Shown piece by piece: positions 1 to 64,000 of a stretch of DNA of 64,000 bases. A model generated the notes under the pieces. The model was not told the DNA's origin and made no database searches. It was given only the letters and a program-made list of their open reading frames with translations. The position numbers and the translations under genes are program-made. Where the stretch lies: the NCBI RefSeq assembly GCF_010233585.1, contig NZ_CP045997.1:3683779-3747778 (forward strand), given 5' to 3'. Position 1 is the first letter of the stretch; every line of letters starts with the position of its first letter. This DNA comes from Spirosoma endbachense. Its GTDB lineage: Bacteria; Bacteroidota; Bacteroidia; Cytophagales; Spirosomataceae.

Positions 1-803
1 TGGCTGATGAAGCCAATGTAGCGAATCGGGCGGGTGTTGACGCGCAACTACTGACAGGTCAGCAGGTACAGGATCTTGAGCCGACGGCCAGGGTCACAGT
101 ACGCGGTGCCGTTTACTATCCCGGCGATGCACACATCTATCCCAATCAGTTGATTCGGGCATTAGTCATTCGGTTGCGACAACTGGGTGTAGCGATGCTC
201 GAGAATCAGCAAGTAATTGATTTTTCGATTCAAAACGGTCGTATTCAGGAGGTTATTACAACTACGGGTGCTTATTCATTCGATGAAGTGGTTGTAGCCG
301 CTGGGGCCTGGTCGCCTGAATTGACCCGAAAGCTGGGGTTATCCCTACCCCTCCAGGGCGGAAAGGGCTATAGCTTTATGCTTCCAAAGCAGGAGCAAAC
401 CATTCGGGTACCTGCCATTATGCTCGAAGCACGCGCGACCGCTACACCAATGAACGGTCAGCTCCGGTTGGCCGGAACGCTCGAAATTGCTGGAACCGAT
501 CTGTCGGTAAACCCGAATCGGGTTCGGGGTATTGTACAGTCGATCAATCGGTATTATCCTGATCTGGCCGTTACGATGCCCGCGACTGAAACGGTCTGGC
601 GGGGTCTTCGTCCCTGCTCCCCCGATGGGCTCCCTTACATTGGTCGCCTGAAGCATTTGCAAAACCTGACACTCGCTACCGGGCATGGCATGATGGGCGT
701 AAGCCTTGGCCCGGCAACTGGTCAGTTAGTTGCCGAGACCGTTACGGGTAGAACCGCCAGCCTATCACTATATCCTTTTGCTCCTGAACGGTTCAGCAAG
801 TAA
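1..803 (+). CDS. DadA-like FAD-dependent D-amino-acid oxidoreductase, 5' truncated
   Basis: The reading frame is open from the first full codon at base 3, so the gene begins before the window. What remains is the substrate-binding and C-terminal FAD-binding part of the DAO superfamily: a DAHIYPNQLIRAL segment at bases ~126-165, then EVVVAAGAWSPEL (flavin contact) and the family's end motif WRGLRPCSPDGLPYIGR followed by ATGHGMMGVSLGPATG. The WRGLRPCSPDGLP motif is closest to D-amino-acid dehydrogenase (DadA) and hydroxyproline-epimerase-linked oxidases. The reaction would be oxidative deamination of a D-amino acid or related imino acid, passing electrons to FAD. The N-terminal Rossmann motif lies outside the window. 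Substrate cannot be told. A hairpin follows the stop. Confidence 0.85.
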   Translation, partial: ADEANVANRAGVDAQLLTGQQVQDLEPTARVTVRGAVYYPGDAHIYPNQLIRALVIRLRQLGVAMLENQQVIDFSIQNGRIQEVITTTGAYSFDEVVVAAGAWSPELTRKLGLSLPLQGGKGYSFMLPKQEQTIRVPAIMLEARATATPMNGQLRLAGTLEIAGTDLSVNPNRVRGIVQSINRYYPDLAVTMPATETVWRGLRPCSPDGLPYIGRLKHLQNLTLATGHGMMGVSLGPATGQLVAETVTGRTASLSLYPFAPERFSK

Positions 804-831
804 CCGATCCAGTTTTTTTTACAGCGTAACT

Positions 832-885
832 AGAGCGAGTTACTGAGTCAGCAGAGAATTTTCTATTGACTCAGTAACTCGCTCT
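832..885. terminator. Perfect 19-bp inverted repeat after the DadA-like gene
   Basis: Arms 832-850 and 867-885 are perfect complements around a 16-base loop, 29 bases after the stop codon. There is no long T-run directly after it. A transcription terminator or mRNA-stabilising hairpin is the likely role. Confidence 0.6.
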
Positions 886-926
886 GTTTGTATCCCATTC
901 AGGAAAATTCAATTGGTAGTAGATTT

Positions 927-992
927 CAGGCCTATCGCCTGGAGCCGAATATGCGTAAACAACCCGTGGCACGGCTCCAGGCGATAGGCCTG
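927..992. repeat. Perfect 21-bp inverted repeat (REP-like or second terminator)
   Basis: Arms 927-947 and 972-992 are perfect complements around a 24-base loop. This is a second strong hairpin 40 bases after the first, with an unrelated sequence. Two stacked hairpins in the 366-base gap 804-1169 exceed what one terminator needs, so a REP-like intergenic repeat is possible. The rest of the gap shows no gene. Confidence 0.5.
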
Positions 993-1169
993 GACTTTTA
1001 GATTAAAATGTGATTAGACACTTTCTGTAATTGACTGATAGTGTGCGCTATCCCATCGACACAGGCCGAATTCTGCCAATACGTTGTATACCGTATGCAA
1101 CATTTGATTTGACATCGACGTACATAATTACAGAAGACGGCCTATAGTCTTCCAAGTATACAGATCAAG

Positions 1170-2639
1170 ATGAGAAAATACGGTATGACCAACGCATCTC
1201 ACAATCAGCCTATCTGGCAGAAACCAATTTTGTGGCTAATGGCCGGTTTCGTGCTAACCTTGTCGTCATGCAATAAGAAAGTCGATGACGTCAGTCCGCA
1301 GACCACAGGAACGAGCAGTGAAAACTCAACGATAGACAACTGGATTCTGGAGAACATGCGTCAGGTGTATTACTGGAACGATAAAATTCCGGCAAACCCT
1401 GACACCACCCTGGCTCCTTCTGACTTTTTCGATTCCATTCTATACAGTTTCGATGCAACGTTACGACCCGATGGGGATCGATTTTCCTGGATTGAGGAAA
1501 ACGCTACCGACCTGACGGCCGAGTTAAGTGGTCAGACCAAAACAACCGGGATGGAGTTTACGCTCTATCTGCGCACGTCCGGCTCCACCGATGTGATTGC
1601 CCAGGTATTGTACGTTCTACCGAACTCCCCCGCCGAACAGGCCGGGCTGAAGCGGGGTGACATTATCAGCAAAGTAAACGGTCAATCGCTGTCTACCACC
1701 AATTATGAATCACTGTTATTCGGCGATGCCACGACCTATGCGTTCGGAATCGCTCAGGTCAGCAATCAGGCCCTGGTCGATACCGACGTCACAAAAACCG
1801 TAACAACGGCAGTTTATCAGGAAAATCCGGTCTTTCTGGATTCGGTGTATACAATTGGCAGCAAAACCATTGGCTATCTGGTTTATAATCAGTTCGTACC
1901 GGCTCCCAATGGCAGCAATGGTACGGAATATGACAATCAGGTCGATGCGATTTTCAGCAAATTTAAAGCCCAGGGCGTTAATGAACTTGTTCTTGACCTG
2001 CGCTACAATCCGGGCGGTTATACGTCCTCTTCGGCAAATCTGGCCAGCCTGATTGGCAAAGGTGTCGATGCCAGCAAACTATACTTCCGGGAAGAATGGA
2101 ACGCAACCATTACACCCGAATTACAAAAAGAATACGGCAGCGATTTCTTTCTGCAAAAATTCAGTACGAAGGCACAAAACATTGGTGGCAATCTATCGCG
2201 GGTATTTGTGCTGACAACCGACTGGACAGCCTCGGCCAGCGAGCTGATTATCAATGGCCTGCGCCCTTACATGACGGTTACGACAATTGGCACGACTACC
2301 CATGGCAAGAACGTTGGTTCCATTACGATTACCGACGACACCGGCAAAATCAAGTGGGGTATGCAGCCGATTGTGTTCAAGTCCTTCAACAGCCTGGGCC
2401 AATCCGATTATGCTACTGGCTTTACGCCCTCGGTTGAAGTAGAGGAACCAATCACCCTGTATCCGCTCGGCGACACCCGCGATGCTCTTTTAAATGCGGC
2501 TATCGGTCAGATAACGGGTACGGGAGCCAGCAGCCGCCTGGGTGCTACCCAAAATCCACTGAAAGCGCTGGGGTCATCGATCCAGCGAAAAGCAGGTGGC
2601 AGCCAGATGGTACGTCCCCTGAAAAACCTCAATCTGTAG
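1170..2639 (+). CDS. S41 family peptidase lipoprotein with PDZ domain
   Basis: A 489-aa C-terminal-processing-type protease. A signal segment ending in the lipobox LSSC (residues ~32-35) predicts an outer-membrane or periplasmic lipoprotein. An N-terminal helical region (YYWNDKIP) is followed by a PDZ domain (around PNSPAEQAGLKRGD, ~150-170) and the S41 catalytic domain, with ELVLDLRYNPGGY and the nucleophile motif TASASE (serines ~355-357). This layout is common in Bacteroidota S41 lipoproteins. A start at the internal Met6 is equally possible. The gene stands alone and ends in a strong hairpin. The substrate is unknown; such enzymes cut unstructured C-termini of envelope proteins. Confidence 0.9.
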   Translation: MRKYGMTNASHNQPIWQKPILWLMAGFVLTLSSCNKKVDDVSPQTTGTSSENSTIDNWILENMRQVYYWNDKIPANPDTTLAPSDFFDSILYSFDATLRPDGDRFSWIEENATDLTAELSGQTKTTGMEFTLYLRTSGSTDVIAQVLYVLPNSPAEQAGLKRGDIISKVNGQSLSTTNYESLLFGDATTYAFGIAQVSNQALVDTDVTKTVTTAVYQENPVFLDSVYTIGSKTIGYLVYNQFVPAPNGSNGTEYDNQVDAIFSKFKAQGVNELVLDLRYNPGGYTSSSANLASLIGKGVDASKLYFREEWNATITPELQKEYGSDFFLQKFSTKAQNIGGNLSRVFVLTTDWTASASELIINGLRPYMTVTTIGTTTHGKNVGSITITDDTGKIKWGMQPIVFKSFNSLGQSDYATGFTPSVEVEEPITLYPLGDTRDALLNAAIGQITGTGASSRLGATQNPLKALGSSIQRKAGGSQMVRPLKNLNL

Positions 2640-2644
2640 ATACA

Positions 2645-2709
2645 GACCTGTTTAACAAGCGCGCTGGCACCTCTGATTCAGAGATGCCAGCGCGCTTGTT
2701 AAACAGGTC
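2645..2709. terminator. 25-bp inverted-repeat terminator
   Basis: Arms 2645-2669 and 2685-2709 are perfect complements, with a further partial pairing inside the loop. It begins six bases after the S41 gene stop. The remainder of the gap 2640-2984 has no gene; TAATTTTG at 2804-2811 fits the Bacteroidota -7 consensus but lacks a clear -33 partner. Confidence 0.75.
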
Positions 2710-2984
2710 CTTTAGCCGTTCCGGCAAATTAAGTTTTGACTGGTCGGCAAGAATTAAGAATTTTTATGAATACCCCCCGTTAGTAAGTAAGGTCCGTTTA
2801 AAGTAATTTTGCAGAACGCATTTAAGGTTCAAGCCCGCGCGAGCTGGCCAGGAAAGACAAATTAACCATTTATACGTTAATCGTTCGTCTCGGCTAATTC
2901 CCCCGTTGGAAGCCTCAAAAGCATCGGTCTTAACTCAAATTGATATAACTTTACGGTTCAGTTCTTTCGTTTACGCTATCTTTC

Positions 2985-4082
2985 ATGATTAATTTACCAA
3001 TCCGATTTCGTTCGGCAACTGGGTTCCAGCCGAAATCTATATCCCAAACGGCTTCTCTCTCACAAGCAGATCAGGATACTAAAAATCACCGCCGGTCACA
3101 GCTCATTAACTGGGCATTAGGTCTGGTTTGCATAGGCTGGGCCAGCGCACTTATCGGTTGCTCCAGCTCCGACACGGCATCAACGCTAGGCGACTGGAGA
3201 CACCGTTCCGATTTTGAAGGTGTGGCTCGTGCCTCTTCTTCCGGTTTCGTTATCGGTAATTTTGCCTACCTGGGTACAGGATACGATGCTTCCAATAATC
3301 GCCTGAAAGATTTCTGGGCTTATGATCAGACGAAAAACACTTGGGTACAGCTGGCCGATTTTGGCGGAGTTGCCCGGACAAATGCTGTTGGTTTTTCGGT
3401 CGGTACCAAAGGCTATATCGGAACCGGTCTGAATGCCAATAATGACAAACTGAAAGACTTCTGGGAATACGATCAGGCAACCAATAAGTGGAAAGCTGTA
3501 TCCGATTTTGGTGGTACGGCCCGTTACGCTGCTGTCGCCTTTTCGATTGGTAACAAAGGCTACGTGGGTACTGGTAATGATGGCAACTATTTGAAAGATA
3601 TATGGTCGTTTGATCCAGCTCAAAACGCCTGGGCAAAAGTTAGCAGCTACAGCGGATCGAAGCGGGTTGGTGCCGTAGCCATCGTGCTCAACGGACTGGC
3701 TTATGTTGGAACGGGCAACAACAACGGAAGCACCCTGAGAGATTGGTATGCTTATGATCCGGCGCAGGATTTATGGGTTGAAAAAGCTCAGTTTACGACT
3801 GATCAGTCGACCATTGCCCGGAGCTATGCTGTTGGATTTGCCATTAACAACCTGGGCTATATTACATCCGGTGATGCCAGCAGCACAACCGTTTGGCAAT
3901 ACAATCCGGCTACTGACATCTGGGCAACGCTCGGAACATTTGAAGGATCGGGAAGAACCTACGCGATTGGTTTTGCAATCGGCGGTAAAGGGTACGTTAC
4001 AACAGGTCTGAGTGGTACAGCTCGTTTTGATGACCTGTGGGAGTTCGACCCAACCATAGCACAGGACCTTGACACCAACTAA
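2985..4082 (+). CDS. Kelch-repeat lipoprotein
   Basis: A 365-aa protein with a long N-terminal stretch, a hydrophobic segment and a lipobox-like LIGC (~residues 56-59). Five to six Kelch-type repeats then run to the C-terminus, each carrying GxxxxGxx-YxGTG and ending in a FWEYDQ-x-NKW-type strand. This predicts a surface-exposed beta-propeller on the outer envelope. It overlaps the next gene by 14 bases, and the trio Kelch-DUF4907-DUF4270 recurs in Bacteroidota, so the three probably act together at the cell surface. The usual function is unknown. The 50 residues before the signal segment are unusually long; the true start may be a later non-ATG codon. Confidence 0.85.
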   Translation: MINLPIRFRSATGFQPKSISQTASLSQADQDTKNHRRSQLINWALGLVCIGWASALIGCSSSDTASTLGDWRHRSDFEGVARASSSGFVIGNFAYLGTGYDASNNRLKDFWAYDQTKNTWVQLADFGGVARTNAVGFSVGTKGYIGTGLNANNDKLKDFWEYDQATNKWKAVSDFGGTARYAAVAFSIGNKGYVGTGNDGNYLKDIWSFDPAQNAWAKVSSYSGSKRVGAVAIVLNGLAYVGTGNNNGSTLRDWYAYDPAQDLWVEKAQFTTDQSTIARSYAVGFAINNLGYITSGDASSTTVWQYNPATDIWATLGTFEGSGRTYAIGFAIGGKGYVTTGLSGTARFDDLWEFDPTIAQDLDTN

Positions 4083-4437
4083 AACCATAGAGCCACAGAA
4101 GAAACGACGTTCCCGGCCAGAGCTGATCCGCAAAGGGTTGTTACTGGTAATGGCGGGCCTTGCAATCCTGACTGGCTACCTGTTCTACAGTTGGCAGCCT
4201 CACTACAAGGTTCAGGTCTTTAACACATCTAGTGGCTGGGGTTACGATATACTGGATAACGGCAAGCCGTTTATTCACCAGCCTACCATACCGGGCGTAC
4301 CTGGTGTGGTAGGCTTTACCAACAGTGAGCAGGCCCAACGGGTCGGTGAGCGGGTTGTCGAGAAATTACAGGAGGAACAGGCAATGCCTACTCTGACACA
4401 TGACGAATTGCGCCAGTTAGGCGTAACAATTCCCTGA
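4069..4437 (+). CDS. DUF4907 family protein
   Basis: A 122-aa protein with one N-terminal membrane segment (~residues 23-42), a short basic cytoplasmic end and a periplasmic domain. Features such as GWGYDILDNGKPFIHQPTIPG are typical of DUF4907. The proposed start is a TTG inside the preceding Kelch gene; no in-frame ATG lies before the membrane segment, and ATG at 4150 would leave only a bare signal anchor. It sits between the Kelch and DUF4270 genes in a tight operon. No biochemical role is established. Confidence 0.75.
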   Translation: MTPTKTIEPQKKRRSRPELIRKGLLLVMAGLAILTGYLFYSWQPHYKVQVFNTSSGWGYDILDNGKPFIHQPTIPGVPGVVGFTNSEQAQRVGERVVEKLQEEQAMPTLTHDELRQLGVTIP

Positions 4438-4446
4438 TCTGTTTTT

Positions 4447-5772
4447 ATGATGCGTACTTTCTGGTACGCCGGTTTGCTGTTGCTGACCGGTATTGTACTT
4501 TTCGCCTGTCAATCAGGCGATCTTAACGTGGGGCAATCGGTCATCAACCCGCAGGAGTTGTTGGTTCAATCCATTGATTCTGTTACAATTCAGACATCAA
4601 CGGTGTTGAAGACTGACTCATTCCCAACGTCTCCCGACCAAAATATTCTGATTGGGCAGTGGACTGATGCAAAAACGGGTCGGTTAACGGCACGAGGAAT
4701 CGCGGCACTTGATTATGCGTCGAACTCGTTTACGACTCAAACGACATTGCGTTTAGATTCTTTAGTGCTTGAATTAGGCTATGCCTATACTTATGGTGAT
4801 ACTGCTTCAGTATTTAATATGAGTGTGTACCGCCTGAATCGGCCGTTGACTCCTCAACTCTTTTATAATACCACGCCTGCCAGCTACGAAACGAAGCCCT
4901 TTTTACAACAGGCAATTATACCCAGGCCGGTAACCGGTACAAGGCCCGTTCGTATGCGGATTCCAGCCGACATCGCACAGGCATTCTACGCAAAGCTGGT
5001 TAATGGAGAAATTAACAACTCAACTACATTAGAAGAGTTTTTTCCTGGCTTTGCCTTTGTGAGTCAATCAACAGCCAATAATACATTTCTGGCGTTTGCA
5101 ACGGGTTCAACAAGCGGTTTACGGCTCTATTATCACGATACTGATATTAATCAGACAGCCTCGAACGTGCTGTTCCCGCTCAGCAGTCTGCACTTTACCC
5201 AATTGCAGAACGACCGGAGCGGCACAGTCTTAAGTTCGTTAAAGACCCGTTCAGATGCGGTAAACAGCCGTCAAACTGACAACACGACATCTATCTCCTG
5301 GGGAGCCGGTCTGCAAACCCGCATCGAATTTCCGTTTCTGGGTGCGTTTGCGCGCCCCGATCAGTTTGTCGACCTGAACAGTGCCTTACTGGTCATAAAA
5401 CCGGTTCGACAAAGCATTCTGGATAATGCGGCTCCAGTACTAAACCTGGCTATTTATGAAGTCAACGGTCAGAATGATATTATAGCAACCGTACCGGGTA
5501 CGTCATCAGGGTCAACACAAGCGATTGCGCAGTATTACCTAAATCCATATACACCGCTACTGGATGATACGTACACGTTTGATTTGACCTATTACATTGG
5601 TCAGATTATCAAGCGGAAAATTCCGAATCGTGCACTATTGCTGACCACGTATCCAAACCCACAAAACGGGACGCCTACGTTGCGGGAATTGATTCAGCGG
5701 GTAACGCTCGGTAACCAGCTACGGCAAAACGACCCGATGAAATTGCAGCTGTATATGACGTCCAGTCTATAA
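4447..5772 (+). CDS. DUF4270 family lipoprotein
   Basis: A 441-aa secreted protein with a signal peptide ending in the lipobox LFAC (~residues 18-21). The body has beta-rich repeats beginning SIDSVTIQT and LIGQWTDAKTG, as in DUF4270 proteins of Bacteroidota. It starts nine bases after the DUF4907 gene and closes the operon, which ends in a clear terminator. Two adjacent ATGs give the same protein within one residue. The function is unknown; the location should be the outer membrane or cell surface. Confidence 0.85.
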   Translation: MMRTFWYAGLLLLTGIVLFACQSGDLNVGQSVINPQELLVQSIDSVTIQTSTVLKTDSFPTSPDQNILIGQWTDAKTGRLTARGIAALDYASNSFTTQTTLRLDSLVLELGYAYTYGDTASVFNMSVYRLNRPLTPQLFYNTTPASYETKPFLQQAIIPRPVTGTRPVRMRIPADIAQAFYAKLVNGEINNSTTLEEFFPGFAFVSQSTANNTFLAFATGSTSGLRLYYHDTDINQTASNVLFPLSSLHFTQLQNDRSGTVLSSLKTRSDAVNSRQTDNTTSISWGAGLQTRIEFPFLGAFARPDQFVDLNSALLVIKPVRQSILDNAAPVLNLAIYEVNGQNDIIATVPGTSSGSTQAIAQYYLNPYTPLLDDTYTFDLTYYIGQIIKRKIPNRALLLTTYPNPQNGTPTLRELIQRVTLGNQLRQNDPMKLQLYMTSSL

Positions 5773-5817
5773 GCTGCTTGCAAGGCATTTCGGTTTTTGA
5801 CTACAACTTTATTCAGC

Positions 5818-5846
5818 AGGCCAGCAAAATTCTATTTTGCTGGCCT
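5818..5846 (+). terminator. Rho-independent terminator of the Kelch-DUF4907-DUF4270 operon
   Basis: A 12-bp stem (5818-5829 with 5835-5846), five-base loop, then TTTA. The rest of the gap up to 6162 has no convincing gene: short frames there overlap this hairpin or each other and show no known features. Confidence 0.8.
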
Positions 5847-6162
5847 TTATAATTCTATACATACCACTCTCTGGCTACTTACTACTCTTCCTTTTTTATA
5901 GCTATAACTCCCAGGTTGAACCAGTAAAAGCCCATTGTTTTTCTGGACACAGCAGCTCGTTTTTTTCTCTACCGATGGCTTTCTACTTGCAATGGGGTCA
6001 GCAGCCAATAGGCAGAGGTCTACCTTGGACTGATGTTAAAAGAGCTTAAAAACCGCGTTAAAAGGCCAGAAATCAAATATCAGATGCCCAAGATGTACGT
6101 TACCTTCTTAAACCGTGAGACAGCGGCCAAACTGAATAAGTCAGAAGATGCAACGTACATTC

Positions 6163-6411
6163 ATGAAATCGGAAGTAAATCGGGCAACTCCAACACCGCA
6201 GCCAGCCCTACAGGCGCTCCTGTCGCAGTCAGAAGATGAGTTTTACGGAAGTCTCCAACGTATCTGGAATAACGTTGTGCAACTCGAAGATATGGGCCTA
6301 ATTCATAACGAAAACGACAAGTTCATCTATGCTTACCGGTTTGCTGAAGCCGAATTACAGCGGGCCTATTCTGAAAAAGAAGTAGTCGTTATAGCTCCCC
6401 ATAAATTTTAG
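6163..6411 (+). CDS. Small hypothetical protein
   Basis: An 82-aa soluble, acidic protein from the ATG at 6163 (an ATG at 6148 would add five residues). A Pro/Gln-rich start is followed by a helical region (EDEFYGSLQRIWNNVVQLEDMG) and a C-terminal strand. No family is recognised. It lies 22 bases before the next gene and is probably cotranscribed with it. An overlapping frame from 6033 covers the same start and is judged weaker. Confidence 0.45.
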   Translation: MKSEVNRATPTPQPALQALLSQSEDEFYGSLQRIWNNVVQLEDMGLIHNENDKFIYAYRFAEAELQRAYSEKEVVVIAPHKF

Positions 6412-6433
6412 TCGATTCCGCTCTTCAGTAACT

Positions 6434-6847
6434 ATGAAAACGTACCGGAATGAGCACGTCACAGTGATTGTCGATTGTGGAGTGCACTTCATCCAGCAAA
6501 CATGGACGGGCTTGCCCACCAGCGAAAGCTTCCAGAATGGCTCACTGGCCATACTGGCACTGGCCAGAAAACACCAGCCTAAACGGTGGCTGATCGACCT
6601 CCAGGCGCTCCGATTATTTAATCCAATCGATTTACAGTGGTTCATACAGGAATGGCTACCCCGAGCGACTCTTTATTTGCCGCATAACATCCGGGTAGCC
6701 ATTATTCTGAATGACCTCAATCAGTTCGGGAAGCTGGGTGCCGATATGATCCTGAGAGCCTCCGCCCGACAGAATGATGCAGTAGTCAGCCGCTATTTTG
6801 TTGGCAACGAAGAGGCTCGCCAATGGCTGATGCTATGGGATAAATGA
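6434..6847 (+). CDS. STAS/SpoIIAA-like small protein
   Basis: A 137-aa protein with an alternating strand/helix pattern: a first strand HVTVIVDCGVHF, a central KRWLIDLQALRLF, then RVAIILNDL and a C-terminal helix. This resembles the SpoIIAA-like proteins common in Cytophagales. No catalytic residues or membrane segments are seen. It follows the small gene at 6163 and may be a partner. Family assignment is by fold pattern only. Confidence 0.6.
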   Translation: MKTYRNEHVTVIVDCGVHFIQQTWTGLPTSESFQNGSLAILALARKHQPKRWLIDLQALRLFNPIDLQWFIQEWLPRATLYLPHNIRVAIILNDLNQFGKLGADMILRASARQNDAVVSRYFVGNEEARQWLMLWDK

Positions 6848-7101
6848 TCTGAAAATAGCCGCAATAGGAATCGCTCCTGCAAGAGTTTTAGTAGCTAGTT
6901 AGCTGATTATAAGTTGATCGTGCCGATTGCTGGCCATCTGCTTCCTCAGTGTTTATAATCGACGTCTGCTGTAACTCGCTCATAATAAACGATGTGTTAT
7001 ACGACCTGGAAATCGCACAGTCAATTTGAGTAATTTCTGCAACAGTTTCGAACGAGTTCGCGTATTGGTCAATAATCTCCAGTACTTGCAGTTTATCACC
7101 T

Positions 7102-7626
7102 ATGACTCGTTACGATTTTCTGAAATCAATGGGATTCACAGGGGCAGCGCTGATGGCAGCGCTTACGTCCTGTGTCCATGAAGGAGACTCTGTCGTTAAT
7201 GCATTGACGCTTACGCCAACGGGCACCGTTACATCGCCCGTAACCACTACAACCAGCAGTGGCACCACAACACAACCGGTAACCACTACAACCAGCAGCT
7301 CAACCGACCTGAGCACAATTACCAATCGCCTGCTAACCATTGACCTGACCAGTTCGACAGCTTCGGCGCTGAAAAGCATCGGAGGTTACCTTGCGCAGAG
7401 TGGAATTGTAGTGGCCCAGGTTAGCGCAGGCACCTATGTTGCTGTCACGCAAACGTGTAGCCATGAGCCGAAGAAAGCCATTATCTTCAATAAAACAGAA
7501 TTCTACTGCACCCAGCACGGCGCACGCTTTGACCTGACTGGCAAAGGCAAAAACAGCTTTGGAAGTCGGGGAATAACCGTTTATAAGGTAGCCACCGATG
7601 GCAAAACCCTTGTCGTTTACAGTTAA
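7102..7626 (+). CDS. Rieske [2Fe-2S] domain lipoprotein
   Basis: A 174-aa protein with an N-terminal export segment and a lipobox-like LTSC (~22-25). A Thr/Ser-rich linker containing a duplicated PVTTTTSS unit follows, then a C-terminal Rieske domain. The cluster ligands are visible as CSH (~115) and, about 20 residues later, CTQHG, matching the CxH...CxxH pattern. It should be an envelope electron carrier. It begins the operon with thioredoxin, ApbE, DUF4266 and DUF3570 genes, which suggests an extracytoplasmic redox system. Confidence 0.9.
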   Translation: MTRYDFLKSMGFTGAALMAALTSCVHEGDSVVNALTLTPTGTVTSPVTTTTSSGTTTQPVTTTTSSSTDLSTITNRLLTIDLTSSTASALKSIGGYLAQSGIVVAQVSAGTYVAVTQTCSHEPKKAIIFNKTEFYCTQHGARFDLTGKGKNSFGSRGITVYKVATDGKTLVVYS

Positions 7627-7653
7627 TCATCACCGGTTAGCCCCAACATCTGT

Positions 7654-8097
7654 ATGAAACTGCTACTCATATCTCTTCTAACATCATTTGTTATCACGAC
7701 TACCGGCTGGCAACTCGATTTTGAGCACGCTAAAGCTGAAGCCAGCCAAAGTCATAAATTGATTCTGCTTAATTTTTCGGGCTCCGATTGGTGCGGCCCA
7801 TGTATTAAGCTCAAAAAAGACGTTTTTGAATCTCCCGCTTTTCAGGAATTCGCAACGGATCGCTTAATACTCGTACGTGCCGATTTCCCCCGTCTATCGA
7901 AGAATCAGTTAGAGACCAAACAGGTTGCCCATAACGAAGCACTGGCCGAAAAATACAACCGGCAGGGTAAGTTTCCGTTTACGCTGTTGCTCGACGCCAA
8001 TGGTAAAGTCCTGAAAGAATGGGATGGCTATCCGCAATCGCTGACGCCATCGTCGTTTATGGAAACCATTCAGTCCCTGACACCTTCGGCCAAATGA
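7654..8097 (+). CDS. Periplasmic thioredoxin-family protein
   Basis: A 147-aa protein with a signal peptide and a thioredoxin fold of the Thioredoxin_7 type. The active site is SDWCGPC (~residues 46-52), giving a CxxC dithiol/disulfide centre. A later FPFTLLLDANGK contains the cis-Pro region. It probably reduces or isomerises disulfides of exported partners. The stop overlaps the next start (ATGA at 8094-8097), so translation is coupled to the ApbE gene. Confidence 0.9.
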   Translation: MKLLLISLLTSFVITTTGWQLDFEHAKAEASQSHKLILLNFSGSDWCGPCIKLKKDVFESPAFQEFATDRLILVRADFPRLSKNQLETKQVAHNEALAEKYNRQGKFPFTLLLDANGKVLKEWDGYPQSLTPSSFMETIQSLTPSAK

Positions 8098-9062
8098 AAT
8101 CGGACATGCGTATCCACCAACGAGTCCAGCGGCTGATGGGCAATCGCTTCGAAATCAGCGTCGTTGGCGAGGATGCAGCCTGGGCCAACGCTCGAATCGA
8201 TGAAGCCATTCAGGAAATCAGTCGAATTGAGGCATTGCTGACTACCTATAACGAGCTCAGTCAGACCAATCAGATCAATGCGAATGCAGGCATCAGACCC
8301 GTTCAGGTCGATGCAGAAGTATTTGCGCTGATTCAGCGCTCGCTACGGCTGTCGGAGCTAACGCAGGGCGCATTTGATATTACCTACGGGTCGATTGATA
8401 AACGGCTCTGGAATTTTGACACCACGCTGACATCCTTGCCAGACCCCAAAACGGCCCGGCGGCTGGTAAGGCTCATCGACTATCGGAACGTACAACTTAA
8501 TGCGGCTGTGCGTAGTGTATTCCTGAAAGAAAAAGGAATGCGGATTGGTTTCGGTGGTATTGGCAAAGGATATGCTGCCGAACGGGCTAAACAGCTCCTG
8601 CGTGAGCGCGGGGTCGAAAGTGGTATCGTAAACGCAGCGGGTGATCTGACAACCTGGGGAAACCAGCCAACTGGCAATCCCTGGACGATCGGTATCGCGG
8701 ATCCGGATTCGCACCTTCTGGCCGGAACCAGACAGGCATTTTCTTATCTGACCATCAGCAATGCGGCTGTAGCCACTTCAGGCACTTACGAAAAGTATGC
8801 GCTAATTGGCGGGAAACGGTATTCGCACACAATAGATCCCAAAACCGGCTACCCAGTATCGGGAATCAAAAGCGTGACGATCATTGCGCCAAATGCTGAA
8901 CTGGCCGATGCGCTCGCTACCCCTGTTATGGTAATGGGTGTTCGGGTAGGGCTCGATTTGATCAATCAGATGAAAAATATTGCCTGCGTCATTATCGACG
9001 ATACCGATGTGATTTACACCTCAAAAACTATTCGATTGCATTCACCAGACATGGTCAGCTAA
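8094..9062 (+). CDS. apbE: FAD:protein FMN transferase (ApbE)
   Basis: A 322-aa flavin transferase that attaches FMN covalently to Thr/Ser of extracytoplasmic proteins. Family marks are visible: RLMGNRFEISVVG near the start, LWNFD, the FAD-binding GGIGKGYAAE, NAAGDLTTWG, AATSGTYEKY and HTIDPKTGYPV. The start at 8094 is chosen because it overlaps the thioredoxin stop by four bases; ATG at 8106 is an alternative. No obvious lipobox is present at this start, so export is uncertain. A flavinylation target motif (DGxxxxAT-like) was not found in its neighbours. Confidence 0.92.
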   Translation: MKSDMRIHQRVQRLMGNRFEISVVGEDAAWANARIDEAIQEISRIEALLTTYNELSQTNQINANAGIRPVQVDAEVFALIQRSLRLSELTQGAFDITYGSIDKRLWNFDTTLTSLPDPKTARRLVRLIDYRNVQLNAAVRSVFLKEKGMRIGFGGIGKGYAAERAKQLLRERGVESGIVNAAGDLTTWGNQPTGNPWTIGIADPDSHLLAGTRQAFSYLTISNAAVATSGTYEKYALIGGKRYSHTIDPKTGYPVSGIKSVTIIAPNAELADALATPVMVMGVRVGLDLINQMKNIACVIIDDTDVIYTSKTIRLHSPDMVS

Positions 9063-9090
9063 AGCCAATGCCCTGTAAATCACCGTATCG

Positions 9091-9318
9091 ATGACTATAC
9101 GAACCTCATTCAAGGCTATTCTATCGGCCAGTATCCTAGTACTGGGCACGACCTCCTGCGTTACGGTCAAAGAGTACCAGAAAAGCCGTATCAACGACGC
9201 CGAAATGGAATTATCGGCGCGCAAATCCGAGAAATTCGAACAGAACTTTTATCTCTACCGCGAAGGAGCGGCCGGTGCCAATGGTGGCAAAAGTGGCGGT
9301 GGTTGTGGCTGTAATTAA
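9091..9318 (+). CDS. DUF4266 lipoprotein with Cys/Gly-rich tail
   Basis: A 75-aa protein: a lipoprotein signal (TTSC, ~20-23), a charged helical middle (KEYQKSRINDAEMEL) and a short Gly-rich end GGKSGGGCGCN. This is the DUF4266 family, regularly found between ApbE and DUF3570 genes. The two C-terminal cysteines in a flexible tail could bind metal or form a disulfide handled by the neighbouring thioredoxin. Its function is unknown. Confidence 0.88.
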   Translation: MTIRTSFKAILSASILVLGTTSCVTVKEYQKSRINDAEMELSARKSEKFEQNFYLYREGAAGANGGKSGGGCGCN

Positions 9319-9330
9319 TCCCCGAAATTC

Positions 9331-10536
9331 ATGAAAAAGATTTGTATTTCTGTTGGATTACTGCTCAGTCTGATGAAGTTTGGCTATGCCCAATCCAGTG
9401 AAAAACCGGCTTACGAAAAGCGAAAACTTAAGGTTGAAGAAATTAATCTGGTATCAAGCTATTACCAGCAGGACGGTAATAATTCGGCAGTTACCGGCGG
9501 CATTGGATCTGAAAAGCTAACCGATCTGGCCCAGTCATTCGATCTGGTGTTGAAAACCACAGATCGCCGAAACCGGCAACATACGCTTGCCTTCGATTTT
9601 AACATTGATCACTACACATCAGCCTCTTCCGACAAGATCGATCCGTTAACCGTTTCGTCGGCCTCCCGAAGCGATACCCATGTTTACCCGTCCATATCCT
9701 GGACTGTCCATAACGACGAGAATCGAACGACAAAAGGGATTTCACTGGCCTATTCAACGGAATACGATTACAAATCCTATGGTATAAACCTGAACTGGGC
9801 TAAAGCCTCAGCGGATAACAACCGCGAAGTAAGTCTGAAAGCAGGCGCGTTTTTTGATACTTGGACGGTGATTCTGCCAGCCGAGCTCCGGCCGGATGGC
9901 TACGGTTCCGGCGCACATGGCGACACCGATCCTGTTGATCATAAGCCCCGAAATTCGTACAACTTTAGCCTGTCGCTATCACAGGTGATCAATAAGCGTT
10001 TACAAGTGCTGTTTACCATCGAACCGGCAGTTCAGCAGGGTTTGTTGAGCACTCCGTTTCATCGCATTTACTCTAAAGATGGCTCCGAAACCGTGGAGCG
10101 ATTGCCCGGCTCCCGGCTAAAGTTACCCATTGGCCTGCGGCTCCATTATTTTGCCGGAGACCGGGTTATTCTGCGAACGTTCTACCGCTATTATATCGAC
10201 GACTGGGGAATGCAGGCCCATACCATCAATCTGGAGGCCCCTATCAAGCTAACCTCGTTCGTATCGGTCAGCCCATTTTATCGCTTTAGCCACCAGACAG
10301 CCGTGCGGTATTTTGCTCCGTATGGCCAGCATGCGCTAACAGAACGCTATTTTACCAGCGACTATGATATCTCGGGATTTAACAGCCAATTTCTGGGTAC
10401 AGGGCTACGAATGGCCCCTCCTGGAGGTCTGTTTGGTATTAGTCACTGGCAGAGCATTGAATTACGGTATGGGCATTACATCCGAAGTACCGGTATGGTG
10501 GCTAACAACATTACCTTATTAGCAAAATTGAAGTAA
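9331..10536 (+). CDS. DUF3570 outer-membrane beta-barrel protein
   Basis: A 401-aa protein with a signal peptide (cleavage near GYAQS) and many amphipathic strands ending in a C-terminal aromatic-poor strand. It matches DUF3570, a predicted outer-membrane barrel. Characteristic early sequence KVEEINLVSSYYQQDGNNSAVTGG is present. It is the last gene of the Rieske-Trx-ApbE-DUF4266 operon, 12 bases after DUF4266. A role as the outer-membrane component of this redox or metal-handling module is inferred from context. Confidence 0.88.
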   Translation: MKKICISVGLLLSLMKFGYAQSSEKPAYEKRKLKVEEINLVSSYYQQDGNNSAVTGGIGSEKLTDLAQSFDLVLKTTDRRNRQHTLAFDFNIDHYTSASSDKIDPLTVSSASRSDTHVYPSISWTVHNDENRTTKGISLAYSTEYDYKSYGINLNWAKASADNNREVSLKAGAFFDTWTVILPAELRPDGYGSGAHGDTDPVDHKPRNSYNFSLSLSQVINKRLQVLFTIEPAVQQGLLSTPFHRIYSKDGSETVERLPGSRLKLPIGLRLHYFAGDRVILRTFYRYYIDDWGMQAHTINLEAPIKLTSFVSVSPFYRFSHQTAVRYFAPYGQHALTERYFTSDYDISGFNSQFLGTGLRMAPPGGLFGISHWQSIELRYGHYIRSTGMVANNITLLAKLK

Positions 10537-10881
10537 TTACCACAGTAGCCAGAGCAGGGTTATGCTCTTTTTGACTTGTGTTAATAATGATGCCATTGGC
10601 TAAGGGCCCAGCTGCTTTTTTTAAAATAACTTGTTATAGAGAACAGCCCGGCTTATAGCAAAATCAAAAACTATTGAGTTGATTGCCAGATAAGTGTGTA
10701 TTTTTATCTCTAATAGATTCAAATATACAGATTAACAAGATAAGACACATTTCGTGTATTCATAAAAACTGGTCAAACGGGTAGAATAAATGCCTATTCC
10801 CCAACGTCGACCGGGTAGAATTCCCTACTAGTGCATAGCAGTGACGAGTATGAGTGCAGGTGATTTTAGAGCAACTAGTTT
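10537..10881. other. Intergenic gap, no gene seen
   Basis: This 345-base AT-rich gap precedes the Ig-like T9SS protein gene. The last bases before its ATG include ACTAGTTT, also found immediately upstream of the paralogue at 34591. No hairpin, RNA gene or strong promoter match is evident. Confidence 0.5.
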
Positions 10882-13269
10882 ATGCGTACATCTACTTTCC
10901 GGATTATACTTAGTCTTATGGCATTGGGGTATTCATTTACCGCAAGGGCTACTCATCAGGTGGGTGGACAGCTGGAAATGCGGGCCCTTGGCGATGTACC
11001 TGGCCACTACCGAATCATTGTAACGAACTATCTCGAAGATGGCACTCCCGGCATAGCCCGGCAGGCCAATACGGGCAATCTGGGTGTTTTCCGGAAGCGG
11101 GATAATATGCTGATGCTAACCTTTACCGTTCGCGAAACGGCAGCGCGCCAGCCCATTATATTCAGCAATGAATACTGCGCCGAATTGCGTAACCTGAGAT
11201 TTGTGGTGCTTACCTACGAGGCCGATATTCAACTTACACCTTCTGCTTATTCTGACGCGGGCGGGTATTATATTTCGTATCAAACCCGCAATCGTAATGC
11301 GGGTATCAATAACATTAATGATCCATCACAAACTGGTTTTACCTTTTATCTGGAATTCCCGGCGTTACAGCAGAACGGGAAAGTCTTCGATAACTCTTCA
11401 CCCCGATTTGCACCCATCAATGGCGAATACATCTGCCTCGGCGACCCCTTTACATTTCCCTTTGGAGCAACCGATCCCGATAGCGACGACCTCCGCTACT
11501 CGCTCGTCACACCGCTCAATCAGAAAGGAACCGGAAATACCCAGAATGCCGTTTCGCCAGCGCCCTACCCCGACGTAAACTGGCTATCGGGTTTCAATGC
11601 CAATAATGCCATACCGGGCAGCCCGACGTTATCTATTAATGAACAAACCGGGCAACTTTCGGTAACGGCTACTCAATTGGGATTGTTTGTGTTTGCCGTA
11701 AAAGTTGAAGAGTACCGAAACGGCACAAAAATTGGTGAGGTCCGGCGGGATTTTCAATTCCTGGTTATCGATTGCCCGCCTACCACAACACCCGATCCGG
11801 CCGTTCAGATCAAAAACCAAGCCCTGGGAATCCGTAATGCGACCATCTGTCGGGGCGATTCGGCGGTAATTCAGGCCACCGCCAATTCAAACTGGAACTA
11901 TCAATGGCGCCGGGATGGAATTAATCTGGCCAATGCAACCGGCACATCGATAACGGTGCGGGACGCAGGCGAATATACCCTTGTTGTTTCGCAGAAAGCA
12001 GCCTGTAGCAAAACGGGAAATTCAGAGAGCGTAATCATCACCGTGGCTGGAGCCGATGGCAAACTAAGCCCAACCGGGCACTTATGCGCTACGACTGGCT
12101 CAGTTCGAATGCAGGTTGTGGGAAGCACGGATGTTACGTACCAATGGTATCAAAATGGACAATCTCTTTCTGGCCAAACTACCGACTCCATGACAATCAG
12201 TCAGCCCGGTAAATACTGGACCGTGCTGACACTGCAACCATTAGGATGTATTTCACGCACCGATACGCTTTCGATTGAGCGCTCACCGGCGGTGCAGGCT
12301 GTCATCCAATCGGCAACCGGCTCCCACCGGCTCTGCCCGCAGGAATCTCTGGCCTTGGTTGGCAGTGGCGGTGTGAGTTACAGCTGGCAAAAAGACGGGC
12401 AGATTCTTACGGGTACAACCGACCCAAATTATAAAGCAATAGCCGCTGGCATTTATAGCCTCACGGCAACGGACACCTACGGCTGCACAGGCGTATCGGC
12501 CAACTTTGTGGTTGAACAAATTCCGCCTATAACCGTCAAGCTGGATACGATTCCGGATATGTGCGGCACCAATGTACCTGTAGTTACGCTACAGGGTAGC
12601 CCACCAGGGGGAGAATATAACGGGCCAGGGGTAACCGAAGCCGCATTTGATGCCCGAACGGCTGGCGTTGGTGAACATGTCGTAACCTACACCGTCAAAG
12701 CAGCGCCTGAATGTACCGGTATTGTAGCCAGCCGCACGGCTATTGTAGCACCCATACCAACGATCCAGCTCATCGACTCGCTGATTACCTACAAAGGGAA
12801 TACATTCAATCTCAACCCGGTTTACACGGGAAATCCAAACCAGTTTCAATGGGTTTCTTCTACCTATCTGGATAACGATACCACTGCCAATCCGACCATA
12901 ACCGCTATTCAGGATGATATAACATATACAATCGATGTCAAAAACAAGAGTGGCTGCGAGGTAAAAGACACCATTCATATCACCGTCTATGAACGTGTTT
13001 ACGTACCCGATGCCTTCACGCCCAACGGCGATGGTATGAACGATTTTTTACGCTTACCCGGTATTGAAGCTTTTCCTGATGCTGTAGTAACCATTTTCAA
13101 CCGCTGGGGCGAGGTGGTCTATTTATCCAGAAATGGCTATGCGACACCATTCGACGGTATGTTTAATGGCAGTGAATTGCCAACGGGTGTTTATCCATAC
13201 AGTCTGCGCCCCATTCCCGGTAAGCCGCCGATTCAGGGCCGATTGGTCCTTATCCGGGATCATCCCTGA
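10882..13269 (+). CDS. T9SS-exported Ig-like protein with type B C-terminal domain
   Basis: A 795-aa protein with a signal peptide (~1-23). A conserved N-terminal domain follows (THQVGGQLEMRALGD), then several Ig/PKD-like modules with Trp/Tyr core motifs (SYSWQKDG, TYQWYQNG, NYQWRRDG). The gliding-motility-associated C-terminal domain begins VPDAFTPNGDGMND and has IFNRWGEVVY. That C-terminus is the type B sorting signal for the type IX secretion system, so the protein should be exported to the surface. A paralogue of the same architecture is encoded at 32225-34591. Adhesion is a plausible but unproven role. Confidence 0.9.
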   Translation: MRTSTFRIILSLMALGYSFTARATHQVGGQLEMRALGDVPGHYRIIVTNYLEDGTPGIARQANTGNLGVFRKRDNMLMLTFTVRETAARQPIIFSNEYCAELRNLRFVVLTYEADIQLTPSAYSDAGGYYISYQTRNRNAGINNINDPSQTGFTFYLEFPALQQNGKVFDNSSPRFAPINGEYICLGDPFTFPFGATDPDSDDLRYSLVTPLNQKGTGNTQNAVSPAPYPDVNWLSGFNANNAIPGSPTLSINEQTGQLSVTATQLGLFVFAVKVEEYRNGTKIGEVRRDFQFLVIDCPPTTTPDPAVQIKNQALGIRNATICRGDSAVIQATANSNWNYQWRRDGINLANATGTSITVRDAGEYTLVVSQKAACSKTGNSESVIITVAGADGKLSPTGHLCATTGSVRMQVVGSTDVTYQWYQNGQSLSGQTTDSMTISQPGKYWTVLTLQPLGCISRTDTLSIERSPAVQAVIQSATGSHRLCPQESLALVGSGGVSYSWQKDGQILTGTTDPNYKAIAAGIYSLTATDTYGCTGVSANFVVEQIPPITVKLDTIPDMCGTNVPVVTLQGSPPGGEYNGPGVTEAAFDARTAGVGEHVVTYTVKAAPECTGIVASRTAIVAPIPTIQLIDSLITYKGNTFNLNPVYTGNPNQFQWVSSTYLDNDTTANPTITAIQDDITYTIDVKNKSGCEVKDTIHITVYERVYVPDAFTPNGDGMNDFLRLPGIEAFPDAVVTIFNRWGEVVYLSRNGYATPFDGMFNGSELPTGVYPYSLRPIPGKPPIQGRLVLIRDHP

Positions 13270-13294
13270 TGATAAAACAGGCGGATTACTCCTG

Positions 13295-13342
13295 ACAAGT
13301 GTAGTCGTCATGATACTGGGCGATCATGACGACTACACTTGT
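13295..13342. terminator. Bidirectional 20-bp hairpin between convergent genes
   Basis: Arms 13295-13314 and 13323-13342 are perfect complements around an eight-base loop. It separates the Ig-like protein gene from the convergent glyoxalase gene and overlaps the end of the latter. Confidence 0.75.
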
Positions 13343-13716
13343 ACCAACTGAATATTATTACCACAGGTGTCATCGAAGACAGCCAGCGTAACAGGTCCCA
13401 TTTGCGTCGGTTTCATACTAAAGACGACGCCTAAATTCACCAATCGTTCATATTCTCGCTGAACATCTTCGACGTGAAAAGCCGTTAGCGGAATGCCTGC
13501 CTCGAACAGAGCTCGCTGATATACTTTAGCCGGTTCAAAACCCATTGGTTCCAGAACTACTTCAACCCCATCTTGTTCCTCCGCAGAAACAACGGTGAGC
13601 CATTTATGCTCGCCCATTGGTATTTCCGTCTTTTTAAGGAAGCCCAACACATTGGTATAAAATTTTAACGCTTTCTCCTGGTCATCGACCAATATACTGG
13701 TTAGCTTTATTTTCAT
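13333..13716 (-). CDS. VOC (glyoxalase/bleomycin-resistance) family protein
   Basis: A 127-aa single VOC module with paired beta-alpha-beta-beta-beta units: opening KLTSILVDDQEKALKFYTNVLGF, and VFDDTCGNNIQLVQ at the end. The terminal Asn-Ile-Gln-Leu corresponds to the region that usually holds the metal-ligand Glu, here Gln, so metal use may differ. It lies downstream of an AraC-type regulator on the same strand and is likely its cotranscribed partner. No substrate can be assigned. Confidence 0.85.
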   Translation of the reverse strand: MKIKLTSILVDDQEKALKFYTNVLGFLKKTEIPMGEHKWLTVVSAEEQDGVEVVLEPMGFEPAKVYQRALFEAGIPLTAFHVEDVQREYERLVNLGVVFSMKPTQMGPVTLAVFDDTCGNNIQLVQV

Positions 13717-13767
13717 CGTATTTGCCTATTGTCCAATCGATGCAAGAATACGCTACGCTTTCAGGAG

Positions 13768-14157
13768 TCACTTCTTCAAAATTGCTTTTTTTGCCTGATA
13801 AGCCGCGGGCGTAGTGCCGGTAATTCGTTTAAACAGGCTGGTAAACGAACTAACACTATTAAAACCAACCGCAAAGCAAACATCCATCACCGTACTATCT
13901 GTTATCAAAAGTTTTTTAGCCTTCTCAATCCGAATAGCGGTTAGGTACTGATGGGGTGTTCGGCCGTACGCATTTCTGAAAAGCCGGGCAAAATGGTATT
14001 TCGACAGGAAGGCTTTTTCTGCTATGTCGGTCAGTTTGAGCGATTGAGCATAGTTCAGGTCAATAAATTGCTTGGCCTGAATGAGCTGATCGTAGATATA
14101 GTCCTTAAGAAAGCACGCTTCCCTGATTTTCACCAATTGCTGCTGATAGTACGTCAA
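13768..14157 (-). CDS. AraC-family DNA-binding protein
   Basis: A 129-aa protein made up mostly of an AraC-type double helix-turn-helix. LKLTDIAEKAFLSKYHFARLF is the first HTH, and DVCFAVGFNSVSSFTSLFKRITGTTPAAYQ is the second with the family signature. There is no effector domain. The start is a TTG; no in-frame ATG exists before the upstream stop. It lies 51 bases before the VOC gene. A regulator of that gene is the simplest reading. Confidence 0.85.
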   Translation of the reverse strand: MTYYQQQLVKIREACFLKDYIYDQLIQAKQFIDLNYAQSLKLTDIAEKAFLSKYHFARLFRNAYGRTPHQYLTAIRIEKAKKLLITDSTVMDVCFAVGFNSVSSFTSLFKRITGTTPAAYQAKKAILKK

Positions 14158-14220
14158 GGGGTAATTCTGGTTAGTGGGTGTCTTTTGCCAAAGTAACTAA
14201 AGGAATCGAAAATTGATGGT

Positions 14221-14631
14221 TTATTTAGGCTTTTCTTCCTTCGGTTTGAGTGTACCTCGGGCAATGGGTTCCGGCTTCGATTTAGGTGTGATGAAGCGAA
14301 GCAAGGTTGCCGTTGGAAACTCAGCCTTGGGCGATTTGGTGATGAGCAGTTGGTAGGACCGTGTGCCAATGACCAGATTATAGTAGGTCATATTCTGTCC
14401 CGATTCCTGAGCCAGTCCCCAATTGGCGATGGGCTCCTTCTCCAGCAAGGTTTCGTCTTCCTCCGATAGAGCGGTGAAGACCGTATCGGGCTGGAAACGT
14501 TTGCCCGTGATGTCCTGTATGGTCGAAACGATAGCGGATGGTGCTGGCGACGTCGATGATGCTGGCTTTGTTTGAGCCATCGCAAACACGGTTATCAGCC
14601 ATAAGGGGAATATGTTGAGTACTATTTTCAT
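14221..14631 (-). CDS. Small secreted hypothetical protein
   Basis: A 136-aa protein from the ATG at 14631, chosen because it gives a clean signal peptide (cleavage near FAMAQ). A Ser/Pro-rich linker, a mixed strand/helix domain (~35-115) and a basic Pro-rich tail follow. No family is recognised. It ends 64 bases before the AraC start and could be in the same unit. Periplasmic location is expected. Confidence 0.65.
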   Translation of the reverse strand: MKIVLNIFPLWLITVFAMAQTKPASSTSPAPSAIVSTIQDITGKRFQPDTVFTALSEEDETLLEKEPIANWGLAQESGQNMTYYNLVIGTRSYQLLITKSPKAEFPTATLLRFITPKSKPEPIARGTLKPKEEKPK

Positions 14632-14836
14632 GTTTTTTACAAAGGCTATGTTAGTCAATAAAAGCACGATCCAATGGCTTTCAATTTGTTAGCCTTTCCA
14701 TACAAATACTTCTGATTAGCAGAAGTTGTTTTAGTCTTACGTTGTTTTACGCCCATAAACTCCAGCAAATCAATACTATAGCCTGATTTGGCCATGTGTT
14801 TTGAAATCATGCCTTTACGTTAAACTCCTCACCCCT

Positions 14837-15769
14837 ATGAATAACCCAGGCCGAAGAACTTTTCTTAAAACCGCCGGTGCCAGTTTACCTCTCATCGCAA
14901 CAACGGCGCAAACACTAGCCTCGGCACAGGAAGCAATAGCTGGTACAAAAACGGGTAAATCAGGACCCATCCGATTAAGCTGTAATCTCTATTCGTTCAA
15001 CGAACCGCTCATGAGCGGCCAGATGACACTCGAAGATGTACTGACATTTTGTTCTGAGCTTGGTTTCGACGCCGTTGATCCCACCGGGTATTACTTCCCC
15101 AAATACCCGGCGCTACCCGATGATGGTTATCTCTACCAGATCAAGCGAAAAGCGTTTCGGCTAGGGCTCGACATAAGCGGGACCGGCGTACGCAATGATT
15201 TTACGCTACCCGATCCGGCCCGCCGAAAAGCGGAGGTAGAGCTGGTCAAAAAATGGACTGGGGCGGCTGCCCGGTTGGGAGCGCCCGTTATACGCGTATT
15301 TTCGGGTACAGGAAAGGAACTCCCGACAGGATACAACCGGCAGGAAGTCACGACCAGGGTCGTCGATGCCATTCGCGAATGCACAGATTATGCCGCCACG
15401 CAGGGCGTCATGATCGTGTTACAGAATCATGCCGATTTTATTGAAACGGCTGATCATGTTTTGGATATTGTGCGCCGGGTTAATTCGGAATGGCTGGCCG
15501 TAAACCTGGACATTGGTAGCTTTAAAATCGGTGATCCTTACCAGCAGATTGCCAGCGTAGCGCCCTATGCTGCCACCTGGCAGGTCAAAGAAAAACTGTT
15601 TGTGAACGGTCAGGAACAGGAAACCGATCTGAATAAAATTATGCAAATTGTTCGCGAAGCTGGCTACAAAGGTTACCTCCCCATCGAAACGCTTGGCAAG
15701 GGCGATCCGCGCGTAAAAGTGCCTGCCTTTTACGAAAAGGTGAAGAAAGCGTTAACGGCTGCAGGCTAA
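14837..15769 (+). CDS. Tat-exported sugar phosphate isomerase/epimerase-like TIM barrel
   Basis: A 310-aa protein from the ATG at 14837, which places the twin-arginine motif RRTFLK five residues from the start. The body is an AP_endonuc_2/xylose-isomerase-like TIM barrel: LSCNLYSFNEP, FDAVDPTGYYFP, VIRVFSGTG, IVLQNHADF and the metal-site strands LAVNLDIGSF and YLPIETLG. Such periplasmic enzymes in Bacteroidota act on sugars or keto-sugars. The substrate is unknown. It is monocistronic. Confidence 0.88.
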   Translation: MNNPGRRTFLKTAGASLPLIATTAQTLASAQEAIAGTKTGKSGPIRLSCNLYSFNEPLMSGQMTLEDVLTFCSELGFDAVDPTGYYFPKYPALPDDGYLYQIKRKAFRLGLDISGTGVRNDFTLPDPARRKAEVELVKKWTGAAARLGAPVIRVFSGTGKELPTGYNRQEVTTRVVDAIRECTDYAATQGVMIVLQNHADFIETADHVLDIVRRVNSEWLAVNLDIGSFKIGDPYQQIASVAPYAATWQVKEKLFVNGQEQETDLNKIMQIVREAGYKGYLPIETLGKGDPRVKVPAFYEKVKKALTAAG

Positions 15770-15931
15770 GAAAAGTCAATTCTGGCCAAGTATACAATAA
15801 ACTCACTTCTACTTTTAGTTGACTACGAAGCCCAACAATGGCGATCATGAGCCGTATGAGCACATTTTTGACCCGAACCATGGTGTTAATCAGAAATTCG
15901 GCAATTATCTTTCGTCTTTCCTGAAACGTTA

Positions 15932-16858
15932 ATGATTATTTACGACGCGAAAGATTGGGGTGAGGCAATCAAGCATTTCCACACAAGTTATGTTATTCAG
16001 GTTCTTCTGCGACGAGTTGCCTACGTTGGCGGCTATGGCGTAGTTGTTACGCTGGTCGATCAATACGTGGTCAACGTTGAGGTACCCATCGACGGCATTT
16101 TCTTTTCATTATTAGGCATCCTTTTAAGCTTGCTGCTGGTTTTTCGAACGAACACCGCCTACGACCGCTTCTGGGAAGGGCGTCGCCAATGGGGTTCGCT
16201 CGTCAACACAAGTCGCAATATGGCGGTTTTGCTCGATGCGTTGCTGCCGGACAGTGACAAGACAAACCGGCTTTTCTTTGCCCGTACTTTATCCAACTTT
16301 GCCCTGGTACTCAAAGGGCATTTACGAACGGGCGTAGACATGAGTGAACTGGCAAAAACCGACGATCAGGACCCTGATGCCCTGAAACAGTACACACACA
16401 TTCCGAGCCGAATTGCTGCTTTGTTGATGCGTCGGTTTCAGGTGCTGAAACAAGAAGGCATTGTCGGGGATGCAGATTTGATTACCATCCGGCTTTATCA
16501 CCAGGCATTCCTTGACATAACGGGGTCGTGTGAGCGGATCAGGAAAACGCCAATTCCTTTTTCTTACAGCTTTTTTATCAAACTATTTATCAGTCTTTAC
16601 CTGCTGTTGTTGCCACTGGTACTGGTCGATAAGTACGAATATTTTATCATCGTGGCCACTATCCTGGCGGCCTATGCCCTACTGGGTGTCGAAATGATCG
16701 GCGACGAAATTGAAGATCCGTTTGGCCTGGACTGTAATGATTTACCACTCAACCAGATTGCCCAAACGATCCAGCGGAATATGCACGAAATCCTGGCAGT
16801 CCCGTCAACGACCAGTGTCAGTCCCAAACCAGAAATTAACTTCATGAAAGTAAATTAA
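15932..16858 (+). CDS. Bestrophin family membrane protein
   Basis: A 308-aa membrane protein of the bestrophin/UPF0187 family. Several hydrophobic helices are present, with the signature FRTNTAYDRFWEGRRQWG after the first pair and LIGVEMIGDEIEDPFG-type sequence (here GVEMIGDEIEDPFGLD) in the C-terminal half. Bacterial members form pentameric ion channels in the inner membrane. No operon partner is obvious. Confidence 0.92.
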   Translation: MIIYDAKDWGEAIKHFHTSYVIQVLLRRVAYVGGYGVVVTLVDQYVVNVEVPIDGIFFSLLGILLSLLLVFRTNTAYDRFWEGRRQWGSLVNTSRNMAVLLDALLPDSDKTNRLFFARTLSNFALVLKGHLRTGVDMSELAKTDDQDPDALKQYTHIPSRIAALLMRRFQVLKQEGIVGDADLITIRLYHQAFLDITGSCERIRKTPIPFSYSFFIKLFISLYLLLLPLVLVDKYEYFIIVATILAAYALLGVEMIGDEIEDPFGLDCNDLPLNQIAQTIQRNMHEILAVPSTTSVSPKPEINFMKVN

Positions 16859-17367
16859 CGGGAAAACGTTAATCCTGAAGAACCGGGGCTGCCGACATAA
16901 TAATGGACTCAAACGGCCTGTCTCCGGCAAAATGAGTCAAGGGAGCCATGTATCACAGCCTGTTCATTTCGCACTGGAAATGTCTCCTACCACAATTCCG
17001 CCAATCGGAGATTATTGGTTCTCTGTAATGTTCAGGCTCCACTCCTGATACGTACTCGTATTTGGGCTTCACTCAATCCAAAAAATCGCGGCCTCGCTGG
17101 ATTCCGTGATGGGCATCCCCATCACTCAACGTCCAAACGCAAGTGACACACCAATTTATCGGGATCGGCTAACAGCATTTTTGCTTCTGCCCTATTAATC
17201 CCCTATTTTAATAGTGCGGTCAATTTTCTAGTTGCTTCGACGTAATTCACAGCCATACTGTACTAGAACCTTTTGCGGGTTTAGCACCAATTGAATTTTT
17301 CTATTTTCTATTCGTCTATAAAAACCGGGCATTCATCGAAGGTTGCTAACTCACCGGTCTAAATTAG

Positions 17368-17399
17368 TTGATTACCCCCACTTCAGGCTATTACATTTG
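17368..17399 (+). promoter_or_regulatory. Bacteroidota-type promoter of the lanthipeptide precursor
   Basis: TTG at 17368-17370 and TACATTTG at 17392-17399 are separated by 21 bases, matching the TTG/TAnnTTTG housekeeping promoter of Bacteroidota. A start near 17406 would give a leader of ~65 bases before the ATG at 17470. The rest of the 611-base gap 16859-17469 shows no gene and only short chance frames. Confidence 0.6.
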
Positions 17400-17469
17400 A
17401 ATCATCAACCAAGCCGGTAGATAACCAACCAGTTAACTAATCTATTTCTAACTCTTAACTTTTTGTGTC

Positions 17470-17607
17470 ATGCAAGCTCCAGCTCAAAACAACCGTCTGT
17501 CAGTTAAAGTGCAACGCGTAGTCAACCTGAATGCGATAGGCACAAATACCGCATCGACCAAATCGGGTCAAATCTGCGATTGGTTCACTATTGGCACGGC
17601 TCGCTAA
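17470..17607 (+). CDS. Class I lanthipeptide-type precursor peptide, 45 aa
   Basis: Direct translation gives a 45-aa peptide. Its first half, RLSVKVQRVVNL (residues 9-20), resembles the hydrophobic/basic leader of Bacteroidota LanB substrates. The second half is rich in Thr/Ser (TNTASTKS) and contains a single Cys36 in GQIC, then an aromatic DWF. One Thr/Ser-Cys lanthionine ring is possible. The gene follows a good promoter, overlaps the next start (TAATG) and precedes a full LanB gene by ~470 bases. Precursor identity is inferred from composition and context, not from a named family. Confidence 0.72.
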   Translation: MQAPAQNNRLSVKVQRVVNLNAIGTNTASTKSGQICDWFTIGTAR

Positions 17608-17975
17608 TGATCAATACTATTCGCTGCTCACTGGTCAATTACGACGGGGGTAGCCAGGCGCTGCTTCAGCAGTATATTCGTCGGGCTGGTTGTCAGGAAT
17701 TAACCCTGACAACCAGTCTGATGGCATACCCAGAGGAAATCAGCCCCGTTACCGAATCAGATTTAATTTTCCTGCATCTGGCCTCACCCGAAGAGTTGGT
17801 GCAAAACGACTTGGCGGCCCAGTTGAAACAGCATCAGGGTGTGGTGATCACATCGCCGTTTCCCAGGCAGCAATTTCCTGATTTGTTTACCCAACCCTTT
17901 GCCTTTCTGACCGAACCTTTCTCGTTTGCTCAGTTCAGCAAATGTTTAACCGCTTATTGTCAGGCGACTAGTTAA
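17607..17975 (+). CDS. Degenerate receiver-domain (pseudo-response-regulator) protein
   Basis: A 122-aa protein from the ATG at 17607, which shares its A with the precursor's TAA, so translation is coupled. The fold pattern is a CheY-like receiver: strand IRCSLVNYDG, helix SQALLQQYIRRAG, strand SDLIFLHL, strand GVVITSP and FLTEPFSFAQF. It parallels the receiver of the LytTR regulator at 23873-24649. The phospho-acceptor Asp is replaced by His (FLHL against LLDV) and the conserved Lys before Pro is Glu, so phosphorylation is unlikely. There is no output domain. It could regulate or chaperone the peptide system. Confidence 0.65.
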   Translation: MINTIRCSLVNYDGGSQALLQQYIRRAGCQELTLTTSLMAYPEEISPVTESDLIFLHLASPEELVQNDLAAQLKQHQGVVITSPFPRQQFPDLFTQPFAFLTEPFSFAQFSKCLTAYCQATS

Positions 17976-18073
17976 TTCCAACTAGTTTAATTTTTTATTA
18001 ACAAAGTGCGTTTTTATTAAACTCTTAAAGCAGAAAGAAATATATTAGAGGGTAATACCAGACCGTCTAGTAT

Positions 18074-21000
18074 ATGATCCAACGTTTAGATTTTTTTGTC
18101 CTACGACGCCCGGTTTTTTCTGTCGACTCCCTGCATTCCCGTTACCAACTACTCCGGGACAATCCTGCTGCTCTACCCGACATACTTCGTGACTGGTTTA
18201 GCACTCCGCTTCAGCAGCAAGCTTTAGAAACAGCTTCTCCCCAATTGTTTGCCCGAGTCCAGCGATGGCTGGCGGGTGAGTCGCTATCTGACGAAGCAAA
18301 AATTATCAGTACGCTCCATAAGTATTTAATCCGAATGACTACCCGCAGTACGCCCTATGGCTTATTTGCCGGGTGTACAATCGGCTCGATTGGTAGTACC
18401 ACTCAGTTTCAGGCAGGATCACCAGCCACCATTGCCCCCCACGTTCGTTTAGACATCGACTATTTACAATCCATTAAAGACTGGCTTCTGGCTCAGCCTG
18501 ATATCCGGCGACAGCTTCGGCTTTTTACTAATTCAACGCTTTATCTGGCAGGCAATTACTTTCGCTTTATCGAGCAACAGCAGGAAACGACCGGCCGGAC
18601 TTACTTTATCAGCGCCGTTGGCCGGGATGACTTACTGGCTGACCTGTTTTCATTTGCCCAGCAGGGTGTAACGGGCGATGACATTGTCGATTTTCTGAAT
18701 ACCCGCTACCAGGTTACACCCGACGATGCGGCTCATTATGTCAGTGAACTAATTGACAGTCAACTTCTTGTTTTCGAACTGGAGCCATCGCTCACCGGCG
18801 ATCCCTACCTGACTGCGATGCAAAATCGGTTAGCCACGCTTTCCCAATCGCTCTCTGTCTTATATAGCCAACAGGTTATTGAGGAAGTGACCAGCCTGTT
18901 AACGACCCCACCTCTTCAACTGCCTGCCTTACTAAATTACCTCGATGAACAGGGTATCAACAAGCCGGGCAGCGACCTGATTCAGATTGACACAGCCTTC
19001 GCTGGCGACCAGTACCAGGTAAGCGAACGCTGGCTCAATAACCTTCAACGCCAGTTAAACGTATTGCTGGTTCTAAACCAGCCCTTTCATAGTAACGATC
19101 TCGATGACTTCCGGCATCGTTTTTATACCCGTTACGAAGAAGAAGAAGTGCCACTGGCCCTGGCCCTGGACCATGAGATGGGAATAGGCTATGGCAACAG
19201 CTCGACCTTAGGCGTAGGCAGTGCCCCGATGATCGATAGCCTGTCGTTACCCGGTAGCGCGATTCATCAGGCCACCTCCCTAACCGACTGGCAGTCATTC
19301 GTTTTAACTCGTTATACAGAAGTGCTTCGTTATGGGCATGGAGAGATCGTATTAACCGACTCCGACCTTCAGAAAGTTGGCGATCAGGGCAGCAAGCATC
19401 AGACGCTTCCTTCGAGCTGTTATGCGTTTGGTACTTTGGTAGCACCCTCGGCTCAGGCAATCGATAACGACGATTATTTATTTGTTTTATCGGGTTTTAG
19501 AGGCCCATCGGCCGTCAATCTAATGAGCCGGTTTAGTGAGTCAGATCCTGACCTGGCCGAGTGTATCCGAAACTGCGCACGACAGGAAGAAGACCATCAT
19601 CCGGATGTAATTCTGGCCGAAATTGTTCATTTCCCAGAATCCAGAGCTGGTAATATTCTGGTGCGCCCGGCGCTGCACCGGTATGAGATTCCTTACTTAG
19701 GCCGGGCTTCGGTTGATGCCGACCACCAGATTCCGCTGTCGGATCTCTATGTATCCGTTCGCAATAACCGGCTGATTCTCCGGTCAAAGCGGCTCAATAA
19801 ACGAGTCATTCCTCGTTTGTCTAACGCCCATAATTACCAGGGCGGCCTGCCGGTTTATCAATTTCTCTGCAATCTTCAATACCAGGATGCTTATCTGGAT
19901 CTGCACTGGAACTGGGGCTTGCTGGCCCAACAGGCTTACCTGCCTCGTGTACGGTATAACCACATTGTGCTGAGCCGAGCAACCTGGCAAGTAATGGCCA
20001 AACAATTCACACTCAACGACCCAACCCGACTACGCGAACAACTGAACGATATTGGTTTGCCACAGGAGTTTATGATTGTCAGTGGCGACAATGAACTACG
20101 TATCGATCTTCGGGTGGACGCCTGCGTTCAACTGTTAATTCAGGAGTTAAGACGGGGAATTACACTTCGTCTGGTCGAGTGTTTGACCACGCCCGAAAGC
20201 TGCCCTGTACGCGATTCCGACAATCTGGCCTTTACCCATGAACTGGTTCTCCCCTTTCGGAATTCATCGGCATTGCCCTATGCACCAATCGATGCGGCAA
20301 CGGCCGACATACCCCAGCGCCGATTCTCGGTGGGTAGTGAATGGCTCTATCTAAAAATTTACGCAGGAGAAAAAGCGTCTGATATTCTGCTGGTTGATGC
20401 CCTCTACCCGGCTATTCAGGAGCTGATTGAGCAGCAAATTGTAACAAAGTTCTTTTTTATCCGCTATAAAGACCAGGACCCTCACCTGCGTCTGCGGTTC
20501 CACGGCAACCCGTTTATTGAGTTTTACCATTACGTAATCCGACGTATCGAGAAAGCATTACAACCTTACGTACAAAGTGGTATTGTTCACAAAATTCAGA
20601 CTGATACCTACCAGCGGGAACTGGAACGGTATGGTATGAAAACGATTGCTACCTGCGAACACGTTTTCCACCACGACAGCCTGAGTACTCTTCAGTTTAT
20701 GAGCCAGACCGGCGATAGCTTCGACGAAAATCTGCGTTTTGCTTTTGCTGCCCACAAAGTAGACCGGCTACTCAAAGGCATGAACACCACAATTGACGAT
20801 TGTCATTCCCTTCTCAACCACCTGAAGGAGCGGTTTTTCGTGGAATTTAATGGTGATGCCAATCTACGCCAGCAACTAAACGAACGGTATCGAACGTATA
20901 AGCCACTTCTTGAACAGGCATTGAGCCGCCCATTTCCGCTAGCGAACGGCCTGGAAGACTGGGCCGATCAACAGCAGCCTTTATTAGCTACGCTGGGTCA

Positions 21001-21184
21001 GACGAATCAGTCCAGCTCTCATTTTCAGACACTGGCCGGAAGCCTGATCCACATGACAATCAATCGGTTGTTTCCTTCCAAACAACGGGCTTACGAACTG
21101 GTTCTTTACCATTGTCTGGCTAAATTCTACGATTCGCAACGAGCCCGACAACAAACCGCAACGCGCCAGTTGACAGACTCCTAA
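18074..21184 (+). CDS. Full-length LanB lantibiotic dehydratase
   Basis: A 1036-aa class I dehydratase: it glutamylates Ser/Thr of a precursor using glutamyl-tRNA and eliminates glutamate to give dehydro-residues. The N-terminal glutamylation domain spans ~1-720, with TRSTPYGLFAGC early, a strong family mark. The C-terminal elimination (SpaB_C) domain spans ~750-1020, with EWLYLKIYAGEK, KFFFIRYKDQDPHLRLRFHG and the ending helix region SLIHMTINRLF. It lies 98 bases after the pseudo-receiver gene and is therefore matched to the 45-aa precursor. No LanC cyclase, protease or ABC exporter accompanies it. It differs from the LanB-like protein at 48643-51249, which lacks the C-terminal domain. Confidence 0.92.
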   Translation: MIQRLDFFVLRRPVFSVDSLHSRYQLLRDNPAALPDILRDWFSTPLQQQALETASPQLFARVQRWLAGESLSDEAKIISTLHKYLIRMTTRSTPYGLFAGCTIGSIGSTTQFQAGSPATIAPHVRLDIDYLQSIKDWLLAQPDIRRQLRLFTNSTLYLAGNYFRFIEQQQETTGRTYFISAVGRDDLLADLFSFAQQGVTGDDIVDFLNTRYQVTPDDAAHYVSELIDSQLLVFELEPSLTGDPYLTAMQNRLATLSQSLSVLYSQQVIEEVTSLLTTPPLQLPALLNYLDEQGINKPGSDLIQIDTAFAGDQYQVSERWLNNLQRQLNVLLVLNQPFHSNDLDDFRHRFYTRYEEEEVPLALALDHEMGIGYGNSSTLGVGSAPMIDSLSLPGSAIHQATSLTDWQSFVLTRYTEVLRYGHGEIVLTDSDLQKVGDQGSKHQTLPSSCYAFGTLVAPSAQAIDNDDYLFVLSGFRGPSAVNLMSRFSESDPDLAECIRNCARQEEDHHPDVILAEIVHFPESRAGNILVRPALHRYEIPYLGRASVDADHQIPLSDLYVSVRNNRLILRSKRLNKRVIPRLSNAHNYQGGLPVYQFLCNLQYQDAYLDLHWNWGLLAQQAYLPRVRYNHIVLSRATWQVMAKQFTLNDPTRLREQLNDIGLPQEFMIVSGDNELRIDLRVDACVQLLIQELRRGITLRLVECLTTPESCPVRDSDNLAFTHELVLPFRNSSALPYAPIDAATADIPQRRFSVGSEWLYLKIYAGEKASDILLVDALYPAIQELIEQQIVTKFFFIRYKDQDPHLRLRFHGNPFIEFYHYVIRRIEKALQPYVQSGIVHKIQTDTYQRELERYGMKTIATCEHVFHHDSLSTLQFMSQTGDSFDENLRFAFAAHKVDRLLKGMNTTIDDCHSLLNHLKERFFVEFNGDANLRQQLNERYRTYKPLLEQALSRPFPLANGLEDWADQQQPLLATLGQTNQSSSHFQTLAGSLIHMTINRLFPSKQRAYELVLYHCLAKFYDSQRARQQTATRQLTDS

Positions 21185-21276
21185 ATTATTCGGGCAGCGA
21201 ATGAGTTAGTCACGGAGCTTATTGAACAGACACCGTTTAAGGGCGAAATTTGGCTATACATAAACCCCTGATAGCC

Positions 21277-21462
21277 ATGAAAACTGTAATCCTTAACAAG
21301 CAGAAAAATAATGCGTCCCGGTCTAGTGATTTCCTGTTTATCGACGAGAGTGACGGCATTTTCGACGACAACTGGATCGTTTCGGCGAACGATCTTTTTG
21401 GTTCCTTTAACCCGATCGGCGAAGGCCCTGATATGATAACCTTCTACGATCAGGCCGCATGA
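21277..21462 (+). CDS. 61-aa acidic peptide beside LanB (possible second precursor)
   Basis: From the ATG at 21277 the peptide has a basic start (MKTVILNKQK), a Ser-rich patch and a strongly acidic second half with aromatic residues (GIFDDNWIVSANDLFGSF). It has no Cys, so it could not form lanthionine itself. It starts 92 bases after LanB and ends at a terminator, so it probably belongs to the same unit. It may be a dehydrated linear peptide, an immunity factor or an unrelated small protein. No family is recognised. Confidence 0.5.
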   Translation: MKTVILNKQKNNASRSSDFLFIDESDGIFDDNWIVSANDLFGSFNPIGEGPDMITFYDQAA

Positions 21463-21482
21463 CTACCAATCACTTTACGAAC

Positions 21483-21517
21483 AAAAAGCTCCTCAATTGT
21501 ATACTGAGGAGCTTTTT
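21483..21517. terminator. Bidirectional terminator, lanthipeptide operon / kinase operon
   Basis: A 13-bp stem (21483-21495 with 21505-21517) whose arms begin with five A and end with five T. It serves both the plus-strand LanB unit and the convergent kinase unit. Confidence 0.85.
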
Positions 21518-21543
21518 CACTGGAATACGATGACGTGAATCGC

Positions 21544-22701
21544 CTACGAGTATTGAACAGGCGCGAGCTGAATAAAGAGCGAAATGGAGTAACTATCCTC
21601 TGATTGTTCCGTTTCGATCCGATGGGACTCTGGATAAAGAAGAGCAAGCCGTTGGCGTACATTGGGTAGATCTACACCACTTGGCTGACGATCGAATGCC
21701 GATCGATTCCCAGACGTTATTAAGGTATTTTGCACCGTAAAAACCAGTGTGTCTGACTGGTCGAGGTGGGCTTCGACCCAAACGTAAGCTCCCTGCTGTG
21801 TTCCACCAATTCCGTATTTAAAAGCATTTTCGACAAAAGCCAGCAAAATCAGGGGCGCAATGGTCAACCCACTAAAATCCCCTTCACTACTAAAGAGGAT
21901 TTCAATGCGCTCTCCATGCCGGGTCTGTTCCAACTGAAGGTAGTTTTCGATGTATTCCAGTTCCTGGTCCAGCGTTACGGTCTGGGCATCAGCCTCATAA
22001 AGGTTGTAGCGCATCAACTCGGCCAGACGCAATACCAGATCGGCAGCTTCTTCGTCTACGTCGATAATCCGAACGTAGATGCTATTCAGCGAATTGAATA
22101 GAAAATGCGGATTGAGCTGAGCTTTTAGTAATTCCAGTTCAAGGAGTTTATTTTCATTATTGATACGCAGGTTATCCAACTCCGTCTGCTGGCTGTTCTG
22201 CCGCTGGTTTAGGTAGTAACGAATCAGCTGAATAAACAGGAACGGGCTTGCAAAAAAGTAGGGTGTTCCCAAAACGATAGCAATCGTCCTGGGTGTATGA
22301 AGCCAGCCAACCAGACCTGCTTTATATATTGAAAACCAATAGTTTAACTGAGGATATATGCCCTTTGTCAGTATAGTTTCGGGTATTCGGGCCGTCTGCT
22401 GAATAAGGGGATAACTCATATACATCAGGCAGTAAATCAGTGCAAAAACAACGATCGATAAACCCGTTAGCCATAACAGTCGGCCACGATACAGGTATCG
22501 GGGAAATAGCCAGTGGGCATAGAGTTCATAAGTCAGTATCGTTAAGCAGGAAGTCAATAAGGATATGATCCAGAAATAAGGCTTCTCGGCGGGTTTAAAG
22601 GTTGGTGCTTCTATGATTGGCGTCAACCCTAGCATGAGCAGCCAGACTAATCCGCGACGGGCTGTCTGGCGTAGCCAGGAACGATAGGCTGCTCTGTTCA
22701 T
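21544..22701 (-). CDS. LytS/YehU-type sensor histidine kinase
   Basis: A 385-aa membrane kinase with four N-terminal hydrophobic segments (~15-180), a short coiled region, and the His_kinase domain. The domain carries the phospho-acceptor motif LNPHFLFNSLNSIY (~residue 200) and a HATPase-like C-terminus (LILLAFVENAFKYG, then GVDLPNVRQRLALLYP). It overlaps the upstream kinase gene by four bases (ATGA) and is the last gene of the three-gene regulator unit facing the lanthipeptide operon. The ligand is unknown; control of the peptide operon is plausible. Confidence 0.9.
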   Translation of the reverse strand: MNRAAYRSWLRQTARRGLVWLLMLGLTPIIEAPTFKPAEKPYFWIISLLTSCLTILTYELYAHWLFPRYLYRGRLLWLTGLSIVVFALIYCLMYMSYPLIQQTARIPETILTKGIYPQLNYWFSIYKAGLVGWLHTPRTIAIVLGTPYFFASPFLFIQLIRYYLNQRQNSQQTELDNLRINNENKLLELELLKAQLNPHFLFNSLNSIYVRIIDVDEEAADLVLRLAELMRYNLYEADAQTVTLDQELEYIENYLQLEQTRHGERIEILFSSEGDFSGLTIAPLILLAFVENAFKYGIGGTQQGAYVWVEAHLDQSDTLVFTVQNTLITSGNRSAFDRQPSGVDLPNVRQRLALLYPESHRIETEQSEDSYSISLFIQLAPVQYS

Positions 22702-23903
22702 TGAACGGTTGATTGGGCTAAGGTACGAGGGGCTCCTACCCGAGTCAGATCGATACGTAAGGTGACCCGGTAATACTGATCCGTAATATCGTGCTCAATG
22801 CTATGATGGTCTGGGTATAACAGGGCCAGCCGTTTCTTAACATTTGGCAAACCGACTCCGCCCGCCTTTCTGGCAACGACAACCGTTGGCCCCTGGCTGA
22901 TGCTGTTCTCGACAATAAAGAGTAGCGTATCCGCTTCTAACGCAACTTTCACCAGTACATAGGACCCTTCGGTTCCCGATCGGATTCCATGCTTAAAGGC
23001 GTTTTCTACGTACGTACCTAATAGCAATGGAGCAATCAGATAGTCGGTCAGATTCCCGCTCACATCGACTTCTACGAAGAGTCGATCGCCATGCCGGGCC
23101 TGCTCAAGCACAATATAGCTTTGCAGATAATCTATTTCCTGTTGTACTAATACCTGTGCTGCGCTGGCAGTATCGAGGTTATAGCGCATGAGTTCTGCCA
23201 GGCGCAGTACCATATCGGCCGCCCCGTCGTCAGTACCTACCACATGCGAATAAATGCTGTTGAGGGTGTTAAACAGGAAGTGAGGACTAACCTGTGCTTT
23301 CAGAAAATCCTGTTTTAGAACGGCATTATCACGATCGAGCAATAATCGATTCCGCGTCAACTGGAATTGTTGTTGCCGTAAAACAATCGTGTCTTTAATG
23401 ACTTTGAGCGTTAGAAAAATAAACGGAGAGAAAATACTAAAAACAAAATTCCACAGAAATACGCGTAAGGACAGAAACGGCCCGAACCAGCCGCGACCAT
23501 CGAGAAACGTTCGAATTTGACTAACATAATGAATGGCTTTGGGCTGCGTTGGCTCAACAGCAAGTACAACAGCCCGATTAATGAGGTAGGCACCCCAGAA
23601 ACCCAGCACGATCCAGAGCAGCAGCCACCCGAGTCGACGTTTATACAGCAGCCGAGGCAGCAGCCAGTACCCCATCAAATAGTAAATAAGCAGGTGTTGC
23701 GTAAGCAGGTTAACGCTGAACCATGTAAACGTTGGCCAGTCATTACCGACTGATAATGAGGCCATACTCAGGGCAACGGCAACGATTAAGCTAACGATCA
23801 GAATCCGACCGACGCTACGAAAAAAGCGTTGATGTCGAATAAACGTGGCAATCGCCCGGTCGAGTAGATTTTTCACATAAGATTCTCTTTCATGGCTTTC
23901 CAT
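22698..23903 (-). CDS. LytS/YehU-type sensor histidine kinase, paralogue
   Basis: A 401-aa kinase with the same layout as the one downstream: N-terminal transmembrane bundle (~30-190), VSPHFLFNTLNSIYSH as the histidine motif, and LLLGTYVENAFKHG plus GVGLPNVKKRLALLYP in the ATPase half. The two kinases share long matching stretches (AADLVLRLAELMRYNL against AADMVLRLAELMRYNL), so they arose by duplication and may form a heterodimer. The ATG at 23903 overlaps the regulator gene by 31 bases; a GTG at 23876 would give a four-base overlap instead and is an attractive alternative. Confidence 0.9.
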   Translation of the reverse strand: MESHERESYVKNLLDRAIATFIRHQRFFRSVGRILIVSLIVAVALSMASLSVGNDWPTFTWFSVNLLTQHLLIYYLMGYWLLPRLLYKRRLGWLLLWIVLGFWGAYLINRAVVLAVEPTQPKAIHYVSQIRTFLDGRGWFGPFLSLRVFLWNFVFSIFSPFIFLTLKVIKDTIVLRQQQFQLTRNRLLLDRDNAVLKQDFLKAQVSPHFLFNTLNSIYSHVVGTDDGAADMVLRLAELMRYNLDTASAAQVLVQQEIDYLQSYIVLEQARHGDRLFVEVDVSGNLTDYLIAPLLLGTYVENAFKHGIRSGTEGSYVLVKVALEADTLLFIVENSISQGPTVVVARKAGGVGLPNVKKRLALLYPDHHSIEHDITDQYYRVTLRIDLTRVGAPRTLAQSTVQ

Positions 23904-24649
23904 ACAGACTCCCGGTAGGTGACACCAATTGGCACGCGTTTCCCATCAGTTGTTGTGATCAGATTTCCATCTATTTCCCGAATGGCCCCTTTTCGGACAA
24001 TGTAAGATCGGTTTACCCGCAGAAACTGGGCAGATGGCAACATCTCCTCAATTTTTGTCATGGTCATGTGCGTGACAATGGTGCGGGTGGGCAGGTGAAT
24101 GGTAAGGTAATCCTTCATGGCCTCCACAAACACAATTTCTTCCGGCAAGACCTTAATCAGCTTTTTGTCTTCTTTGACCAGAAAGAAATTGGCCGGTGCC
24201 GGTTGATTAGTAGCTGTTTCTGCGGTTCGGCTGGCCGGTTGCGGGTTCAATGATGGCAGACTGACCATTGGTGCGGCCGAGGGCTGTAGTTTAGTAACGG
24301 CTTTATTGATGGCTCTTAAAAAGCGGTCGAAAGCAACGGGTTTCAGCAAATAATCCAGCACCTCAAGCTCGAAACCCTCTACGGCATATTGCGGAGAGGC
24401 CGTTACCATGATAACCTGGGGGCGGGGCAAACTAAGGGATCGCAGAAATTCAATTCCTGTCATTTCGGGCATTTCCACATCGAGCAGGATCAGATCGGGT
24501 TGCACCTGTTGTATTTCCCAGAGCGCGTCAACGGCATTGTAACTTTGGCCAACCAGTTCTAGAAATGGAACGCGCTGAATGAATTTTTCCAGTACAGCCC
24601 GTGCTGGTTGTTCATCATCAATAATAAAGCATTTCAGGGTCAATGCCAT
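23873..24649 (-). CDS. LytTR-family response regulator
   Basis: A 258-aa regulator with an N-terminal receiver (acidic IIDDE, phospho-acceptor Asp57 in LILLDVEMPEM, LKPV near 107) and a C-terminal LytTR DNA-binding domain (~155-255, FVEAMKDYLTIHLP, FLRVNRSYIVRKGAI). A Pro/Ala-rich linker separates them. It is the first gene of the regulator unit with two LytS kinases. Its intact receiver contrasts with the degenerate one at 17607-17975 in the opposing operon. Confidence 0.93.
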   Translation of the reverse strand: MALTLKCFIIDDEQPARAVLEKFIQRVPFLELVGQSYNAVDALWEIQQVQPDLILLDVEMPEMTGIEFLRSLSLPRPQVIMVTASPQYAVEGFELEVLDYLLKPVAFDRFLRAINKAVTKLQPSAAPMVSLPSLNPQPASRTAETATNQPAPANFFLVKEDKKLIKVLPEEIVFVEAMKDYLTIHLPTRTIVTHMTMTKIEEMLPSAQFLRVNRSYIVRKGAIREIDGNLITTTDGKRVPIGVTYRESVWKAMKENLM

Positions 24650-24921
24650 AGAATTAGTAGCCAGGTAGCAAGGTAATTCTTAATACTATAAAAAGAAAGG
24701 ATACAAAATTCAGGCTTATTACAAAAAGAGAACAGCTAAACTAGCTATAAGTAACTAAATAGTTCACCATGGGAATAGTGATCCGTATTCGATCCTAAAC
24801 CGCTGGTATTCAGCTTTTACCAAGTGCATTTATTCCGTAGCCCATACACCCTGTTCCCTCAATAGAGTGTATGGACTACCGGTCACCAAACAGGTTCGAT
24901 TTCACAAATAAAGGATCTATT

Positions 24922-25809
24922 CTAGATTACATTCATTGTCTGTTCCTTTATTTTCTCCAGTTCATCTTTCATCTGTACCACAAATCGCTGAATGGCCGCG
25001 TCATTGGCTTTAGAGCCTATCGTGTTGATTTCGCGGCCAATTTCCTGCGAAATGAAATTCAACTTTTTGCCATTTGCCTCTTCGGTAGAAAGCACTTCCA
25101 GAAAATAGGCAAGGTGATTCTTGAGCCGGACTTTCTCTTCTGAAATATCGAACTTTTCAACGTAGTAGACCAGTTCCTGCTCAAAGCGGTTATGGTCAAA
25201 TGTTTCGCTGTCCAGAAGCTCTTTCACCGAATTACGCATCCGGTCACGTACCGCCGGAATCCGTCGAACGTCCTGCTGTTCAATATCGGCCAGCCGGTCG
25301 CTAATGGTTTGAATGTATTCCTGAAATTTACTTTCCAGCACAGCGCCATCCTGCCGGCGGAATTCATCGCATCGACGAATAGCTCCCTGCACTGCGGCCA
25401 GCACAGTATTCCAGTCCGATACATCAGCCGTTGGATCGGCCGACTCGGTCATGTAAGCATTTGGTTGTTGCAACGCCAATTGAAGCACATCACTGTCAGA
25501 AACGCTCATCAGCATGCCGTTGGCGGTTTCTTTTATGTCATGAACGTATGCCGTTACCAATGGCCGGTTAATTGTCACACCCGGTCGTAATCCACTTGTG
25601 CGGGTGAGATTAAGCGATAACTCAACTTTGCCACGCTCCAGCTGTTGGGTCAGCAAGGCCCGCAAGTCAATTTCTTTATCGGAGAACTGCCGGGGAAGGC
25701 GGCAATAAATATCTAAAAATTTAGAATTCAGTGTTTTAACTTCAGCCGTTACAGATAAGCTACCAGCTTCTACTGTTGCGTTGCCAAAGCCGGTCATGGA
25801 TTTAAGCAT
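24922..25809 (-). CDS. yicC: YicC/YloC family endoribonuclease
   Basis: A 295-aa protein with the family's start MLKSMTGFGNA and end (KDELEKIKEQTMNVI), plus NSKFLDIYCRLP and NFISQEIGREINTIGSKA. YicC proteins are conserved endoribonucleases that act in RNA turnover in the cytoplasm. Length is normal (~290 aa). It is transcribed alone or with the pdxA gene upstream (132-base gap). Confidence 0.93.
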   Translation of the reverse strand: MLKSMTGFGNATVEAGSLSVTAEVKTLNSKFLDIYCRLPRQFSDKEIDLRALLTQQLERGKVELSLNLTRTSGLRPGVTINRPLVTAYVHDIKETANGMLMSVSDSDVLQLALQQPNAYMTESADPTADVSDWNTVLAAVQGAIRRCDEFRRQDGAVLESKFQEYIQTISDRLADIEQQDVRRIPAVRDRMRNSVKELLDSETFDHNRFEQELVYYVEKFDISEEKVRLKNHLAYFLEVLSTEEANGKKLNFISQEIGREINTIGSKANDAAIQRFVVQMKDELEKIKEQTMNVI

Positions 25810-25941
25810 TTGGAAAGAGTTTAGTACGTGCAGTAGTTGATTTTACAATCTCCGGTTTTATAGTAAGCCGACGCAGGCGATAAGCGGTGCGCCAGTCTGC
25901 CGTAAATTCAAACCTGTAAACCAATTACCGTAAACCAACAA

Positions 25942-27501
25942 TTATTTTTCTACGGGTTGCTTTTTAAGTGCATTTTCCTCTAAATCAGCAAACTCCTTTC
26001 GCTGACGGGCTACGTCAACAGCCGTGTAAATAGCCTGTAACATCGATGTTTCATCAGCCAGGTTTTTACCGGCAATATCATAGGCGGTTCCATGGTCGGG
26101 TGAGGTTCTAACAACGGGCATACCAGCCGTAAAATTTACGCCATCCTCAAAGGCAATAGCCTTGAACGGAATTAATCCCTGATCATGATACATGGCCAAT
26201 ACGGCGTCGAACTTGGTATAGCCTCTTGTTCCGAAGAAACCATCGGCTGGATAAGGGCCAAACACCAGCTGGCCTTTATTACGCCATTCGGCAATGAGTG
26301 GCTTGATCACTTCCTGTTCTTCATTACCCAGCAAACCTTCCTCCCCTGCATGCGGATTGAGGCCAAGTACCGCAATTTTTGGTTTTTCAATGCCAAAATC
26401 CTGTTTGAGTGATTGCATCATCAGGGTTAACTTTTGCGCAATTCGCTCCCTTGTTACGTTCTGCCGAACACGCCCAAGGGGAACATGCCCCGTTACAACA
26501 CCTACCCGAAGCCGTTCGCTGACCAGAAACATCAGATTGTCCTGAACACCAAATTCCTGCGCCAGATATTCAGTATGGCCCGGAAATTTAAATTCTTCCG
26601 ACTGGATGTTGTATTTATTGATCGGCGCGGTTACGAGGGCATCCAGCTTGCCATCTTTCAGGTCATCGACGGCGCGTTGCAGACAGGCCAGCGCGGCTTG
26701 TCCGGCGTCTGCCGTTACCTGACCGGGCTGAATGTCCTGATTCTGGTCGGGCCAGCACGTAATGACGTTCGTCATTTTGTGGCTGATTTGCCCAATAGTC
26801 GGTGCTCCGTTCAGGTTCCAGTCTTTCAGATTCAGCAGATTACGGTAGCGATTCAAAACCCGCATCGACCCGTAGATAACGGGTGTACAGATTTTTTGCA
26901 GCCGATTGTATTGCAGGGCTTTCAGAATTACCTCCGGACCAATGCCATTGTAATCCCCCAGGCTGATGCCGATAACCAGACGGTCCTCACGGCCGACGGC
27001 ACTACCATCGCGGGGTGTACGATCCTGCGATCCTCCATCCCGGTCCGTACGCCCTGTGTTTTCGGGCTGATGGCTTTCCTGATTCACTGATTCACGGGGT
27101 TCTGACGCATTTCGGTCACGATTTCCATTGGCACGGTCTCTGTCGTTTGGGCGAGAATTGTTACGAGGATTTTGGCCTTCCTCGCGCGATACCCGTTCCT
27201 GCGCTCCCGCATCACGTGGCCCTCGGTCTGGTGGTCCAGCATCCCGCTCGTTGCGGTTGTTCTTTGGATTTTCGTCCCGCTGTCCGCCTGTACGGCCATT
27301 TTGCTGGCGATTCTCCCGCTGGTTCTGGTTACGCTGATTCGCATCCCGCTGATTTGCTGAACGTTGGGGCGTTTCACGCTGATCGGCCGATGGCTTTGCA
27401 TTGGCTGATGGGGGGGTATTGGCTGGTCGATCACCCGATTTCGGGCCGGTCGACTGGGGTGTACGAGCTTCGTTTGGATCGTCGGATTGGCGTTGTTCCA
27501 T
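25942..27501 (-). CDS. pdxA: 4-hydroxythreonine-4-phosphate dehydrogenase with long disordered N-terminus
   Basis: The last ~345 residues are a normal PdxA, an NAD-dependent, metal-dependent step of pyridoxal-5'-phosphate synthesis: GISLGDYNGIGPEVILKAL, FPGHTEYLAQEFG, GLNPHAGEEG, MYHDQGLIPFKAI and RTSPDHGTAYDIAG are all present. Before it lie ~173 residues rich in Asn, Arg, Asp, Gln, Pro and Gly with almost no hydrophobic residues. No other Met occurs in that stretch, so the frame requires the extension or a non-ATG start close to residue 174. It is divergent from a D-2-hydroxyacid dehydrogenase gene. Confidence 0.92.
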   Translation of the reverse strand: MEQRQSDDPNEARTPQSTGPKSGDRPANTPPSANAKPSADQRETPQRSANQRDANQRNQNQRENRQQNGRTGGQRDENPKNNRNERDAGPPDRGPRDAGAQERVSREEGQNPRNNSRPNDRDRANGNRDRNASEPRESVNQESHQPENTGRTDRDGGSQDRTPRDGSAVGREDRLVIGISLGDYNGIGPEVILKALQYNRLQKICTPVIYGSMRVLNRYRNLLNLKDWNLNGAPTIGQISHKMTNVITCWPDQNQDIQPGQVTADAGQAALACLQRAVDDLKDGKLDALVTAPINKYNIQSEEFKFPGHTEYLAQEFGVQDNLMFLVSERLRVGVVTGHVPLGRVRQNVTRERIAQKLTLMMQSLKQDFGIEKPKIAVLGLNPHAGEEGLLGNEEQEVIKPLIAEWRNKGQLVFGPYPADGFFGTRGYTKFDAVLAMYHDQGLIPFKAIAFEDGVNFTAGMPVVRTSPDHGTAYDIAGKNLADETSMLQAIYTAVDVARQRKEFADLEENALKKQPVEK

Positions 27502-27636
27502 CTACTTTTGTTAGTTTCGCCAACTAGTTTGAAAGGACGTTGGAAACTTGATCTTGATTACTGGACTCGTTCAATCCATTCGTTAAGATTCAGCGTCCAA
27601 TGTCTGTAATTGACGCAAGTTACGAAAACCCCACGG

Positions 27637-28575
27637 ATGTCCCAGAATCAGCGTTCTATTCTCATTGCCGACGAAATGCACCCGTCGCTCTTTGCCATGC
27701 TCGATGAGGCAGGCTTTATGTATGACTATCAACCAAAAATTACGAGAGAAGGGCTACTTAACCAGATAGCTCCCTTCAATGGACTTATTATCCGGAGTAA
27801 AACAACGGTAGACGAAGAGATTTTCAGTAAAGCTCCGAATCTGCAATTTATTGGACGGGCAGGTGCCGGTCTGGATTTAATTGACCTCGACGCAGCTGAA
27901 CGCCGGAATATTCGCGTGTTTCATGCAGGTGCCGGGAATCGGGATGCCGTGGCCGAACATACGGTTGGTATGCTACTCGGTTTACTGGCCAACATTCTGA
28001 AAGCGGACCATGAAGTTCGGCAGGGCATCTGGGACCGCGAAGGTAATCGGGGTTACGAGTTGGGGAACCTTACCGTTGGCCTGGTTGGCTATGGTAATAA
28101 TGGAAGTGCAACGGCCCGTCGGCTCAGCGGCTTCGGATGCCGGGTGCTGGCTTATGACAAATACCTGACAAATTATGGCGATGCGTTTGCTCAGGAAGCT
28201 ACGCTGGAGCAAATTATAGCCGAGGCCGATGTGCTCAGCCTACATGTGCCATTAACCGACGACACGCGGATGATGATCAACGATACGTTCATCGACCGTT
28301 TTGCCAAACCATTTTACCTCATCAACATTGCACGGGGCGAAATCACCTCCCTATCAGCGCTGGTTCGCGGCCTGGAAAGCGGTAAAGTGCGGGGAGTCTG
28401 TCTGGACGTGCTGGAGAATGAAAAATTAGCGAAGCTCACCCCCGAGCAGCAGGCTTCGTTCGATTACCTGCGTCAGTCGAACCGGGTCGTTCTGACCCCT
28501 CACATTGCCGGGTGGACACACGAAAGCTATGTCCGAATCAATGAAGTTCTGGTTAAAGACTTGATGAATGTGTAA
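27637..28575 (+). CDS. D-2-hydroxyacid dehydrogenase (SerA/PdxB-like)
   Basis: A 312-aa NAD-dependent dehydrogenase from the ATG at 27637. It has the substrate domain (NGLIIRSKTTVDEE), GRAGAGLDLID, the Rossmann motif VGLVGYGNNGSATARRL, and catalytic regions LINIARGE (Arg) and LTPHIAGWTHES (His). This is typical of phosphoglycerate dehydrogenase-like enzymes without the C-terminal ACT domain. The divergent pdxA neighbour hints at a role in serine or vitamin B6 synthesis, for example the 4-phosphoerythronate or 3-phosphoglycerate oxidation step. That link is inference. Confidence 0.88.
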   Translation: MSQNQRSILIADEMHPSLFAMLDEAGFMYDYQPKITREGLLNQIAPFNGLIIRSKTTVDEEIFSKAPNLQFIGRAGAGLDLIDLDAAERRNIRVFHAGAGNRDAVAEHTVGMLLGLLANILKADHEVRQGIWDREGNRGYELGNLTVGLVGYGNNGSATARRLSGFGCRVLAYDKYLTNYGDAFAQEATLEQIIAEADVLSLHVPLTDDTRMMINDTFIDRFAKPFYLINIARGEITSLSALVRGLESGKVRGVCLDVLENEKLAKLTPEQQASFDYLRQSNRVVLTPHIAGWTHESYVRINEVLVKDLMNV

Positions 28576-28583
28576 AACTGAGC

Positions 28584-28617
28584 GGGGTAGTGTCGATTTT
28601 AGAATCGACACTACCCC
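28584..28617. terminator. Bidirectional terminator, 15-bp stem
   Basis: Arms 28584-28598 and 28603-28617 are perfect complements with a four-base loop, between the convergent dehydrogenase and IPT/TIG genes. Confidence 0.85.
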
Positions 28618-28626
28618 ATTGCTTAT

Positions 28627-30420
28627 CTATTTTTCGGGCGTAAAATTCGCACTCGTGCAGGATGCCCCCGCTTCCGTAGTCAGGCAAATCTGCCCCGCAA
28701 CAGCCCCTGTTGGAACAGTTACCACTAAAGAGCTTCCCGAAAGCTTGAAGGTAGCGGGTAAGACACCGCCATTGAATTTTACGGCTGTCACATTCGCCAG
28801 ATTCTGACCCGTAATGGTTATTTCTTCACCTGCTTTAGCCGTTTTGGGCGTAAAGTCGGTAATAGTTGCCAGTCGAAGAATGGTAAATGTATCCGTAAGC
28901 ACAGATTCATTGGTTGCATTGAGCACTCGAATCGGGCCGGTCTGAGCATCCGATGGCACCAGAATCCATCGCTCCGTATCCTCATTTTTGCCCCCGTCAG
29001 CAGCGGGGGTAGTTGTGCCGGTAAAGTAAAACTGAGCATTCAGCAGGAAATTACCCCGCACAACGACGCGTTCGCCGGAACGCGCCTTGGCCGGAAGAAA
29101 GTCGGTAATAAGCGCCTTTTGCACCACAACCAGAGGCTGGCTGGTGGCGGTTCCGGCCCGGTTCGTGACCGTAACCACACCACTAACCGCATTGGCCGGT
29201 ATGCTGACAATAATCTGTGAGCCTTCAATACTACTGTTAATGGAAACGACCTGTCCACTAACCCGAACTTCTGTTGTCCTGTATAAATTCTGCCCTGTTA
29301 TCGTAATGGGTTGCAGACGCAGCTGGCGGACGGGCGTTATGACCAGATTGGAGGGAGCCACGTAAAAGAAGAATGGATCGGCTGCACTGGCGTTCCCGCC
29401 AACACTGGTCACCGAAACCGTTACCTGCCCCGGCGATCCCAGATTAGGCACCGTTGCTTCAAGCTGCGTATCACTGATGACGCGGAAGGGAACGGATGCG
29501 GTCCCAAACAACACGCTTGATACATCACGTAAATTAAGCCCGGTCAGAATAATTTTATCGCCTGTAATGCCGTCTCGTGCGCTCAGGTTAGCAACAGCAG
29601 GCTGCAACACAATTTGTAGACTATCGGCGCTGGTAGCCACCAGCTTTTCAAATACCGTTACGGTGACTTTACCGGATGTAGCATTTGTCGGGATTACCGT
29701 ACGGATTTCGGTGTCTTTAATACTTGTTTGATTGCGGTCGGTCGTCAATCCGTTGATACGCACCAGACCATCCAGAAGGTTTTGCCCCTGAATTATAAGT
29801 TCAGAACCAGGTTTCGCCCTTTTCGTGGAGATACTGGTGATTTGTGGTGTCCCGGCTACAATAAATCCAGTGAAAGTTTCTCCTCCTTTGGTGGTAATGA
29901 CAATGTTGAGTGGTCCATGTGGTATTTTTTCCGGCACTACCAGTGTCAGTTTGTTGGCCGTACTGTCTTTAACGATGGGCGGAGTCTGTTCGAATCGAAG
30001 TGACTGAATCTGATTTAAATAGCTGCCGGTTATGACTACTTCTGTTCCCGGCAAACCGTTACTTGGCGTTATCGACGTGATCACAGGAGGTGGTTGCAAC
30101 ACATTGAGTGGCAGAGGGTCCGATATTCCTTCGCTGGTTTGTACCCTGACCTGGGTAACGCCCGGCGCAATCAGCGGCACCGTTACCCGAATGCTTTGTT
30201 CCGATGAGCCCAGAATCTGACCAACAACCGCCGAACCGGCTCCCCCAAATGTGACAACGGGTTCATCGCCGAACTGATAACCTCCCAGCGTAATCTCCTG
30301 ACCAACATAGGCTTCCTTGGGCAACAATGTCGCTAGTTCTGGTGGAGCATTTTTGACGCGACAAGCCGATATCCCGAGTACTAAAAAAAGGAAGGCAAAA
30401 ACAACGGAAACTAACTTCAT
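28627..30420 (-). CDS. Seven-repeat IPT/TIG lipoprotein
   Basis: A 597-aa lipoprotein (lipobox GISAC, ~17-21) made of seven IPT/TIG immunoglobulin-like repeats of ~80 residues. Each opens with a pattern like PxITSxTPxxGxPGTEVxITG; examples begin near residues 28, 110, 190, 273, 355, 432 and 515. Such rods display or bind ligands on the cell surface. Gene-internal repetition is at protein level only. No enzymatic domain is seen. It is monocistronic, with a terminator ten bases after its stop. Confidence 0.88.
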   Translation of the reverse strand: MKLVSVVFAFLFLVLGISACRVKNAPPELATLLPKEAYVGQEITLGGYQFGDEPVVTFGGAGSAVVGQILGSSEQSIRVTVPLIAPGVTQVRVQTSEGISDPLPLNVLQPPPVITSITPSNGLPGTEVVITGSYLNQIQSLRFEQTPPIVKDSTANKLTLVVPEKIPHGPLNIVITTKGGETFTGFIVAGTPQITSISTKRAKPGSELIIQGQNLLDGLVRINGLTTDRNQTSIKDTEIRTVIPTNATSGKVTVTVFEKLVATSADSLQIVLQPAVANLSARDGITGDKIILTGLNLRDVSSVLFGTASVPFRVISDTQLEATVPNLGSPGQVTVSVTSVGGNASAADPFFFYVAPSNLVITPVRQLRLQPITITGQNLYRTTEVRVSGQVVSINSSIEGSQIIVSIPANAVSGVVTVTNRAGTATSQPLVVVQKALITDFLPAKARSGERVVVRGNFLLNAQFYFTGTTTPAADGGKNEDTERWILVPSDAQTGPIRVLNATNESVLTDTFTILRLATITDFTPKTAKAGEEITITGQNLANVTAVKFNGGVLPATFKLSGSSLVVTVPTGAVAGQICLTTEAGASCTSANFTPEK

Positions 30421-30544
30421 AACTGGCAGAGGGCTCTTTCGCCCGGAGCAAACATTCGTTGCGGTGTAGTAAAAGTAGCCAATTTTAGTGTCTAAAAACC
30501 ATTTCTCGCGAAAGCCTGTTAGGAATAGTGTACAGCAAATACGC

Positions 30545-30552
30545 TAGCTTTG
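30545..30552 (+). promoter_or_regulatory. Possible -7 element for the AAA+ gene
   Basis: TAGCTTTG matches TAnnTTTG and lies 71 bases before the ATG at 30623. No clear TTG is found at the expected distance, only GTTA near 30518. Confidence 0.35.
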
Positions 30553-30622
30553 GCAAGCTAAAAACTCATAAATCGCTAATCCATCGTTAGTTGTACAGTA
30601 TCCGTTATCCATAAAAACGCGA

Positions 30623-32161
30623 ATGAACTACCGCAGCCTGAAGTCATCAAATTTATTGAAAATTACTACACTCGGCGAACTGAAAGCCGCAGGGTATATT
30701 CCCCGACCTATTAAACAGGAATTACGAGAAAATCTGATCGAACGGATACGGGATAAAGAAGTTGTTTTCCCCGGTATCTGGGGCTATGAAGATACCGTCA
30801 TTCCGGATGTGGAACGCGCTATTCTGTCCATGCACCACATAAACCTACTGGGGTTGCGCGGGCAGGCCAAAACCCGGATCGCCCGCCTGATGGTCAATCT
30901 CTTGGATGAGTATATTCCAGTGGTTGCCGGTTCTGAACTCAACGACGATCCGCTCCAGCCCCTATCTCGTTTTGCACTGGACCTTATTGCCGAAAAAGGT
31001 GATCAGACCCCCGTAGCCTGGATGCATCGGAATGATCGATACACCGAAAAACTCGCTACGCCCGACGTGTCGGTGGCCGACCTTATTGGGGATGTAGATC
31101 CGATCAAGGCTGCGACGCTTAAATTGCCGTACTCGGATGAACGCACCATTCACTTTGGTCTGATTCCCCGCTCCCATCGCTGCATTTTCGTCATCAACGA
31201 ATTGCCTGATCTTCAGGCCCGTATTCAGGTATCACTCTTCAATATTTTGCAGGAAGGTGATATTCAGATTCGGGGTTTCAAACTCCGTTTGCCGCTCGAT
31301 ATTCAGTTTGTCTTTACGGCCAATCCGGAAGATTATACCAATCGGGGTAGCATCGTAACACCCCTGAAAGACCGGATTGATTCGCAGATTGTGACACACT
31401 ATCCGAAATCAATTGAAATCGGAAAAAAAATCACCATGCAGGAAGCCGTCGTTAAGACCGAGCAGAAGGGAATGGTGAAAACCAACGACCTCATTGCCGA
31501 CCTTATCGAACAGGTTGCGCTCGAAGCCCGCGAAAGTGAATATGTTGATTCGAAGAGTGGGGTATCGGCCCGGATGACCATTTCGGCTTACGAAAATCTC
31601 CTGTCTTCGGCCGAACGGCGGGCATTGCTGAACGGTGAAAAAGACACCCACGTCCGCATCGCGGATCTATACGGTGTTGTACCCGCCATTTGTGGTAAAG
31701 TTGAGCTGGTCTATGAAGGCGAAGTGGAAGGGCCGGTTATTGTGGCGCAGAATTTGATTGGGAAAGCAGTTCGGAATCAGTTTTTGCAATATTTCCCGAA
31801 TCCGGAAAAAGCCAAAAAAGACAAACGCGGCAATCCATACAAGAAGATTACCGATTGGTTTGGGGATGGAAACATCATGGAAATTCTGAGCGATCTAACC
31901 AATCGTGACTACGAAGCCCGTCTGCGCACCATTGATGGACTGGATGATGTAGTCGATCTGTTCCACGCGCGACTCAGTAAGCCCGAAAAATTATTCATGA
32001 TGGAATTCGCGCTACATGGTCTGGCCGAACATTCACTGATCGGCAAAAAAGCGCTCGACACAGGTCAGCAGTTTAAAGATCTGTTAGGCTCCATGTTCAA
32101 CCCCGGCAGCAATTTTGGGGGAGAGGATGAAGACGAGGAAGACGACGATAGCCGGTATTAA
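30623..32161 (+). CDS. AAA+ ATPase of the MoxR/magnesium-chelatase-I type
   Basis: A 512-aa cytoplasmic AAA+ protein. The P-loop region reads LLGLRGQAKTR, with Ala where the last Gly is expected. The Walker B strand is CIFVINELPDL, with Asn-Glu in place of Asp-Glu. FVFTANPEDYTNRG supplies sensor 1. A C-terminal lid contains GVSARMTISAYENLL. The end is strongly acidic (EDEDEEDDD). Homologues in Bacteroidota are annotated as magnesium chelatase or sigma-54-interacting regulators and usually accompany a VWA-domain protein, which is absent here. The substrate is unknown. Confidence 0.8.
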   Translation: MNYRSLKSSNLLKITTLGELKAAGYIPRPIKQELRENLIERIRDKEVVFPGIWGYEDTVIPDVERAILSMHHINLLGLRGQAKTRIARLMVNLLDEYIPVVAGSELNDDPLQPLSRFALDLIAEKGDQTPVAWMHRNDRYTEKLATPDVSVADLIGDVDPIKAATLKLPYSDERTIHFGLIPRSHRCIFVINELPDLQARIQVSLFNILQEGDIQIRGFKLRLPLDIQFVFTANPEDYTNRGSIVTPLKDRIDSQIVTHYPKSIEIGKKITMQEAVVKTEQKGMVKTNDLIADLIEQVALEARESEYVDSKSGVSARMTISAYENLLSSAERRALLNGEKDTHVRIADLYGVVPAICGKVELVYEGEVEGPVIVAQNLIGKAVRNQFLQYFPNPEKAKKDKRGNPYKKITDWFGDGNIMEILSDLTNRDYEARLRTIDGLDDVVDLFHARLSKPEKLFMMEFALHGLAEHSLIGKKALDTGQQFKDLLGSMFNPGSNFGGEDEDEEDDDSRY

Positions 32162-32170
32162 CTAGTAAGC

Positions 32171-32226
32171 AATAGGCATTCTACAGTAGGCAGGTTTGGT
32201 TAACTGCCTACTGTAGAATGCCTATT
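32171..32226. terminator. Bidirectional 23-bp hairpin
   Basis: Arms 32171-32193 and 32204-32226 pair perfectly around a ten-base loop. It separates the AAA+ gene from the convergent Ig-like gene and overlaps the latter's stop. Confidence 0.8.
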
Positions 32227-34591
32227 AGTCTCTAAGTAGTAGAATACTTCCTTCCTTTTGTGGCTTGCCGGAGCCCGTCTGCAATCTGTAGGAATAAACG
32301 CCTATGGGCAACTCATGGCCATTTAGCGTACCGTCGAAGGGCGTTGGATAGCCTTTGGCGGATTGATAAATCACCTCGCCCCACCGGTTGTAAATTGTAA
32401 TGACTGCATCAGGAAAGGCTTCGATGCCAGGCAGGGCCAGTACATCGTTCATACCGTCGCCATTGGGCGTAAAGGCATCCGGCACCCAGATCTGATCGAT
32501 GATCTTAATTCGTACGGAATCTTCGCTAGCGCATCCTAAACTGTCTGATGCCTTAACGGTGTATGTAATAGTATTCAGGACCGATACGGCTAAGGGGGTC
32601 GCAATGGTCGGATTATCCAGATACGTACTGGGCGTCCATTGAAAAAAAACGGCATTAGTGCTGATTGAAGGCGTAAGCTGAATTGTATTCCCCTTATTCG
32701 TGACGATGCTATCGGGCAATTCAATACTGGGCGATTTCCCAACAACAACAGTTCGGGTAACGACTACATCAGCGCATTCGGGCGACGGCTTAATTGCATA
32801 CGACAGACGGTGATTACCAATTCCGGCGAGTCGCGGATCGAATTCATTTCCACCAACACCATTGCCGGAAAACGTTCCGCCAGGGGGACTGGCGTTTAGA
32901 GTGATTATTGTCGCATTGGCTTCACAAATGGCTGGTATTGAATCAAAGAGAACCGTCAGCGGAGGAATGGCCTCCACAAGAAAGGGTTCTGAAACGTGCG
33001 AACAACCACTATCGTCGGTAATCCTGACAACATAACTTCCCGACGTTTTCGCCTGATACTGCGCACCCGTTGCGCCCTGAATCGGCTGACCGTCTCGTTG
33101 CCATGTGTAACTTTTCCCCCTACTGCTCTCTAATAATAATGAATCTTCCGGGCATAATCGCGGTGAACCTCTAACCGATCGAATGGACGCGGGTAAGGCT
33201 GGCAAGCGCGAAATGGAGAGCGTATCGGTCCGGAAAACACAACCAAAAGCAGTATCCGTTAATACCGCCCAATACGTTCCTTCCTGGCTAACTCGCACTG
33301 TATCGGCAGTTTGGTGCGTCAACGGCTGGCCATTGTGGTACCACTCATAGCGCACAGCCAGATTTGCCGACGCCTGAAGCCGAACAGAACCATCTACTGC
33401 GCAGAGCGATCCGCTTGCCTTTATTGAGCTGGTTAACGTGGCGGTTTTGACAATAATATTCTTTGACGTTCCGGGTTTTAAACACTCGTTTTTCGAATAA
33501 ACAATAACATTATAACTACCAGGCTCATAAATCGTTAGCGAGGGTTTGTTAGCCGCCGAGATGCTGCTACCATTCCGATACCATTGGTAGTTCCAGTTCG
33601 AATCAACTGTTGTTTGAAGAACGATTGAGCCTCCCTGACAGATCGTTGCTTCAGGTGCTGTCGATGATTGATTCTCAGCATGAACGACTGGACTTGGTAT
33701 GGTTTCGGATGCACAGTCGATCACCAAGAACTGAAAATCCCGTCTGACTTCGCCGAGCTTCCTGCCATTCCGGTATTTCTCGACTTTAACCCCAAAAACA
33801 AATAAGCCCGCTTGCGTAGCGGTTACCGATAATTCGCCCGTTTTTGCATTAATAGCAAGTGGAGGTGAGCCATGTATGGCATTGGCAGGCCCATAACCCG
33901 GCACCCAGGCAACGCCCGGATAAGGTCCGGGAGAAATAGCCTGTGTATAAATTTTCTGGTCGAGGGGTGTTACGAGTGAATAGGTTAATTGATCGCCATC
34001 GGGATCTGTTGCGCCAAAGGGAAATCGGAACGGTTCACCGATACAGATGTATTCCCCGGTCATGGGCGGGAAATGGGGAGAAGAATACTTAATGGGCTTG
34101 CCACTCTGTTGCAGGGGAGGAAATTCCAGGTAATAGGTGAAGCCCGTATCGTATGATTTTTTAATGTTGTTAATGCTAACGTTTCGGTTCCGGCCCTGAT
34201 ACGAGATATAATAACCCTGGCTGTCACTATATTCGGATGGGTCGAGTTGAATTTCCGCTTCAAAATTTACCGTAATAAAATTGAGGTTTCGGAGTTTGGC
34301 GCAAAACTCATTGCTAAACACGATTGGTTCACCTGGCCCGGTTCGTTTCGCGTAAAAAGCGAACAACATGACATTGTCTCTTTTCCTGAACACGCCCAAT
34401 CCGCCACCTGCCTGGGCATCAGCGCGTGGCCCGGCTTCAAAGTAATTGGTTAGGACAATCCGATAATGGCCGGGTATATCGCCAATCGCCTGCATTTCCA
34501 GTTGCCCTCCTACCTGATGGGCACCCAGCGCTTGCAGGGATGTTCCGATCAGGGTTAGCCATAGTATGACCCGAAAAATAGATAGACACAT
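32225..34591 (-). CDS. T9SS-exported Ig-like protein, paralogue of the one at 10882
   Basis: A 788-aa protein with the same order of parts as the 795-aa protein at 10882-13269. It has a signal peptide, the AHQVGGQLEMQAIGD N-terminal domain, Ig/PKD-like modules with Trp cores (NYQWYRNG, SYTWQRDG), and the type B gliding-motility C-terminal domain (VPDAFTPNGDGMNDVL, IYNRWGEVIYQS). Many segments match closely, so the two are recent paralogues ~19 kb apart in opposite orientation. Surface export by the type IX system is expected. Confidence 0.9.
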   Translation of the reverse strand: MCLSIFRVILWLTLIGTSLQALGAHQVGGQLEMQAIGDIPGHYRIVLTNYFEAGPRADAQAGGGLGVFRKRDNVMLFAFYAKRTGPGEPIVFSNEFCAKLRNLNFITVNFEAEIQLDPSEYSDSQGYYISYQGRNRNVSINNIKKSYDTGFTYYLEFPPLQQSGKPIKYSSPHFPPMTGEYICIGEPFRFPFGATDPDGDQLTYSLVTPLDQKIYTQAISPGPYPGVAWVPGYGPANAIHGSPPLAINAKTGELSVTATQAGLFVFGVKVEKYRNGRKLGEVRRDFQFLVIDCASETIPSPVVHAENQSSTAPEATICQGGSIVLQTTVDSNWNYQWYRNGSSISAANKPSLTIYEPGSYNVIVYSKNECLKPGTSKNIIVKTATLTSSIKASGSLCAVDGSVRLQASANLAVRYEWYHNGQPLTHQTADTVRVSQEGTYWAVLTDTAFGCVFRTDTLSISRLPALPASIRSVRGSPRLCPEDSLLLESSRGKSYTWQRDGQPIQGATGAQYQAKTSGSYVVRITDDSGCSHVSEPFLVEAIPPLTVLFDSIPAICEANATIITLNASPPGGTFSGNGVGGNEFDPRLAGIGNHRLSYAIKPSPECADVVVTRTVVVGKSPSIELPDSIVTNKGNTIQLTPSISTNAVFFQWTPSTYLDNPTIATPLAVSVLNTITYTVKASDSLGCASEDSVRIKIIDQIWVPDAFTPNGDGMNDVLALPGIEAFPDAVITIYNRWGEVIYQSAKGYPTPFDGTLNGHELPIGVYSYRLQTGSGKPQKEGSILLLRD

Positions 34592-35005
34592 AAACTAGTC
34601 GTTCCAGATTTTCTGTCCAGTCACTCATTGCCATACAGGTGTGTTTTTAAGCGGATTCATCTCTGAAGACTCCCCACTTCTCAGACCGCTAAATAGGGCC
34701 TTATTAGCCACAAATCATAGGAATTTTGTTACCGATTCATCAAATAACCGCATTAATATTTAATCTTATTTATGTTTATTGATTTATTATAACTATTTTA
34801 ACCTGTAAAAATAGGCGTGTTTATTAGGTCTCAATAGAACTAACCTTTCTACGGTTTCGATTCCATCATCAATGCACTGGACTATTGCCATGATCGCCCC
34901 GGCTGAGGTTCATTAAAATGACCTGGGTCCGGAAAATCTCGTTTTCCGGACCCAGGTCATTTTAGCTTTTTTAGCTACGAATTAGCCGTTCAATAACCGA
35001 CTGAG
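34592..35005. other. Intergenic gap with a 22-bp hairpin at 34915-34963
   Basis: The gap holds an AT-rich block (~34740-34820) and a perfect hairpin whose arms are 34915-34936 and 34942-34963. The hairpin lies after the oxidoreductase gene on the minus strand and is probably its terminator. ACTAGTTT sits directly before the 34591 start. No gene is seen. Confidence 0.6.
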
Positions 35006-36040
35006 TTAGTCTGCAACAATTTCCAGCACGAGCTTGCCCGTATTTTGCCCGCCGAACAACTGGCCCAGGAGCGTGACAAATGTATCGACCGGACCCGAAA
35101 CCAGATGAACGTCGGATCGAATAGTGCCTTCACGAATCCAGCCCGCTATTTCGGCACGTGCCTCCGCAAACTCATCGTAAAAATCGATGCCGACAAAGCC
35201 CTCCATACGCGCACGGGTCGAGATGAGCGTCAGGTAATTGGCCGGGCCACGCATAAATTGCATGTTATTGTATTGCGAAACGGCCCCCGACAAAATCACC
35301 CGGCCTCCTCTGGCCATCAGCGGTAATGCCCCGTTGAGCACATCACCGCCAACATTGTCGAAGAATACGTGAACACCGTCGGGACAAAGAGCCGCTAACT
35401 CGTCGCGCCAGGTTGGCGATTTATACGACAGGCAGGCATCGAATCCGAACTCCTTTTCAACAATCCGGCATTTTTCCGGGCTACTGGTAATTCCCACAAC
35501 AAAGCACCCCTGCCGTTTGGCAATCTGTCCGGCCAGGCTTCCCACACCACCCGCAGCAGCCGAAATCAGGACCGTTTCCCCCGCCCGGATCTGACCCACC
35601 CGTAACAGTCCGAAGTAGGCGGTCATACCCGGAAGCCCTAATGCGCCAAGGTAGGCTGGCAGTGGAGCCCCGGCTGGATCGACCCGATACGGTTTATTTC
35701 CGTAATCGGGTTTCGTGAGGTGTTCTTCAGTCAGCAAGGCATACTCCTGAATGCCGAGATTCGTATAGAGGTAATCGCCTGTTTTGTAGTCAGGATGGCG
35801 CGATTCCACGACCATACCCGTTCCCAACGCCCGCATTACGGCCCCAACAGGTACGGGGTTTATGTAAGATCGGCCTCCTGCCATCCAGCTGCGCATGGCC
35901 GGATCAATGGATACGTACCGATTCTGAACCCGTATTTCATTGATGCCAAGTGGCTGCAAAGGCTGTGTTTCTACCGAGAAATCAGTTGCTTTAGGCAAAC
36001 CAAGCGGCCGGTTGATGAGTCGAACTTGCGTGTTTTGCAT
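35006..36040 (-). CDS. NADP-dependent zinc-independent alcohol dehydrogenase/quinone oxidoreductase family
   Basis: A 344-aa medium-chain reductase close to curcumin reductase and prostaglandin reductase (PTGR/CurA) proteins. Features are VSIDPAMRSWM near residue 50, the cofactor motif AAAGGVGSLAGQIAK (~160-175) and FFDNVGGDVLNGAL. It would reduce activated double bonds with NADPH. It lies 15 bases after the TonB receptor gene on the same strand, so it may be the tail of the large biosynthetic operon. An enoyl-type reduction in the lipid pathway is conceivable but unproven. Confidence 0.88.
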   Translation of the reverse strand: MQNTQVRLINRPLGLPKATDFSVETQPLQPLGINEIRVQNRYVSIDPAMRSWMAGGRSYINPVPVGAVMRALGTGMVVESRHPDYKTGDYLYTNLGIQEYALLTEEHLTKPDYGNKPYRVDPAGAPLPAYLGALGLPGMTAYFGLLRVGQIRAGETVLISAAAGGVGSLAGQIAKRQGCFVVGITSSPEKCRIVEKEFGFDACLSYKSPTWRDELAALCPDGVHVFFDNVGGDVLNGALPLMARGGRVILSGAVSQYNNMQFMRGPANYLTLISTRARMEGFVGIDFYDEFAEARAEIAGWIREGTIRSDVHLVSGPVDTFVTLLGQLFGGQNTGKLVLEIVAD

Positions 36041-36055
36041 AATCTTTGATCGTAA

Positions 36056-38254
36056 TTAATTCTGTAACAGATCGTTAAGAGTTTTACTACGCTTATCAAT
36101 TCCCCAGTTTATAAACAGACCCAGGTAATAGAAGCGATTGGCCAGCGGCATCGACGCTTCCCTGTTTGTGAGTGAGCTGTATTGATAACCGAATATCTGC
36201 TGATTACCCAGCAAGTTGTTGGCCGAAAAGGCAAGCGTTGAATTAGCCTTACCGATGCGGGTCAAATAAGCCACCGTGGCTCCTACGTTATGATAGGCTG
36301 GTGTATGATCGGTCATAAACTGGTCCTTCGACCGATTGGGATTATAATAAGGCCGTCCTGATGCAAAGGTGTAGGTCAGACCGATGTTGAGCGGAATCGA
36401 CGGAATCAGCACATTGACAACGGTAGCCAGCGTATGCGTGGCCGCAAAACTGGGTTGCACCAGCATCGGATAGTCGAGATATTGCCGTTTTGTATCCAGG
36501 TATGAGTACGATACCCAATAGTTTACGTTCGGAAGACGGTTTTCTTCTTTCCAGAGTACCTCAAACCCACGGGCATAGCCTTTGCCGGTCGAACTGGTAT
36601 CGGGGCTTGTCCGAAGCAGCCGGTTATACGTTTTTTGATACAACTCCACCCGCAGCAACTGATTGGTCCGTACCATCTGATAACTCGCGATGTAGTGGGT
36701 AGCTTCCTGAAAACGCAGCGAGTTGCGGTTTGTATTGCTGATCAGGTAATCGTAGGTCGGTTGTTGGTAAAATTGCCCATAGCTAAGGGTCAGCTTATGA
36801 ACCTTTCCCGGTGCATAGCTCAGCGACATACGCGGTGCCACAGCCAGCCGACTGATTGCCGATGCCCCCTCGGCCCGCAGACCAAGCCGGGTGCTCAGCG
36901 TCCGACTCAGCGACACGTTACTTTCAGCAAAAACGGCGCCATATTGTTCGTTCAGATGCTGGGTTGGCGCAATCAGATGCTGTTGAGCCAGTTGCATGTC
37001 GGTTCCGGTCATGACATGGTCCATACCCAGGTACAGATCCGATCCTTTCCCGATCGACCGCCGAAAGACAACCCGCGTATTATAGACCTGCTGGGCAACC
37101 TGGCGCGACCGACGCAGCGATACCTGTCCATCGATCATCGGCAAAGAGTCAATTGACGCGGTATTATTGGATAAACTGGCGCCAAATCCGGCATTCATCG
37201 TCCATTCCTTACCCACACTGCCTGCATACGAAACGCTCACAAAACCATTGCTACTTACCAACCCATACTGGGCGGTTCGGCCGGTGGTATTCTGCAAAAA
37301 CTGGACGTTGTTGCGGCCAACCGTTCCAAGAATTTTCAGTACTCCTTTATCGCCAGCCCGATATTTGAGGTGAAACAGGCCGTCGAGGTATTCCGGGCCA
37401 GCGGTAAACGTGCGACGCTGCGGAACAATGTGATAATAGGGACTCATGTTCGTGTAGGTGATCGACCCACCTGCCGACAGCCGCTCAGGGCGGATCACGC
37501 GGTTCATTTCGAGCATGGCACCCGTTGTGCTGATGTTGCCGCCTATCGATGAACGGTCGGCCACATCGTTGGTTTCCAGAATCAAAGCCGATGACAACGC
37601 CTGACCGTACAGGGCCGAATAACCACCACTACTAAAGAAATTTCCCGAAAATAGCTCTGGCGCAAACCGACCCCGCTGCGACACACCCGGACTACCGTTG
37701 TAGAAAAAATTATTGGCCAGCAGTCCATCCACATACACCTTCGTTTCATCGCTGGTGCCGCCCCTGACAAACAACCCGGTAGCATCCGAAGTGGCCTGTA
37801 CACCGGGCATTGTCCGAATGCCATTCGCAATATCGGCATTGCTGCCACCCATTGCCCGAACCTCCAGCGCTTTCAGGCTGGGGAGCCCGCCCCGGCCCAG
37901 AAAATCAGTTTTTCGGGTTTTAACGGTGACACCATCCAGATTGATCGACTCTTCATTGAGCACGAACTTTAGTGTTACCTGCCGTGTCGTGTCGCTGATG
38001 GTAATCGTCATCGGCAGATGAGCATAACCCAACATCTGCGCCACCACCTGAACGGTTCCCCGACCATCGGTCGTGAACGAGAAGGAGCCATCGGCGTCGG
38101 TGGTGGCTCCGGCATACGAATTCAGGATACCAATATTAGCACTGGCTAGTGGCTTCATCTGTGCATTGAACACCTTACCCTGCACAACAACCTGACTCCA
38201 GGCAGGACTACTCAGAAGCAGCCCTAAAATGAATGTCTGTAGACGTGTTTTCAT
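36056..38254 (-). CDS. TonB-dependent outer-membrane receptor
   Basis: A 732-aa receptor: signal peptide (~1-20), carboxypeptidase-regulatory-like domain (VVQGKVFNAQMKPLASANIG, ~22-105), plug domain (LFVRGGTSDETKVYVDGL, ~165-185) and a C-terminal 22-strand barrel ending in LGLFINWGID. It starts four bases after the arginase stop, so the two are tightly coupled. In this setting it may import, export or sense the peptide product or its metal complex. There is no accompanying SusD protein. Confidence 0.9.
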   Translation of the reverse strand: MKTRLQTFILGLLLSSPAWSQVVVQGKVFNAQMKPLASANIGILNSYAGATTDADGSFSFTTDGRGTVQVVAQMLGYAHLPMTITISDTTRQVTLKFVLNEESINLDGVTVKTRKTDFLGRGGLPSLKALEVRAMGGSNADIANGIRTMPGVQATSDATGLFVRGGTSDETKVYVDGLLANNFFYNGSPGVSQRGRFAPELFSGNFFSSGGYSALYGQALSSALILETNDVADRSSIGGNISTTGAMLEMNRVIRPERLSAGGSITYTNMSPYYHIVPQRRTFTAGPEYLDGLFHLKYRAGDKGVLKILGTVGRNNVQFLQNTTGRTAQYGLVSSNGFVSVSYAGSVGKEWTMNAGFGASLSNNTASIDSLPMIDGQVSLRRSRQVAQQVYNTRVVFRRSIGKGSDLYLGMDHVMTGTDMQLAQQHLIAPTQHLNEQYGAVFAESNVSLSRTLSTRLGLRAEGASAISRLAVAPRMSLSYAPGKVHKLTLSYGQFYQQPTYDYLISNTNRNSLRFQEATHYIASYQMVRTNQLLRVELYQKTYNRLLRTSPDTSSTGKGYARGFEVLWKEENRLPNVNYWVSYSYLDTKRQYLDYPMLVQPSFAATHTLATVVNVLIPSIPLNIGLTYTFASGRPYYNPNRSKDQFMTDHTPAYHNVGATVAYLTRIGKANSTLAFSANNLLGNQQIFGYQYSSLTNREASMPLANRFYYLGLFINWGIDKRSKTLNDLLQN

Positions 38255-38258
38255 GTCT

Positions 38259-39479
38259 TTACGAAATAGTTAGATAGCTCATTAGGCGAAGCAAGATTTC
38301 CATAGCCACCTGCGTGGTCAGATCCGTTGAATCGAAGTCGGGATTGGCTTCTACCAGATCGAAGCCTACTAGTTGACGTCCTGGCAGGAGCTGGCTAAAA
38401 AGCTGTTTGATCTCCTCCAGCGAAAAGCCTCCCGGTATCGGCGTTGCGGTGCCAGGCAGAACGGTCGGGTCCAGAACATCGACATCGAACGTCACGTAAT
38501 AAGGAACATCGTCGGGCAAATCGAATCGTTTTCCCTGCCGTAACTGCTCGCTCACCTGATGACACCAGTGAATGTGCTGTTTCGGGCGCGGCCTGGTTCC
38601 GGCATTGGCAAATCCGCGAATGCCAAACTGATAGACTTGCTGTACGTTGCTCAATTCCAGGCACTTCGTCATAAAATTACCGTAATGATGCACTTTCCCC
38701 CAGTGATTTATACTGTCGTACCGCGAGCCGTAGGTATCGGTGTGGGCATCGAAATGAATGACGTGTAAATTGGGATAAGTCTCAGCGGCTGCCTTAATAA
38801 GCGGATAGCTGATGGAGTGGTCGCCCCCGATAAAGGCCGGAATTTTACCGGCTTTAAACAATTGGCTCGCCATGTGGTGAATTTTGGCGTATACAAAAGC
38901 CGTCGACTCATTGGCGTTCACAAACAGATTACCGTAATCAACCAGCTTGCTGTTCTGAAACAGGGGCTGAAGACGCGTGGCGGTCAGCTCATCAAAAAGC
39001 AGAAAATCAGCCCCTTTCAACAGAAGATTGTTATTCTGGCTAAACTCCCGGATGTGAAACGGGAACTTCGCCCCGCCCATCGACTTCCCATTTCCCTTGC
39101 CAAACGGAATACCGACAATAACGACTTCGGCCCGCTCGTGATAGGCATCTACCCCAAAGATCCGGTTCTTTACCGCCATCACATCGGCCGTAAAACGCTC
39201 CCACCCTTCTGTGCTGGGATCGAGTAGCAATCCATTTCGTTGCAGATAGGCGATAGCCAGCTCAAGCTGATCATTCTCTATGTCCATTTCGTCAAACAGC
39301 GCGTCGGTCGTGGCAGGCTGTCTAAAGAAATCAAGGATCGAAACAATGGCCGGGCTAACTTCGTAGCTCTTTCCACTGATCATGTTGAAGATGGTGCCTT
39401 TACCCGTTTGATTCGACAGGGTAATGTCAAGATAAGGCGACTTTAACAACAGGGGCGAAACAGAAACGTCGGTTATCAT
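38259..39479 (-). CDS. PqqD-like domain fused to arginase (candidate RiPP peptide arginase)
   Basis: A 406-aa two-part protein. Residues ~10-90 form a PqqD-like winged-helix domain (GTIFNMISGKSYEVSP, ending YLQRNGLLLDP), the fold RiPP enzymes use to grip leader peptides. Residues ~110-406 are a ureohydrolase with the dinuclear-metal motifs GGDHS (His221), HFDAHTD (Asp244, His246, Asp248) and FDVDVLDP (Asp332, Asp334). Plain arginases and agmatinases lack the N-terminal part. Every precursor in the array has an invariant Arg next to Cys, so conversion of that Arg to ornithine, as by the peptide arginase OspR, is the proposed reaction. It follows the M50 gene by 15 bases. Confidence 0.85.
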   Translation of the reverse strand: MITDVSVSPLLLKSPYLDITLSNQTGKGTIFNMISGKSYEVSPAIVSILDFFRQPATTDALFDEMDIENDQLELAIAYLQRNGLLLDPSTEGWERFTADVMAVKNRIFGVDAYHERAEVVIVGIPFGKGNGKSMGGAKFPFHIREFSQNNNLLLKGADFLLFDELTATRLQPLFQNSKLVDYGNLFVNANESTAFVYAKIHHMASQLFKAGKIPAFIGGDHSISYPLIKAAAETYPNLHVIHFDAHTDTYGSRYDSINHWGKVHHYGNFMTKCLELSNVQQVYQFGIRGFANAGTRPRPKQHIHWCHQVSEQLRQGKRFDLPDDVPYYVTFDVDVLDPTVLPGTATPIPGGFSLEEIKQLFSQLLPGRQLVGFDLVEANPDFDSTDLTTQVAMEILLRLMSYLTIS

Positions 39480-39494
39480 GGCGATGGAGTTTAG

Positions 39495-40775
39495 TTAGTG
39501 AGCGAATCGACTACGGATAGCCGTTCGGATAGCTTGTCGGCTCTGGCGGGCATACCCCAGCGAGAAGTAAGCAAACAACCCGACCGTTAGTGACGATTTC
39601 AGAAACGGCTCAGCCGAGCAGACCGAGAAATCCATGAAGAATTGATAGGTGGTCTGTGGATAATGCAGCACGACCTCAAAGAATGTTTTGAAAGCGAACA
39701 CGAAAAAATAGGCCAGAAACCACAACCGCCCCAGGCTATATACCAGCAGAAACGGATTTTTCAGGTCTACTTCCGGATCGTTCGCCCTGGCCGGTTTCCG
39801 AAGTGACGGAAGCACTTTACCCGCCAGATTACGAACATACAGGACTGACTGACGACGCAGATTAGGCAGCGAGAACAGGTCGCTGTAGATCCAGTACCCG
39901 TCGAATTTGAGGAATGGAATGGCGTTGATAATGATCGTCGCCACATTGAGCTGAATAAGATAGCGGGTTGTATTGATCTGGCCGAAATCGCCGAAGTGAC
40001 TGACCAGATACCCGATCAGGATCAGGTTGATGAGAAGCTGAAAATAAATACCCCCCAGGTTAACGATGGTTCGTTTGAGTTTCCCGAGCCGCCAGACCTC
40101 CGTAACATCGGTATAGAGTACCGGAAAAATCAGGTATAAGCCCGCTCCAATTTCTTTAGGTTTGATACCGAACCGGTAGCCCGCAGCGGCATGGCCCAGT
40201 TCGTGAATTAATAGAATACCAAGTACGACGGGATAAAAAACGAGCATATGCCACAGCCCCCGGTCGCAATCACCCGTGGCCAGGGTAGCCGCGTTGTGAT
40301 TTTGCACATAATGATCGAGGGCCAGCAATTCACGCATCAGGTACGTATTAGCGGCCAGCGCCACCACGAAGGTAATGCCAAAGAATACGGGCGAAAAAAC
40401 GTACTGAATGATACGAAGCAACCAGGCATACTGGTTAAACCGAAGCAGTGTATACCGGGCATATATATTGCCGAGGGCCGGATTGCTGGCCTGGCTTGTT
40501 TCTGCCTGAGGAGCGTCGAAAACGCCCATTGGCCGGAGTTTATCCTCTACCAGCCGGGCCACATCGTCGGCCCCGAAATGCGTTTCGCTCTGGCGGGCGT
40601 TGAGTGTTTCGCTGATTTGCTGATAGGTAAGCTTCCGGCTGACACCATCCAAAATGAGGTACACAAATTCCCCGACTTTATAAGGCCGCCCACTTACGGT
40701 CAGCAAAAACTGTCGGTTGGAGTCCGAGCGCTCCATCTCTTCTATTCGGAACGAGTCGGTTTCTAAGGCGATCAT
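39495..40775 (-). CDS. PqqD-like domain fused to M50 membrane metallopeptidase
   Basis: A 426-aa protein from the ATG at 40775. Residues ~25-90 resemble a PqqD leader-binding domain (RPYKVGEFVYLILDG ... VARLVEDKLRPMGVF). A site-2-protease-like membrane domain follows, with HELGH (~191-195) and the second zinc-ligand motif FLKFDGYW, in a bundle of five to six hydrophobic helices. The PqqD-M50 pairing is known from RiPP loci, where such proteins are proposed to cleave or secrete the peptide. It lies directly downstream of the precursor array across a terminator-like hairpin, and upstream of the arginase gene. Confidence 0.87.
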   Translation of the reverse strand: MIALETDSFRIEEMERSDSNRQFLLTVSGRPYKVGEFVYLILDGVSRKLTYQQISETLNARQSETHFGADDVARLVEDKLRPMGVFDAPQAETSQASNPALGNIYARYTLLRFNQYAWLLRIIQYVFSPVFFGITFVVALAANTYLMRELLALDHYVQNHNAATLATGDCDRGLWHMLVFYPVVLGILLIHELGHAAAGYRFGIKPKEIGAGLYLIFPVLYTDVTEVWRLGKLKRTIVNLGGIYFQLLINLILIGYLVSHFGDFGQINTTRYLIQLNVATIIINAIPFLKFDGYWIYSDLFSLPNLRRQSVLYVRNLAGKVLPSLRKPARANDPEVDLKNPFLLVYSLGRLWFLAYFFVFAFKTFFEVVLHYPQTTYQFFMDFSVCSAEPFLKSSLTVGLFAYFSLGYARQSRQAIRTAIRSRFAH

Positions 40776-40813
40776 GGTCAAGTCGGTTTAGGAAAGTTAT
40801 GGGGAGAGAAAAA

Positions 40814-40848
40814 GCCGACGCCCCCACAAACGGGGCGGGAACGTCGGC
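40814..40848 (-). terminator. Hairpin plus T-run between precursor array and M50 gene (possible attenuator)
   Basis: Read on the minus strand, GCCGACG pairs with CGTCGGC (40842-40848 with 40814-40820), with an inner GC-rich stem and then TTTTT. It lies 21 bases after the last precursor stop and 38 bases before the M50 start, in an otherwise continuous unit. Partial termination here would raise precursor transcript over enzyme transcript. Confidence 0.7.
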
Positions 40849-40868
40849 ATGTGCATCAGCGAGATCGA

Positions 40869-40982
40869 CTAAACGCTAACACTATTGTCGCTGCAACGGG
40901 CTGAATCGGCGGCTGCTACGGTCGTTTCAAAGCGATCTTCGAGTTCAACGATCGTCAGTACTTCTGGAGTTGTGTTATTCAT
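40869..40982 (-). CDS. Precursor peptide 1 (37 aa) of the IVELE-RFE family
   Basis: Direct translation from the ATG at 40982. It begins MNNTTPEVL, followed by TIVELEDRFE, a spacer TTVAAADSA, the invariant RCS, and the tail DNSVSV. Arg29 and Cys30 are candidate modification sites: Arg for the arginase, Cys with Ser/Thr for further chemistry. It is the shortest and last of seven tandem copies. The ATG is preceded by a TTTTCA..CTTTTCAAAT-type leader shared with copies 2 and 3. Confidence 0.85.
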   Translation of the reverse strand: MNNTTPEVLTIVELEDRFETTVAAADSARCSDNSVSV

Positions 40983-41043
40983 GACTGGTTTGATTTGAAA
41001 AGTGAAAATTGAAAAAGGGAAATCAACTGATAATTGCCTTAGG

Positions 41044-41163
41044 CTATACTTCGACCGTGTTGCCACTGCAACGGCCAGCATCGGCAGCAGCTGCTGTGGT
41101 TTCGAAACGCTCTTCGAGTTCAACGATTGTCAGAGATTTGGCTGGAGAAGTTGTGTTGTTCAT
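41044..41163 (-). CDS. Precursor peptide 2 (39 aa)
   Basis: Starts MNNTTSPAKSL, then TIVELEERFE, TTAAAADAG, RCS and the tail GNTVEV. It departs from its siblings in having Gly before the Arg and Ala-rich spacing. The upstream ~30 bases nearly match those of copies 1 and 3, so these three are the most recent duplicates. Confidence 0.85.
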   Translation of the reverse strand: MNNTTSPAKSLTIVELEERFETTAAAADAGRCSGNTVEV

Positions 41164-41223
41164 GATTGATTTGAATTTGAAAAGTGAAAAAATTGTAGTT
41201 GAAAATCAGTTGACCCAATAACC

Positions 41224-41343
41224 CTATACCTGGACGTTGTTGTCGCTGCAACGAGCTGAATCAGCGGCTGCTACAGTGGTTTCGAAACGCTCTTCGAGTT
41301 CAACAATTGTCAATGATTCGGCTTGGGGTGCTGTGTTGTTCAT
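41224..41343 (-). CDS. Precursor peptide 3 (39 aa)
   Basis: Starts MNNTAPQAESL, then TIVELEERFE, TTVAAADSA, RCS and the tail DNNVQV. Core residues after the Cys vary between copies (DN, GN, NN), while the Arg-Cys-Ser step and the following Asn are fixed. Confidence 0.85.
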   Translation of the reverse strand: MNNTAPQAESLTIVELEERFETTVAAADSARCSDNNVQV

Positions 41344-41401
41344 GATTGATTTAATTTGAAAAGTGAAAAAATTGAAAGTGAATTATAGCGGTAAATACGT
41401 C

Positions 41402-41527
41402 CTAAAGGGACCGGAGACTGTTGTTGCTGCACCGGGCTGAATCGAGTGCGGCAACGGTCATTTCGAAGCGATCTTCGAGCTCAACAATCGTTAGCGATTC
41501 GTCGTGATAAACGGGTAAATTCTCCAT
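41402..41527 (-). CDS. Precursor peptide 4 (41 aa), most divergent copy
   Basis: Starts MENLPVYHDESL, then TIVELEDRFE, MTVAALDSA, RCS and the tail NNSLRSL. It is the only copy with Met in place of the first spacer Thr and a Leu in the Ala run, and its N-terminus is unrelated to the others. The tail carries a second Arg. Confidence 0.85.
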   Translation of the reverse strand: MENLPVYHDESLTIVELEDRFEMTVAALDSARCSNNSLRSL

Positions 41528-41564
41528 GATTTTCCGATAAATCGTACGGATTAGGGAGTCTGTC

Positions 41565-41714
41565 TTAGTAGACTACACCATCGGGCGGGACTGGCGCATT
41601 TACCTTAACGGTATTGCCACTGCAACGATCGGTATCGGCGGCCGCAACGGTCGTTTCGAAACGCTCTTCGAGTTCAACAATCGAGAGAGCCGGGGCGAAG
41701 ATTTTCGTGTTCAT
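41565..41714 (-). CDS. Precursor peptide 5 (49 aa), extended C-terminus
   Basis: Starts MNTKIFAPAL, then SIVELEERFE, TTVAAADTD, RCS and GNTVKV. A unique extra tail NAPVPPDGVVY makes it the longest copy. The extension is Pro-rich and ends in an aromatic residue, so its mature product would differ clearly, or the tail is removed. Confidence 0.85.
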   Translation of the reverse strand: MNTKIFAPALSIVELEERFETTVAAADTDRCSGNTVKVNAPVPPDGVVY

Positions 41715-41912
41715 AGTTTTGTTCTTTACGAAAGTTTGGCAACTCGGTATCTGAAAAAATCCAGTGCAGGCAGCCTAAAGGGGTAATAGCTTGCTCAGAA
41801 TGTATGCTAACAGACAAGTCCAGAGTGGCACTACGTTCGTTGGAGAGTGCCAGGCCAGTTGATGGATGAACCGCTGATAGCTGTCTATCTGGCGTAATTA
41901 CCCGCCTGGCGA

Positions 41913-42044
41913 TCAGGCAGCTACAACGGGAACTTTAACCGTGTTATTGCTGCAACGCTCGCTGTCAGCAGCGGCAACGGTCGTTTCAAAACGCTCTTCG
42001 AGTTCAACGATTGACAGAGCTGAGGTAGAAAGTTGTGAGTTCAT
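41913..42044 (-). CDS. Precursor peptide 6 (43 aa)
   Basis: Starts MNSQLSTSAL, then SIVELEERFE, TTVAAADSE, RCS, NNTVKV and a short PVVAA tail. It uses Ser before IVELE, as do copies 5 and 7. A 198-base gap with no gene separates it from copy 5. Confidence 0.85.
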   Translation of the reverse strand: MNSQLSTSALSIVELEERFETTVAAADSERCSNNTVKVPVVAA

Positions 42045-42231
42045 GACAGAGTTTGATTTAGGGAGAAACTGTTCGATTGATACTGATTAAAGACCATTGA
42101 AACGCAGATTTCATTTGCTGGCAGATTCGAAAAACAAGTCCCGAAGTGCACGACTAGGCGTTGGTTAAGTCGGTGCGGACTGTGCATGGATCGTTTTTGG
42201 AATGCCTCCCAGGGCAGATCTGCTACACGAA

Positions 42232-42357
42232 CTAAACTGCTGAAACAGTGACCGTGTTGCCGCTGCAACGGGCTGAATCGGCGGCTGCTACGGTGGTTTC
42301 GAAACGCTCTTCGAGTTCAACAATTGACAGGGCTGGGGTAGAAACTTGTGCGCTCAT
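42232..42357 (-). CDS. Precursor peptide 7 (41 aa), first in transcription
   Basis: Starts MSAQVSTPAL, then SIVELEERFE, TTVAAADSA, RCS and the tail GNTVTVSAV. It follows the acyl carrier protein gene by 164 bases in the same direction. A 187-base gap without a gene separates it from copy 6. Confidence 0.85.
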   Translation of the reverse strand: MSAQVSTPALSIVELEERFETTVAAADSARCSGNTVTVSAV

Positions 42358-42467
42358 GATAATAAGTGAAACAGGGTGATAAAATGAAAAATATATAGAT
42401 AACTAAATGAAAGGTTCGCGACTGCCTTCCCGCCGTGCACAGCGTCTTTTTTTAGTTCTTCGATTAA

Positions 42468-42500
42468 CGAACGGATACCGCTATACGATAAGTCCGTTCG
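42468..42500. terminator. 8-bp inverted repeat between ACP gene and precursor array
   Basis: Arms 42468-42475 and 42493-42500 are complementary with a 17-base loop. There is no T-run on the minus strand, so this is at best a weak terminator or an mRNA processing site. Confidence 0.3.
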
Positions 42501-42521
42501 GGCTTAAACTGGTCGCGTAAA

Positions 42522-42809
42522 CTAGACGACGGCCAGTGCATTCTCCTGAACTTTGCGAGCAACCTGCTCACTCAGCGTATCCAGGTTTTGGAAAGCTTCT
42601 TCACCTAAATCAGAAGGCATCAGGCCAAATTCTTCGGCCAGGCGGGAGGCAATCTCCAGAATAGCCAGTGAGTCCTGAATAACGCCCGGATGATCTTCAG
42701 TGCCGAAGAAAGGGGTTTCGTTGGTTAGTTCGACAAGCTCACCATCGGCTTGTAATACATCGATTACGATTTCACGGATACGGCCCTGGATGTTTGCTAA
42801 AGCTGACAT
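42522..42809 (-). CDS. Acyl carrier protein
   Basis: A 95-aa acidic helical protein with the phosphopantetheine attachment motif DSLAILEI (Ser ~47) following a loop, as in type II ACPs. It carries growing acyl chains for the ketosynthase pair encoded at 52504-55498, after activation by the PPTase at 46030-46656. It is the only ACP gene in the cluster, and it lies directly before the precursor array rather than with the ketosynthase genes. That placement ties the lipid part to the peptide part. Confidence 0.88.
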   Translation of the reverse strand: MSALANIQGRIREIVIDVLQADGELVELTNETPFFGTEDHPGVIQDSLAILEIASRLAEEFGLMPSDLGEEAFQNLDTLSEQVARKVQENALAVV

Positions 42810-42873
42810 AATTGAAAAGAGTTAAAGGGGTGAAACAATATGTTTTGGCTTGTTTGTGAATTAATTACTGAGA

Positions 42874-42904
42874 CAAAGTTGGCGGCTAAATGGCTCCGAA
42901 TCAA
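42874..42904 (-). promoter_or_regulatory. Possible promoter for the ACP-precursor unit
   Basis: On the minus strand TTG (42902-42904) and CAACTTTG (42874-42881) are 20 bases apart; the -7 box differs from TAnnTTTG by one base. It lies between the TonB receptor stop and the ACP start, so the array could be transcribed separately. Confidence 0.4.
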
Positions 42905-42959
42905 AAACCTAATGGACTGCTTTAATTGCGTAGGTTATAAGCTATAACAGCAAGCAAAA

Positions 42960-45287
42960 TCAAAATACAATCCGCTGATTAACAACAAAATAACGACCCA
43001 TTTGCAACGAATACGCCAATGAATTCAACTGGCTACTGTAAAGCATCTGGTAAGCATTCGAATGGTTAAATGCATTCTGTATATCAATCGACCATTCGAA
43101 GGTGGCCCTGGGCTTGTTACGCCGGTACGTAAGCTTGATATCTGTTCGACTGTAGACCGGCAATTGTCCGGCAAAGGGTCGCTGTTCGTCAAAAACGGTC
43201 GTGTTCATTTCCTGCGAACGGGCCAGATCGATCGGGGTGTACCGTCGGCCGCCAGCCAGGGTATTTCGAATATCGATAGCCAGCGAATTGCGGGAGCCAA
43301 CCGTCCATTCATAACCTCCCAGCGCATTCCAGACAAACCGATTGGCAAAAGCCGTCGAATTCCATTCACCCAGCAAGGTTCGATATTGACTGTTGAACAT
43401 GGATAGTGTCGAGAGCAGGTAATACTGTTTGCTAAAAGGCTTTTCGACGGTTAGCTCAGCGCCATAATTTCGTCCGGTTCCGGCGTTGATCAGGCCCGTT
43501 CGGTTGGTTGTAAAAAACGAGGCCCCTTCGTTCAGCGCAGAATAATACGATGGCTTCTGGTCGATCGGGATGTCGTATAAATATTGGTAATATGTCTCTG
43601 CTTTCAGGAGCCAGTCGGTGCCTATGCGTTGGGTCCAGCCCAGTACGGCCTGCCGACTTTTTGAGAACCCAAGCGACTGATTCGGCAAACGACCCACCTG
43701 ATTATCGGCGGTTGGTTCGTTAAAATACAGCATCCAGTCCTGCATCCGGCTGAAATTGCCCACACCAGCACTGAGCGTTGTTTTAGGCGTAAGTTGATAC
43801 TGAAGCCCCGCTCTTGGTTCAACAACTCCGTGCTGATTCAGGCTCAGGTGCGTAGCATGCAGCCCTACATTAAGCGTCAGTCGATCGGTAGGCGTATATT
43901 GCCACTGAAGGTAGCCCTGGTAGGTCTGTGCCGACGCATCGGCATTACGTAGTGACTTCATACCCGACGCCAGCTGGGTGCTGTCGTGAAACGAAAACCA
44001 GTAGTTGGAAGCAATCACGCCAGCCAGCAGGCTACTCTGCATCGAATACCGGTGCGTCAGTTGAGCATGAGCCGTGGCTTTTGTGTAGTGCGACCGATCG
44101 CGGTAGTTTGCGTGCAGGGCATCATCCCGACCGAGCGTGTCATAGCGATTCGCGACCTGTGTCCCTGTAAAAGCAGTTGCCAGACGAAACGTTGTCTGGG
44201 TGGTTAGCTGGCTGTTATAGGTTGCTCCTATCACGCCCATTGCCGTTCGATAGTCGTTATAGGTACCTGCATCGCTGTAGGCGCTAACCGTATTATCGAA
44301 GACTGTTCCGTTTTTCCCACCGACACCAAAAATGCTGAGTGTATGACCTTTAGCTATCGAAAAGTTCAGTTTAACAGTCAGATCCTGGTATTGAGGAGCC
44401 GACGTACCCGTTCCGAACCGAACCCCGATTTTACTGAGTAGCCCCAGCACACTGTACCGGTAATGAACCAGGTAACTCGACTTGTTCTTTCTGGAAAGCG
44501 GCCCTTCAGCACCAGCTTCAAAGCCCGTAAAACCAGCCTGAAAGGTATATTCCCGTTTGCGCTCGTTTCCATTGCGCAGCTGAAGATCAAACACGCCAGA
44601 TAAGGCATTCCCGTAAGCGGCCGGAAAGGCTCCGGTCAGAAACGACGATGTCTGGAGTGTCTGACTATTCAGGATCGGAACGGGCCCGCCCGTTGCGCCC
44701 ATGGCACCAAAGTGGTTCGGGTTCGGCACGTCGACACCTTCGATTCGCCATAAAAGACCATTCGGCGCATTTCCCCGGACGACAATATCGTTTCGTGTGT
44801 CGTTATTACCGACCACACCGGCAAAATTCATGGCCATTCGCGACGGGTCATTGCGGCTTCCGGCAAAACGCGTCGTTTGCTCCAGATCAACTATCTGCCC
44901 GCTCACCGACACATAACCATTCGCAATGGCCGTTGCTGGCCGGCTGCCCCGCACGTTTACCTCCCCTAACTGCTGAGTCGATTCGGTCAGTACAACGTCG
45001 GCCACGGTTTCCTTGCCGGTAGTTACCAGCACATTGTCGATCAGTTGAAGATGGTATCCTTCGGCTTTGATCAACAACCGATAGCGACCCGGTTCGGGCA
45101 CTGCCATTACGTAGTGACCCGTGCTGTCGGAGAAGACATGCTGGTCTGATCCGTTGGCCAGCAATACTTCGGCATGGGCAATGGGCCGCTGAGTTCGTTC
45201 CTGAAACAACGTTCCCTGAATTGTCTGGGCACAAACGCTCACGAGCGAGGCATAGAGCAGACATAGGTTAAGGAGAAAGGGTTTCAT
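42960..45287 (-). CDS. TonB-dependent outer-membrane receptor within the cluster
   Basis: A 775-aa receptor from the ATG at 45287, which gives a normal signal peptide (cleavage near SVCAQ). It has a carboxypeptidase-regulatory-like domain (GTLFQERTQRPIAHAEV), plug (DIVVRGNAPNGLLWRIEGV) and barrel ending FVVNQRIVF. It overlaps the thioesterase gene by 20 bases, so cotranslation is likely. It is not a close match to the receptor at 36056-38254. Each end of the precursor/enzyme core thus has its own receptor. Confidence 0.9.
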   Translation of the reverse strand: MKPFLLNLCLLYASLVSVCAQTIQGTLFQERTQRPIAHAEVLLANGSDQHVFSDSTGHYVMAVPEPGRYRLLIKAEGYHLQLIDNVLVTTGKETVADVVLTESTQQLGEVNVRGSRPATAIANGYVSVSGQIVDLEQTTRFAGSRNDPSRMAMNFAGVVGNNDTRNDIVVRGNAPNGLLWRIEGVDVPNPNHFGAMGATGGPVPILNSQTLQTSSFLTGAFPAAYGNALSGVFDLQLRNGNERKREYTFQAGFTGFEAGAEGPLSRKNKSSYLVHYRYSVLGLLSKIGVRFGTGTSAPQYQDLTVKLNFSIAKGHTLSIFGVGGKNGTVFDNTVSAYSDAGTYNDYRTAMGVIGATYNSQLTTQTTFRLATAFTGTQVANRYDTLGRDDALHANYRDRSHYTKATAHAQLTHRYSMQSSLLAGVIASNYWFSFHDSTQLASGMKSLRNADASAQTYQGYLQWQYTPTDRLTLNVGLHATHLSLNQHGVVEPRAGLQYQLTPKTTLSAGVGNFSRMQDWMLYFNEPTADNQVGRLPNQSLGFSKSRQAVLGWTQRIGTDWLLKAETYYQYLYDIPIDQKPSYYSALNEGASFFTTNRTGLINAGTGRNYGAELTVEKPFSKQYYLLSTLSMFNSQYRTLLGEWNSTAFANRFVWNALGGYEWTVGSRNSLAIDIRNTLAGGRRYTPIDLARSQEMNTTVFDEQRPFAGQLPVYSRTDIKLTYRRNKPRATFEWSIDIQNAFNHSNAYQMLYSSQLNSLAYSLQMGRYFVVNQRIVF

Positions 45288-46011
45288 GTCGCTGCATTGG
45301 ATAAAGTGAAAAAGGGACAAGCGCATCGTGTACGCACCGATGGATAAACGGCGCATTGTCGAAGAGAAAAAAATGGCCGCCTGGCAGAATATGTAAATCA
45401 ATCGGTGCGGTAAACTCTTCCTGCCAGCGGGCGGCCTCCGCCAGTGTATAAATGTCGTTTTCGCCGATAAATACAGTTGCCGGAATGGTCAGACTGGCGG
45501 GGCCAGTTTGTGCATAATCGTAGCTTTCAAGCGCCATCATATCGGCCCGCAACACTTTCTCGTACAGATCGAACGAGCGTGGATTTTTCAGTAAAGCCGA
45601 CACATCACCATCCATATCCTGCACTTCCTGAATGATCTCCTGGCGGGTCATGTTCTTTGCGTTTCGTTGTTTTTCGGGAATGCTGGCCCCACCCCGCCCC
45701 GACAGAAAGAGATGCAGGGGCGGGGTCATTCCTTCGGCCCGAAGCCGACAGCTGAGTCGATAGGCGATTAAACTGCCCATACTGTGCCCAAAAAAGGCAA
45801 ACGGGCCTGTCAGTTGTGTTTTGAGTCGCCGAAACAGATCATCGGCTACGGCATCGAGCGTATCCAGCGAGGATTCAAACAACCGACGACCCCGACCCGG
45901 ATAATCAAGCGGTATCCATACGATACCCGGCGGAGCCTGCCGGATCAGGGGTTGGTACGAATAGCAGCTGCCGGCCGCAAACGGAAAGCAGAACAGACGA
46001 AGGGCTTCCAT
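45268..46011 (-). CDS. Type II thioesterase (alpha/beta hydrolase)
   Basis: A 247-aa enzyme from the ATG at 46011. It has the GrsT-like opening LFCFPFAAGSCYSYQPL, the nucleophile elbow GHSMGSLIAYRL (Ser ~75) and the catalytic His in GGHFFLFD. Such enzymes clear or release acyl groups from carrier proteins in NRPS/PKS pathways. It sits between the PPTase and TonB receptor genes. It may free the fatty acyl chain or remove misprimed units from the cluster ACP. Confidence 0.9.
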   Translation of the reverse strand: MEALRLFCFPFAAGSCYSYQPLIRQAPPGIVWIPLDYPGRGRRLFESSLDTLDAVADDLFRRLKTQLTGPFAFFGHSMGSLIAYRLSCRLRAEGMTPPLHLFLSGRGGASIPEKQRNAKNMTRQEIIQEVQDMDGDVSALLKNPRSFDLYEKVLRADMMALESYDYAQTGPASLTIPATVFIGENDIYTLAEAARWQEEFTAPIDLHILPGGHFFLFDNAPFIHRCVHDALVPFSLYPMQRHETLSP

Positions 46012-46029
46012 AATCAACGGGGTATAAAA

Positions 46030-46656
46030 TCAGAGGCTTTCGAGTTGTACGGTCACGTGGTCGTTCGTATCGCTGGCTTCGTAGGCAACGTAGCCAATGT
46101 AGTTTGGCTGAATCAGCAACGGGGTCAGTCGTACGATTACATCACGACACCGAAGCTGTTGAATATGCTCAAATTGAAAGTCGGTCAGTCGTGCATCCAG
46201 TTCATGCCCAAGCGCCTTGTAGGCGGCCTCTTTCTGCGACCACAGGGCCAGTACGTCCTCGCCAGTCATCAGCTCCCGCTCGGCCATTGACAGAAATAAT
46301 CCTTCGACCCCAGGGCGTAACCGAACCCGTTTCTGAATGTCGATTCCTACGGCTCGGCGGGGGGCAATGACGCAGGCAGCCAATTGCCCCGAATGCGACA
46401 GACTGAATGCATAGCGGCTATCTGACAGATAAGGTTTTCCATTCACATGGTAGCGTAAACTGACCAGCGGTTCATCGGGATGGGGCGGGTGATGGTGAAG
46501 CGCGTAATGCAATAGCCACTTACTCAACATCGACAATTGCCGGGACTGAGCCGTGCGATAGGGTCGCACGGGGACCGGTAATCGGGCTAAGTCAGCCTCA
46601 GACCGATGTTCAGCCGCAAGGTCAGCCCAATAGACAGAGAGAGTAGATAACGGCAT
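46030..46656 (-). CDS. Sfp-type 4'-phosphopantetheinyl transferase
   Basis: A 208-aa PPTase with the family motifs AVGIDIQKR and LWSQKEAAYKALG, plus FSLSHSGQLAAC. It moves phosphopantetheine from CoA to the ACP serine. It follows the AMP-ligase by three bases and precedes the thioesterase by 18, so the three form one unit dedicated to the local carrier protein. Confidence 0.92.
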   Translation of the reverse strand: MPLSTLSVYWADLAAEHRSEADLARLPVPVRPYRTAQSRQLSMLSKWLLHYALHHHPPHPDEPLVSLRYHVNGKPYLSDSRYAFSLSHSGQLAACVIAPRRAVGIDIQKRVRLRPGVEGLFLSMAERELMTGEDVLALWSQKEAAYKALGHELDARLTDFQFEHIQQLRCRDVIVRLTPLLIQPNYIGYVAYEASDTNDHVTVQLESL

Positions 46657-46659
46657 AGC

Positions 46660-48168
46660 TTATTTTTCGTTTAAAAGCGTGTTGGTACGCATTAACGTGA
46701 ACACAAACAGTTGATCACAGGGTGACCCAAAAGCGTCGCGGAGTCGTTGATAGACATCGGTTTCCTGTACGGGATAATCCCGCATGGCAATGGCGCCAAT
46801 ATGAATCTGCTGGTCGGTATGCCGCAACGCTACTTTCAGGAACGCAAAGTGGGCATACAGCACATTTTCGACTTCACGGAACCAGTAGATTTGCTCATTG
46901 ATCCGAAACTGATCGCCTTTTCGTCCCAGCACAAACAATCGGCCCTGCGAATCGAGGTAACCCACGTCCTTCGTGGTAATGGTCGAATGGGGGCGATGTG
47001 AAGGGCAGGCGGGTGCATTAAAATACCCCATCATGACCGATGGACTATGAATTCGAACCGTACCGATGTTACCGGGCAACAACTCACCTCCTTCGTCATC
47101 AATGATCTGCACACGCACGCCCTGATTGGGTCGTCCAACTGATTCCACGTCCGGGTCGGCCGGATGGTGAACAGGATGCGTGGCAACGCGAGGGCCAGCC
47201 TCGGCCAGGCCATACGTTTTTACAACCGGACAACCAAAAACCTGCATCGCTTTATGAATTGCCGTCGTTTCGATGCGATTACCACCCACCGCCACGAATC
47301 GCAGGGTCGAGAAATCGGCGGGCAACAGTTTCCGGTCATGGAGGTAATTCAACTGGCGAACCATCGGCGGCACCAGGAACAGGGTCGTAACCCGATGGCG
47401 TCCAAAGAGCCAGACCATCTGGTGCAGAAAAAACAGTGTATCAAGCAGCAGAATGGTCGCTCCAACGTACAAATGGCTTAAAAACTGGCCGATAAGTCCG
47501 TACGAATACCCCATGGGCAAGGCAATGGCGGTTACATCGTCCGAACGTAGCTTTAGCGCATCCACATTAGCCCGAATGTTGAAAAGCGTTCCGGCATTGG
47601 TGAGCTGCACGACTTTGGCGGCTCCGCTGCTACCCGAGCTGGTCACTAACAGGGCCGTATCGCCATGCGTTGAACTCGTGGCACAATTATTACTGAACAA
47701 ATCGAATCCCGCATCGAACGGCCGTTGCGTCATATAGGACTCACTAGCCAGTTGTTTTCGGATAGCAAGGCTACTACGAGGTACGGCAAACCAGGCGATG
47801 TTTAACTGGCTCAAATCGCCCAGCACCTCAATTCGATAGTTAATCACGAACGGCACTGCCCCCAGCGACAAAACAGCCAGAAACAACGTACTCATATCGA
47901 GGCTATTCGGCGAACAGATAGCCACCACATCGGCGGGCTGAACACCAGCCCGTTTTAGCATTCGCTGCTGGTAGCTAACCTGCTGCCACATGTCGGCATA
48001 CGTCAGGCTGCGCTTTCCTTCGATAAGAGCCGTTTTGTCGGGATGTCGCTCGTGTCGCCTTCGCAGCACGTTGGCCAGCGTCTCCCCGCCTACCCCGCTC
48101 CTGGTCGAAGCGGGATTAGGCATGAGGGGGGAGATCGGCAGAGAGTCTGTCAGCGAATAAGCAGACAT
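46660..48168 (-). CDS. Acyl-AMP ligase (ANL superfamily)
   Basis: A 502-aa adenylating enzyme from the ATG at 48168. It has LLVTSSGSSGAAK as the phosphate loop, a KTYGLAEAGPRVATHP region and a DVGYLDSQGRLFVLGRKGD hinge motif. The C-terminal subdomain is short and ends LMRTNTLLNEK, so the usual PxxxGK motif is reduced; the final Lys may serve. It probably activates a fatty or other carboxylic acid as the starter for the ACP. The aryl- or fatty-acid choice cannot be read from sequence alone. Confidence 0.88.
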   Translation of the reverse strand: MSAYSLTDSLPISPLMPNPASTRSGVGGETLANVLRRRHERHPDKTALIEGKRSLTYADMWQQVSYQQRMLKRAGVQPADVVAICSPNSLDMSTLFLAVLSLGAVPFVINYRIEVLGDLSQLNIAWFAVPRSSLAIRKQLASESYMTQRPFDAGFDLFSNNCATSSTHGDTALLVTSSGSSGAAKVVQLTNAGTLFNIRANVDALKLRSDDVTAIALPMGYSYGLIGQFLSHLYVGATILLLDTLFFLHQMVWLFGRHRVTTLFLVPPMVRQLNYLHDRKLLPADFSTLRFVAVGGNRIETTAIHKAMQVFGCPVVKTYGLAEAGPRVATHPVHHPADPDVESVGRPNQGVRVQIIDDEGGELLPGNIGTVRIHSPSVMMGYFNAPACPSHRPHSTITTKDVGYLDSQGRLFVLGRKGDQFRINEQIYWFREVENVLYAHFAFLKVALRHTDQQIHIGAIAMRDYPVQETDVYQRLRDAFGSPCDQLFVFTLMRTNTLLNEK

Positions 48169-48178
48169 AGGAGTGAAA

Positions 48179-48592
48179 TTAGTTGATATGGATGGTAATG
48201 GACTTGTCGCTATTGACCGTAAAAAGCATAGCGTCAAATTTGGGAGGGCCAAAAGAGGCCTTTACATTGTTTGAAACACCCCAGCCTTCTTTCGGAATAC
48301 CGAAAATACCCGTATCCATTTTCTTGTTATCGTTCTCATCGTGAAACAACCGTACGGCATAGGTTCCCGGCGGAACGTTCTGGAAAACGAGTTGGGCGTT
48401 GTTTTTCTGAACCAGCGCGGTCTGTTTCTGAACAGCCTTCTGGCCAGGGTCCTGAAGCGACGCATACACAGCTCCACTCTCCGTTTTGAGGTCGGTCACG
48501 TTGACCGTCACGGTGTGTGCATTAGCCTGATGTTGCGCTTTTGCGGCAAATGAGCCAGCCAGCAGTGTGGCGGCAAGGAGTACATTTTTCAT
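48179..48592 (-). CDS. DUF2141 secreted protein
   Basis: A 137-aa protein with a signal peptide (cleavage near AAKAQ) and a single beta-sandwich domain of DUF2141 type, with VPPGTYAVRLFHDENDNKKMDTGIFGIPKEGWG as its core and the DENDNKKMD loop as a likely cation site. The family is periplasmic and of unknown function. It lies between the LanB-like and AMP-ligase genes, so it probably belongs to the same operon. A carrier role for a hydrophobic product is speculation. Confidence 0.88.
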   Translation of the reverse strand: MKNVLLAATLLAGSFAAKAQHQANAHTVTVNVTDLKTESGAVYASLQDPGQKAVQKQTALVQKNNAQLVFQNVPPGTYAVRLFHDENDNKKMDTGIFGIPKEGWGVSNNVKASFGPPKFDAMLFTVNSDKSITIHIN

Positions 48593-48642
48593 ACTAAACA
48601 GGGATTAAAGGATTAAAAAATAAAACAGGGTTACGTTTGTAT

Positions 48643-51249
48643 TCAATTATTCACTGTTACTAAAGGCTGATTGATAGCCGCTCCGGGCAACGGTTCTACA
48701 ACAGAGCTGACAGGCTTCGGAGCATACCATTGCGGCACGGCTTCTACCGCATAGCGTTTCCCTTCGATACGGATTAGCTCATCGGATGTCGGTCGCATTT
48801 CCACCACTTTCAGGAGGGCTCCTACCGTAACGGCTTTCCGCACTAATCGCCGAAACAGATCCACCAGCAAGGCATTGTCGAAGCGGATGTACTGGGGTTT
48901 GTGGTCATCGGGATTGGGTGCATCGGGTAAACTGACAAATACTTCATCGGGTAACTGATATCGTTGTTGCCAGCTATGGGCGGCTCGAAAAAAAGTAAAC
49001 GAATCACCTTCGATGGGCAGCGCGGCCTCCGCCCCAACGGGTAACCACCACGTCTTTCGCTGAATGATCAACCGGCGGTCCAGCACGATGCGCGGTCCTA
49101 TCCGTATCGTTCCGGCAGGTTTTTGCTCAGCGTACCACGCATTGATAACCGAGTTAAACACTGTCAGACTCAGCTCCGGCAACGGAGCAAACTGACACAG
49201 AAACGTATATAAGCGAGACCGATCTGCCTGAAAGCCCATATCCACAACCTGCACCCGCTTATGGCCTGGTGCATGCCAGAGATCAACCCGCTGGCCGTCG
49301 TCCGATAAGCGTACCGATAAGTCGCTGAGCGGAATGGCTTGTACCGATGAAGGTGGTACATGACCCGCCGGTGTCAAAATAGATCCCTCAACCAGTGCCG
49401 GATGGAAGTTTGCGTTATGATAATGGTCGTCGGTAGCTTCTACAAGCAAACAATCGGCAGGAGTGGCACTGTGGTTTGTCTTGACAAGTTCGTGCGTCAG
49501 ACTATGGTTAAAGTAAGGCAGGAATCGCCCATAAAGGCGCCCAAAGCCGCCAGCTAATTCATTCAGTGCGGCACAAAGTCGCCCTCGACTATCGGTCCAC
49601 GATTGCCAGAAAACAGCCTGGCTGAGTAGGGTATCCGACGAATCAGGAATCCATTCACTTCGTAGCTGTATTGTGTCAGCACGAAGCCCTTCAGCAGCCC
49701 AGTGCTCCCATTGCTGTCGAATATCAGGGGCAATTACTGAGCTCTTCTGGAACGATTCCGGTTGGCTCAGGTAATGCGCAAAGAACGTAGTTACGGGTAC
49801 AGATTCGGTTGTCGGATAGGTAGTTTTGAACAGGTTTGCCAAGGAATAAGCAGGCGGTGTGCAAACCTCCACCATATGCCTCGTCAACCTATCAACACTG
49901 GTAATCAGGCGTTTTACATCAGGCTTGGGTAAATGCCCCTGAAGCGAACGGGTAACGTCTTCAAAAAATAACTGTTCGGCTCGCAGCGGCCAGAAATCAG
50001 GAGCTGGTGGAGCTGGAAGTTGCCCAATATGCTCTGCCAGCACACCCTGTGCTTTCGATAACAGCGAAAGTCGCTGACCGGGCGTAGCCATTGGCAACAT
50101 TGTGGCCGTGGCCAGCAGGGCATGGATCAAACTAAGCTGACTATCGACAAACCTGGGTGCCATCCATCGGTACTGAGTCAGCCAGTCCTGCAACCGTATC
50201 GCCCAGTCAGCATCAGCCGCCGACACAGGCAATGGATGCTGCAAAAGGCCCAGTTCAATCAGTTTGTCAATGTATTGATGTGCTTCCAGGCTTGTTGATC
50301 GAAATTTTTGTTGAATCCGATCGACCCAATCCTTGTACGTTCGCGCCGGGCGACGCATCGACGTTACCCACCGGAGAACGGGGTTAAGGGAAATTTTAAC
50401 GCAGGCTACCTGACCATTCGTCTGACGGATGTAGCTAAGGCCCTCTCCCGAAATCAACACACTCGGGTTCACCATTACAGGCCATTGTTCATATAACCGC
50501 CGGTTTGTTCGTAGCATAGCGTCGAATACGCCCAACAACCGAACCGACAGTCGCACATGCGAACGGGGTGAGCCCGCTTTCCAGTCCAGCGATTCGCCAG
50601 CATGTACGGGTATTGTGGCCAGATGGGTTAGGGTGCTGTAGGGTGTGGTTTTGGTAGCCGCCCGCGAGAGATAGCGCAACAGCCCGTTTTCAACCTGAAA
50701 ATCATCCTTCCGAAAACTGGCCGGATTCGTCTGTTGATAAGCCACTACCTGACGGAGCAATGATAAGCTCGACAAAGCCAGCCCCCGCTGAAAAGCTGCA
50801 TTTCCGACGAGTTGCTGAAAACGCTGCCGACCCTGAATCGCCTGCAGACGATAGAGTTTCGCGGTTGTGTTCATGTAGCGTTCCAGCGCCTTACGATCAT
50901 CGATATACGTTATCAATTGATTCAGTAACGATTCGGATAGCCAGTGTTGGGCCTGCGTTATGTCTTTAGGGCGAATTGCCCGATCATTGTGCAGATCACG
51001 ACGTAATTGCTGTAGTTGCTGCTGCGGTTTTCCGGGCGGACAATGCTTCTCGATCACCGCAAACAAAGCAGCCAGTAAGGGTTCTTTGCGGCTTTCTACC
51101 CGCCGACGCCAATGTTCATACTGATGCAGCCGATGGGTGATTACGGGTGCTCGCAGCCCGTCGAGCACATCGATAGACAGTCCGGCTACGCGCAGCAGCA
51201 CCGGCGACAGGAGCTTGGGCTTGTTCGGAGTAGGCATAGTTCGGGTCAT
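48643..51249 (-). CDS. LanB-like glutamylation-domain protein without elimination domain (PEARL-like)
   Basis: An 868-aa protein aligned to the N-terminal LanB domain: VLLRVAGLSIDVLDGL at the start, RAATKTTPYSTLTHLA (~215-230), and IRIGPRIVLDRRLIIQRKTWWLPVG late. The C-terminal SpaB_C segment that is obvious in the other LanB (18074-21184) is absent, and the protein ends soon after an EVFVSLPDAPNPD-type core. LanB-like proteins of this length either work with a separate eliminase or act as PEARLs, adding an amino acid from aminoacyl-tRNA to a peptide C-terminus. No separate eliminase gene is visible nearby. Which peptide is the substrate is inferred to be the seven precursors. Confidence 0.82.
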   Translation of the reverse strand: MTRTMPTPNKPKLLSPVLLRVAGLSIDVLDGLRAPVITHRLHQYEHWRRRVESRKEPLLAALFAVIEKHCPPGKPQQQLQQLRRDLHNDRAIRPKDITQAQHWLSESLLNQLITYIDDRKALERYMNTTAKLYRLQAIQGRQRFQQLVGNAAFQRGLALSSLSLLRQVVAYQQTNPASFRKDDFQVENGLLRYLSRAATKTTPYSTLTHLATIPVHAGESLDWKAGSPRSHVRLSVRLLGVFDAMLRTNRRLYEQWPVMVNPSVLISGEGLSYIRQTNGQVACVKISLNPVLRWVTSMRRPARTYKDWVDRIQQKFRSTSLEAHQYIDKLIELGLLQHPLPVSAADADWAIRLQDWLTQYRWMAPRFVDSQLSLIHALLATATMLPMATPGQRLSLLSKAQGVLAEHIGQLPAPPAPDFWPLRAEQLFFEDVTRSLQGHLPKPDVKRLITSVDRLTRHMVEVCTPPAYSLANLFKTTYPTTESVPVTTFFAHYLSQPESFQKSSVIAPDIRQQWEHWAAEGLRADTIQLRSEWIPDSSDTLLSQAVFWQSWTDSRGRLCAALNELAGGFGRLYGRFLPYFNHSLTHELVKTNHSATPADCLLVEATDDHYHNANFHPALVEGSILTPAGHVPPSSVQAIPLSDLSVRLSDDGQRVDLWHAPGHKRVQVVDMGFQADRSRLYTFLCQFAPLPELSLTVFNSVINAWYAEQKPAGTIRIGPRIVLDRRLIIQRKTWWLPVGAEAALPIEGDSFTFFRAAHSWQQRYQLPDEVFVSLPDAPNPDDHKPQYIRFDNALLVDLFRRLVRKAVTVGALLKVVEMRPTSDELIRIEGKRYAVEAVPQWYAPKPVSSVVEPLPGAAINQPLVTVNN

Positions 51250-51286
51250 GAGCGATGAGAGGATATGGGTACGATTGAGTTAGGCT

Positions 51287-52489
51287 TTACTCGGCCGATT
51301 GCAGCACGCCCTGGCTCCACCAGTGATCGATAAACGCACCGTCTGATGCTGAATCGCCCTCGGCGGAGGTTGAATCGCTGGACTGTTCCAATTGGTGCAA
51401 CCAGTCAAACGCATCGTCGGTCAGCGGAAAGGCCTGATAGGTCTGTCGGTCGAAGAGGTAGCCAGTCTGTTCTATTTTGAAAAGACTGTACCGTTCTTCG
51501 TTGAATCGGAAGGCCGTAACCGGAGCATCCGCGACGGGTTCATCGTCCGACGAGGTAGCCGTCAGCGCATCAAAATCAAGGAATTTGTGAAAGTAAAACC
51601 AGCTTTCCCACTGATCGACATACCGCCGGACATAGCCGGCCAGCAGGTCATACAGTTGCTGGGTTGTTTCGCGTACAAACACCTCGGCCTGAACAGCTTT
51701 AGGTGCTATGGCGGGCAGGCAGTCATAATATGGGATCTCGACACCATCCACCGTTTTGTAATACGAGATAATCGGAATGATAGGCGTTCGGGTCGCATGG
51801 GCCAGCGTGGCAATTCCGCTTCGTGACACGATGGTCTTATTCAGGAATGAAACCCGCAGCTGCCGGTTATTGCGCTGATAAATGCCCCCAACACCCGTAT
51901 TACCATCCAGAAAAATCAGAATTGATCGGCCTTTGTGCAAAGCTCCGGCCATCTGCCGGCCAATGGCCGGACTCTCGGCATCCAGCATGTCGATTGAGGC
52001 CGACGCCTGGTTGTATTGATTCAGCTGAGCCGAAATGTTTTCGATGTACTCCTTCTGACTTCTCAGCGTGCGGTTATCGATCACCAGCGTGAGCGGATAA
52101 CCCGCGTTCAGCAGCATGGCCAGAACGGCCCGATAGCCCCCCAGATGATACGTACAGAAGATGCGCGAAGGTCGGGGCGAATCGGTCGGCTTCAGGAAAT
52201 CGGTATCACCGTTTATACCCATGTGAGCCAGCGAACCAAAATCGACGTAGCGAAAACTGCGGGCGCTCAGCCAGTGATTCGTCAGCAGTCGGAAATAAAT
52301 CGCTTCATGTCGCTCGGCGGGAACATCGGGGCAGAAATGGCTCAGATTGGCCCGCAGGAAATGCAGATCTTTTTGCTGGTGTGCTTTTTTCTTCTGCTTT
52401 TCGCGTTCGCTTACCTCCTGATAAGCCCGTTCGTAGGTCTGCCGAAATGCGGTGCCGTAGGTTTCCCAAAAAGACGATTGCATGGTCAT
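51287..52489 (-). CDS. LPLAT-type acyltransferase with possible PqqD-like tail
   Basis: A 400-aa protein resembling the lauroyl/myristoyl (LpxL/M-like) acyltransferase superfamily: RIFCTYHLGGYRAVLAML (~109-127) aligns with the HxxxxD/E catalytic block, and ILIFLDGNTGVGG and RTPIIPIISYYK fit later blocks. The acidic residue of HxxxxD/E is Arg120 here, so activity may be altered. The last ~70 residues (SLFKIEQTGYLFDRQTY ... FIDHWWSQGVLQ) resemble a PqqD-like domain, which would let the enzyme dock on the precursor leader. It could transfer the ACP-bound acyl chain to the peptide. Confidence 0.75.
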   Translation of the reverse strand: MTMQSSFWETYGTAFRQTYERAYQEVSEREKQKKKAHQQKDLHFLRANLSHFCPDVPAERHEAIYFRLLTNHWLSARSFRYVDFGSLAHMGINGDTDFLKPTDSPRPSRIFCTYHLGGYRAVLAMLLNAGYPLTLVIDNRTLRSQKEYIENISAQLNQYNQASASIDMLDAESPAIGRQMAGALHKGRSILIFLDGNTGVGGIYQRNNRQLRVSFLNKTIVSRSGIATLAHATRTPIIPIISYYKTVDGVEIPYYDCLPAIAPKAVQAEVFVRETTQQLYDLLAGYVRRYVDQWESWFYFHKFLDFDALTATSSDDEPVADAPVTAFRFNEERYSLFKIEQTGYLFDRQTYQAFPLTDDAFDWLHQLEQSSDSTSAEGDSASDGAFIDHWWSQGVLQSAE

Positions 52490-52503
52490 AACAAGTGGAC
52501 GAT

Positions 52504-53748
52504 TTAGGGTTTACGAATTGCCAGCGTCACGGCATTACCGCCTACGTGCAGCGAATGAACAAAGGCCGTTGCGCCAGCGCCAAAAACCCGGTCGGTTGTG
52601 CGTTTTGGAGCCACGGTAGGCAATCCAACCTGCGCCGGTTCGTAACCTGTTCCAATAACCACATTGTCGCGCAGACACAAGGCCCCGGCCAGCAATGACA
52701 TAATCGGCGAAGCACTGAAGGTTTCGCCCGTTTGCCCTTTGATGTTGGCATAAGCGGGCAAGCTGCTATCGGCCCACAGATCCTGAATAGCGGGCGTTTC
52801 GTAGTCGCGAATATGCCAGGGCAGTCCTCCCCCACCCACGAACAAATCGACGCCCGATGGGTCAATCTGGCTGTTTTGGCAGAATTCGGTCAGGTGATCG
52901 AGCAGATCGTCGGCACTGCGTTCGTAGATAAAATCCCGGTAGGACGTATCGCCCGACACCTGGTAATTAACGATTTCAGCCAGTACAGCAGCCTGCCGAC
53001 GCAGGGCGTGTTCGGCTGATTCGAGCACCGCAAACGCAGCCCCTTCGCCGTAGACAATGATGCCCTGTTCATCGCGGAGACTCTCGGCAAACGTCCGGCG
53101 CTGGCCCGACGAGTCGGTTACTGAAGGCAGGTAGCCCCGATACAGATTCGCCAGCAGCGTAGTCTCCCTGATTTCGTCGAAACCACCGCAGATAACCACA
53201 TCGGCTTTTCCATCCCGAATGAGATCATACCCATAGCAAACGCTGTTCTCACCGAGCAGGATCGAGCTGGGCCCTTTGAGTTTAAAAGCACGGGCTACGT
53301 CGCCGAGGGCACAATTGGTCGTTGTTTTGGTGAATACGAAAGGGCTTACCTTAGACGGGCCGTCGGTATAGAGTTTATACAAAAAGGCTTCGGCCGCGGC
53401 ATTGGCGCTGAGCGTTGTATCCAGGATCAAACCTAGTTGCTCGGGTACGAGTCCGGTCAGATCCAGCCCGGCATTGTCGATGGCCAGTCGACAGCCGACC
53501 ATGGCCAGTTGCGAATAGCGAAGCGGAAATGGCGGGCGTAAATTACCGACATGATCGGTCAGTGAAAAATCGGCGCAGGGTGCGTAGAAAATGGCTTCAT
53601 TAGTGGCCAGATCGGGAACATTCCAGGTATCTTTCACCGTGACAGCCGACTCATTCCGGCGCAGAGCGTCCCAGAATGGCTCCAGACCTACACCCAGACC
53701 GGACAGGACTCCACCCCCGGTCAGCACTACAGATGGTTTGGTTTTCAT
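52504..53748 (-). CDS. Chain-length-factor-like (degenerate) ketosynthase
   Basis: A 414-aa ketosynthase homologue in which all three catalytic residues are missing. The nucleophile loop reads SSILLGENSVC (161-171) with about five residues deleted relative to the active partner. The HGTxTG motif is replaced by GGGGLPWHIRDY, and the second His site is KGQTGETFSAS. Fold marks such as GGFDE, GEGAAFAVLES and GATAFVHSL persist. This is the pattern of chain length factors that pair with an active ketosynthase in type II PKS/aryl polyene systems. Its partner is at 54281-55498; the dehydratase gene lies between. Confidence 0.83.
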   Translation of the reverse strand: MKTKPSVVLTGGGVLSGLGVGLEPFWDALRRNESAVTVKDTWNVPDLATNEAIFYAPCADFSLTDHVGNLRPPFPLRYSQLAMVGCRLAIDNAGLDLTGLVPEQLGLILDTTLSANAAAEAFLYKLYTDGPSKVSPFVFTKTTTNCALGDVARAFKLKGPSSILLGENSVCYGYDLIRDGKADVVICGGFDEIRETTLLANLYRGYLPSVTDSSGQRRTFAESLRDEQGIIVYGEGAAFAVLESAEHALRRQAAVLAEIVNYQVSGDTSYRDFIYERSADDLLDHLTEFCQNSQIDPSGVDLFVGGGGLPWHIRDYETPAIQDLWADSSLPAYANIKGQTGETFSASPIMSLLAGALCLRDNVVIGTGYEPAQVGLPTVAPKRTTDRVFGAGATAFVHSLHVGGNAVTLAIRKP

Positions 53749-53762
53749 GATCAGGGTTGGAG

Positions 53763-54254
53763 TTAAGAGTTGATGAGTACCGTAACGATTCCCTTGGCGG
53801 CCAGGCCACGGCCATCGATGTCGACGCGCGCTTTAAAGACCGAGAAATTGAGCATTTTATGATCGAATACGGACTGGATACGTACTGTATCATTGGGCAA
53901 CACGGGCTTGTTGAACGTCATGTTGTCAATTTTTATGGCTCGTCCGGAGCGGGGCCGATAGTCTTTTTGTATCGAACTCAAATCCACGGCGTTGAGCGCT
54001 TCGAGCCGCCCGAAAATCCCGCACGCCTGAAACATCATTTCGACCAGCACCACCCCAGGCAGAATAGGCTCTCCCGGAAAATGACCCTGAAAAAACATCG
54101 TATCGGGTTTTACGAACGTTTCGGCCAGCACCGACACACCGGGTGAGTAATCGATCAACCGATCGATGAGCAGCATGGGTGGCCGGTGTGGCAGCAGATC
54201 CTGCGGACGAATCTGATCGACCTGTATCTGATTAAATAGCGTTACTGAAGTCAT
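53763..54254 (-). CDS. FabZ-like 3-hydroxyacyl-ACP dehydratase
   Basis: A 163-aa hot-dog-fold enzyme with LLPHRPPMLLIDRLIDY and the active-site segment GHFPGEPILPGVVLVEMMFQA, holding the catalytic His and Glu. It dehydrates beta-hydroxyacyl-ACP during chain growth. It sits between the CLF-like and ketosynthase genes, so it belongs to the dedicated type II system and not the primary FAS. Confidence 0.92.
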   Translation of the reverse strand: MTSVTLFNQIQVDQIRPQDLLPHRPPMLLIDRLIDYSPGVSVLAETFVKPDTMFFQGHFPGEPILPGVVLVEMMFQACGIFGRLEALNAVDLSSIQKDYRPRSGRAIKIDNMTFNKPVLPNDTVRIQSVFDHKMLNFSVFKARVDIDGRGLAAKGIVTVLINS

Positions 54255-54280
54255 AAGGAAAAGGGTCTTGGCGTACGTAA

Positions 54281-55498
54281 TCAGTTATCGAAGCGTCGGA
54301 GTGCGATGGAGGCCATACAGCCGCCAAAGCCAAAGGAATTGGAAAGAGCAGCTCGAATTGGCTGATCGATAGCACGGTTCTGTACAAGCCGGATTGGCCC
54401 TTCATCGGCGACCATTGTGGTTTGTACGTTGCAGGAAGGGGGCACGAAACTATGGTAGATTCCCAGCGCCGTAGTGATGAATTCGATGCTCCCGGCCGCT
54501 CCCAGTGTATGACCGATCATCGACTTGGTCGAACTGATATAAACAGGCCGGTCATTCATCAATCGTCCGATACCGTTCAGTTCCATGCTGTCGTTGACGC
54601 CGGTTGCCGTACCATGCGCATTGATATAATCCAATTCGTCGGCGGTCATGTTGCCATGCTGAAGTGCCTGTTTCATGGTCAGGAACGCCGTGCTGCCATC
54701 GGGTGTTGGGGCCGTTGGATGGTGTGCTTCATTATTGGCCGAATACCCTTTTAGTTCGCAGTAGATACGGGCGCCCCGTTCCTGAGCATGAGTCAGGCTT
54801 TCGAGTACGACAAAGGCACTCGCATCGCCCAGGGTCAGGCCGTCCCGGTTTTTATCGAACGGCTGGCAAATGGACTTCGACAGCGATTGAAGCGAATTGA
54901 AACCCGCAAAACTCAGTTCGGTAAAAATGTCGATTCCACCCGCAACGGCTACATCTACCCGGCCTCCAGCCACAAAATCAAATCCCCGGCCAATTGAGTT
55001 TGTACCTGCCGCACAGGCCGTTGATATGGTCGATGATGGCCCTCGCCAGCCTAAGGCCCGCATGAAAGAGCCCGTTATGTTGGGGGTCGATGCCTTGAAG
55101 AGCAGTTCATAATCAGCAACCTCAATCCCTTCCTGGATTCGCTTTTTGGTAAAATCCATGAACGCATACGAACCGCCGATTGTGGTAGCTACAAACAGCC
55201 CCGCCCGGTGAGGATTAAGCTCCTGTGGCACCAGACTTGCGTCATTCAGCGCTTCGGCAATAACGCGATTGCCCAGGTAGGTTAGCACGGTTTCATCAGA
55301 TGCTTCAATATCGGCATACAGGTCCTGGTCGAGTACACAAGCCTGCTTGTTGGCATAGCATGCACTATCTGTCGGGAAGCGTTTCGGATCGATGGGTTTG
55401 AGCCCCAGTCGTCCGTTGTAGACACTATCCTTGAATTCATCTTTTGTCTGGCCAATAGAGCAGCATACGCCAATGCCAGTAACAACAACTCGTTCCAT
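54281..55498 (-). CDS. Beta-ketoacyl-ACP synthase (FabF-like, active)
   Basis: A 405-aa ketosynthase with an intact triad: Cys162 in STACAAGTN, His295 in AHGTATG and His330 in KSMIGHTLGAAG. It condenses malonyl-ACP with the acyl chain. Together with the CLF-like protein it should form a KS-CLF heterodimer. It starts 44 bases after the ketoreductase gene. No malonyl transferase is present, as expected for systems that borrow FabD. Confidence 0.93.
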   Translation of the reverse strand: MERVVVTGIGVCCSIGQTKDEFKDSVYNGRLGLKPIDPKRFPTDSACYANKQACVLDQDLYADIEASDETVLTYLGNRVIAEALNDASLVPQELNPHRAGLFVATTIGGSYAFMDFTKKRIQEGIEVADYELLFKASTPNITGSFMRALGWRGPSSTISTACAAGTNSIGRGFDFVAGGRVDVAVAGGIDIFTELSFAGFNSLQSLSKSICQPFDKNRDGLTLGDASAFVVLESLTHAQERGARIYCELKGYSANNEAHHPTAPTPDGSTAFLTMKQALQHGNMTADELDYINAHGTATGVNDSMELNGIGRLMNDRPVYISSTKSMIGHTLGAAGSIEFITTALGIYHSFVPPSCNVQTTMVADEGPIRLVQNRAIDQPIRAALSNSFGFGGCMASIALRRFDN

Positions 55499-55542
55499 AA
55501 AAGTAAGGGTTTAGGAAAATGAAGTGATCAGAACGATGTAGC

Positions 55543-56289
55543 TTAGGATACACCCAGTCCACCGTCGATGGTGAGTTCCTGACCGATAATATAGCTGGGC
55601 GCATCGCAGAGCATGTAGGTTACCAGATTAGCAACTTCATCGGCACCACCTTTGCGTTTCAACGGAGACCACACCAGGCGATTGGCCACGTATTCGTTGC
55701 TGATGTCGCGGGTCATGTCGGTATCGATAAGTCCCGGCGAAATACAGTTAACCGTAATGCCGAACCGCCCTACTTCTTTGGCTAACGACCGGGAAAATGT
55801 CACCACTGCGGCTTTCGAGGCCGAATAAGCGGACTGACCTGCATTGCCTTTCTGGCCCGACAGTGACGTGATGTTGATAATCCGGCCCGCTTTGCGGGCA
55901 ATCATCATGGGCAGCAGAACCCGGCAGGTATTTGTCACGCTGCCCACGTTCGTCCGAATCACATCCCACCAGTGTTCGTCGGTAGCAAACAGGAAGGGTT
56001 TTCCGTCGCCAACGATACCCGCATTGTTGACAATAGCGTCCAGATAGCTAACGTCCTGCCGTATACGTTTCGCTAAAGCCAGCACTTCGGGTAAGCTGCT
56101 CATGTCGCAGCGGTAGGCAAAGGCCCCACCCGTTCCGATCTGATTAATCTCTGTGATGAGTTCTCCAGCTTTCACGTCATTGCTGAGGTAAGTGAAGAGA
56201 ACAGTGCAACCACGCTCAGCGAGCGCAAGGCATATAGAGCGGCCAATCCCGCGCGAGCCGCCGGTGACCAGAATAATGGATTTTTTCAT
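55543..56289 (-). CDS. FabG-like 3-oxoacyl-ACP reductase
   Basis: A 248-aa short-chain dehydrogenase from the ATG at 56289. It has the cofactor motif TGGSRGIGRSI, NNAGIVGD, the catalytic Ser in NITSLSGQ and YSASKAA (Tyr/Lys), and the FabG-type end DGGLGVS. It reduces beta-ketoacyl-ACP with NADPH. The lack of a recognisable enoyl reductase in the immediate operon suggests the chain may stay unsaturated or be reduced by FabI. Confidence 0.92.
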   Translation of the reverse strand: MKKSIILVTGGSRGIGRSICLALAERGCTVLFTYLSNDVKAGELITEINQIGTGGAFAYRCDMSSLPEVLALAKRIRQDVSYLDAIVNNAGIVGDGKPFLFATDEHWWDVIRTNVGSVTNTCRVLLPMMIARKAGRIINITSLSGQKGNAGQSAYSASKAAVVTFSRSLAKEVGRFGITVNCISPGLIDTDMTRDISNEYVANRLVWSPLKRKGGADEVANLVTYMLCDAPSYIIGQELTIDGGLGVS

Positions 56290-56393
56290 GAAACAGAAAG
56301 GAAAAAGGATTTGGGGAAGATTAGTTTTTATCGGTTTACAGCCCGTTACGAACAAGCGTAACAAGTAGTCATGCATACACCCCCGTAGAGGTA

Positions 56394-57074
56394 TTATTTA
56401 GCCGCAAGCTGGAGAAGTTTCCGGCAGTTGGCGGCCTGGCGTTCGGCTGGTTTACGCCCCCAGTTTACCTCGATCGTGTTAGCACGGTCCTTCTGTTTTT
56501 CGGCCAGTTCAACCGCTTTTTCAAAAAATGCTAGGGCTTCTTTCTTGCTACCGCCAAATTTCTCAGGTGTGTTATAGGACTGCTGACCCATTAAATAATA
56601 AGCGCGGGGGTTTTCGGCATCCAGTTGAACGGCTTTTTCAAGATTGGCCTGTGCCTTCATGATTCCCTGCATGCCCCGCTGCATCATGTTCACTTTGATT
56701 CCAGCCAATACGATCATGGCTTTGACACAATACACTTCCGAATTATTGGGTGAAATACGGTCGGCCTCATCGAGCAATTGCGTAGCCTGTTGACAGAGCG
56801 GATCTATTTTTTCAATGCTTGGCTCACTGAAGGCAGCCGTAACCGTGCAGAGCGCACCGTAGTAATACGGCAACCACTTGTCTTTTTCGGCGTTGGCAAC
56901 GCGGGAGAAAGCATTGGCCGTTTGTAGGTTCCCATCAACGCTTTGGGTTGTATCCATCCGGGTTATCAGTCCAGTCATTGCGGTTTTGTACTGATCGGTC
57001 GTTTGAGCTACTGCCATTGAGCCGGTAAGTAGCGTAGCGGCCACAAGAGAGCCGATGTGTTGTTTGGTTTTCAT
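56394..57074 (-). CDS. Secreted TPR-like protein
   Basis: A 226-aa protein from the ATG at 57074, giving a signal peptide (cleavage near MAVAQ). The mature part is helical with TPR-like repeats (ANLEKAVQLDAENPRAYYLMGQQ, ALAFFEKAVELAEKQKD). A periplasmic protein-interaction role is expected. It lies between the XRE regulator and the ketoreductase genes on the same strand, so it is probably the second gene of the large unit. Confidence 0.82.
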   Translation of the reverse strand: MKTKQHIGSLVAATLLTGSMAVAQTTDQYKTAMTGLITRMDTTQSVDGNLQTANAFSRVANAEKDKWLPYYYGALCTVTAAFSEPSIEKIDPLCQQATQLLDEADRISPNNSEVYCVKAMIVLAGIKVNMMQRGMQGIMKAQANLEKAVQLDAENPRAYYLMGQQSYNTPEKFGGSKKEALAFFEKAVELAEKQKDRANTIEVNWGRKPAERQAANCRKLLQLAAK

Positions 57075-57126
57075 TGGAAATCGGTCGGTTATAAGTGAAA
57101 AATTGACAAGAGACGTTTCTGATAGC

Positions 57127-57378
57127 TTAAGAGCTGGCGTTGGTGGTTTTCTGAACCGCCATAATGAGCAGGTCCGACAGACTAAGTGCAATCAGATCGA
57201 GCATCGAAATCTGATATAGGCTGGCCAGTTGTTCCAGCACGGTTAGCGACAATTCAGTTTTACCATTTTCTTTTTTACTATAGGCTGCCTGGCTGATGCC
57301 CATCTGATAGGCAACGTACTCTTGTGGGTAGCCGTAGATTTCACGGAGTTTGCGGAGTTTGATGGCAATGGCGCTCAT
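57127..57378 (-). CDS. XRE-family transcriptional regulator (small)
   Basis: An 83-aa protein from the ATG at 57378, chosen for its compact HTH start. The helix-turn-helix spans LRKLREIYGYPQEYVAYQMGISQAAYSKKENGKTELSL, followed by a short hydrophobic helix. It is the first gene of the cluster in transcription order, 52 bases before the TPR gene, and has a promoter-like sequence upstream. It may control the biosynthetic unit. Confidence 0.87.
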   Translation of the reverse strand: MSAIAIKLRKLREIYGYPQEYVAYQMGISQAAYSKKENGKTELSLTVLEQLASLYQISMLDLIALSLSDLLIMAVQKTTNASS

Positions 57379-57415
57379 GGTGTATGATTTGTTTTGTTTT
57401 TTCGTTTGAACAATA

Positions 57416-57447
57416 CAAATGTGGGGCATCAGCGGGGGTCATTTCAA
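57416..57447 (-). promoter_or_regulatory. Promoter-like sequence upstream of the XRE gene
   Basis: On the minus strand TTG (57445-57447) and CACATTTG (57416-57423) are 21 bases apart, one mismatch from consensus. It could be the head promoter of the biosynthetic region. Apart from this and the plus-strand promoter at 57642, the gap 57379-57701 shows no gene. Confidence 0.45.
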
Positions 57448-57641
57448 CTTATTTCGACCGATGCCCACTATCTGTCGACCAATGAAAAAGCCAGCTTGTC
57501 GAATGTAATCCGGCAGTTGGGCGTCAAAACGAAATTTTTGCCGTTCGTACAGGTTTGACACCCTGTTGCAGGGCATTTTGCCGATCAGCTTATTGAGATA
57601 GTTATCGAAAAGAAGACCTGAAATGGCTCTGTTTTTAAGAC

Positions 57642-57676
57642 TTTGGGGTGATTATAAGGCAAAAAATATAGCTTTG
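57642..57676 (+). promoter_or_regulatory. Promoter of the XRE-DUF4870 gene
   Basis: TTTG at 57642-57645 and TAGCTTTG at 57669-57676, 23 bases apart, 26 bases before the ATG. The -7 box is a perfect TAnnTTTG. Confidence 0.55.
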
Positions 57677-57701
57677 TAATGGCTTTTTTTGCTAGCTCAT
57701 C

Positions 57702-58328
57702 ATGCAATCCTCCTCCTCCCTCGCGACTACATTAATCACCTATCGGAAACGCCGGGGCATTTCCCAGGAGGAGTTAGCTGACCTGGCCAGGCTTAGTTTA
57801 CGAACCGTACAACGACTGGAAAAAGGCGAAACACTACCACGCGGATTCACCTTGCAGGCCCTGGCTAAGGCACTTGACCTTCCGGTCGATGCCCTGACAA
57901 TGGTTGAGAATGAATCGCTGATCGACCAGCTCGAATCAGCGCCTTCCGATAGTAAGCCTGATGAAACACCAGCCTATGTTGCTTTGATGTATCTATCCGC
58001 TTTCACTTACCTGATTTTACCGGGGGTCAACATTCTGCTACCGTTGTTTATGCGATACCGTAAACGCCATAATCCTCAAATTCAGGAGGCTGGTAGTCGG
58101 CTGCTCAATTTTGAGCTGGGATGGACACTGGTAACCTATGGCGGGTATCTACTCCTATTAGCCGTTCAGATCGGGTTGATCCTGAATTTCCAGGTTGTTA
58201 TTGTCTGGACTCCCCTGGTCTTCCTCTTTCTACTAAATGCCATTCACGCTCCCCTACTCCTGATTGGTGCCTGGCGAGCCCGAAAAGGTCGATATGGCGG
58301 GTATCCAGTCGGGTTACGGCTGTTTTAA
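57702..58328 (+). CDS. XRE HTH - DUF4870 membrane protein
   Basis: A 208-aa fusion: an N-terminal helix-turn-helix (RKRRGISQEELADLARLSLRTVQRLEKGET, ~13-45) and a C-terminal DUF4870 membrane domain with three to four hydrophobic helices (~90-200). The layout is common in Bacteroidota and implies a membrane-bound regulator. It is divergent from the biosynthetic region. Confidence 0.88.
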   Translation: MQSSSSLATTLITYRKRRGISQEELADLARLSLRTVQRLEKGETLPRGFTLQALAKALDLPVDALTMVENESLIDQLESAPSDSKPDETPAYVALMYLSAFTYLILPGVNILLPLFMRYRKRHNPQIQEAGSRLLNFELGWTLVTYGGYLLLLAVQIGLILNFQVVIVWTPLVFLFLLNAIHAPLLLIGAWRARKGRYGGYPVGLRLF

Positions 58329-58683
58329 ACTGCCCGACTATCACCTTATTGACGGTTAATTACCAAAGCATAAAAGCTGCCTTATTAGACCCGATTAAGC
58401 GCTGCGCTCTGAATAAAGCCTTCCAGCAAGCGCGTTGTCAGACAGTATTCAACGTTGGTTGTCAGCAATACACCGTTGGCTTTCCCGAATCTATTTCGCT
58501 TCATACCCGCCTGATGAGCAGAGAGGTGACCGAGCAAAGTAATTACGTATCAGACACTTAGCACGAATGTCATAACAATGTCGTCTTAATGTCGTGGGTT
58601 TGGCAGAAGGCTAGCGATGCGGAAGCGCTATGTTTGCTCACCCAAACAGTTATCAGGGGCTATACTCTTTTTTTTCTTCGTCT
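58329..58683. other. Intergenic gap, no convincing gene
   Basis: A frame runs across most of this 355-base gap from inside the preceding gene, but it starts in overlap and shows no known features. No hairpin or clear promoter is seen. Confidence 0.4.
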
Positions 58684-60075
58684 ATGAAATCTTGGTTGTT
58701 AGTCAATCTGTTTTTTCTCCTGACGCTGGTTGTCCATGCACAGGCTCCATCGTTCCGGTCTTATCAGAAACTTCAGGAATATCAGGGACTTTATGAGTAC
58801 ACCAATCGAACCACACTGAAACTGGCGGCCTCTCCTAAAGACTCGCTTTTATATGCCCTCATTGCCGATGGTCGCTACCCGCTCTATCCGGTTGGCCCCG
58901 ATCTGTTTCTGAATCAAAGCAAGGATACAGTGCGTTTTCAGCGCGATACACAAAAAAAAATAGTGTCTTATTCGGTTAAACAGCAGCGATTTCAGCGGCT
59001 CAACAGCACGCTGACTTTTCCACGGCAAATGTGGTATCCCCGATTAAGCCCCTTCACCTATCGCTACAACGTACCCACTCAGGCCAGTGATGGCTTACTG
59101 GTAGGGAGCCTCCAGCATTCGGGGCTGGATTCGACCTTACTGGCTACAATGGTCAACAAAATTGCGGATGGAACCTATCCAAATATCCATAGTATCTTAA
59201 TCATTAAGGACGGTCGGCTGGTGTTTGAAGAATACTTTTTTGACTACACGCAGGATAGCCTACACCAGCTAAGGTCGGCCACCAAAAGCTTCATTTCGGC
59301 ACTAACCGGCATTGCCATCGACAAAGGACTCATCAAAAGTGTACATGAGCCGGTGTTACCCTTTTTCCCTGAATATACCCTACAAAATCAGTCAGAACTG
59401 AAGCAGCAACTGACCATTGAACATTTACTGACCAATCAAAGTGGTTTGGATTGTGACATTACCAATGAGCAGTCGGCGGGCAATGAAGAGAAGATGGATT
59501 ACTCGCCTGACTGGGTCAAATTCACGCTGGATTTACCAATGATCGATAAGCCCGGCGGAAAAGGCATGTACTGTTCGGGCAATCCGATTACAGCAGGTCG
59601 GATTATTGAAAAACAGGCCCATATGTCATTACCCGATTTTGCCCGACAAACCCTGTTCGACCCATTGGGCATCACGCAGTTTAACTGGCACTTTCAGCCC
59701 GACTTGACCAGCGCTGAATCCTACTGTCAGCTTTATCTCCGGCCGCGGGATATGGCCAAGTTTGGCCTGTTATATTTGAATAAGGGGCAGTGGCAGGGAA
59801 AGCAAATCATTTCTCAGGATTGGGTCACGGCCTCTATGGCGAAGCACTCTGTGGTGCAGAATACCAATTATGGCTATCTGTGGTGGCTAAAGTATTTAAA
59901 TGCGGCCGGAACCCGCTACGATGGTGTAACGGCCCAGGGCAACGGTGGCCAGCGGATCTATATCTGGCCAGCCCAAAATATGGTCACGGTTATTACGGGG
60001 GGCAATTTTAACCAGCAGTCGCCCTCCGACGGATTGATGGCTACGTACATTTTAGCAGCGTTCAATAAAAAATAA
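58684..60075 (+). CDS. Class C beta-lactamase-like serine hydrolase
   Basis: A 463-aa protein from the ATG at 58684, giving a signal peptide (cleavage near VVHAQ). An N-terminal ~150-residue region precedes the serine hydrolase domain, with the SxxK motif in RSATKSFIS, a YCSGNP block in place of YxN, and a C-terminal GNGGQRIYIWP block. Members act as periplasmic esterases or peptidases; real beta-lactamase activity is unlikely. It stands alone. Confidence 0.9.
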   Translation: MKSWLLVNLFFLLTLVVHAQAPSFRSYQKLQEYQGLYEYTNRTTLKLAASPKDSLLYALIADGRYPLYPVGPDLFLNQSKDTVRFQRDTQKKIVSYSVKQQRFQRLNSTLTFPRQMWYPRLSPFTYRYNVPTQASDGLLVGSLQHSGLDSTLLATMVNKIADGTYPNIHSILIIKDGRLVFEEYFFDYTQDSLHQLRSATKSFISALTGIAIDKGLIKSVHEPVLPFFPEYTLQNQSELKQQLTIEHLLTNQSGLDCDITNEQSAGNEEKMDYSPDWVKFTLDLPMIDKPGGKGMYCSGNPITAGRIIEKQAHMSLPDFARQTLFDPLGITQFNWHFQPDLTSAESYCQLYLRPRDMAKFGLLYLNKGQWQGKQIISQDWVTASMAKHSVVQNTNYGYLWWLKYLNAAGTRYDGVTAQGNGGQRIYIWPAQNMVTVITGGNFNQQSPSDGLMATYILAAFNKK

Positions 60076-60254
60076 CCAGAGGTCGCTCAGGGCAACCGTT
60101 CCGAGGGGAATTACGAATCAATTGTGATTTGATCCGTTTTTTACATCCGGGCTAAATCAGGTAACCGGCTCATTCAGTTTGTCGATCAGGTGATCTTTCT
60201 GTAGTAAGTCGGGGTAAATTATAACCGTATCGCATCGTTTATAACCACCCATTA

Positions 60255-60285
60255 TTGTAGCGGGAAGAGGATCATTCTAGGTTTG
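60255..60285 (+). promoter_or_regulatory. Promoter of the DUF2306-type gene
   Basis: TTG at 60255-60257 and TAGGTTTG at 60278-60285, 20 bases apart, a full match to the Bacteroidota consensus; the ATG follows 39 bases later. Confidence 0.6.
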
Positions 60286-60324
60286 TCTATTCATTCAACC
60301 TAAAGCCTTAAAGCCCGCAAAGCC

Positions 60325-61017
60325 ATGTCTCTTGCCTTATTTATCAAGCTATTCATCATTGTACACGCTACGGCGGGTACAGTTGCCCTGCTAGCTGGTC
60401 CCGTGGCCATGCTTACAAAAAAGGGCGGACCAGTGCACCGTCGGGCAGGCCGCTATTACACCTACAGCATGGCGGGTGTTTTTGTAACGGCGGTCGTTGT
60501 CGCTTACCTGAAAGACCTGACCTTTCTGTTTATGGTTGCTTTTTTTAGTTTCTACCTGGTCCTTTCCGGCTATCGCGCCCTTCGCTGGAAACGTTTATCC
60601 ATAGATGGCCGGGTAGTTCGATTGGACTGGGCTATCCAGATCGGGGCAGGCATTACAGCGATTGTGCTGCTAAGCTGGGGTATCTGGCAGGTAATCAATT
60701 CGTATTATTTTGGCGCTGTTGGCATTGTGTTCGGCGGTATTGCCCTGATACGCGTGAAGCAGACAATCGATCGTTTTCGGACCCCTCCCGACGATAAAGC
60801 ATACTGGCTTTATTCGCATATTATTGGCATGTCGGCAGGCTATATTGCCACCCTAACGGCGTTTCTGGTTGTCAATGTGCATTTTTTACCGTCTATGGCC
60901 GTCTGGTTAACCCCTACCCTGGTTGGAGCCCCGCTGATTGTTCGGGTGGTTCGCCAACTCCGAACAAGAAATGAACAGAAAGTGAAAACGGCGGTTATGC
61001 AATCAGTAATTAGTTAG
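60325..61017 (+). CDS. DUF2306-like multipass membrane protein
   Basis: A 230-aa protein with about seven hydrophobic helices. The first pair contains HATAGTVALLAGPVAM and GGPVHRRAGRYYTYSM, the His-rich features seen in DUF2306 proteins. The function is unknown. It is followed by the DNA glycosylase gene after 96 bases on the same strand. Confidence 0.82.
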   Translation: MSLALFIKLFIIVHATAGTVALLAGPVAMLTKKGGPVHRRAGRYYTYSMAGVFVTAVVVAYLKDLTFLFMVAFFSFYLVLSGYRALRWKRLSIDGRVVRLDWAIQIGAGITAIVLLSWGIWQVINSYYFGAVGIVFGGIALIRVKQTIDRFRTPPDDKAYWLYSHIIGMSAGYIATLTAFLVVNVHFLPSMAVWLTPTLVGAPLIVRVVRQLRTRNEQKVKTAVMQSVIS

Positions 61018-61113
61018 TACCGCGTTATCAACGTTAGTATCCGGCTAGCGATTTTCTGGACATAAAACGATCAGGGATAACATAAAACCATTGACATAAC
61101 CGACGTAGCAGTA

Positions 61114-61749
61114 TTGGAAAAGTTGCCTCTGGATTTTTATCAATCCCACGATACACTCAGGCTCGCCCAGCTTCTGCTTGGTTGCGAGCTTGTGCATGAG
61201 AACCTCGAAGGCATAACCGCAGGGGTTATCGTTGAAACAGAAGCTTACCTCACCGACGACCCGGCCTGCCATGCTTATCGACGGCAAACAACACGCAATG
61301 CGGCCATGTTTGGCCCCGCCGGAACGTTGTACGTTTATCAGATCTACAATCACTACAATTGCATAAACGTCGTTACCGGGCCAGAGGGAGTCGGCGAAGC
61401 TGTGCTAATTCGCGCTTTGGAGCCCACAGAAGGCATTGAATTGATGGGCTTTCGACGCAATGACGCGTTTAAGACGGGTTTTGAACGATACCGAAATAAT
61501 ACAATAGATTCCTCAAGTGCCAATGGTCAGCGTAATCTCTGCAATGGCCCCGGAAAGCTGACAATCGCGATGGGCATTGATCGGCAGAAACATAATTCCT
61601 CCTCGCTAACAACGGGCGAACTGTTCATTCGTGGGCCGGTATTTCATGATTTCGATATGGTAACAACCACCCGAATTGGCCTCACTCGCGGAGCCGATTT
61701 GCCGTATCGGTTTTACATAAGCGGGAATCGGTATATCAGTAAAAAGTGA
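61114..61749 (+). CDS. DNA-3-methyladenine glycosylase (AAG/MPG type)
   Basis: A 211-aa base-excision repair glycosylase. It has ARLLG-type start (LAQLLLGCELVHE), the catalytic segment VETEAYLTDDPACHAYR, the intercalating loop GTLYVYQIYNHYNCINVV and the end RIGLTRGADLPYRFYISGNRYIS. The start is a TTG; no in-frame ATG lies nearby upstream. It removes alkylated purines from DNA. It is convergent with lepB, with only two bases between the stops. Confidence 0.92.
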   Translation: MEKLPLDFYQSHDTLRLAQLLLGCELVHENLEGITAGVIVETEAYLTDDPACHAYRRQTTRNAAMFGPAGTLYVYQIYNHYNCINVVTGPEGVGEAVLIRALEPTEGIELMGFRRNDAFKTGFERYRNNTIDSSSANGQRNLCNGPGKLTIAMGIDRQKHNSSSLTTGELFIRGPVFHDFDMVTTTRIGLTRGADLPYRFYISGNRYISKK

Positions 61750-61751
61750 GC

Positions 61752-62921
61752 TTAGTCAACTAGCCGCAACAGGCGGTTCCAGCGAATTTTTTGCCAGAAA
61801 GAGGCCGGATCGGGATCTATCGACATCCAGACCAAAACCGCTTTGCCTACAATGTGGTCCTCCGGTACAAAGCCCCAAAACCGCGAATCTTCTGAATTAT
61901 GGCGGTTATCGCCCATCATAAAATAGTAATCCTGGCTGAATGTATAGGCGGTAATTAGCTGATCGTCAACCTTGATGCTTGCCGGTGTCAGGGCTACTTT
62001 ATGGTTTCCTTCATATCGCTCAATCAGGGTTCCATATAAAGCAATCGTTTGCGGGTTAATGGGTATAGTCATGCCTTTTTTCGGAACTGTTATAGGGCCA
62101 TAATTATCCCGATTCCATGGATGCGCCGAGCCTCCATAAATACCCGGCATTAACTCTCCCGGATGATCCATCATGGGTTCGATGCTTTTTACCCAGTCGA
62201 ACTCCTTAAACCTGGCAATGATGGCTGCCGTTGTGTTTACACTATAGCCAACGAGCGAATTCGTCTTTGTTGAGTCGTTATACTGCTCAAGCGGTTGCCA
62301 GTTGATAAACGGCCCCTCTGGTGATTTGAAATCGTTAACAATATCATATCTGCGAAAAAACCGCTCATCGAGTACTTCGGTCGTTTTGACGAAATAATTG
62401 GTTTCGGCGTGTGCGGGAGTCGGAAACAGCTTCCCGTTAATGTATACCTGTTGCTGGCGTATATCTATCCTGTCGCCGGGAACCCCGATACACCGCTTGA
62501 TGAAATTCGTCTTTAAATCAACCGGATAATCAGGTTCTCCACTTTTGGGAGGAGGATAGTTAAAAACCACGACATCGCCATTTTTCACCTGGGTAAAACC
62601 GGGTAACCGAAACGTTGGCAATTGAATGGCCGTACTGTAGGATGGAATGTTCGTGCCCCAGATTTTCTGATGGGTAAGCGGGACTTGTAAGGGCGTTTTA
62701 AACGTACGCGCGCCATAATGAAGCTTGCTGACAAACAAAAAATCGCCTACCAGCAAACTATTTTCCATAGACGGCGTCGGAATGACAAACGGCTCCATGA
62801 ATAACCAGCGGATAAGTGAAGCGGCAACAACAGCAAACAGGATCGAATCGAACCACTCCCGAAGGAATGATTTTTTTCGTTTGACCGGCTTGCTGGCAGT
62901 TTTTAGTTGAGCATCGAGCAT
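61752..62921 (-). CDS. lepB: Signal peptidase I
   Basis: A 389-aa inner-membrane protease that removes signal peptides. It has an N-terminal membrane helix (~25-45), the nucleophile Ser in [17 protein letters not shown], the general-base Lys in [14 protein letters not shown], and [18 protein letters not shown] ~150-residue insertion between the Lys block and the GDNR block is typical of Bacteroidota LepB. It is monocistronic. Confidence 0.95.
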
Positions 62922-63080
62922 AAACGAATGGGATCAGCGCAGAGATGGTATTAGGGAGAGGCTAACCGTACTCCATTTCCCATTCGACGAAAAACATTTT
63001 GGGGAAAGGTAGGAACCAGGGATATGGAACAGGCTAAATTTTACACTGACGGTCAAACTGCGCGTCGAAGGGAGGCTGCT

Positions 63081-64000
63081 TTACTTTTTATCAAGAAATT
63101 TCACTAAATCCTCAATCGATCGAATACCCAGCTGTTGTGCCTGTTCCCGGCGCATCATCAGGCAATAGCTATTGTTAAAACCCAATGGCTTTAACCAATC
63201 CAGTTGGTATTTCTCACGAAATTGCTGGCGAACGAACTGATATACAGAATCCGGCTGCATTGGCAACGATTTCAGACGCGTGGCCGCCGGTTGCAGAATA
63301 ACCAGCAAACCGGTACCCGTGTATTCGGGATAAAAATCAATAGCCCCCGTTCGTAAGGCGTCGAAGCAGATTTGTGTTCCTCCCAGACCCGTGCGCGTCG
63401 CAACACGCAACCGTGTATGGCCTTCAATTAGCTGCCGGTAAATCTCAGCTAAAATGTATTGCTCCGTAAACACTTTTGATCCCATGACGATCGTCTCTGT
63501 CCGTTCTGTCGATTCAGGCGTTTTATACAAACCCGTTTGTTTCAAAAAATAATGTGCTATGGCTTCCGGGGACTGTTTTTTGTAGTCGGCCTGATAATTC
63601 AGGGCGGTCATAACCGAGTCGGTCAGTTTTCCGGCCAACAGATCAAGCGTTGGGCCGAGATCAGGAAAACGATCCAGCGTGGTTTGCCGCACAATCGGAG
63701 CGGCATCGTAGGGAGGGAACGCATGATGATTGTCCTCAAGCACAAGCAGATCATAGGCTTTGATCCGTCCATCCGTCGAGTAACCGCTGATGATGTCTAC
63801 CTGTTTTCGATGAATCGCTTCATACATCAGGCTCTGGTCAATCAGCCGGGGGCGCAGGTTCAGACCATATGTTTTTGTCAAGCCAGGATAGCCATCGGCC
63901 CGACCGTAAAACTCATGTGCAAAGCCAGCAATCAGTTTATCCTGCCGACCCGGCACCAGGTAAAACGCCGACAGGAAAGGAACCAGTATCAGAAAAGCCA
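63081..64000 (-). CDS. Osmoprotectant-type ABC permease/binding-protein fusion, 5' truncated
   Basis: The frame is open to the window end; bases upstream of 63956 encode a hydrophobic AFLILVPFLSAFYL segment, so the missing part is a membrane permease. After it come the binding-protein lobes in reversed order. First is the lobe normally at the C-terminus (FYGRADGYPGL, IISGYSTDGRIKAYDL, FPPYDAAPIVR). Then comes the normally N-terminal lobe (MGSKVFTEQYILAEIYRQL, GLGGTQICFDALRTG, DFYPEYTGTG, LKPLGFNNSY). The substrate is likely a glycine betaine, choline or related compound. Confidence 0.85.
   Translation of the reverse strand, partial: AFLILVPFLSAFYLVPGRQDKLIAGFAHEFYGRADGYPGLTKTYGLNLRPRLIDQSLMYEAIHRKQVDIISGYSTDGRIKAYDLLVLEDNHHAFPPYDAAPIVRQTTLDRFPDLGPTLDLLAGKLTDSVMTALNYQADYKKQSPEAIAHYFLKQTGLYKTPESTERTETIVMGSKVFTEQYILAEIYRQLIEGHTRLRVATRTGLGGTQICFDALRTGAIDFYPEYTGTGLLVILQPAATRLKSLPMQPDSVYQFVRQQFREKYQLDWLKPLGFNNSYCLMMRREQAQQLGIRSIEDLVKFLDKK

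Follow-up and report, generated by a model that had tools for sequence, protein, structure and literature searches.

A putative lipidated-RiPP gene cluster of Spirosoma endbachense with an LPLAT-type acyltransferase and its own acyl-chain synthase

A run of genes on the minus strand (36056-57429) of a 64,000-nucleotide stretch of Spirosoma endbachense DNA, referred to here as the window, probably directs the synthesis of leader-guided lipidated RiPPs, the acyl chain of which would be made by a dedicated synthase and attached by an LPLAT-type acyltransferase, most likely at or next to a Cys residue. Seven short precursor genes, an arginase, an M50 protease, a LanB-like protein and the LPLAT lie in this run alongside a KS/CLF/DH/KR/ACP/ligase/PPTase/TE set. 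All genes that a sequence-only reading of this DNA had placed on one strand were recovered, on the minus strand, and the sequence supports its proposal of a leader-guided RiPP pathway with its own acyl-chain machinery. The features are as follows.

57127..57429, minus: HTH regulator (HTH_3; PF01381, 3e-11), opening the run
56394..57074, minus: TPR-like protein with an apparent signal peptide (by eye); below Pfam cut-offs
55543..56376, minus: ketoreductase (KR), FabG/FlxB-like
54281..55498, minus: ketosynthase (KS), intact Cys-His-His
53763..54254, minus: 3-hydroxyacyl-ACP dehydratase (DH), FabZ-like
52504..53748, minus: chain-length-factor-like (CLF) partner with other residues in place of the active-site Cys and both His
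51287..52489, minus: LPLAT-type acyltransferase with PqqD-like C-terminal tail (residues about 326-400)
48643..51249, minus: LanB-like protein, N-terminal (glutamylation) family only (PF04738, 4e-30; 6ec7 and 9jhq)
48179..48592, minus: DUF2141 protein, recurrent
46660..48168, minus: AMP-forming acid ligase (AMP-binding, 5e-60; nearest include AmcH, salicylate and oxalate ligases)
46030..46656, minus: 4'-phosphopantetheinyl transferase (ACPS, 2e-8)
45268..46011, minus: type II thioesterase (PF00975, 1e-38; GHSMG)
42960..45401, minus: TonB-dependent receptor 1
42522..42809, minus: acyl carrier protein, Ser at residue 47 (PP-binding, 5e-4)
42232..42357, minus: precursor 1
41913..42044, minus: precursor 2
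41565..41714, minus: precursor 3
41402..41527, minus: precursor 4
41224..41343, minus: precursor 5
41044..41163, minus: precursor 6
40869..40982, minus: precursor 7 (start placed as in 5 and 6, by analogy; the ORF itself opens further upstream)
39495..40775, minus: M50 metalloprotease with PqqD-like N-terminal domain (PF02163, 3e-7)
38259..39479, minus: arginase with PqqD-like N-terminal domain (PF00491, 3e-53)
36056..38254, minus: TonB-dependent receptor 2, recurrent
35006..36040, minus: MDR-type double-bond reductase, beside TonB receptor 2 in relatives too
18074..21184, plus: full-length class I LanB, outside the run

The seven precursor ORFs (37-49 amino acids) have in common the block L[ST]IVELE[ED]RFE[TM]T.AA.D..RC, which is far beyond chance, with ELE[ED]RFE as the leader motif. 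In all 47 distinct precursor sequences chosen by this motif from 11 clusters, a Cys is located exactly 10 residues past it; the seventh window precursor fell outside this count through a position filter, and its own register is 10 as well. A conserved leader followed by a variable core beside maturases, as expected of a RiPP, was thus found in the seven window precursors and in the 47/47 register. The residue preceding the register Cys is Arg in 44 of the 47 and Val in the other three, all of which come from G694, the sole arginase-free cluster among the 11. Cys precursors are also present at two M50 loci (L095 and L104) whose genomes gave no LPLAT match at E 1e-20, with at most four candidates scored per genome, so the Cys is not LPLAT-specific.

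PqqD-like parts had been suggested on the arginase, the M50 protein and the acyltransferase. A PF05402 search of the S. endbachense genome returned two PqqD proteins, neither of them in the window; as this model is silent on the three domains, profile-profile comparison was used instead, and it backed the suggestion. The LPLAT tail matched the arginase head with an E value of 5e-6 over 66 columns (two alternative masters gave 2e-5 and 9e-4), the arginase head matched the M50 head at 1.7e-6, and the M50 head matched a PqqD set at 1.3e-4; the scores of these links were reached by 0 of 60 column permutations. Compared directly with PqqD, the LPLAT tail gave non-significant values (E 0.06-0.09; equalled by 2, 1 and 0 of 60 permutations for three masters), and its match to the M50 head was weak (E 0.004-0.06). 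On these comparisons, the LPLAT tail and the heads of the arginase and the M50 protein appear to be a single kind of PqqD-like domain, and the same leader, ELE[ED]RFE, is therefore probably bound by all three enzymes.

In the pathway that we infer from gene content, down to each reaction, the acyl acceptor, the chain structure, the order of steps and export, the leader would be held by this domain type on the arginase, the M50 protease and the LPLAT, and the arginase would convert the core Arg to Orn. A type II synthase (KS-CLF, KR, DH and ACP, with PPTase and TE), loaded or primed by the AMP-forming ligase, would build an acyl-ACP. The LPLAT would pass the acyl group from acyl-ACP to the core peptide; the likeliest acceptor is the Cys in fixed register with the leader or, alternatively, a neighbouring amine reached via that Cys. 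The M50 protein would afterwards take off the leader, and the LanB proteins may act on the core by dehydration or aminoacylation. The M50 HExxH and DG motifs are intact in 16/16 proteins, and the arginase metal ligands, at the positions that we take to be theirs, are intact in 11/11. The KS catalytic triad Cys162-His295-His330 is present, and the CLF is without all three residues.

The arginase follows the core Arg closely. The presence or absence of a core Arg-Cys matches that of a head-bearing arginase in 26 of 27 loci (hand count; Fisher 2e-6, for loci that are non-independent), L008 and L034 being excluded as they have no confident precursor, and this supports the earlier idea that the enzyme acts on the core Arg. 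In L029 one precursor has Arg-Cys, and its arginase search gave no match at E 1e-30. The OspR-type peptide arginase family PF12640 gave no match to the arginase, which hit only PF00491 at E values up to 0.1. One arginase match in Arcicella was flagged with a TAA; the ORF itself is open over 406 amino acids.

An acyl acceptor on the Orn side chain was also considered. A selidamide-like route, in which Arg is converted to Orn and the Orn side-chain amine is acylated by an LPLAT in place of a GNAT, would differ from the pathway above in the acceptor only. It fits the presence of an Arg-Cys core and an arginase in 10 of 11 Cys-type synthase clusters, and selidamides are acylated on (hydroxy)ornithine or Lys according to excerpts of PMC9505594. 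It is nevertheless unlikely: G694, from the same genus, combines a Val-Cys core with a retained LPLAT and synthase, and its genome yielded no arginase at E 1e-10, so that Orn cannot serve as the acyl site in general. The Chitinophaga cluster L024 has neither a core Arg nor a head-bearing arginase. These two clusters contradict the Orn step as a general one, and it was rejected as a rule. L024 also counts against acylation at Cys, for it has the set, but its six precursors contain no Cys.

Acylation at or next to Cys is the reading to which a simpler relative of the cluster also points. This two-gene cassette, absent from the sequence-only reading, consists of one Cys peptide and one LPLAT and recurs in Spirosoma and Runella. 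The peptide gene ends about 12-26 bases ahead of the LPLAT gene in 20/20 genomes fetched. One Cys is invariant in the 29/29 aligned rows displayed (of 31 distinct peptides, with repeated labels), and the lack of a fixed basic residue before it is a further point against an Orn acceptor. The cassette leader differs from that of the cluster. G741 of the cassette set shares its peptide with L015 and was taken as the same genome.

The window LPLAT stays under the Pfam cut-off for PF03279 (E 0.046), a family carried by 4 of the 33 LPLAT homologues listed, and what we take to be the HX4D/E motif is missing the acidic residue after its His (HLGGYR). Its profile matched no solved structure, and no relatives in viral contigs were confirmed. 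The tail is shortened, as judged by eye, in 8 of 36 LPLATs displayed, two of which are from synthase clusters (L011 and L012). No GNAT was found among the cluster proteins scanned (KR, KS, DH and CLF against NCBIfam only), in agreement with the earlier view that an LPLAT takes its place. The window LPLAT is proposed to be a leader-guided peptide acyltransferase of a new class. More tentatively, and at somewhat less than even chances, PqqD-tailed LPLAT-fold proteins may be widespread leader-guided acyltransferases of Cys (or of a Ser standing in for it), ranging from the Spirosoma/Runella cassette with its hypervariable Cys peptide to clusters that captured a synthase, an arginase and a protease.

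Neighbourhoods were examined in 18 of 21 genomes with an M50 match and in 31 of 41 with an LPLAT match. KS and CLF are both present in 12 of 29 LPLAT+M50 loci, as against 0 of 11 peptide+LPLAT loci; in this tally L010 and L097 come from different contigs of the same genome, as do L017 and L098. In the tree, 13 loci with synthase genes have LPLATs that fall into a single group together with L009 (support 100/96), L009 being scored as synthase-lacking on a contig of only 6.2 kb and L005 as synthase-bearing with no KS on its contig. The other LPLAT clades are missing the synthase module. The tree was made without L016, L022, L023 and L030, which nearly duplicate a retained row or are its locus again, without L033, whose sequence is too short, and without several further genome loci. 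M50 and LPLAT are apart in six genomes of one genus. The claim that synthase and precursor/arginase genes belong together held in part: it stands for the one module-keeping clade and not for L006, L013, L014, L018, L028 and L035, which have the arginase, M50, LPLAT and precursors without KS/CLF in the examined stretch. Judged from these sequences, the gene set is a real unit.

Aryl polyene clusters likewise have an LPLAT, KS/CLF, DH, KR, ligase and ACP. Owing to this overlap, the run might comprise two adjacent pathways, one for an aryl-polyene- or flexirubin-like lipid (synthase and LPLAT) and one for an unrelated Orn peptide, and the KR indeed scores with FlxB, albeit below the equivalog cut-off (210.6 versus 340), a shortfall that counts against this reading. 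This division is improbable, since the LPLAT tail is similar to the arginase head, six families named in the tree have retained the set, its order shuffled among synthase-bearing LPLAT+M50 loci, and the LPLAT by itself adjoins a Cys peptide in the cassette. We know of no peptide partner of aryl polyene or flexirubin synthases. A variant compatible with the rest of the preferred lipidated-RiPP pathway, and similarly improbable, is that the synthase product is a short or cyclic acid of the cispentacin/coronafacate type, which would be joined to the peptide in place of a long chain. Matches of the ligase to AmcH (7e-42), the DH to AmcE (5e-13) and the KS to AmcF (7e-66) speak for it; they are far under the equivalog cut-offs and are outscored by generic CoA-ligase, FabZ and FabF models. 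The window KR, KS and DH match FabG-, FabF- and FabZ-like proteins.

Among known systems, the selidamides phaeornamide and kamptornamide combine a GNAT, an OspR-like arginase and an NHLP-family precursor, and the fatty acid of phaeornamide comes from primary metabolism (excerpts of PMC9505594). They would share with the window cluster a RiPP backbone, arginase-made Orn and fatty acylation, the last two being proposed here; the window cluster differs in its LPLAT, PF00491 arginase, ELE-RFE leader and dedicated synthase. Lipolanthines, goadvionins and lipoavitides, class III lanthipeptides lipidated N-terminally by GNATs (excerpts of PMC13060382), likewise join fatty acid or polyketide synthesis to a RiPP; unlike lipolanthine and lipoavitide clusters, the scanned proteins of the window cluster include no class III synthetase and no GNAT. 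The enteropeptin arginase KgrD belongs to PF00491, as the window enzyme does, and resembles what is proposed here in that its substrate is a peptide Arg beside a Cys-derived residue; it works after thiomorpholine formation, and the excerpts of PMC12703449 mention no lipid step. DAG-RiPPs of the chryseobasin type, made by the lipoprotein pathway and an MNIO (excerpts of PMC12636315), are, like the peptides predicted here, lipidated Bacteroidota RiPPs with Cys; no MNIO was found among the window proteins scanned. Among the open-licence matches listed, as far as their excerpts go, no paper describes LPLAT-based RiPP acylation or this cluster, in line with the earlier statement that the gene combination has no described counterpart, and an LPLAT appears to be a kind of attaching enzyme not previously linked to such peptides. 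Fatty-acylated RiPPs are rare, and in the same excerpts N-acyl ones are made by GNATs and others by prenylation or the lipoprotein pathway. If true, a route in which an LPLAT is served by a dedicated acyl synthase would bring a further enzyme class to genetically programmable lipopeptides. The cassette offers a very small system for testing this route, and the Val-Cys cluster G694 provides a ready-made natural control for what Orn does.

The LanB-like protein named in the sequence-only reading is indeed present in the run; its 868 amino acids match the N-terminal family only (Lant_dehydr_N 4e-30; PF14028 absent), and the full-length LanB on the plus strand had been missed. The latter lies about 14 kb from the run, adjoins the cluster in S. 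terrae and is about 2 kb off in G610, so it is a possible outlying cluster member. The sole LanC match of the genome lies roughly 475 kb away, with none inside the cluster; lanthionine formation by LanB and LanC was rejected for want of a nearby LanC. At the other end of the run, the TPR-like gene has counterparts in the related clusters L077, L079, L080, L082 and L084 (by eye). The MDR-type reductase is found at the same position in L078, L079, L099 and L100, as judged by comparing the opening residues by eye, and is possibly an enoyl reductase.

The cluster lies in a genome of 10.3 Mb and comprises about 24 ORFs. The genes on which the sequence-only reading based a hybrid RiPP and type II synthase locus were all found on the minus strand, in this order:

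57429 to 36056, minus strand: HTH, TPR-like, KR, KS, DH, CLF, LPLAT (lysophospholipid-acyltransferase-type protein), LanB-like, DUF2141, ligase, PPTase, TE, TonB receptor, ACP, seven precursors, M50, arginase, TonB receptor

KS and its partner form a KS-CLF pair, since each of the eight KS compared has Cys162, His295 and His330, and all three residues are missing from the nine CLF partners. The ligase is near AmcH and salicylate/oxalate ligases, with a generic fatty-acid-CoA-ligase model scoring best; fatty, aromatic and short starters are all conceivable. KR, DH and KS-CLF, with the reported range lacking an enoyl reductase, would point to a polyene. An MDR-type reductase (35006-36040) adjoins TonB2, likewise (by eye) in S. 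terrae, G610, G694 and Arcicella, and might saturate the chain.

A PF05402 search of the window gave no PqqD match. Profiles were built of the C-terminal LPLAT tail, the N-terminal heads of the arginase and M50 metalloprotease, and a PqqD set (27 stretches kept out of 30 taken from Bacteroidota genomes). In profile comparisons, the arginase head was matched both by the LPLAT tail (E 5e-6, 2e-5 and 9e-4, depending on which of three masters was used) and by the M50 head (E 1.7e-6), and the M50 head also matched PqqD (E 1.3e-4), each score being reached by 0 of 60 column permutations. Weak matches, again with 0/60 permutations, were obtained for the LPLAT tail with the M50 head (E 0.004-0.06) and the arginase head with PqqD (E 0.01). 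Directly compared, the LPLAT tail and PqqD gave no significant match (E 0.06-0.09; 2/60, 1/60 and 0/60 permutations as good); for three unrelated stretches of these proteins, comparison with PqqD gave E 0.26-0.87. Not every LPLAT has the full tail: by eye it is shortened in 8 of 36 (L009, L011, L012, the first of L017, L027, L028, L035 and L036). A good, unproven reading of these profiles is that one leader would be gripped by LPLAT, arginase and M50 alike.

Relatives were gathered as 33 LPLAT proteins, 35 genome loci and loci from whole-genome searches. LPLAT occurs in 5 of 395 genomes of a phylum sample (E 1e-10) and in 41 of 390 of an order sample (E 1e-20). Of the latter 390 genomes, 21 gave a RiPP-type M50, and 15 of these have LPLAT too; the two genes lie within about 15 kb in nine of the 15 and, in the remaining six, all of one genus, are separated by 59 kb or more or sit on different contigs. 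LPLAT and M50 occur together in 29 loci, of which 12 have KS plus CLF and four more a KS-like gene without CLF. Gene order differs between relatives' clusters:

L007 (relative's locus): KR, KS, ACP, precursors, M50, ARG, LPLAT, ligase, PPTase, DH, CLF
G584 (relative's genome), first genes: LPLAT, ligase, PPTase, DH, CLF

In the LPLAT tree, 13 synthase-bearing loci form one group (support 100/96), together with L009, whose contig is short; LPLATs of a two-gene type form a separate one (100/99). As judged from this grouping amid varied gene order, the synthase module is a property of one LPLAT clade, kept through rearrangements. Arginase, M50, LPLAT and precursors occur without the module in other loci, in the stretch examined, e.g., in Hymenobacter. 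Beside LPLAT in the Hymenobacter locus L018 (10938-13159) are grasp-with-spasm-like ATP-grasp and SPASM maturases, scoring below curated cut-offs; genes similar by eye lie near LPLAT genes in the Hymenobacter-type loci L008, L013 and L087.

Lipidated RiPPs are already known. In the available portions of the sources, selidamides (PMC9505594) and N-terminally acylated class III lanthipeptides (PMC13060382) are described with GNATs, and Bacteroidota DAG-RiPPs are lipidated through the lipoprotein pathway (PMC12636315). A term search in the main text of a paper from 2025 that deals with RiPP recognition elements (PMC12710340) gave no occurrence of acyltransferase, arginase or M50. Three elements are new here: LPLATs as an enzyme class bearing a leader-type domain, the precursor family with the leader motif ELE-RFE (E or D at the intervening position), which gave no match in an NCBIfam scan of nine precursors, and a type II synthase linked with both. 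If peptide acylation by LPLATs is proven, the novelty would extend to the enzyme class.

A Cys lies exactly 10 residues past the leader motif in 47 of 47 distinct precursors from 11 clusters, the precursors having been picked by that motif. Those of the Chitinophaga cluster L024 lack it, five of six having an Ala-Ser-Ile stretch near that place. A minimal arrangement consists of LPLAT and a peptide ORF immediately upstream of it; the 11 such loci tallied showed neither M50 nor arginase nor synthase genes. The peptide is present in all 12 Spirosoma/Runella-type loci first seen and in 20 of 20 fetched genomes (one counted as L015's genome); in these 20 it lies about 12-26 bases before LPLAT. The host genome has its own cassette:

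L072, at about 2.339 Mb of the genome: LPLAT (10808-11923 of L072) and, about 18 bases upstream, a 56-aa ORF for a Cys-Cys peptide

The Cys-Cys form is conserved in the Spirosoma genomes examined, and a single-Cys form is found in Runella. For the acyl acceptor, the strongest pointer is the invariance of one Cys in 29/29 aligned two-gene peptides, most neighbouring positions being variable; it favours Cys itself or a site linked to it. Against Cys stand its presence in precursors of two M50 loci from genomes without LPLAT matches, and the different leader of the two-gene peptides.

The cluster arginase belongs to PF00491 (Pfam), which sets it apart from the OspR-type peptide arginases of PF12640. 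The metal ligands expected in such an enzyme are conserved without exception in the 11 homologues aligned. Arg directly precedes the precursor Cys in 17 loci with a head-bearing arginase (for L010, on another contig of the genome), and nine loci have neither, two of them (L095 and L104) M50 loci from genomes without an LPLAT match. The one discordant locus, L029, has a single Arg-Cys precursor in a genome without an arginase match at E 1e-30. The association (Fisher 2e-6) is based on loci counted by hand, their kinship uncorrected. The sharpest case is G694 (locus L079), of the same genus, with KR, KS, DH, CLF, LPLAT, ligase, PPTase, TE, three precursors and M50: all three cores have Val-Cys, and its genome gave no arginase match at E 1e-10. 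Since arginase follows Arg-Cys across loci and G694 lacks both, the core Arg is very probably the target of the arginase; any acylation in G694, where LPLAT and synthase are present, would be independent of Orn. In the available part of its source, the enteropeptin arginase KgrD is assigned to the same family, PF00491 (PMC12703449).

The 868-aa LanB-like protein has the N-terminal LanB family as its sole match, and resembles 6ec7 and the goadsporin protein 9jhq, which we take to be TbtB and GodF. A full-length protein is encoded elsewhere in the window:

18074 to 21184, plus strand: full-length class I LanB, about 14 kb from the cluster run

In S. terrae it stands next to the cluster, and in G610 about 2 kb from it; similar sequence occurs in the G709, G584, L014, L005 and L096 stretches, with no match in those around the G694 and G700 loci. 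This LanB may dehydrate Ser/Thr after the Cys. The genome has a single LanC match, about 475 kb from the cluster. The full LanB is flanked, on opposite strands, by two large proteins that begin alike (10882-13269 and 32225-34591), the latter carrying a CHU_C type IX signal.

No C39-peptidase ABC transporter was seen in the window cluster. One lies near the precursors in G700 (L083, 8616-10910), and an Arcicella gene (L099, 8946-11240) has a similar start. At 60325-61017 of the window (plus strand) is a small membrane protein, by eye like DUF2306-like genes inside the relatives' clusters L080 and L082.
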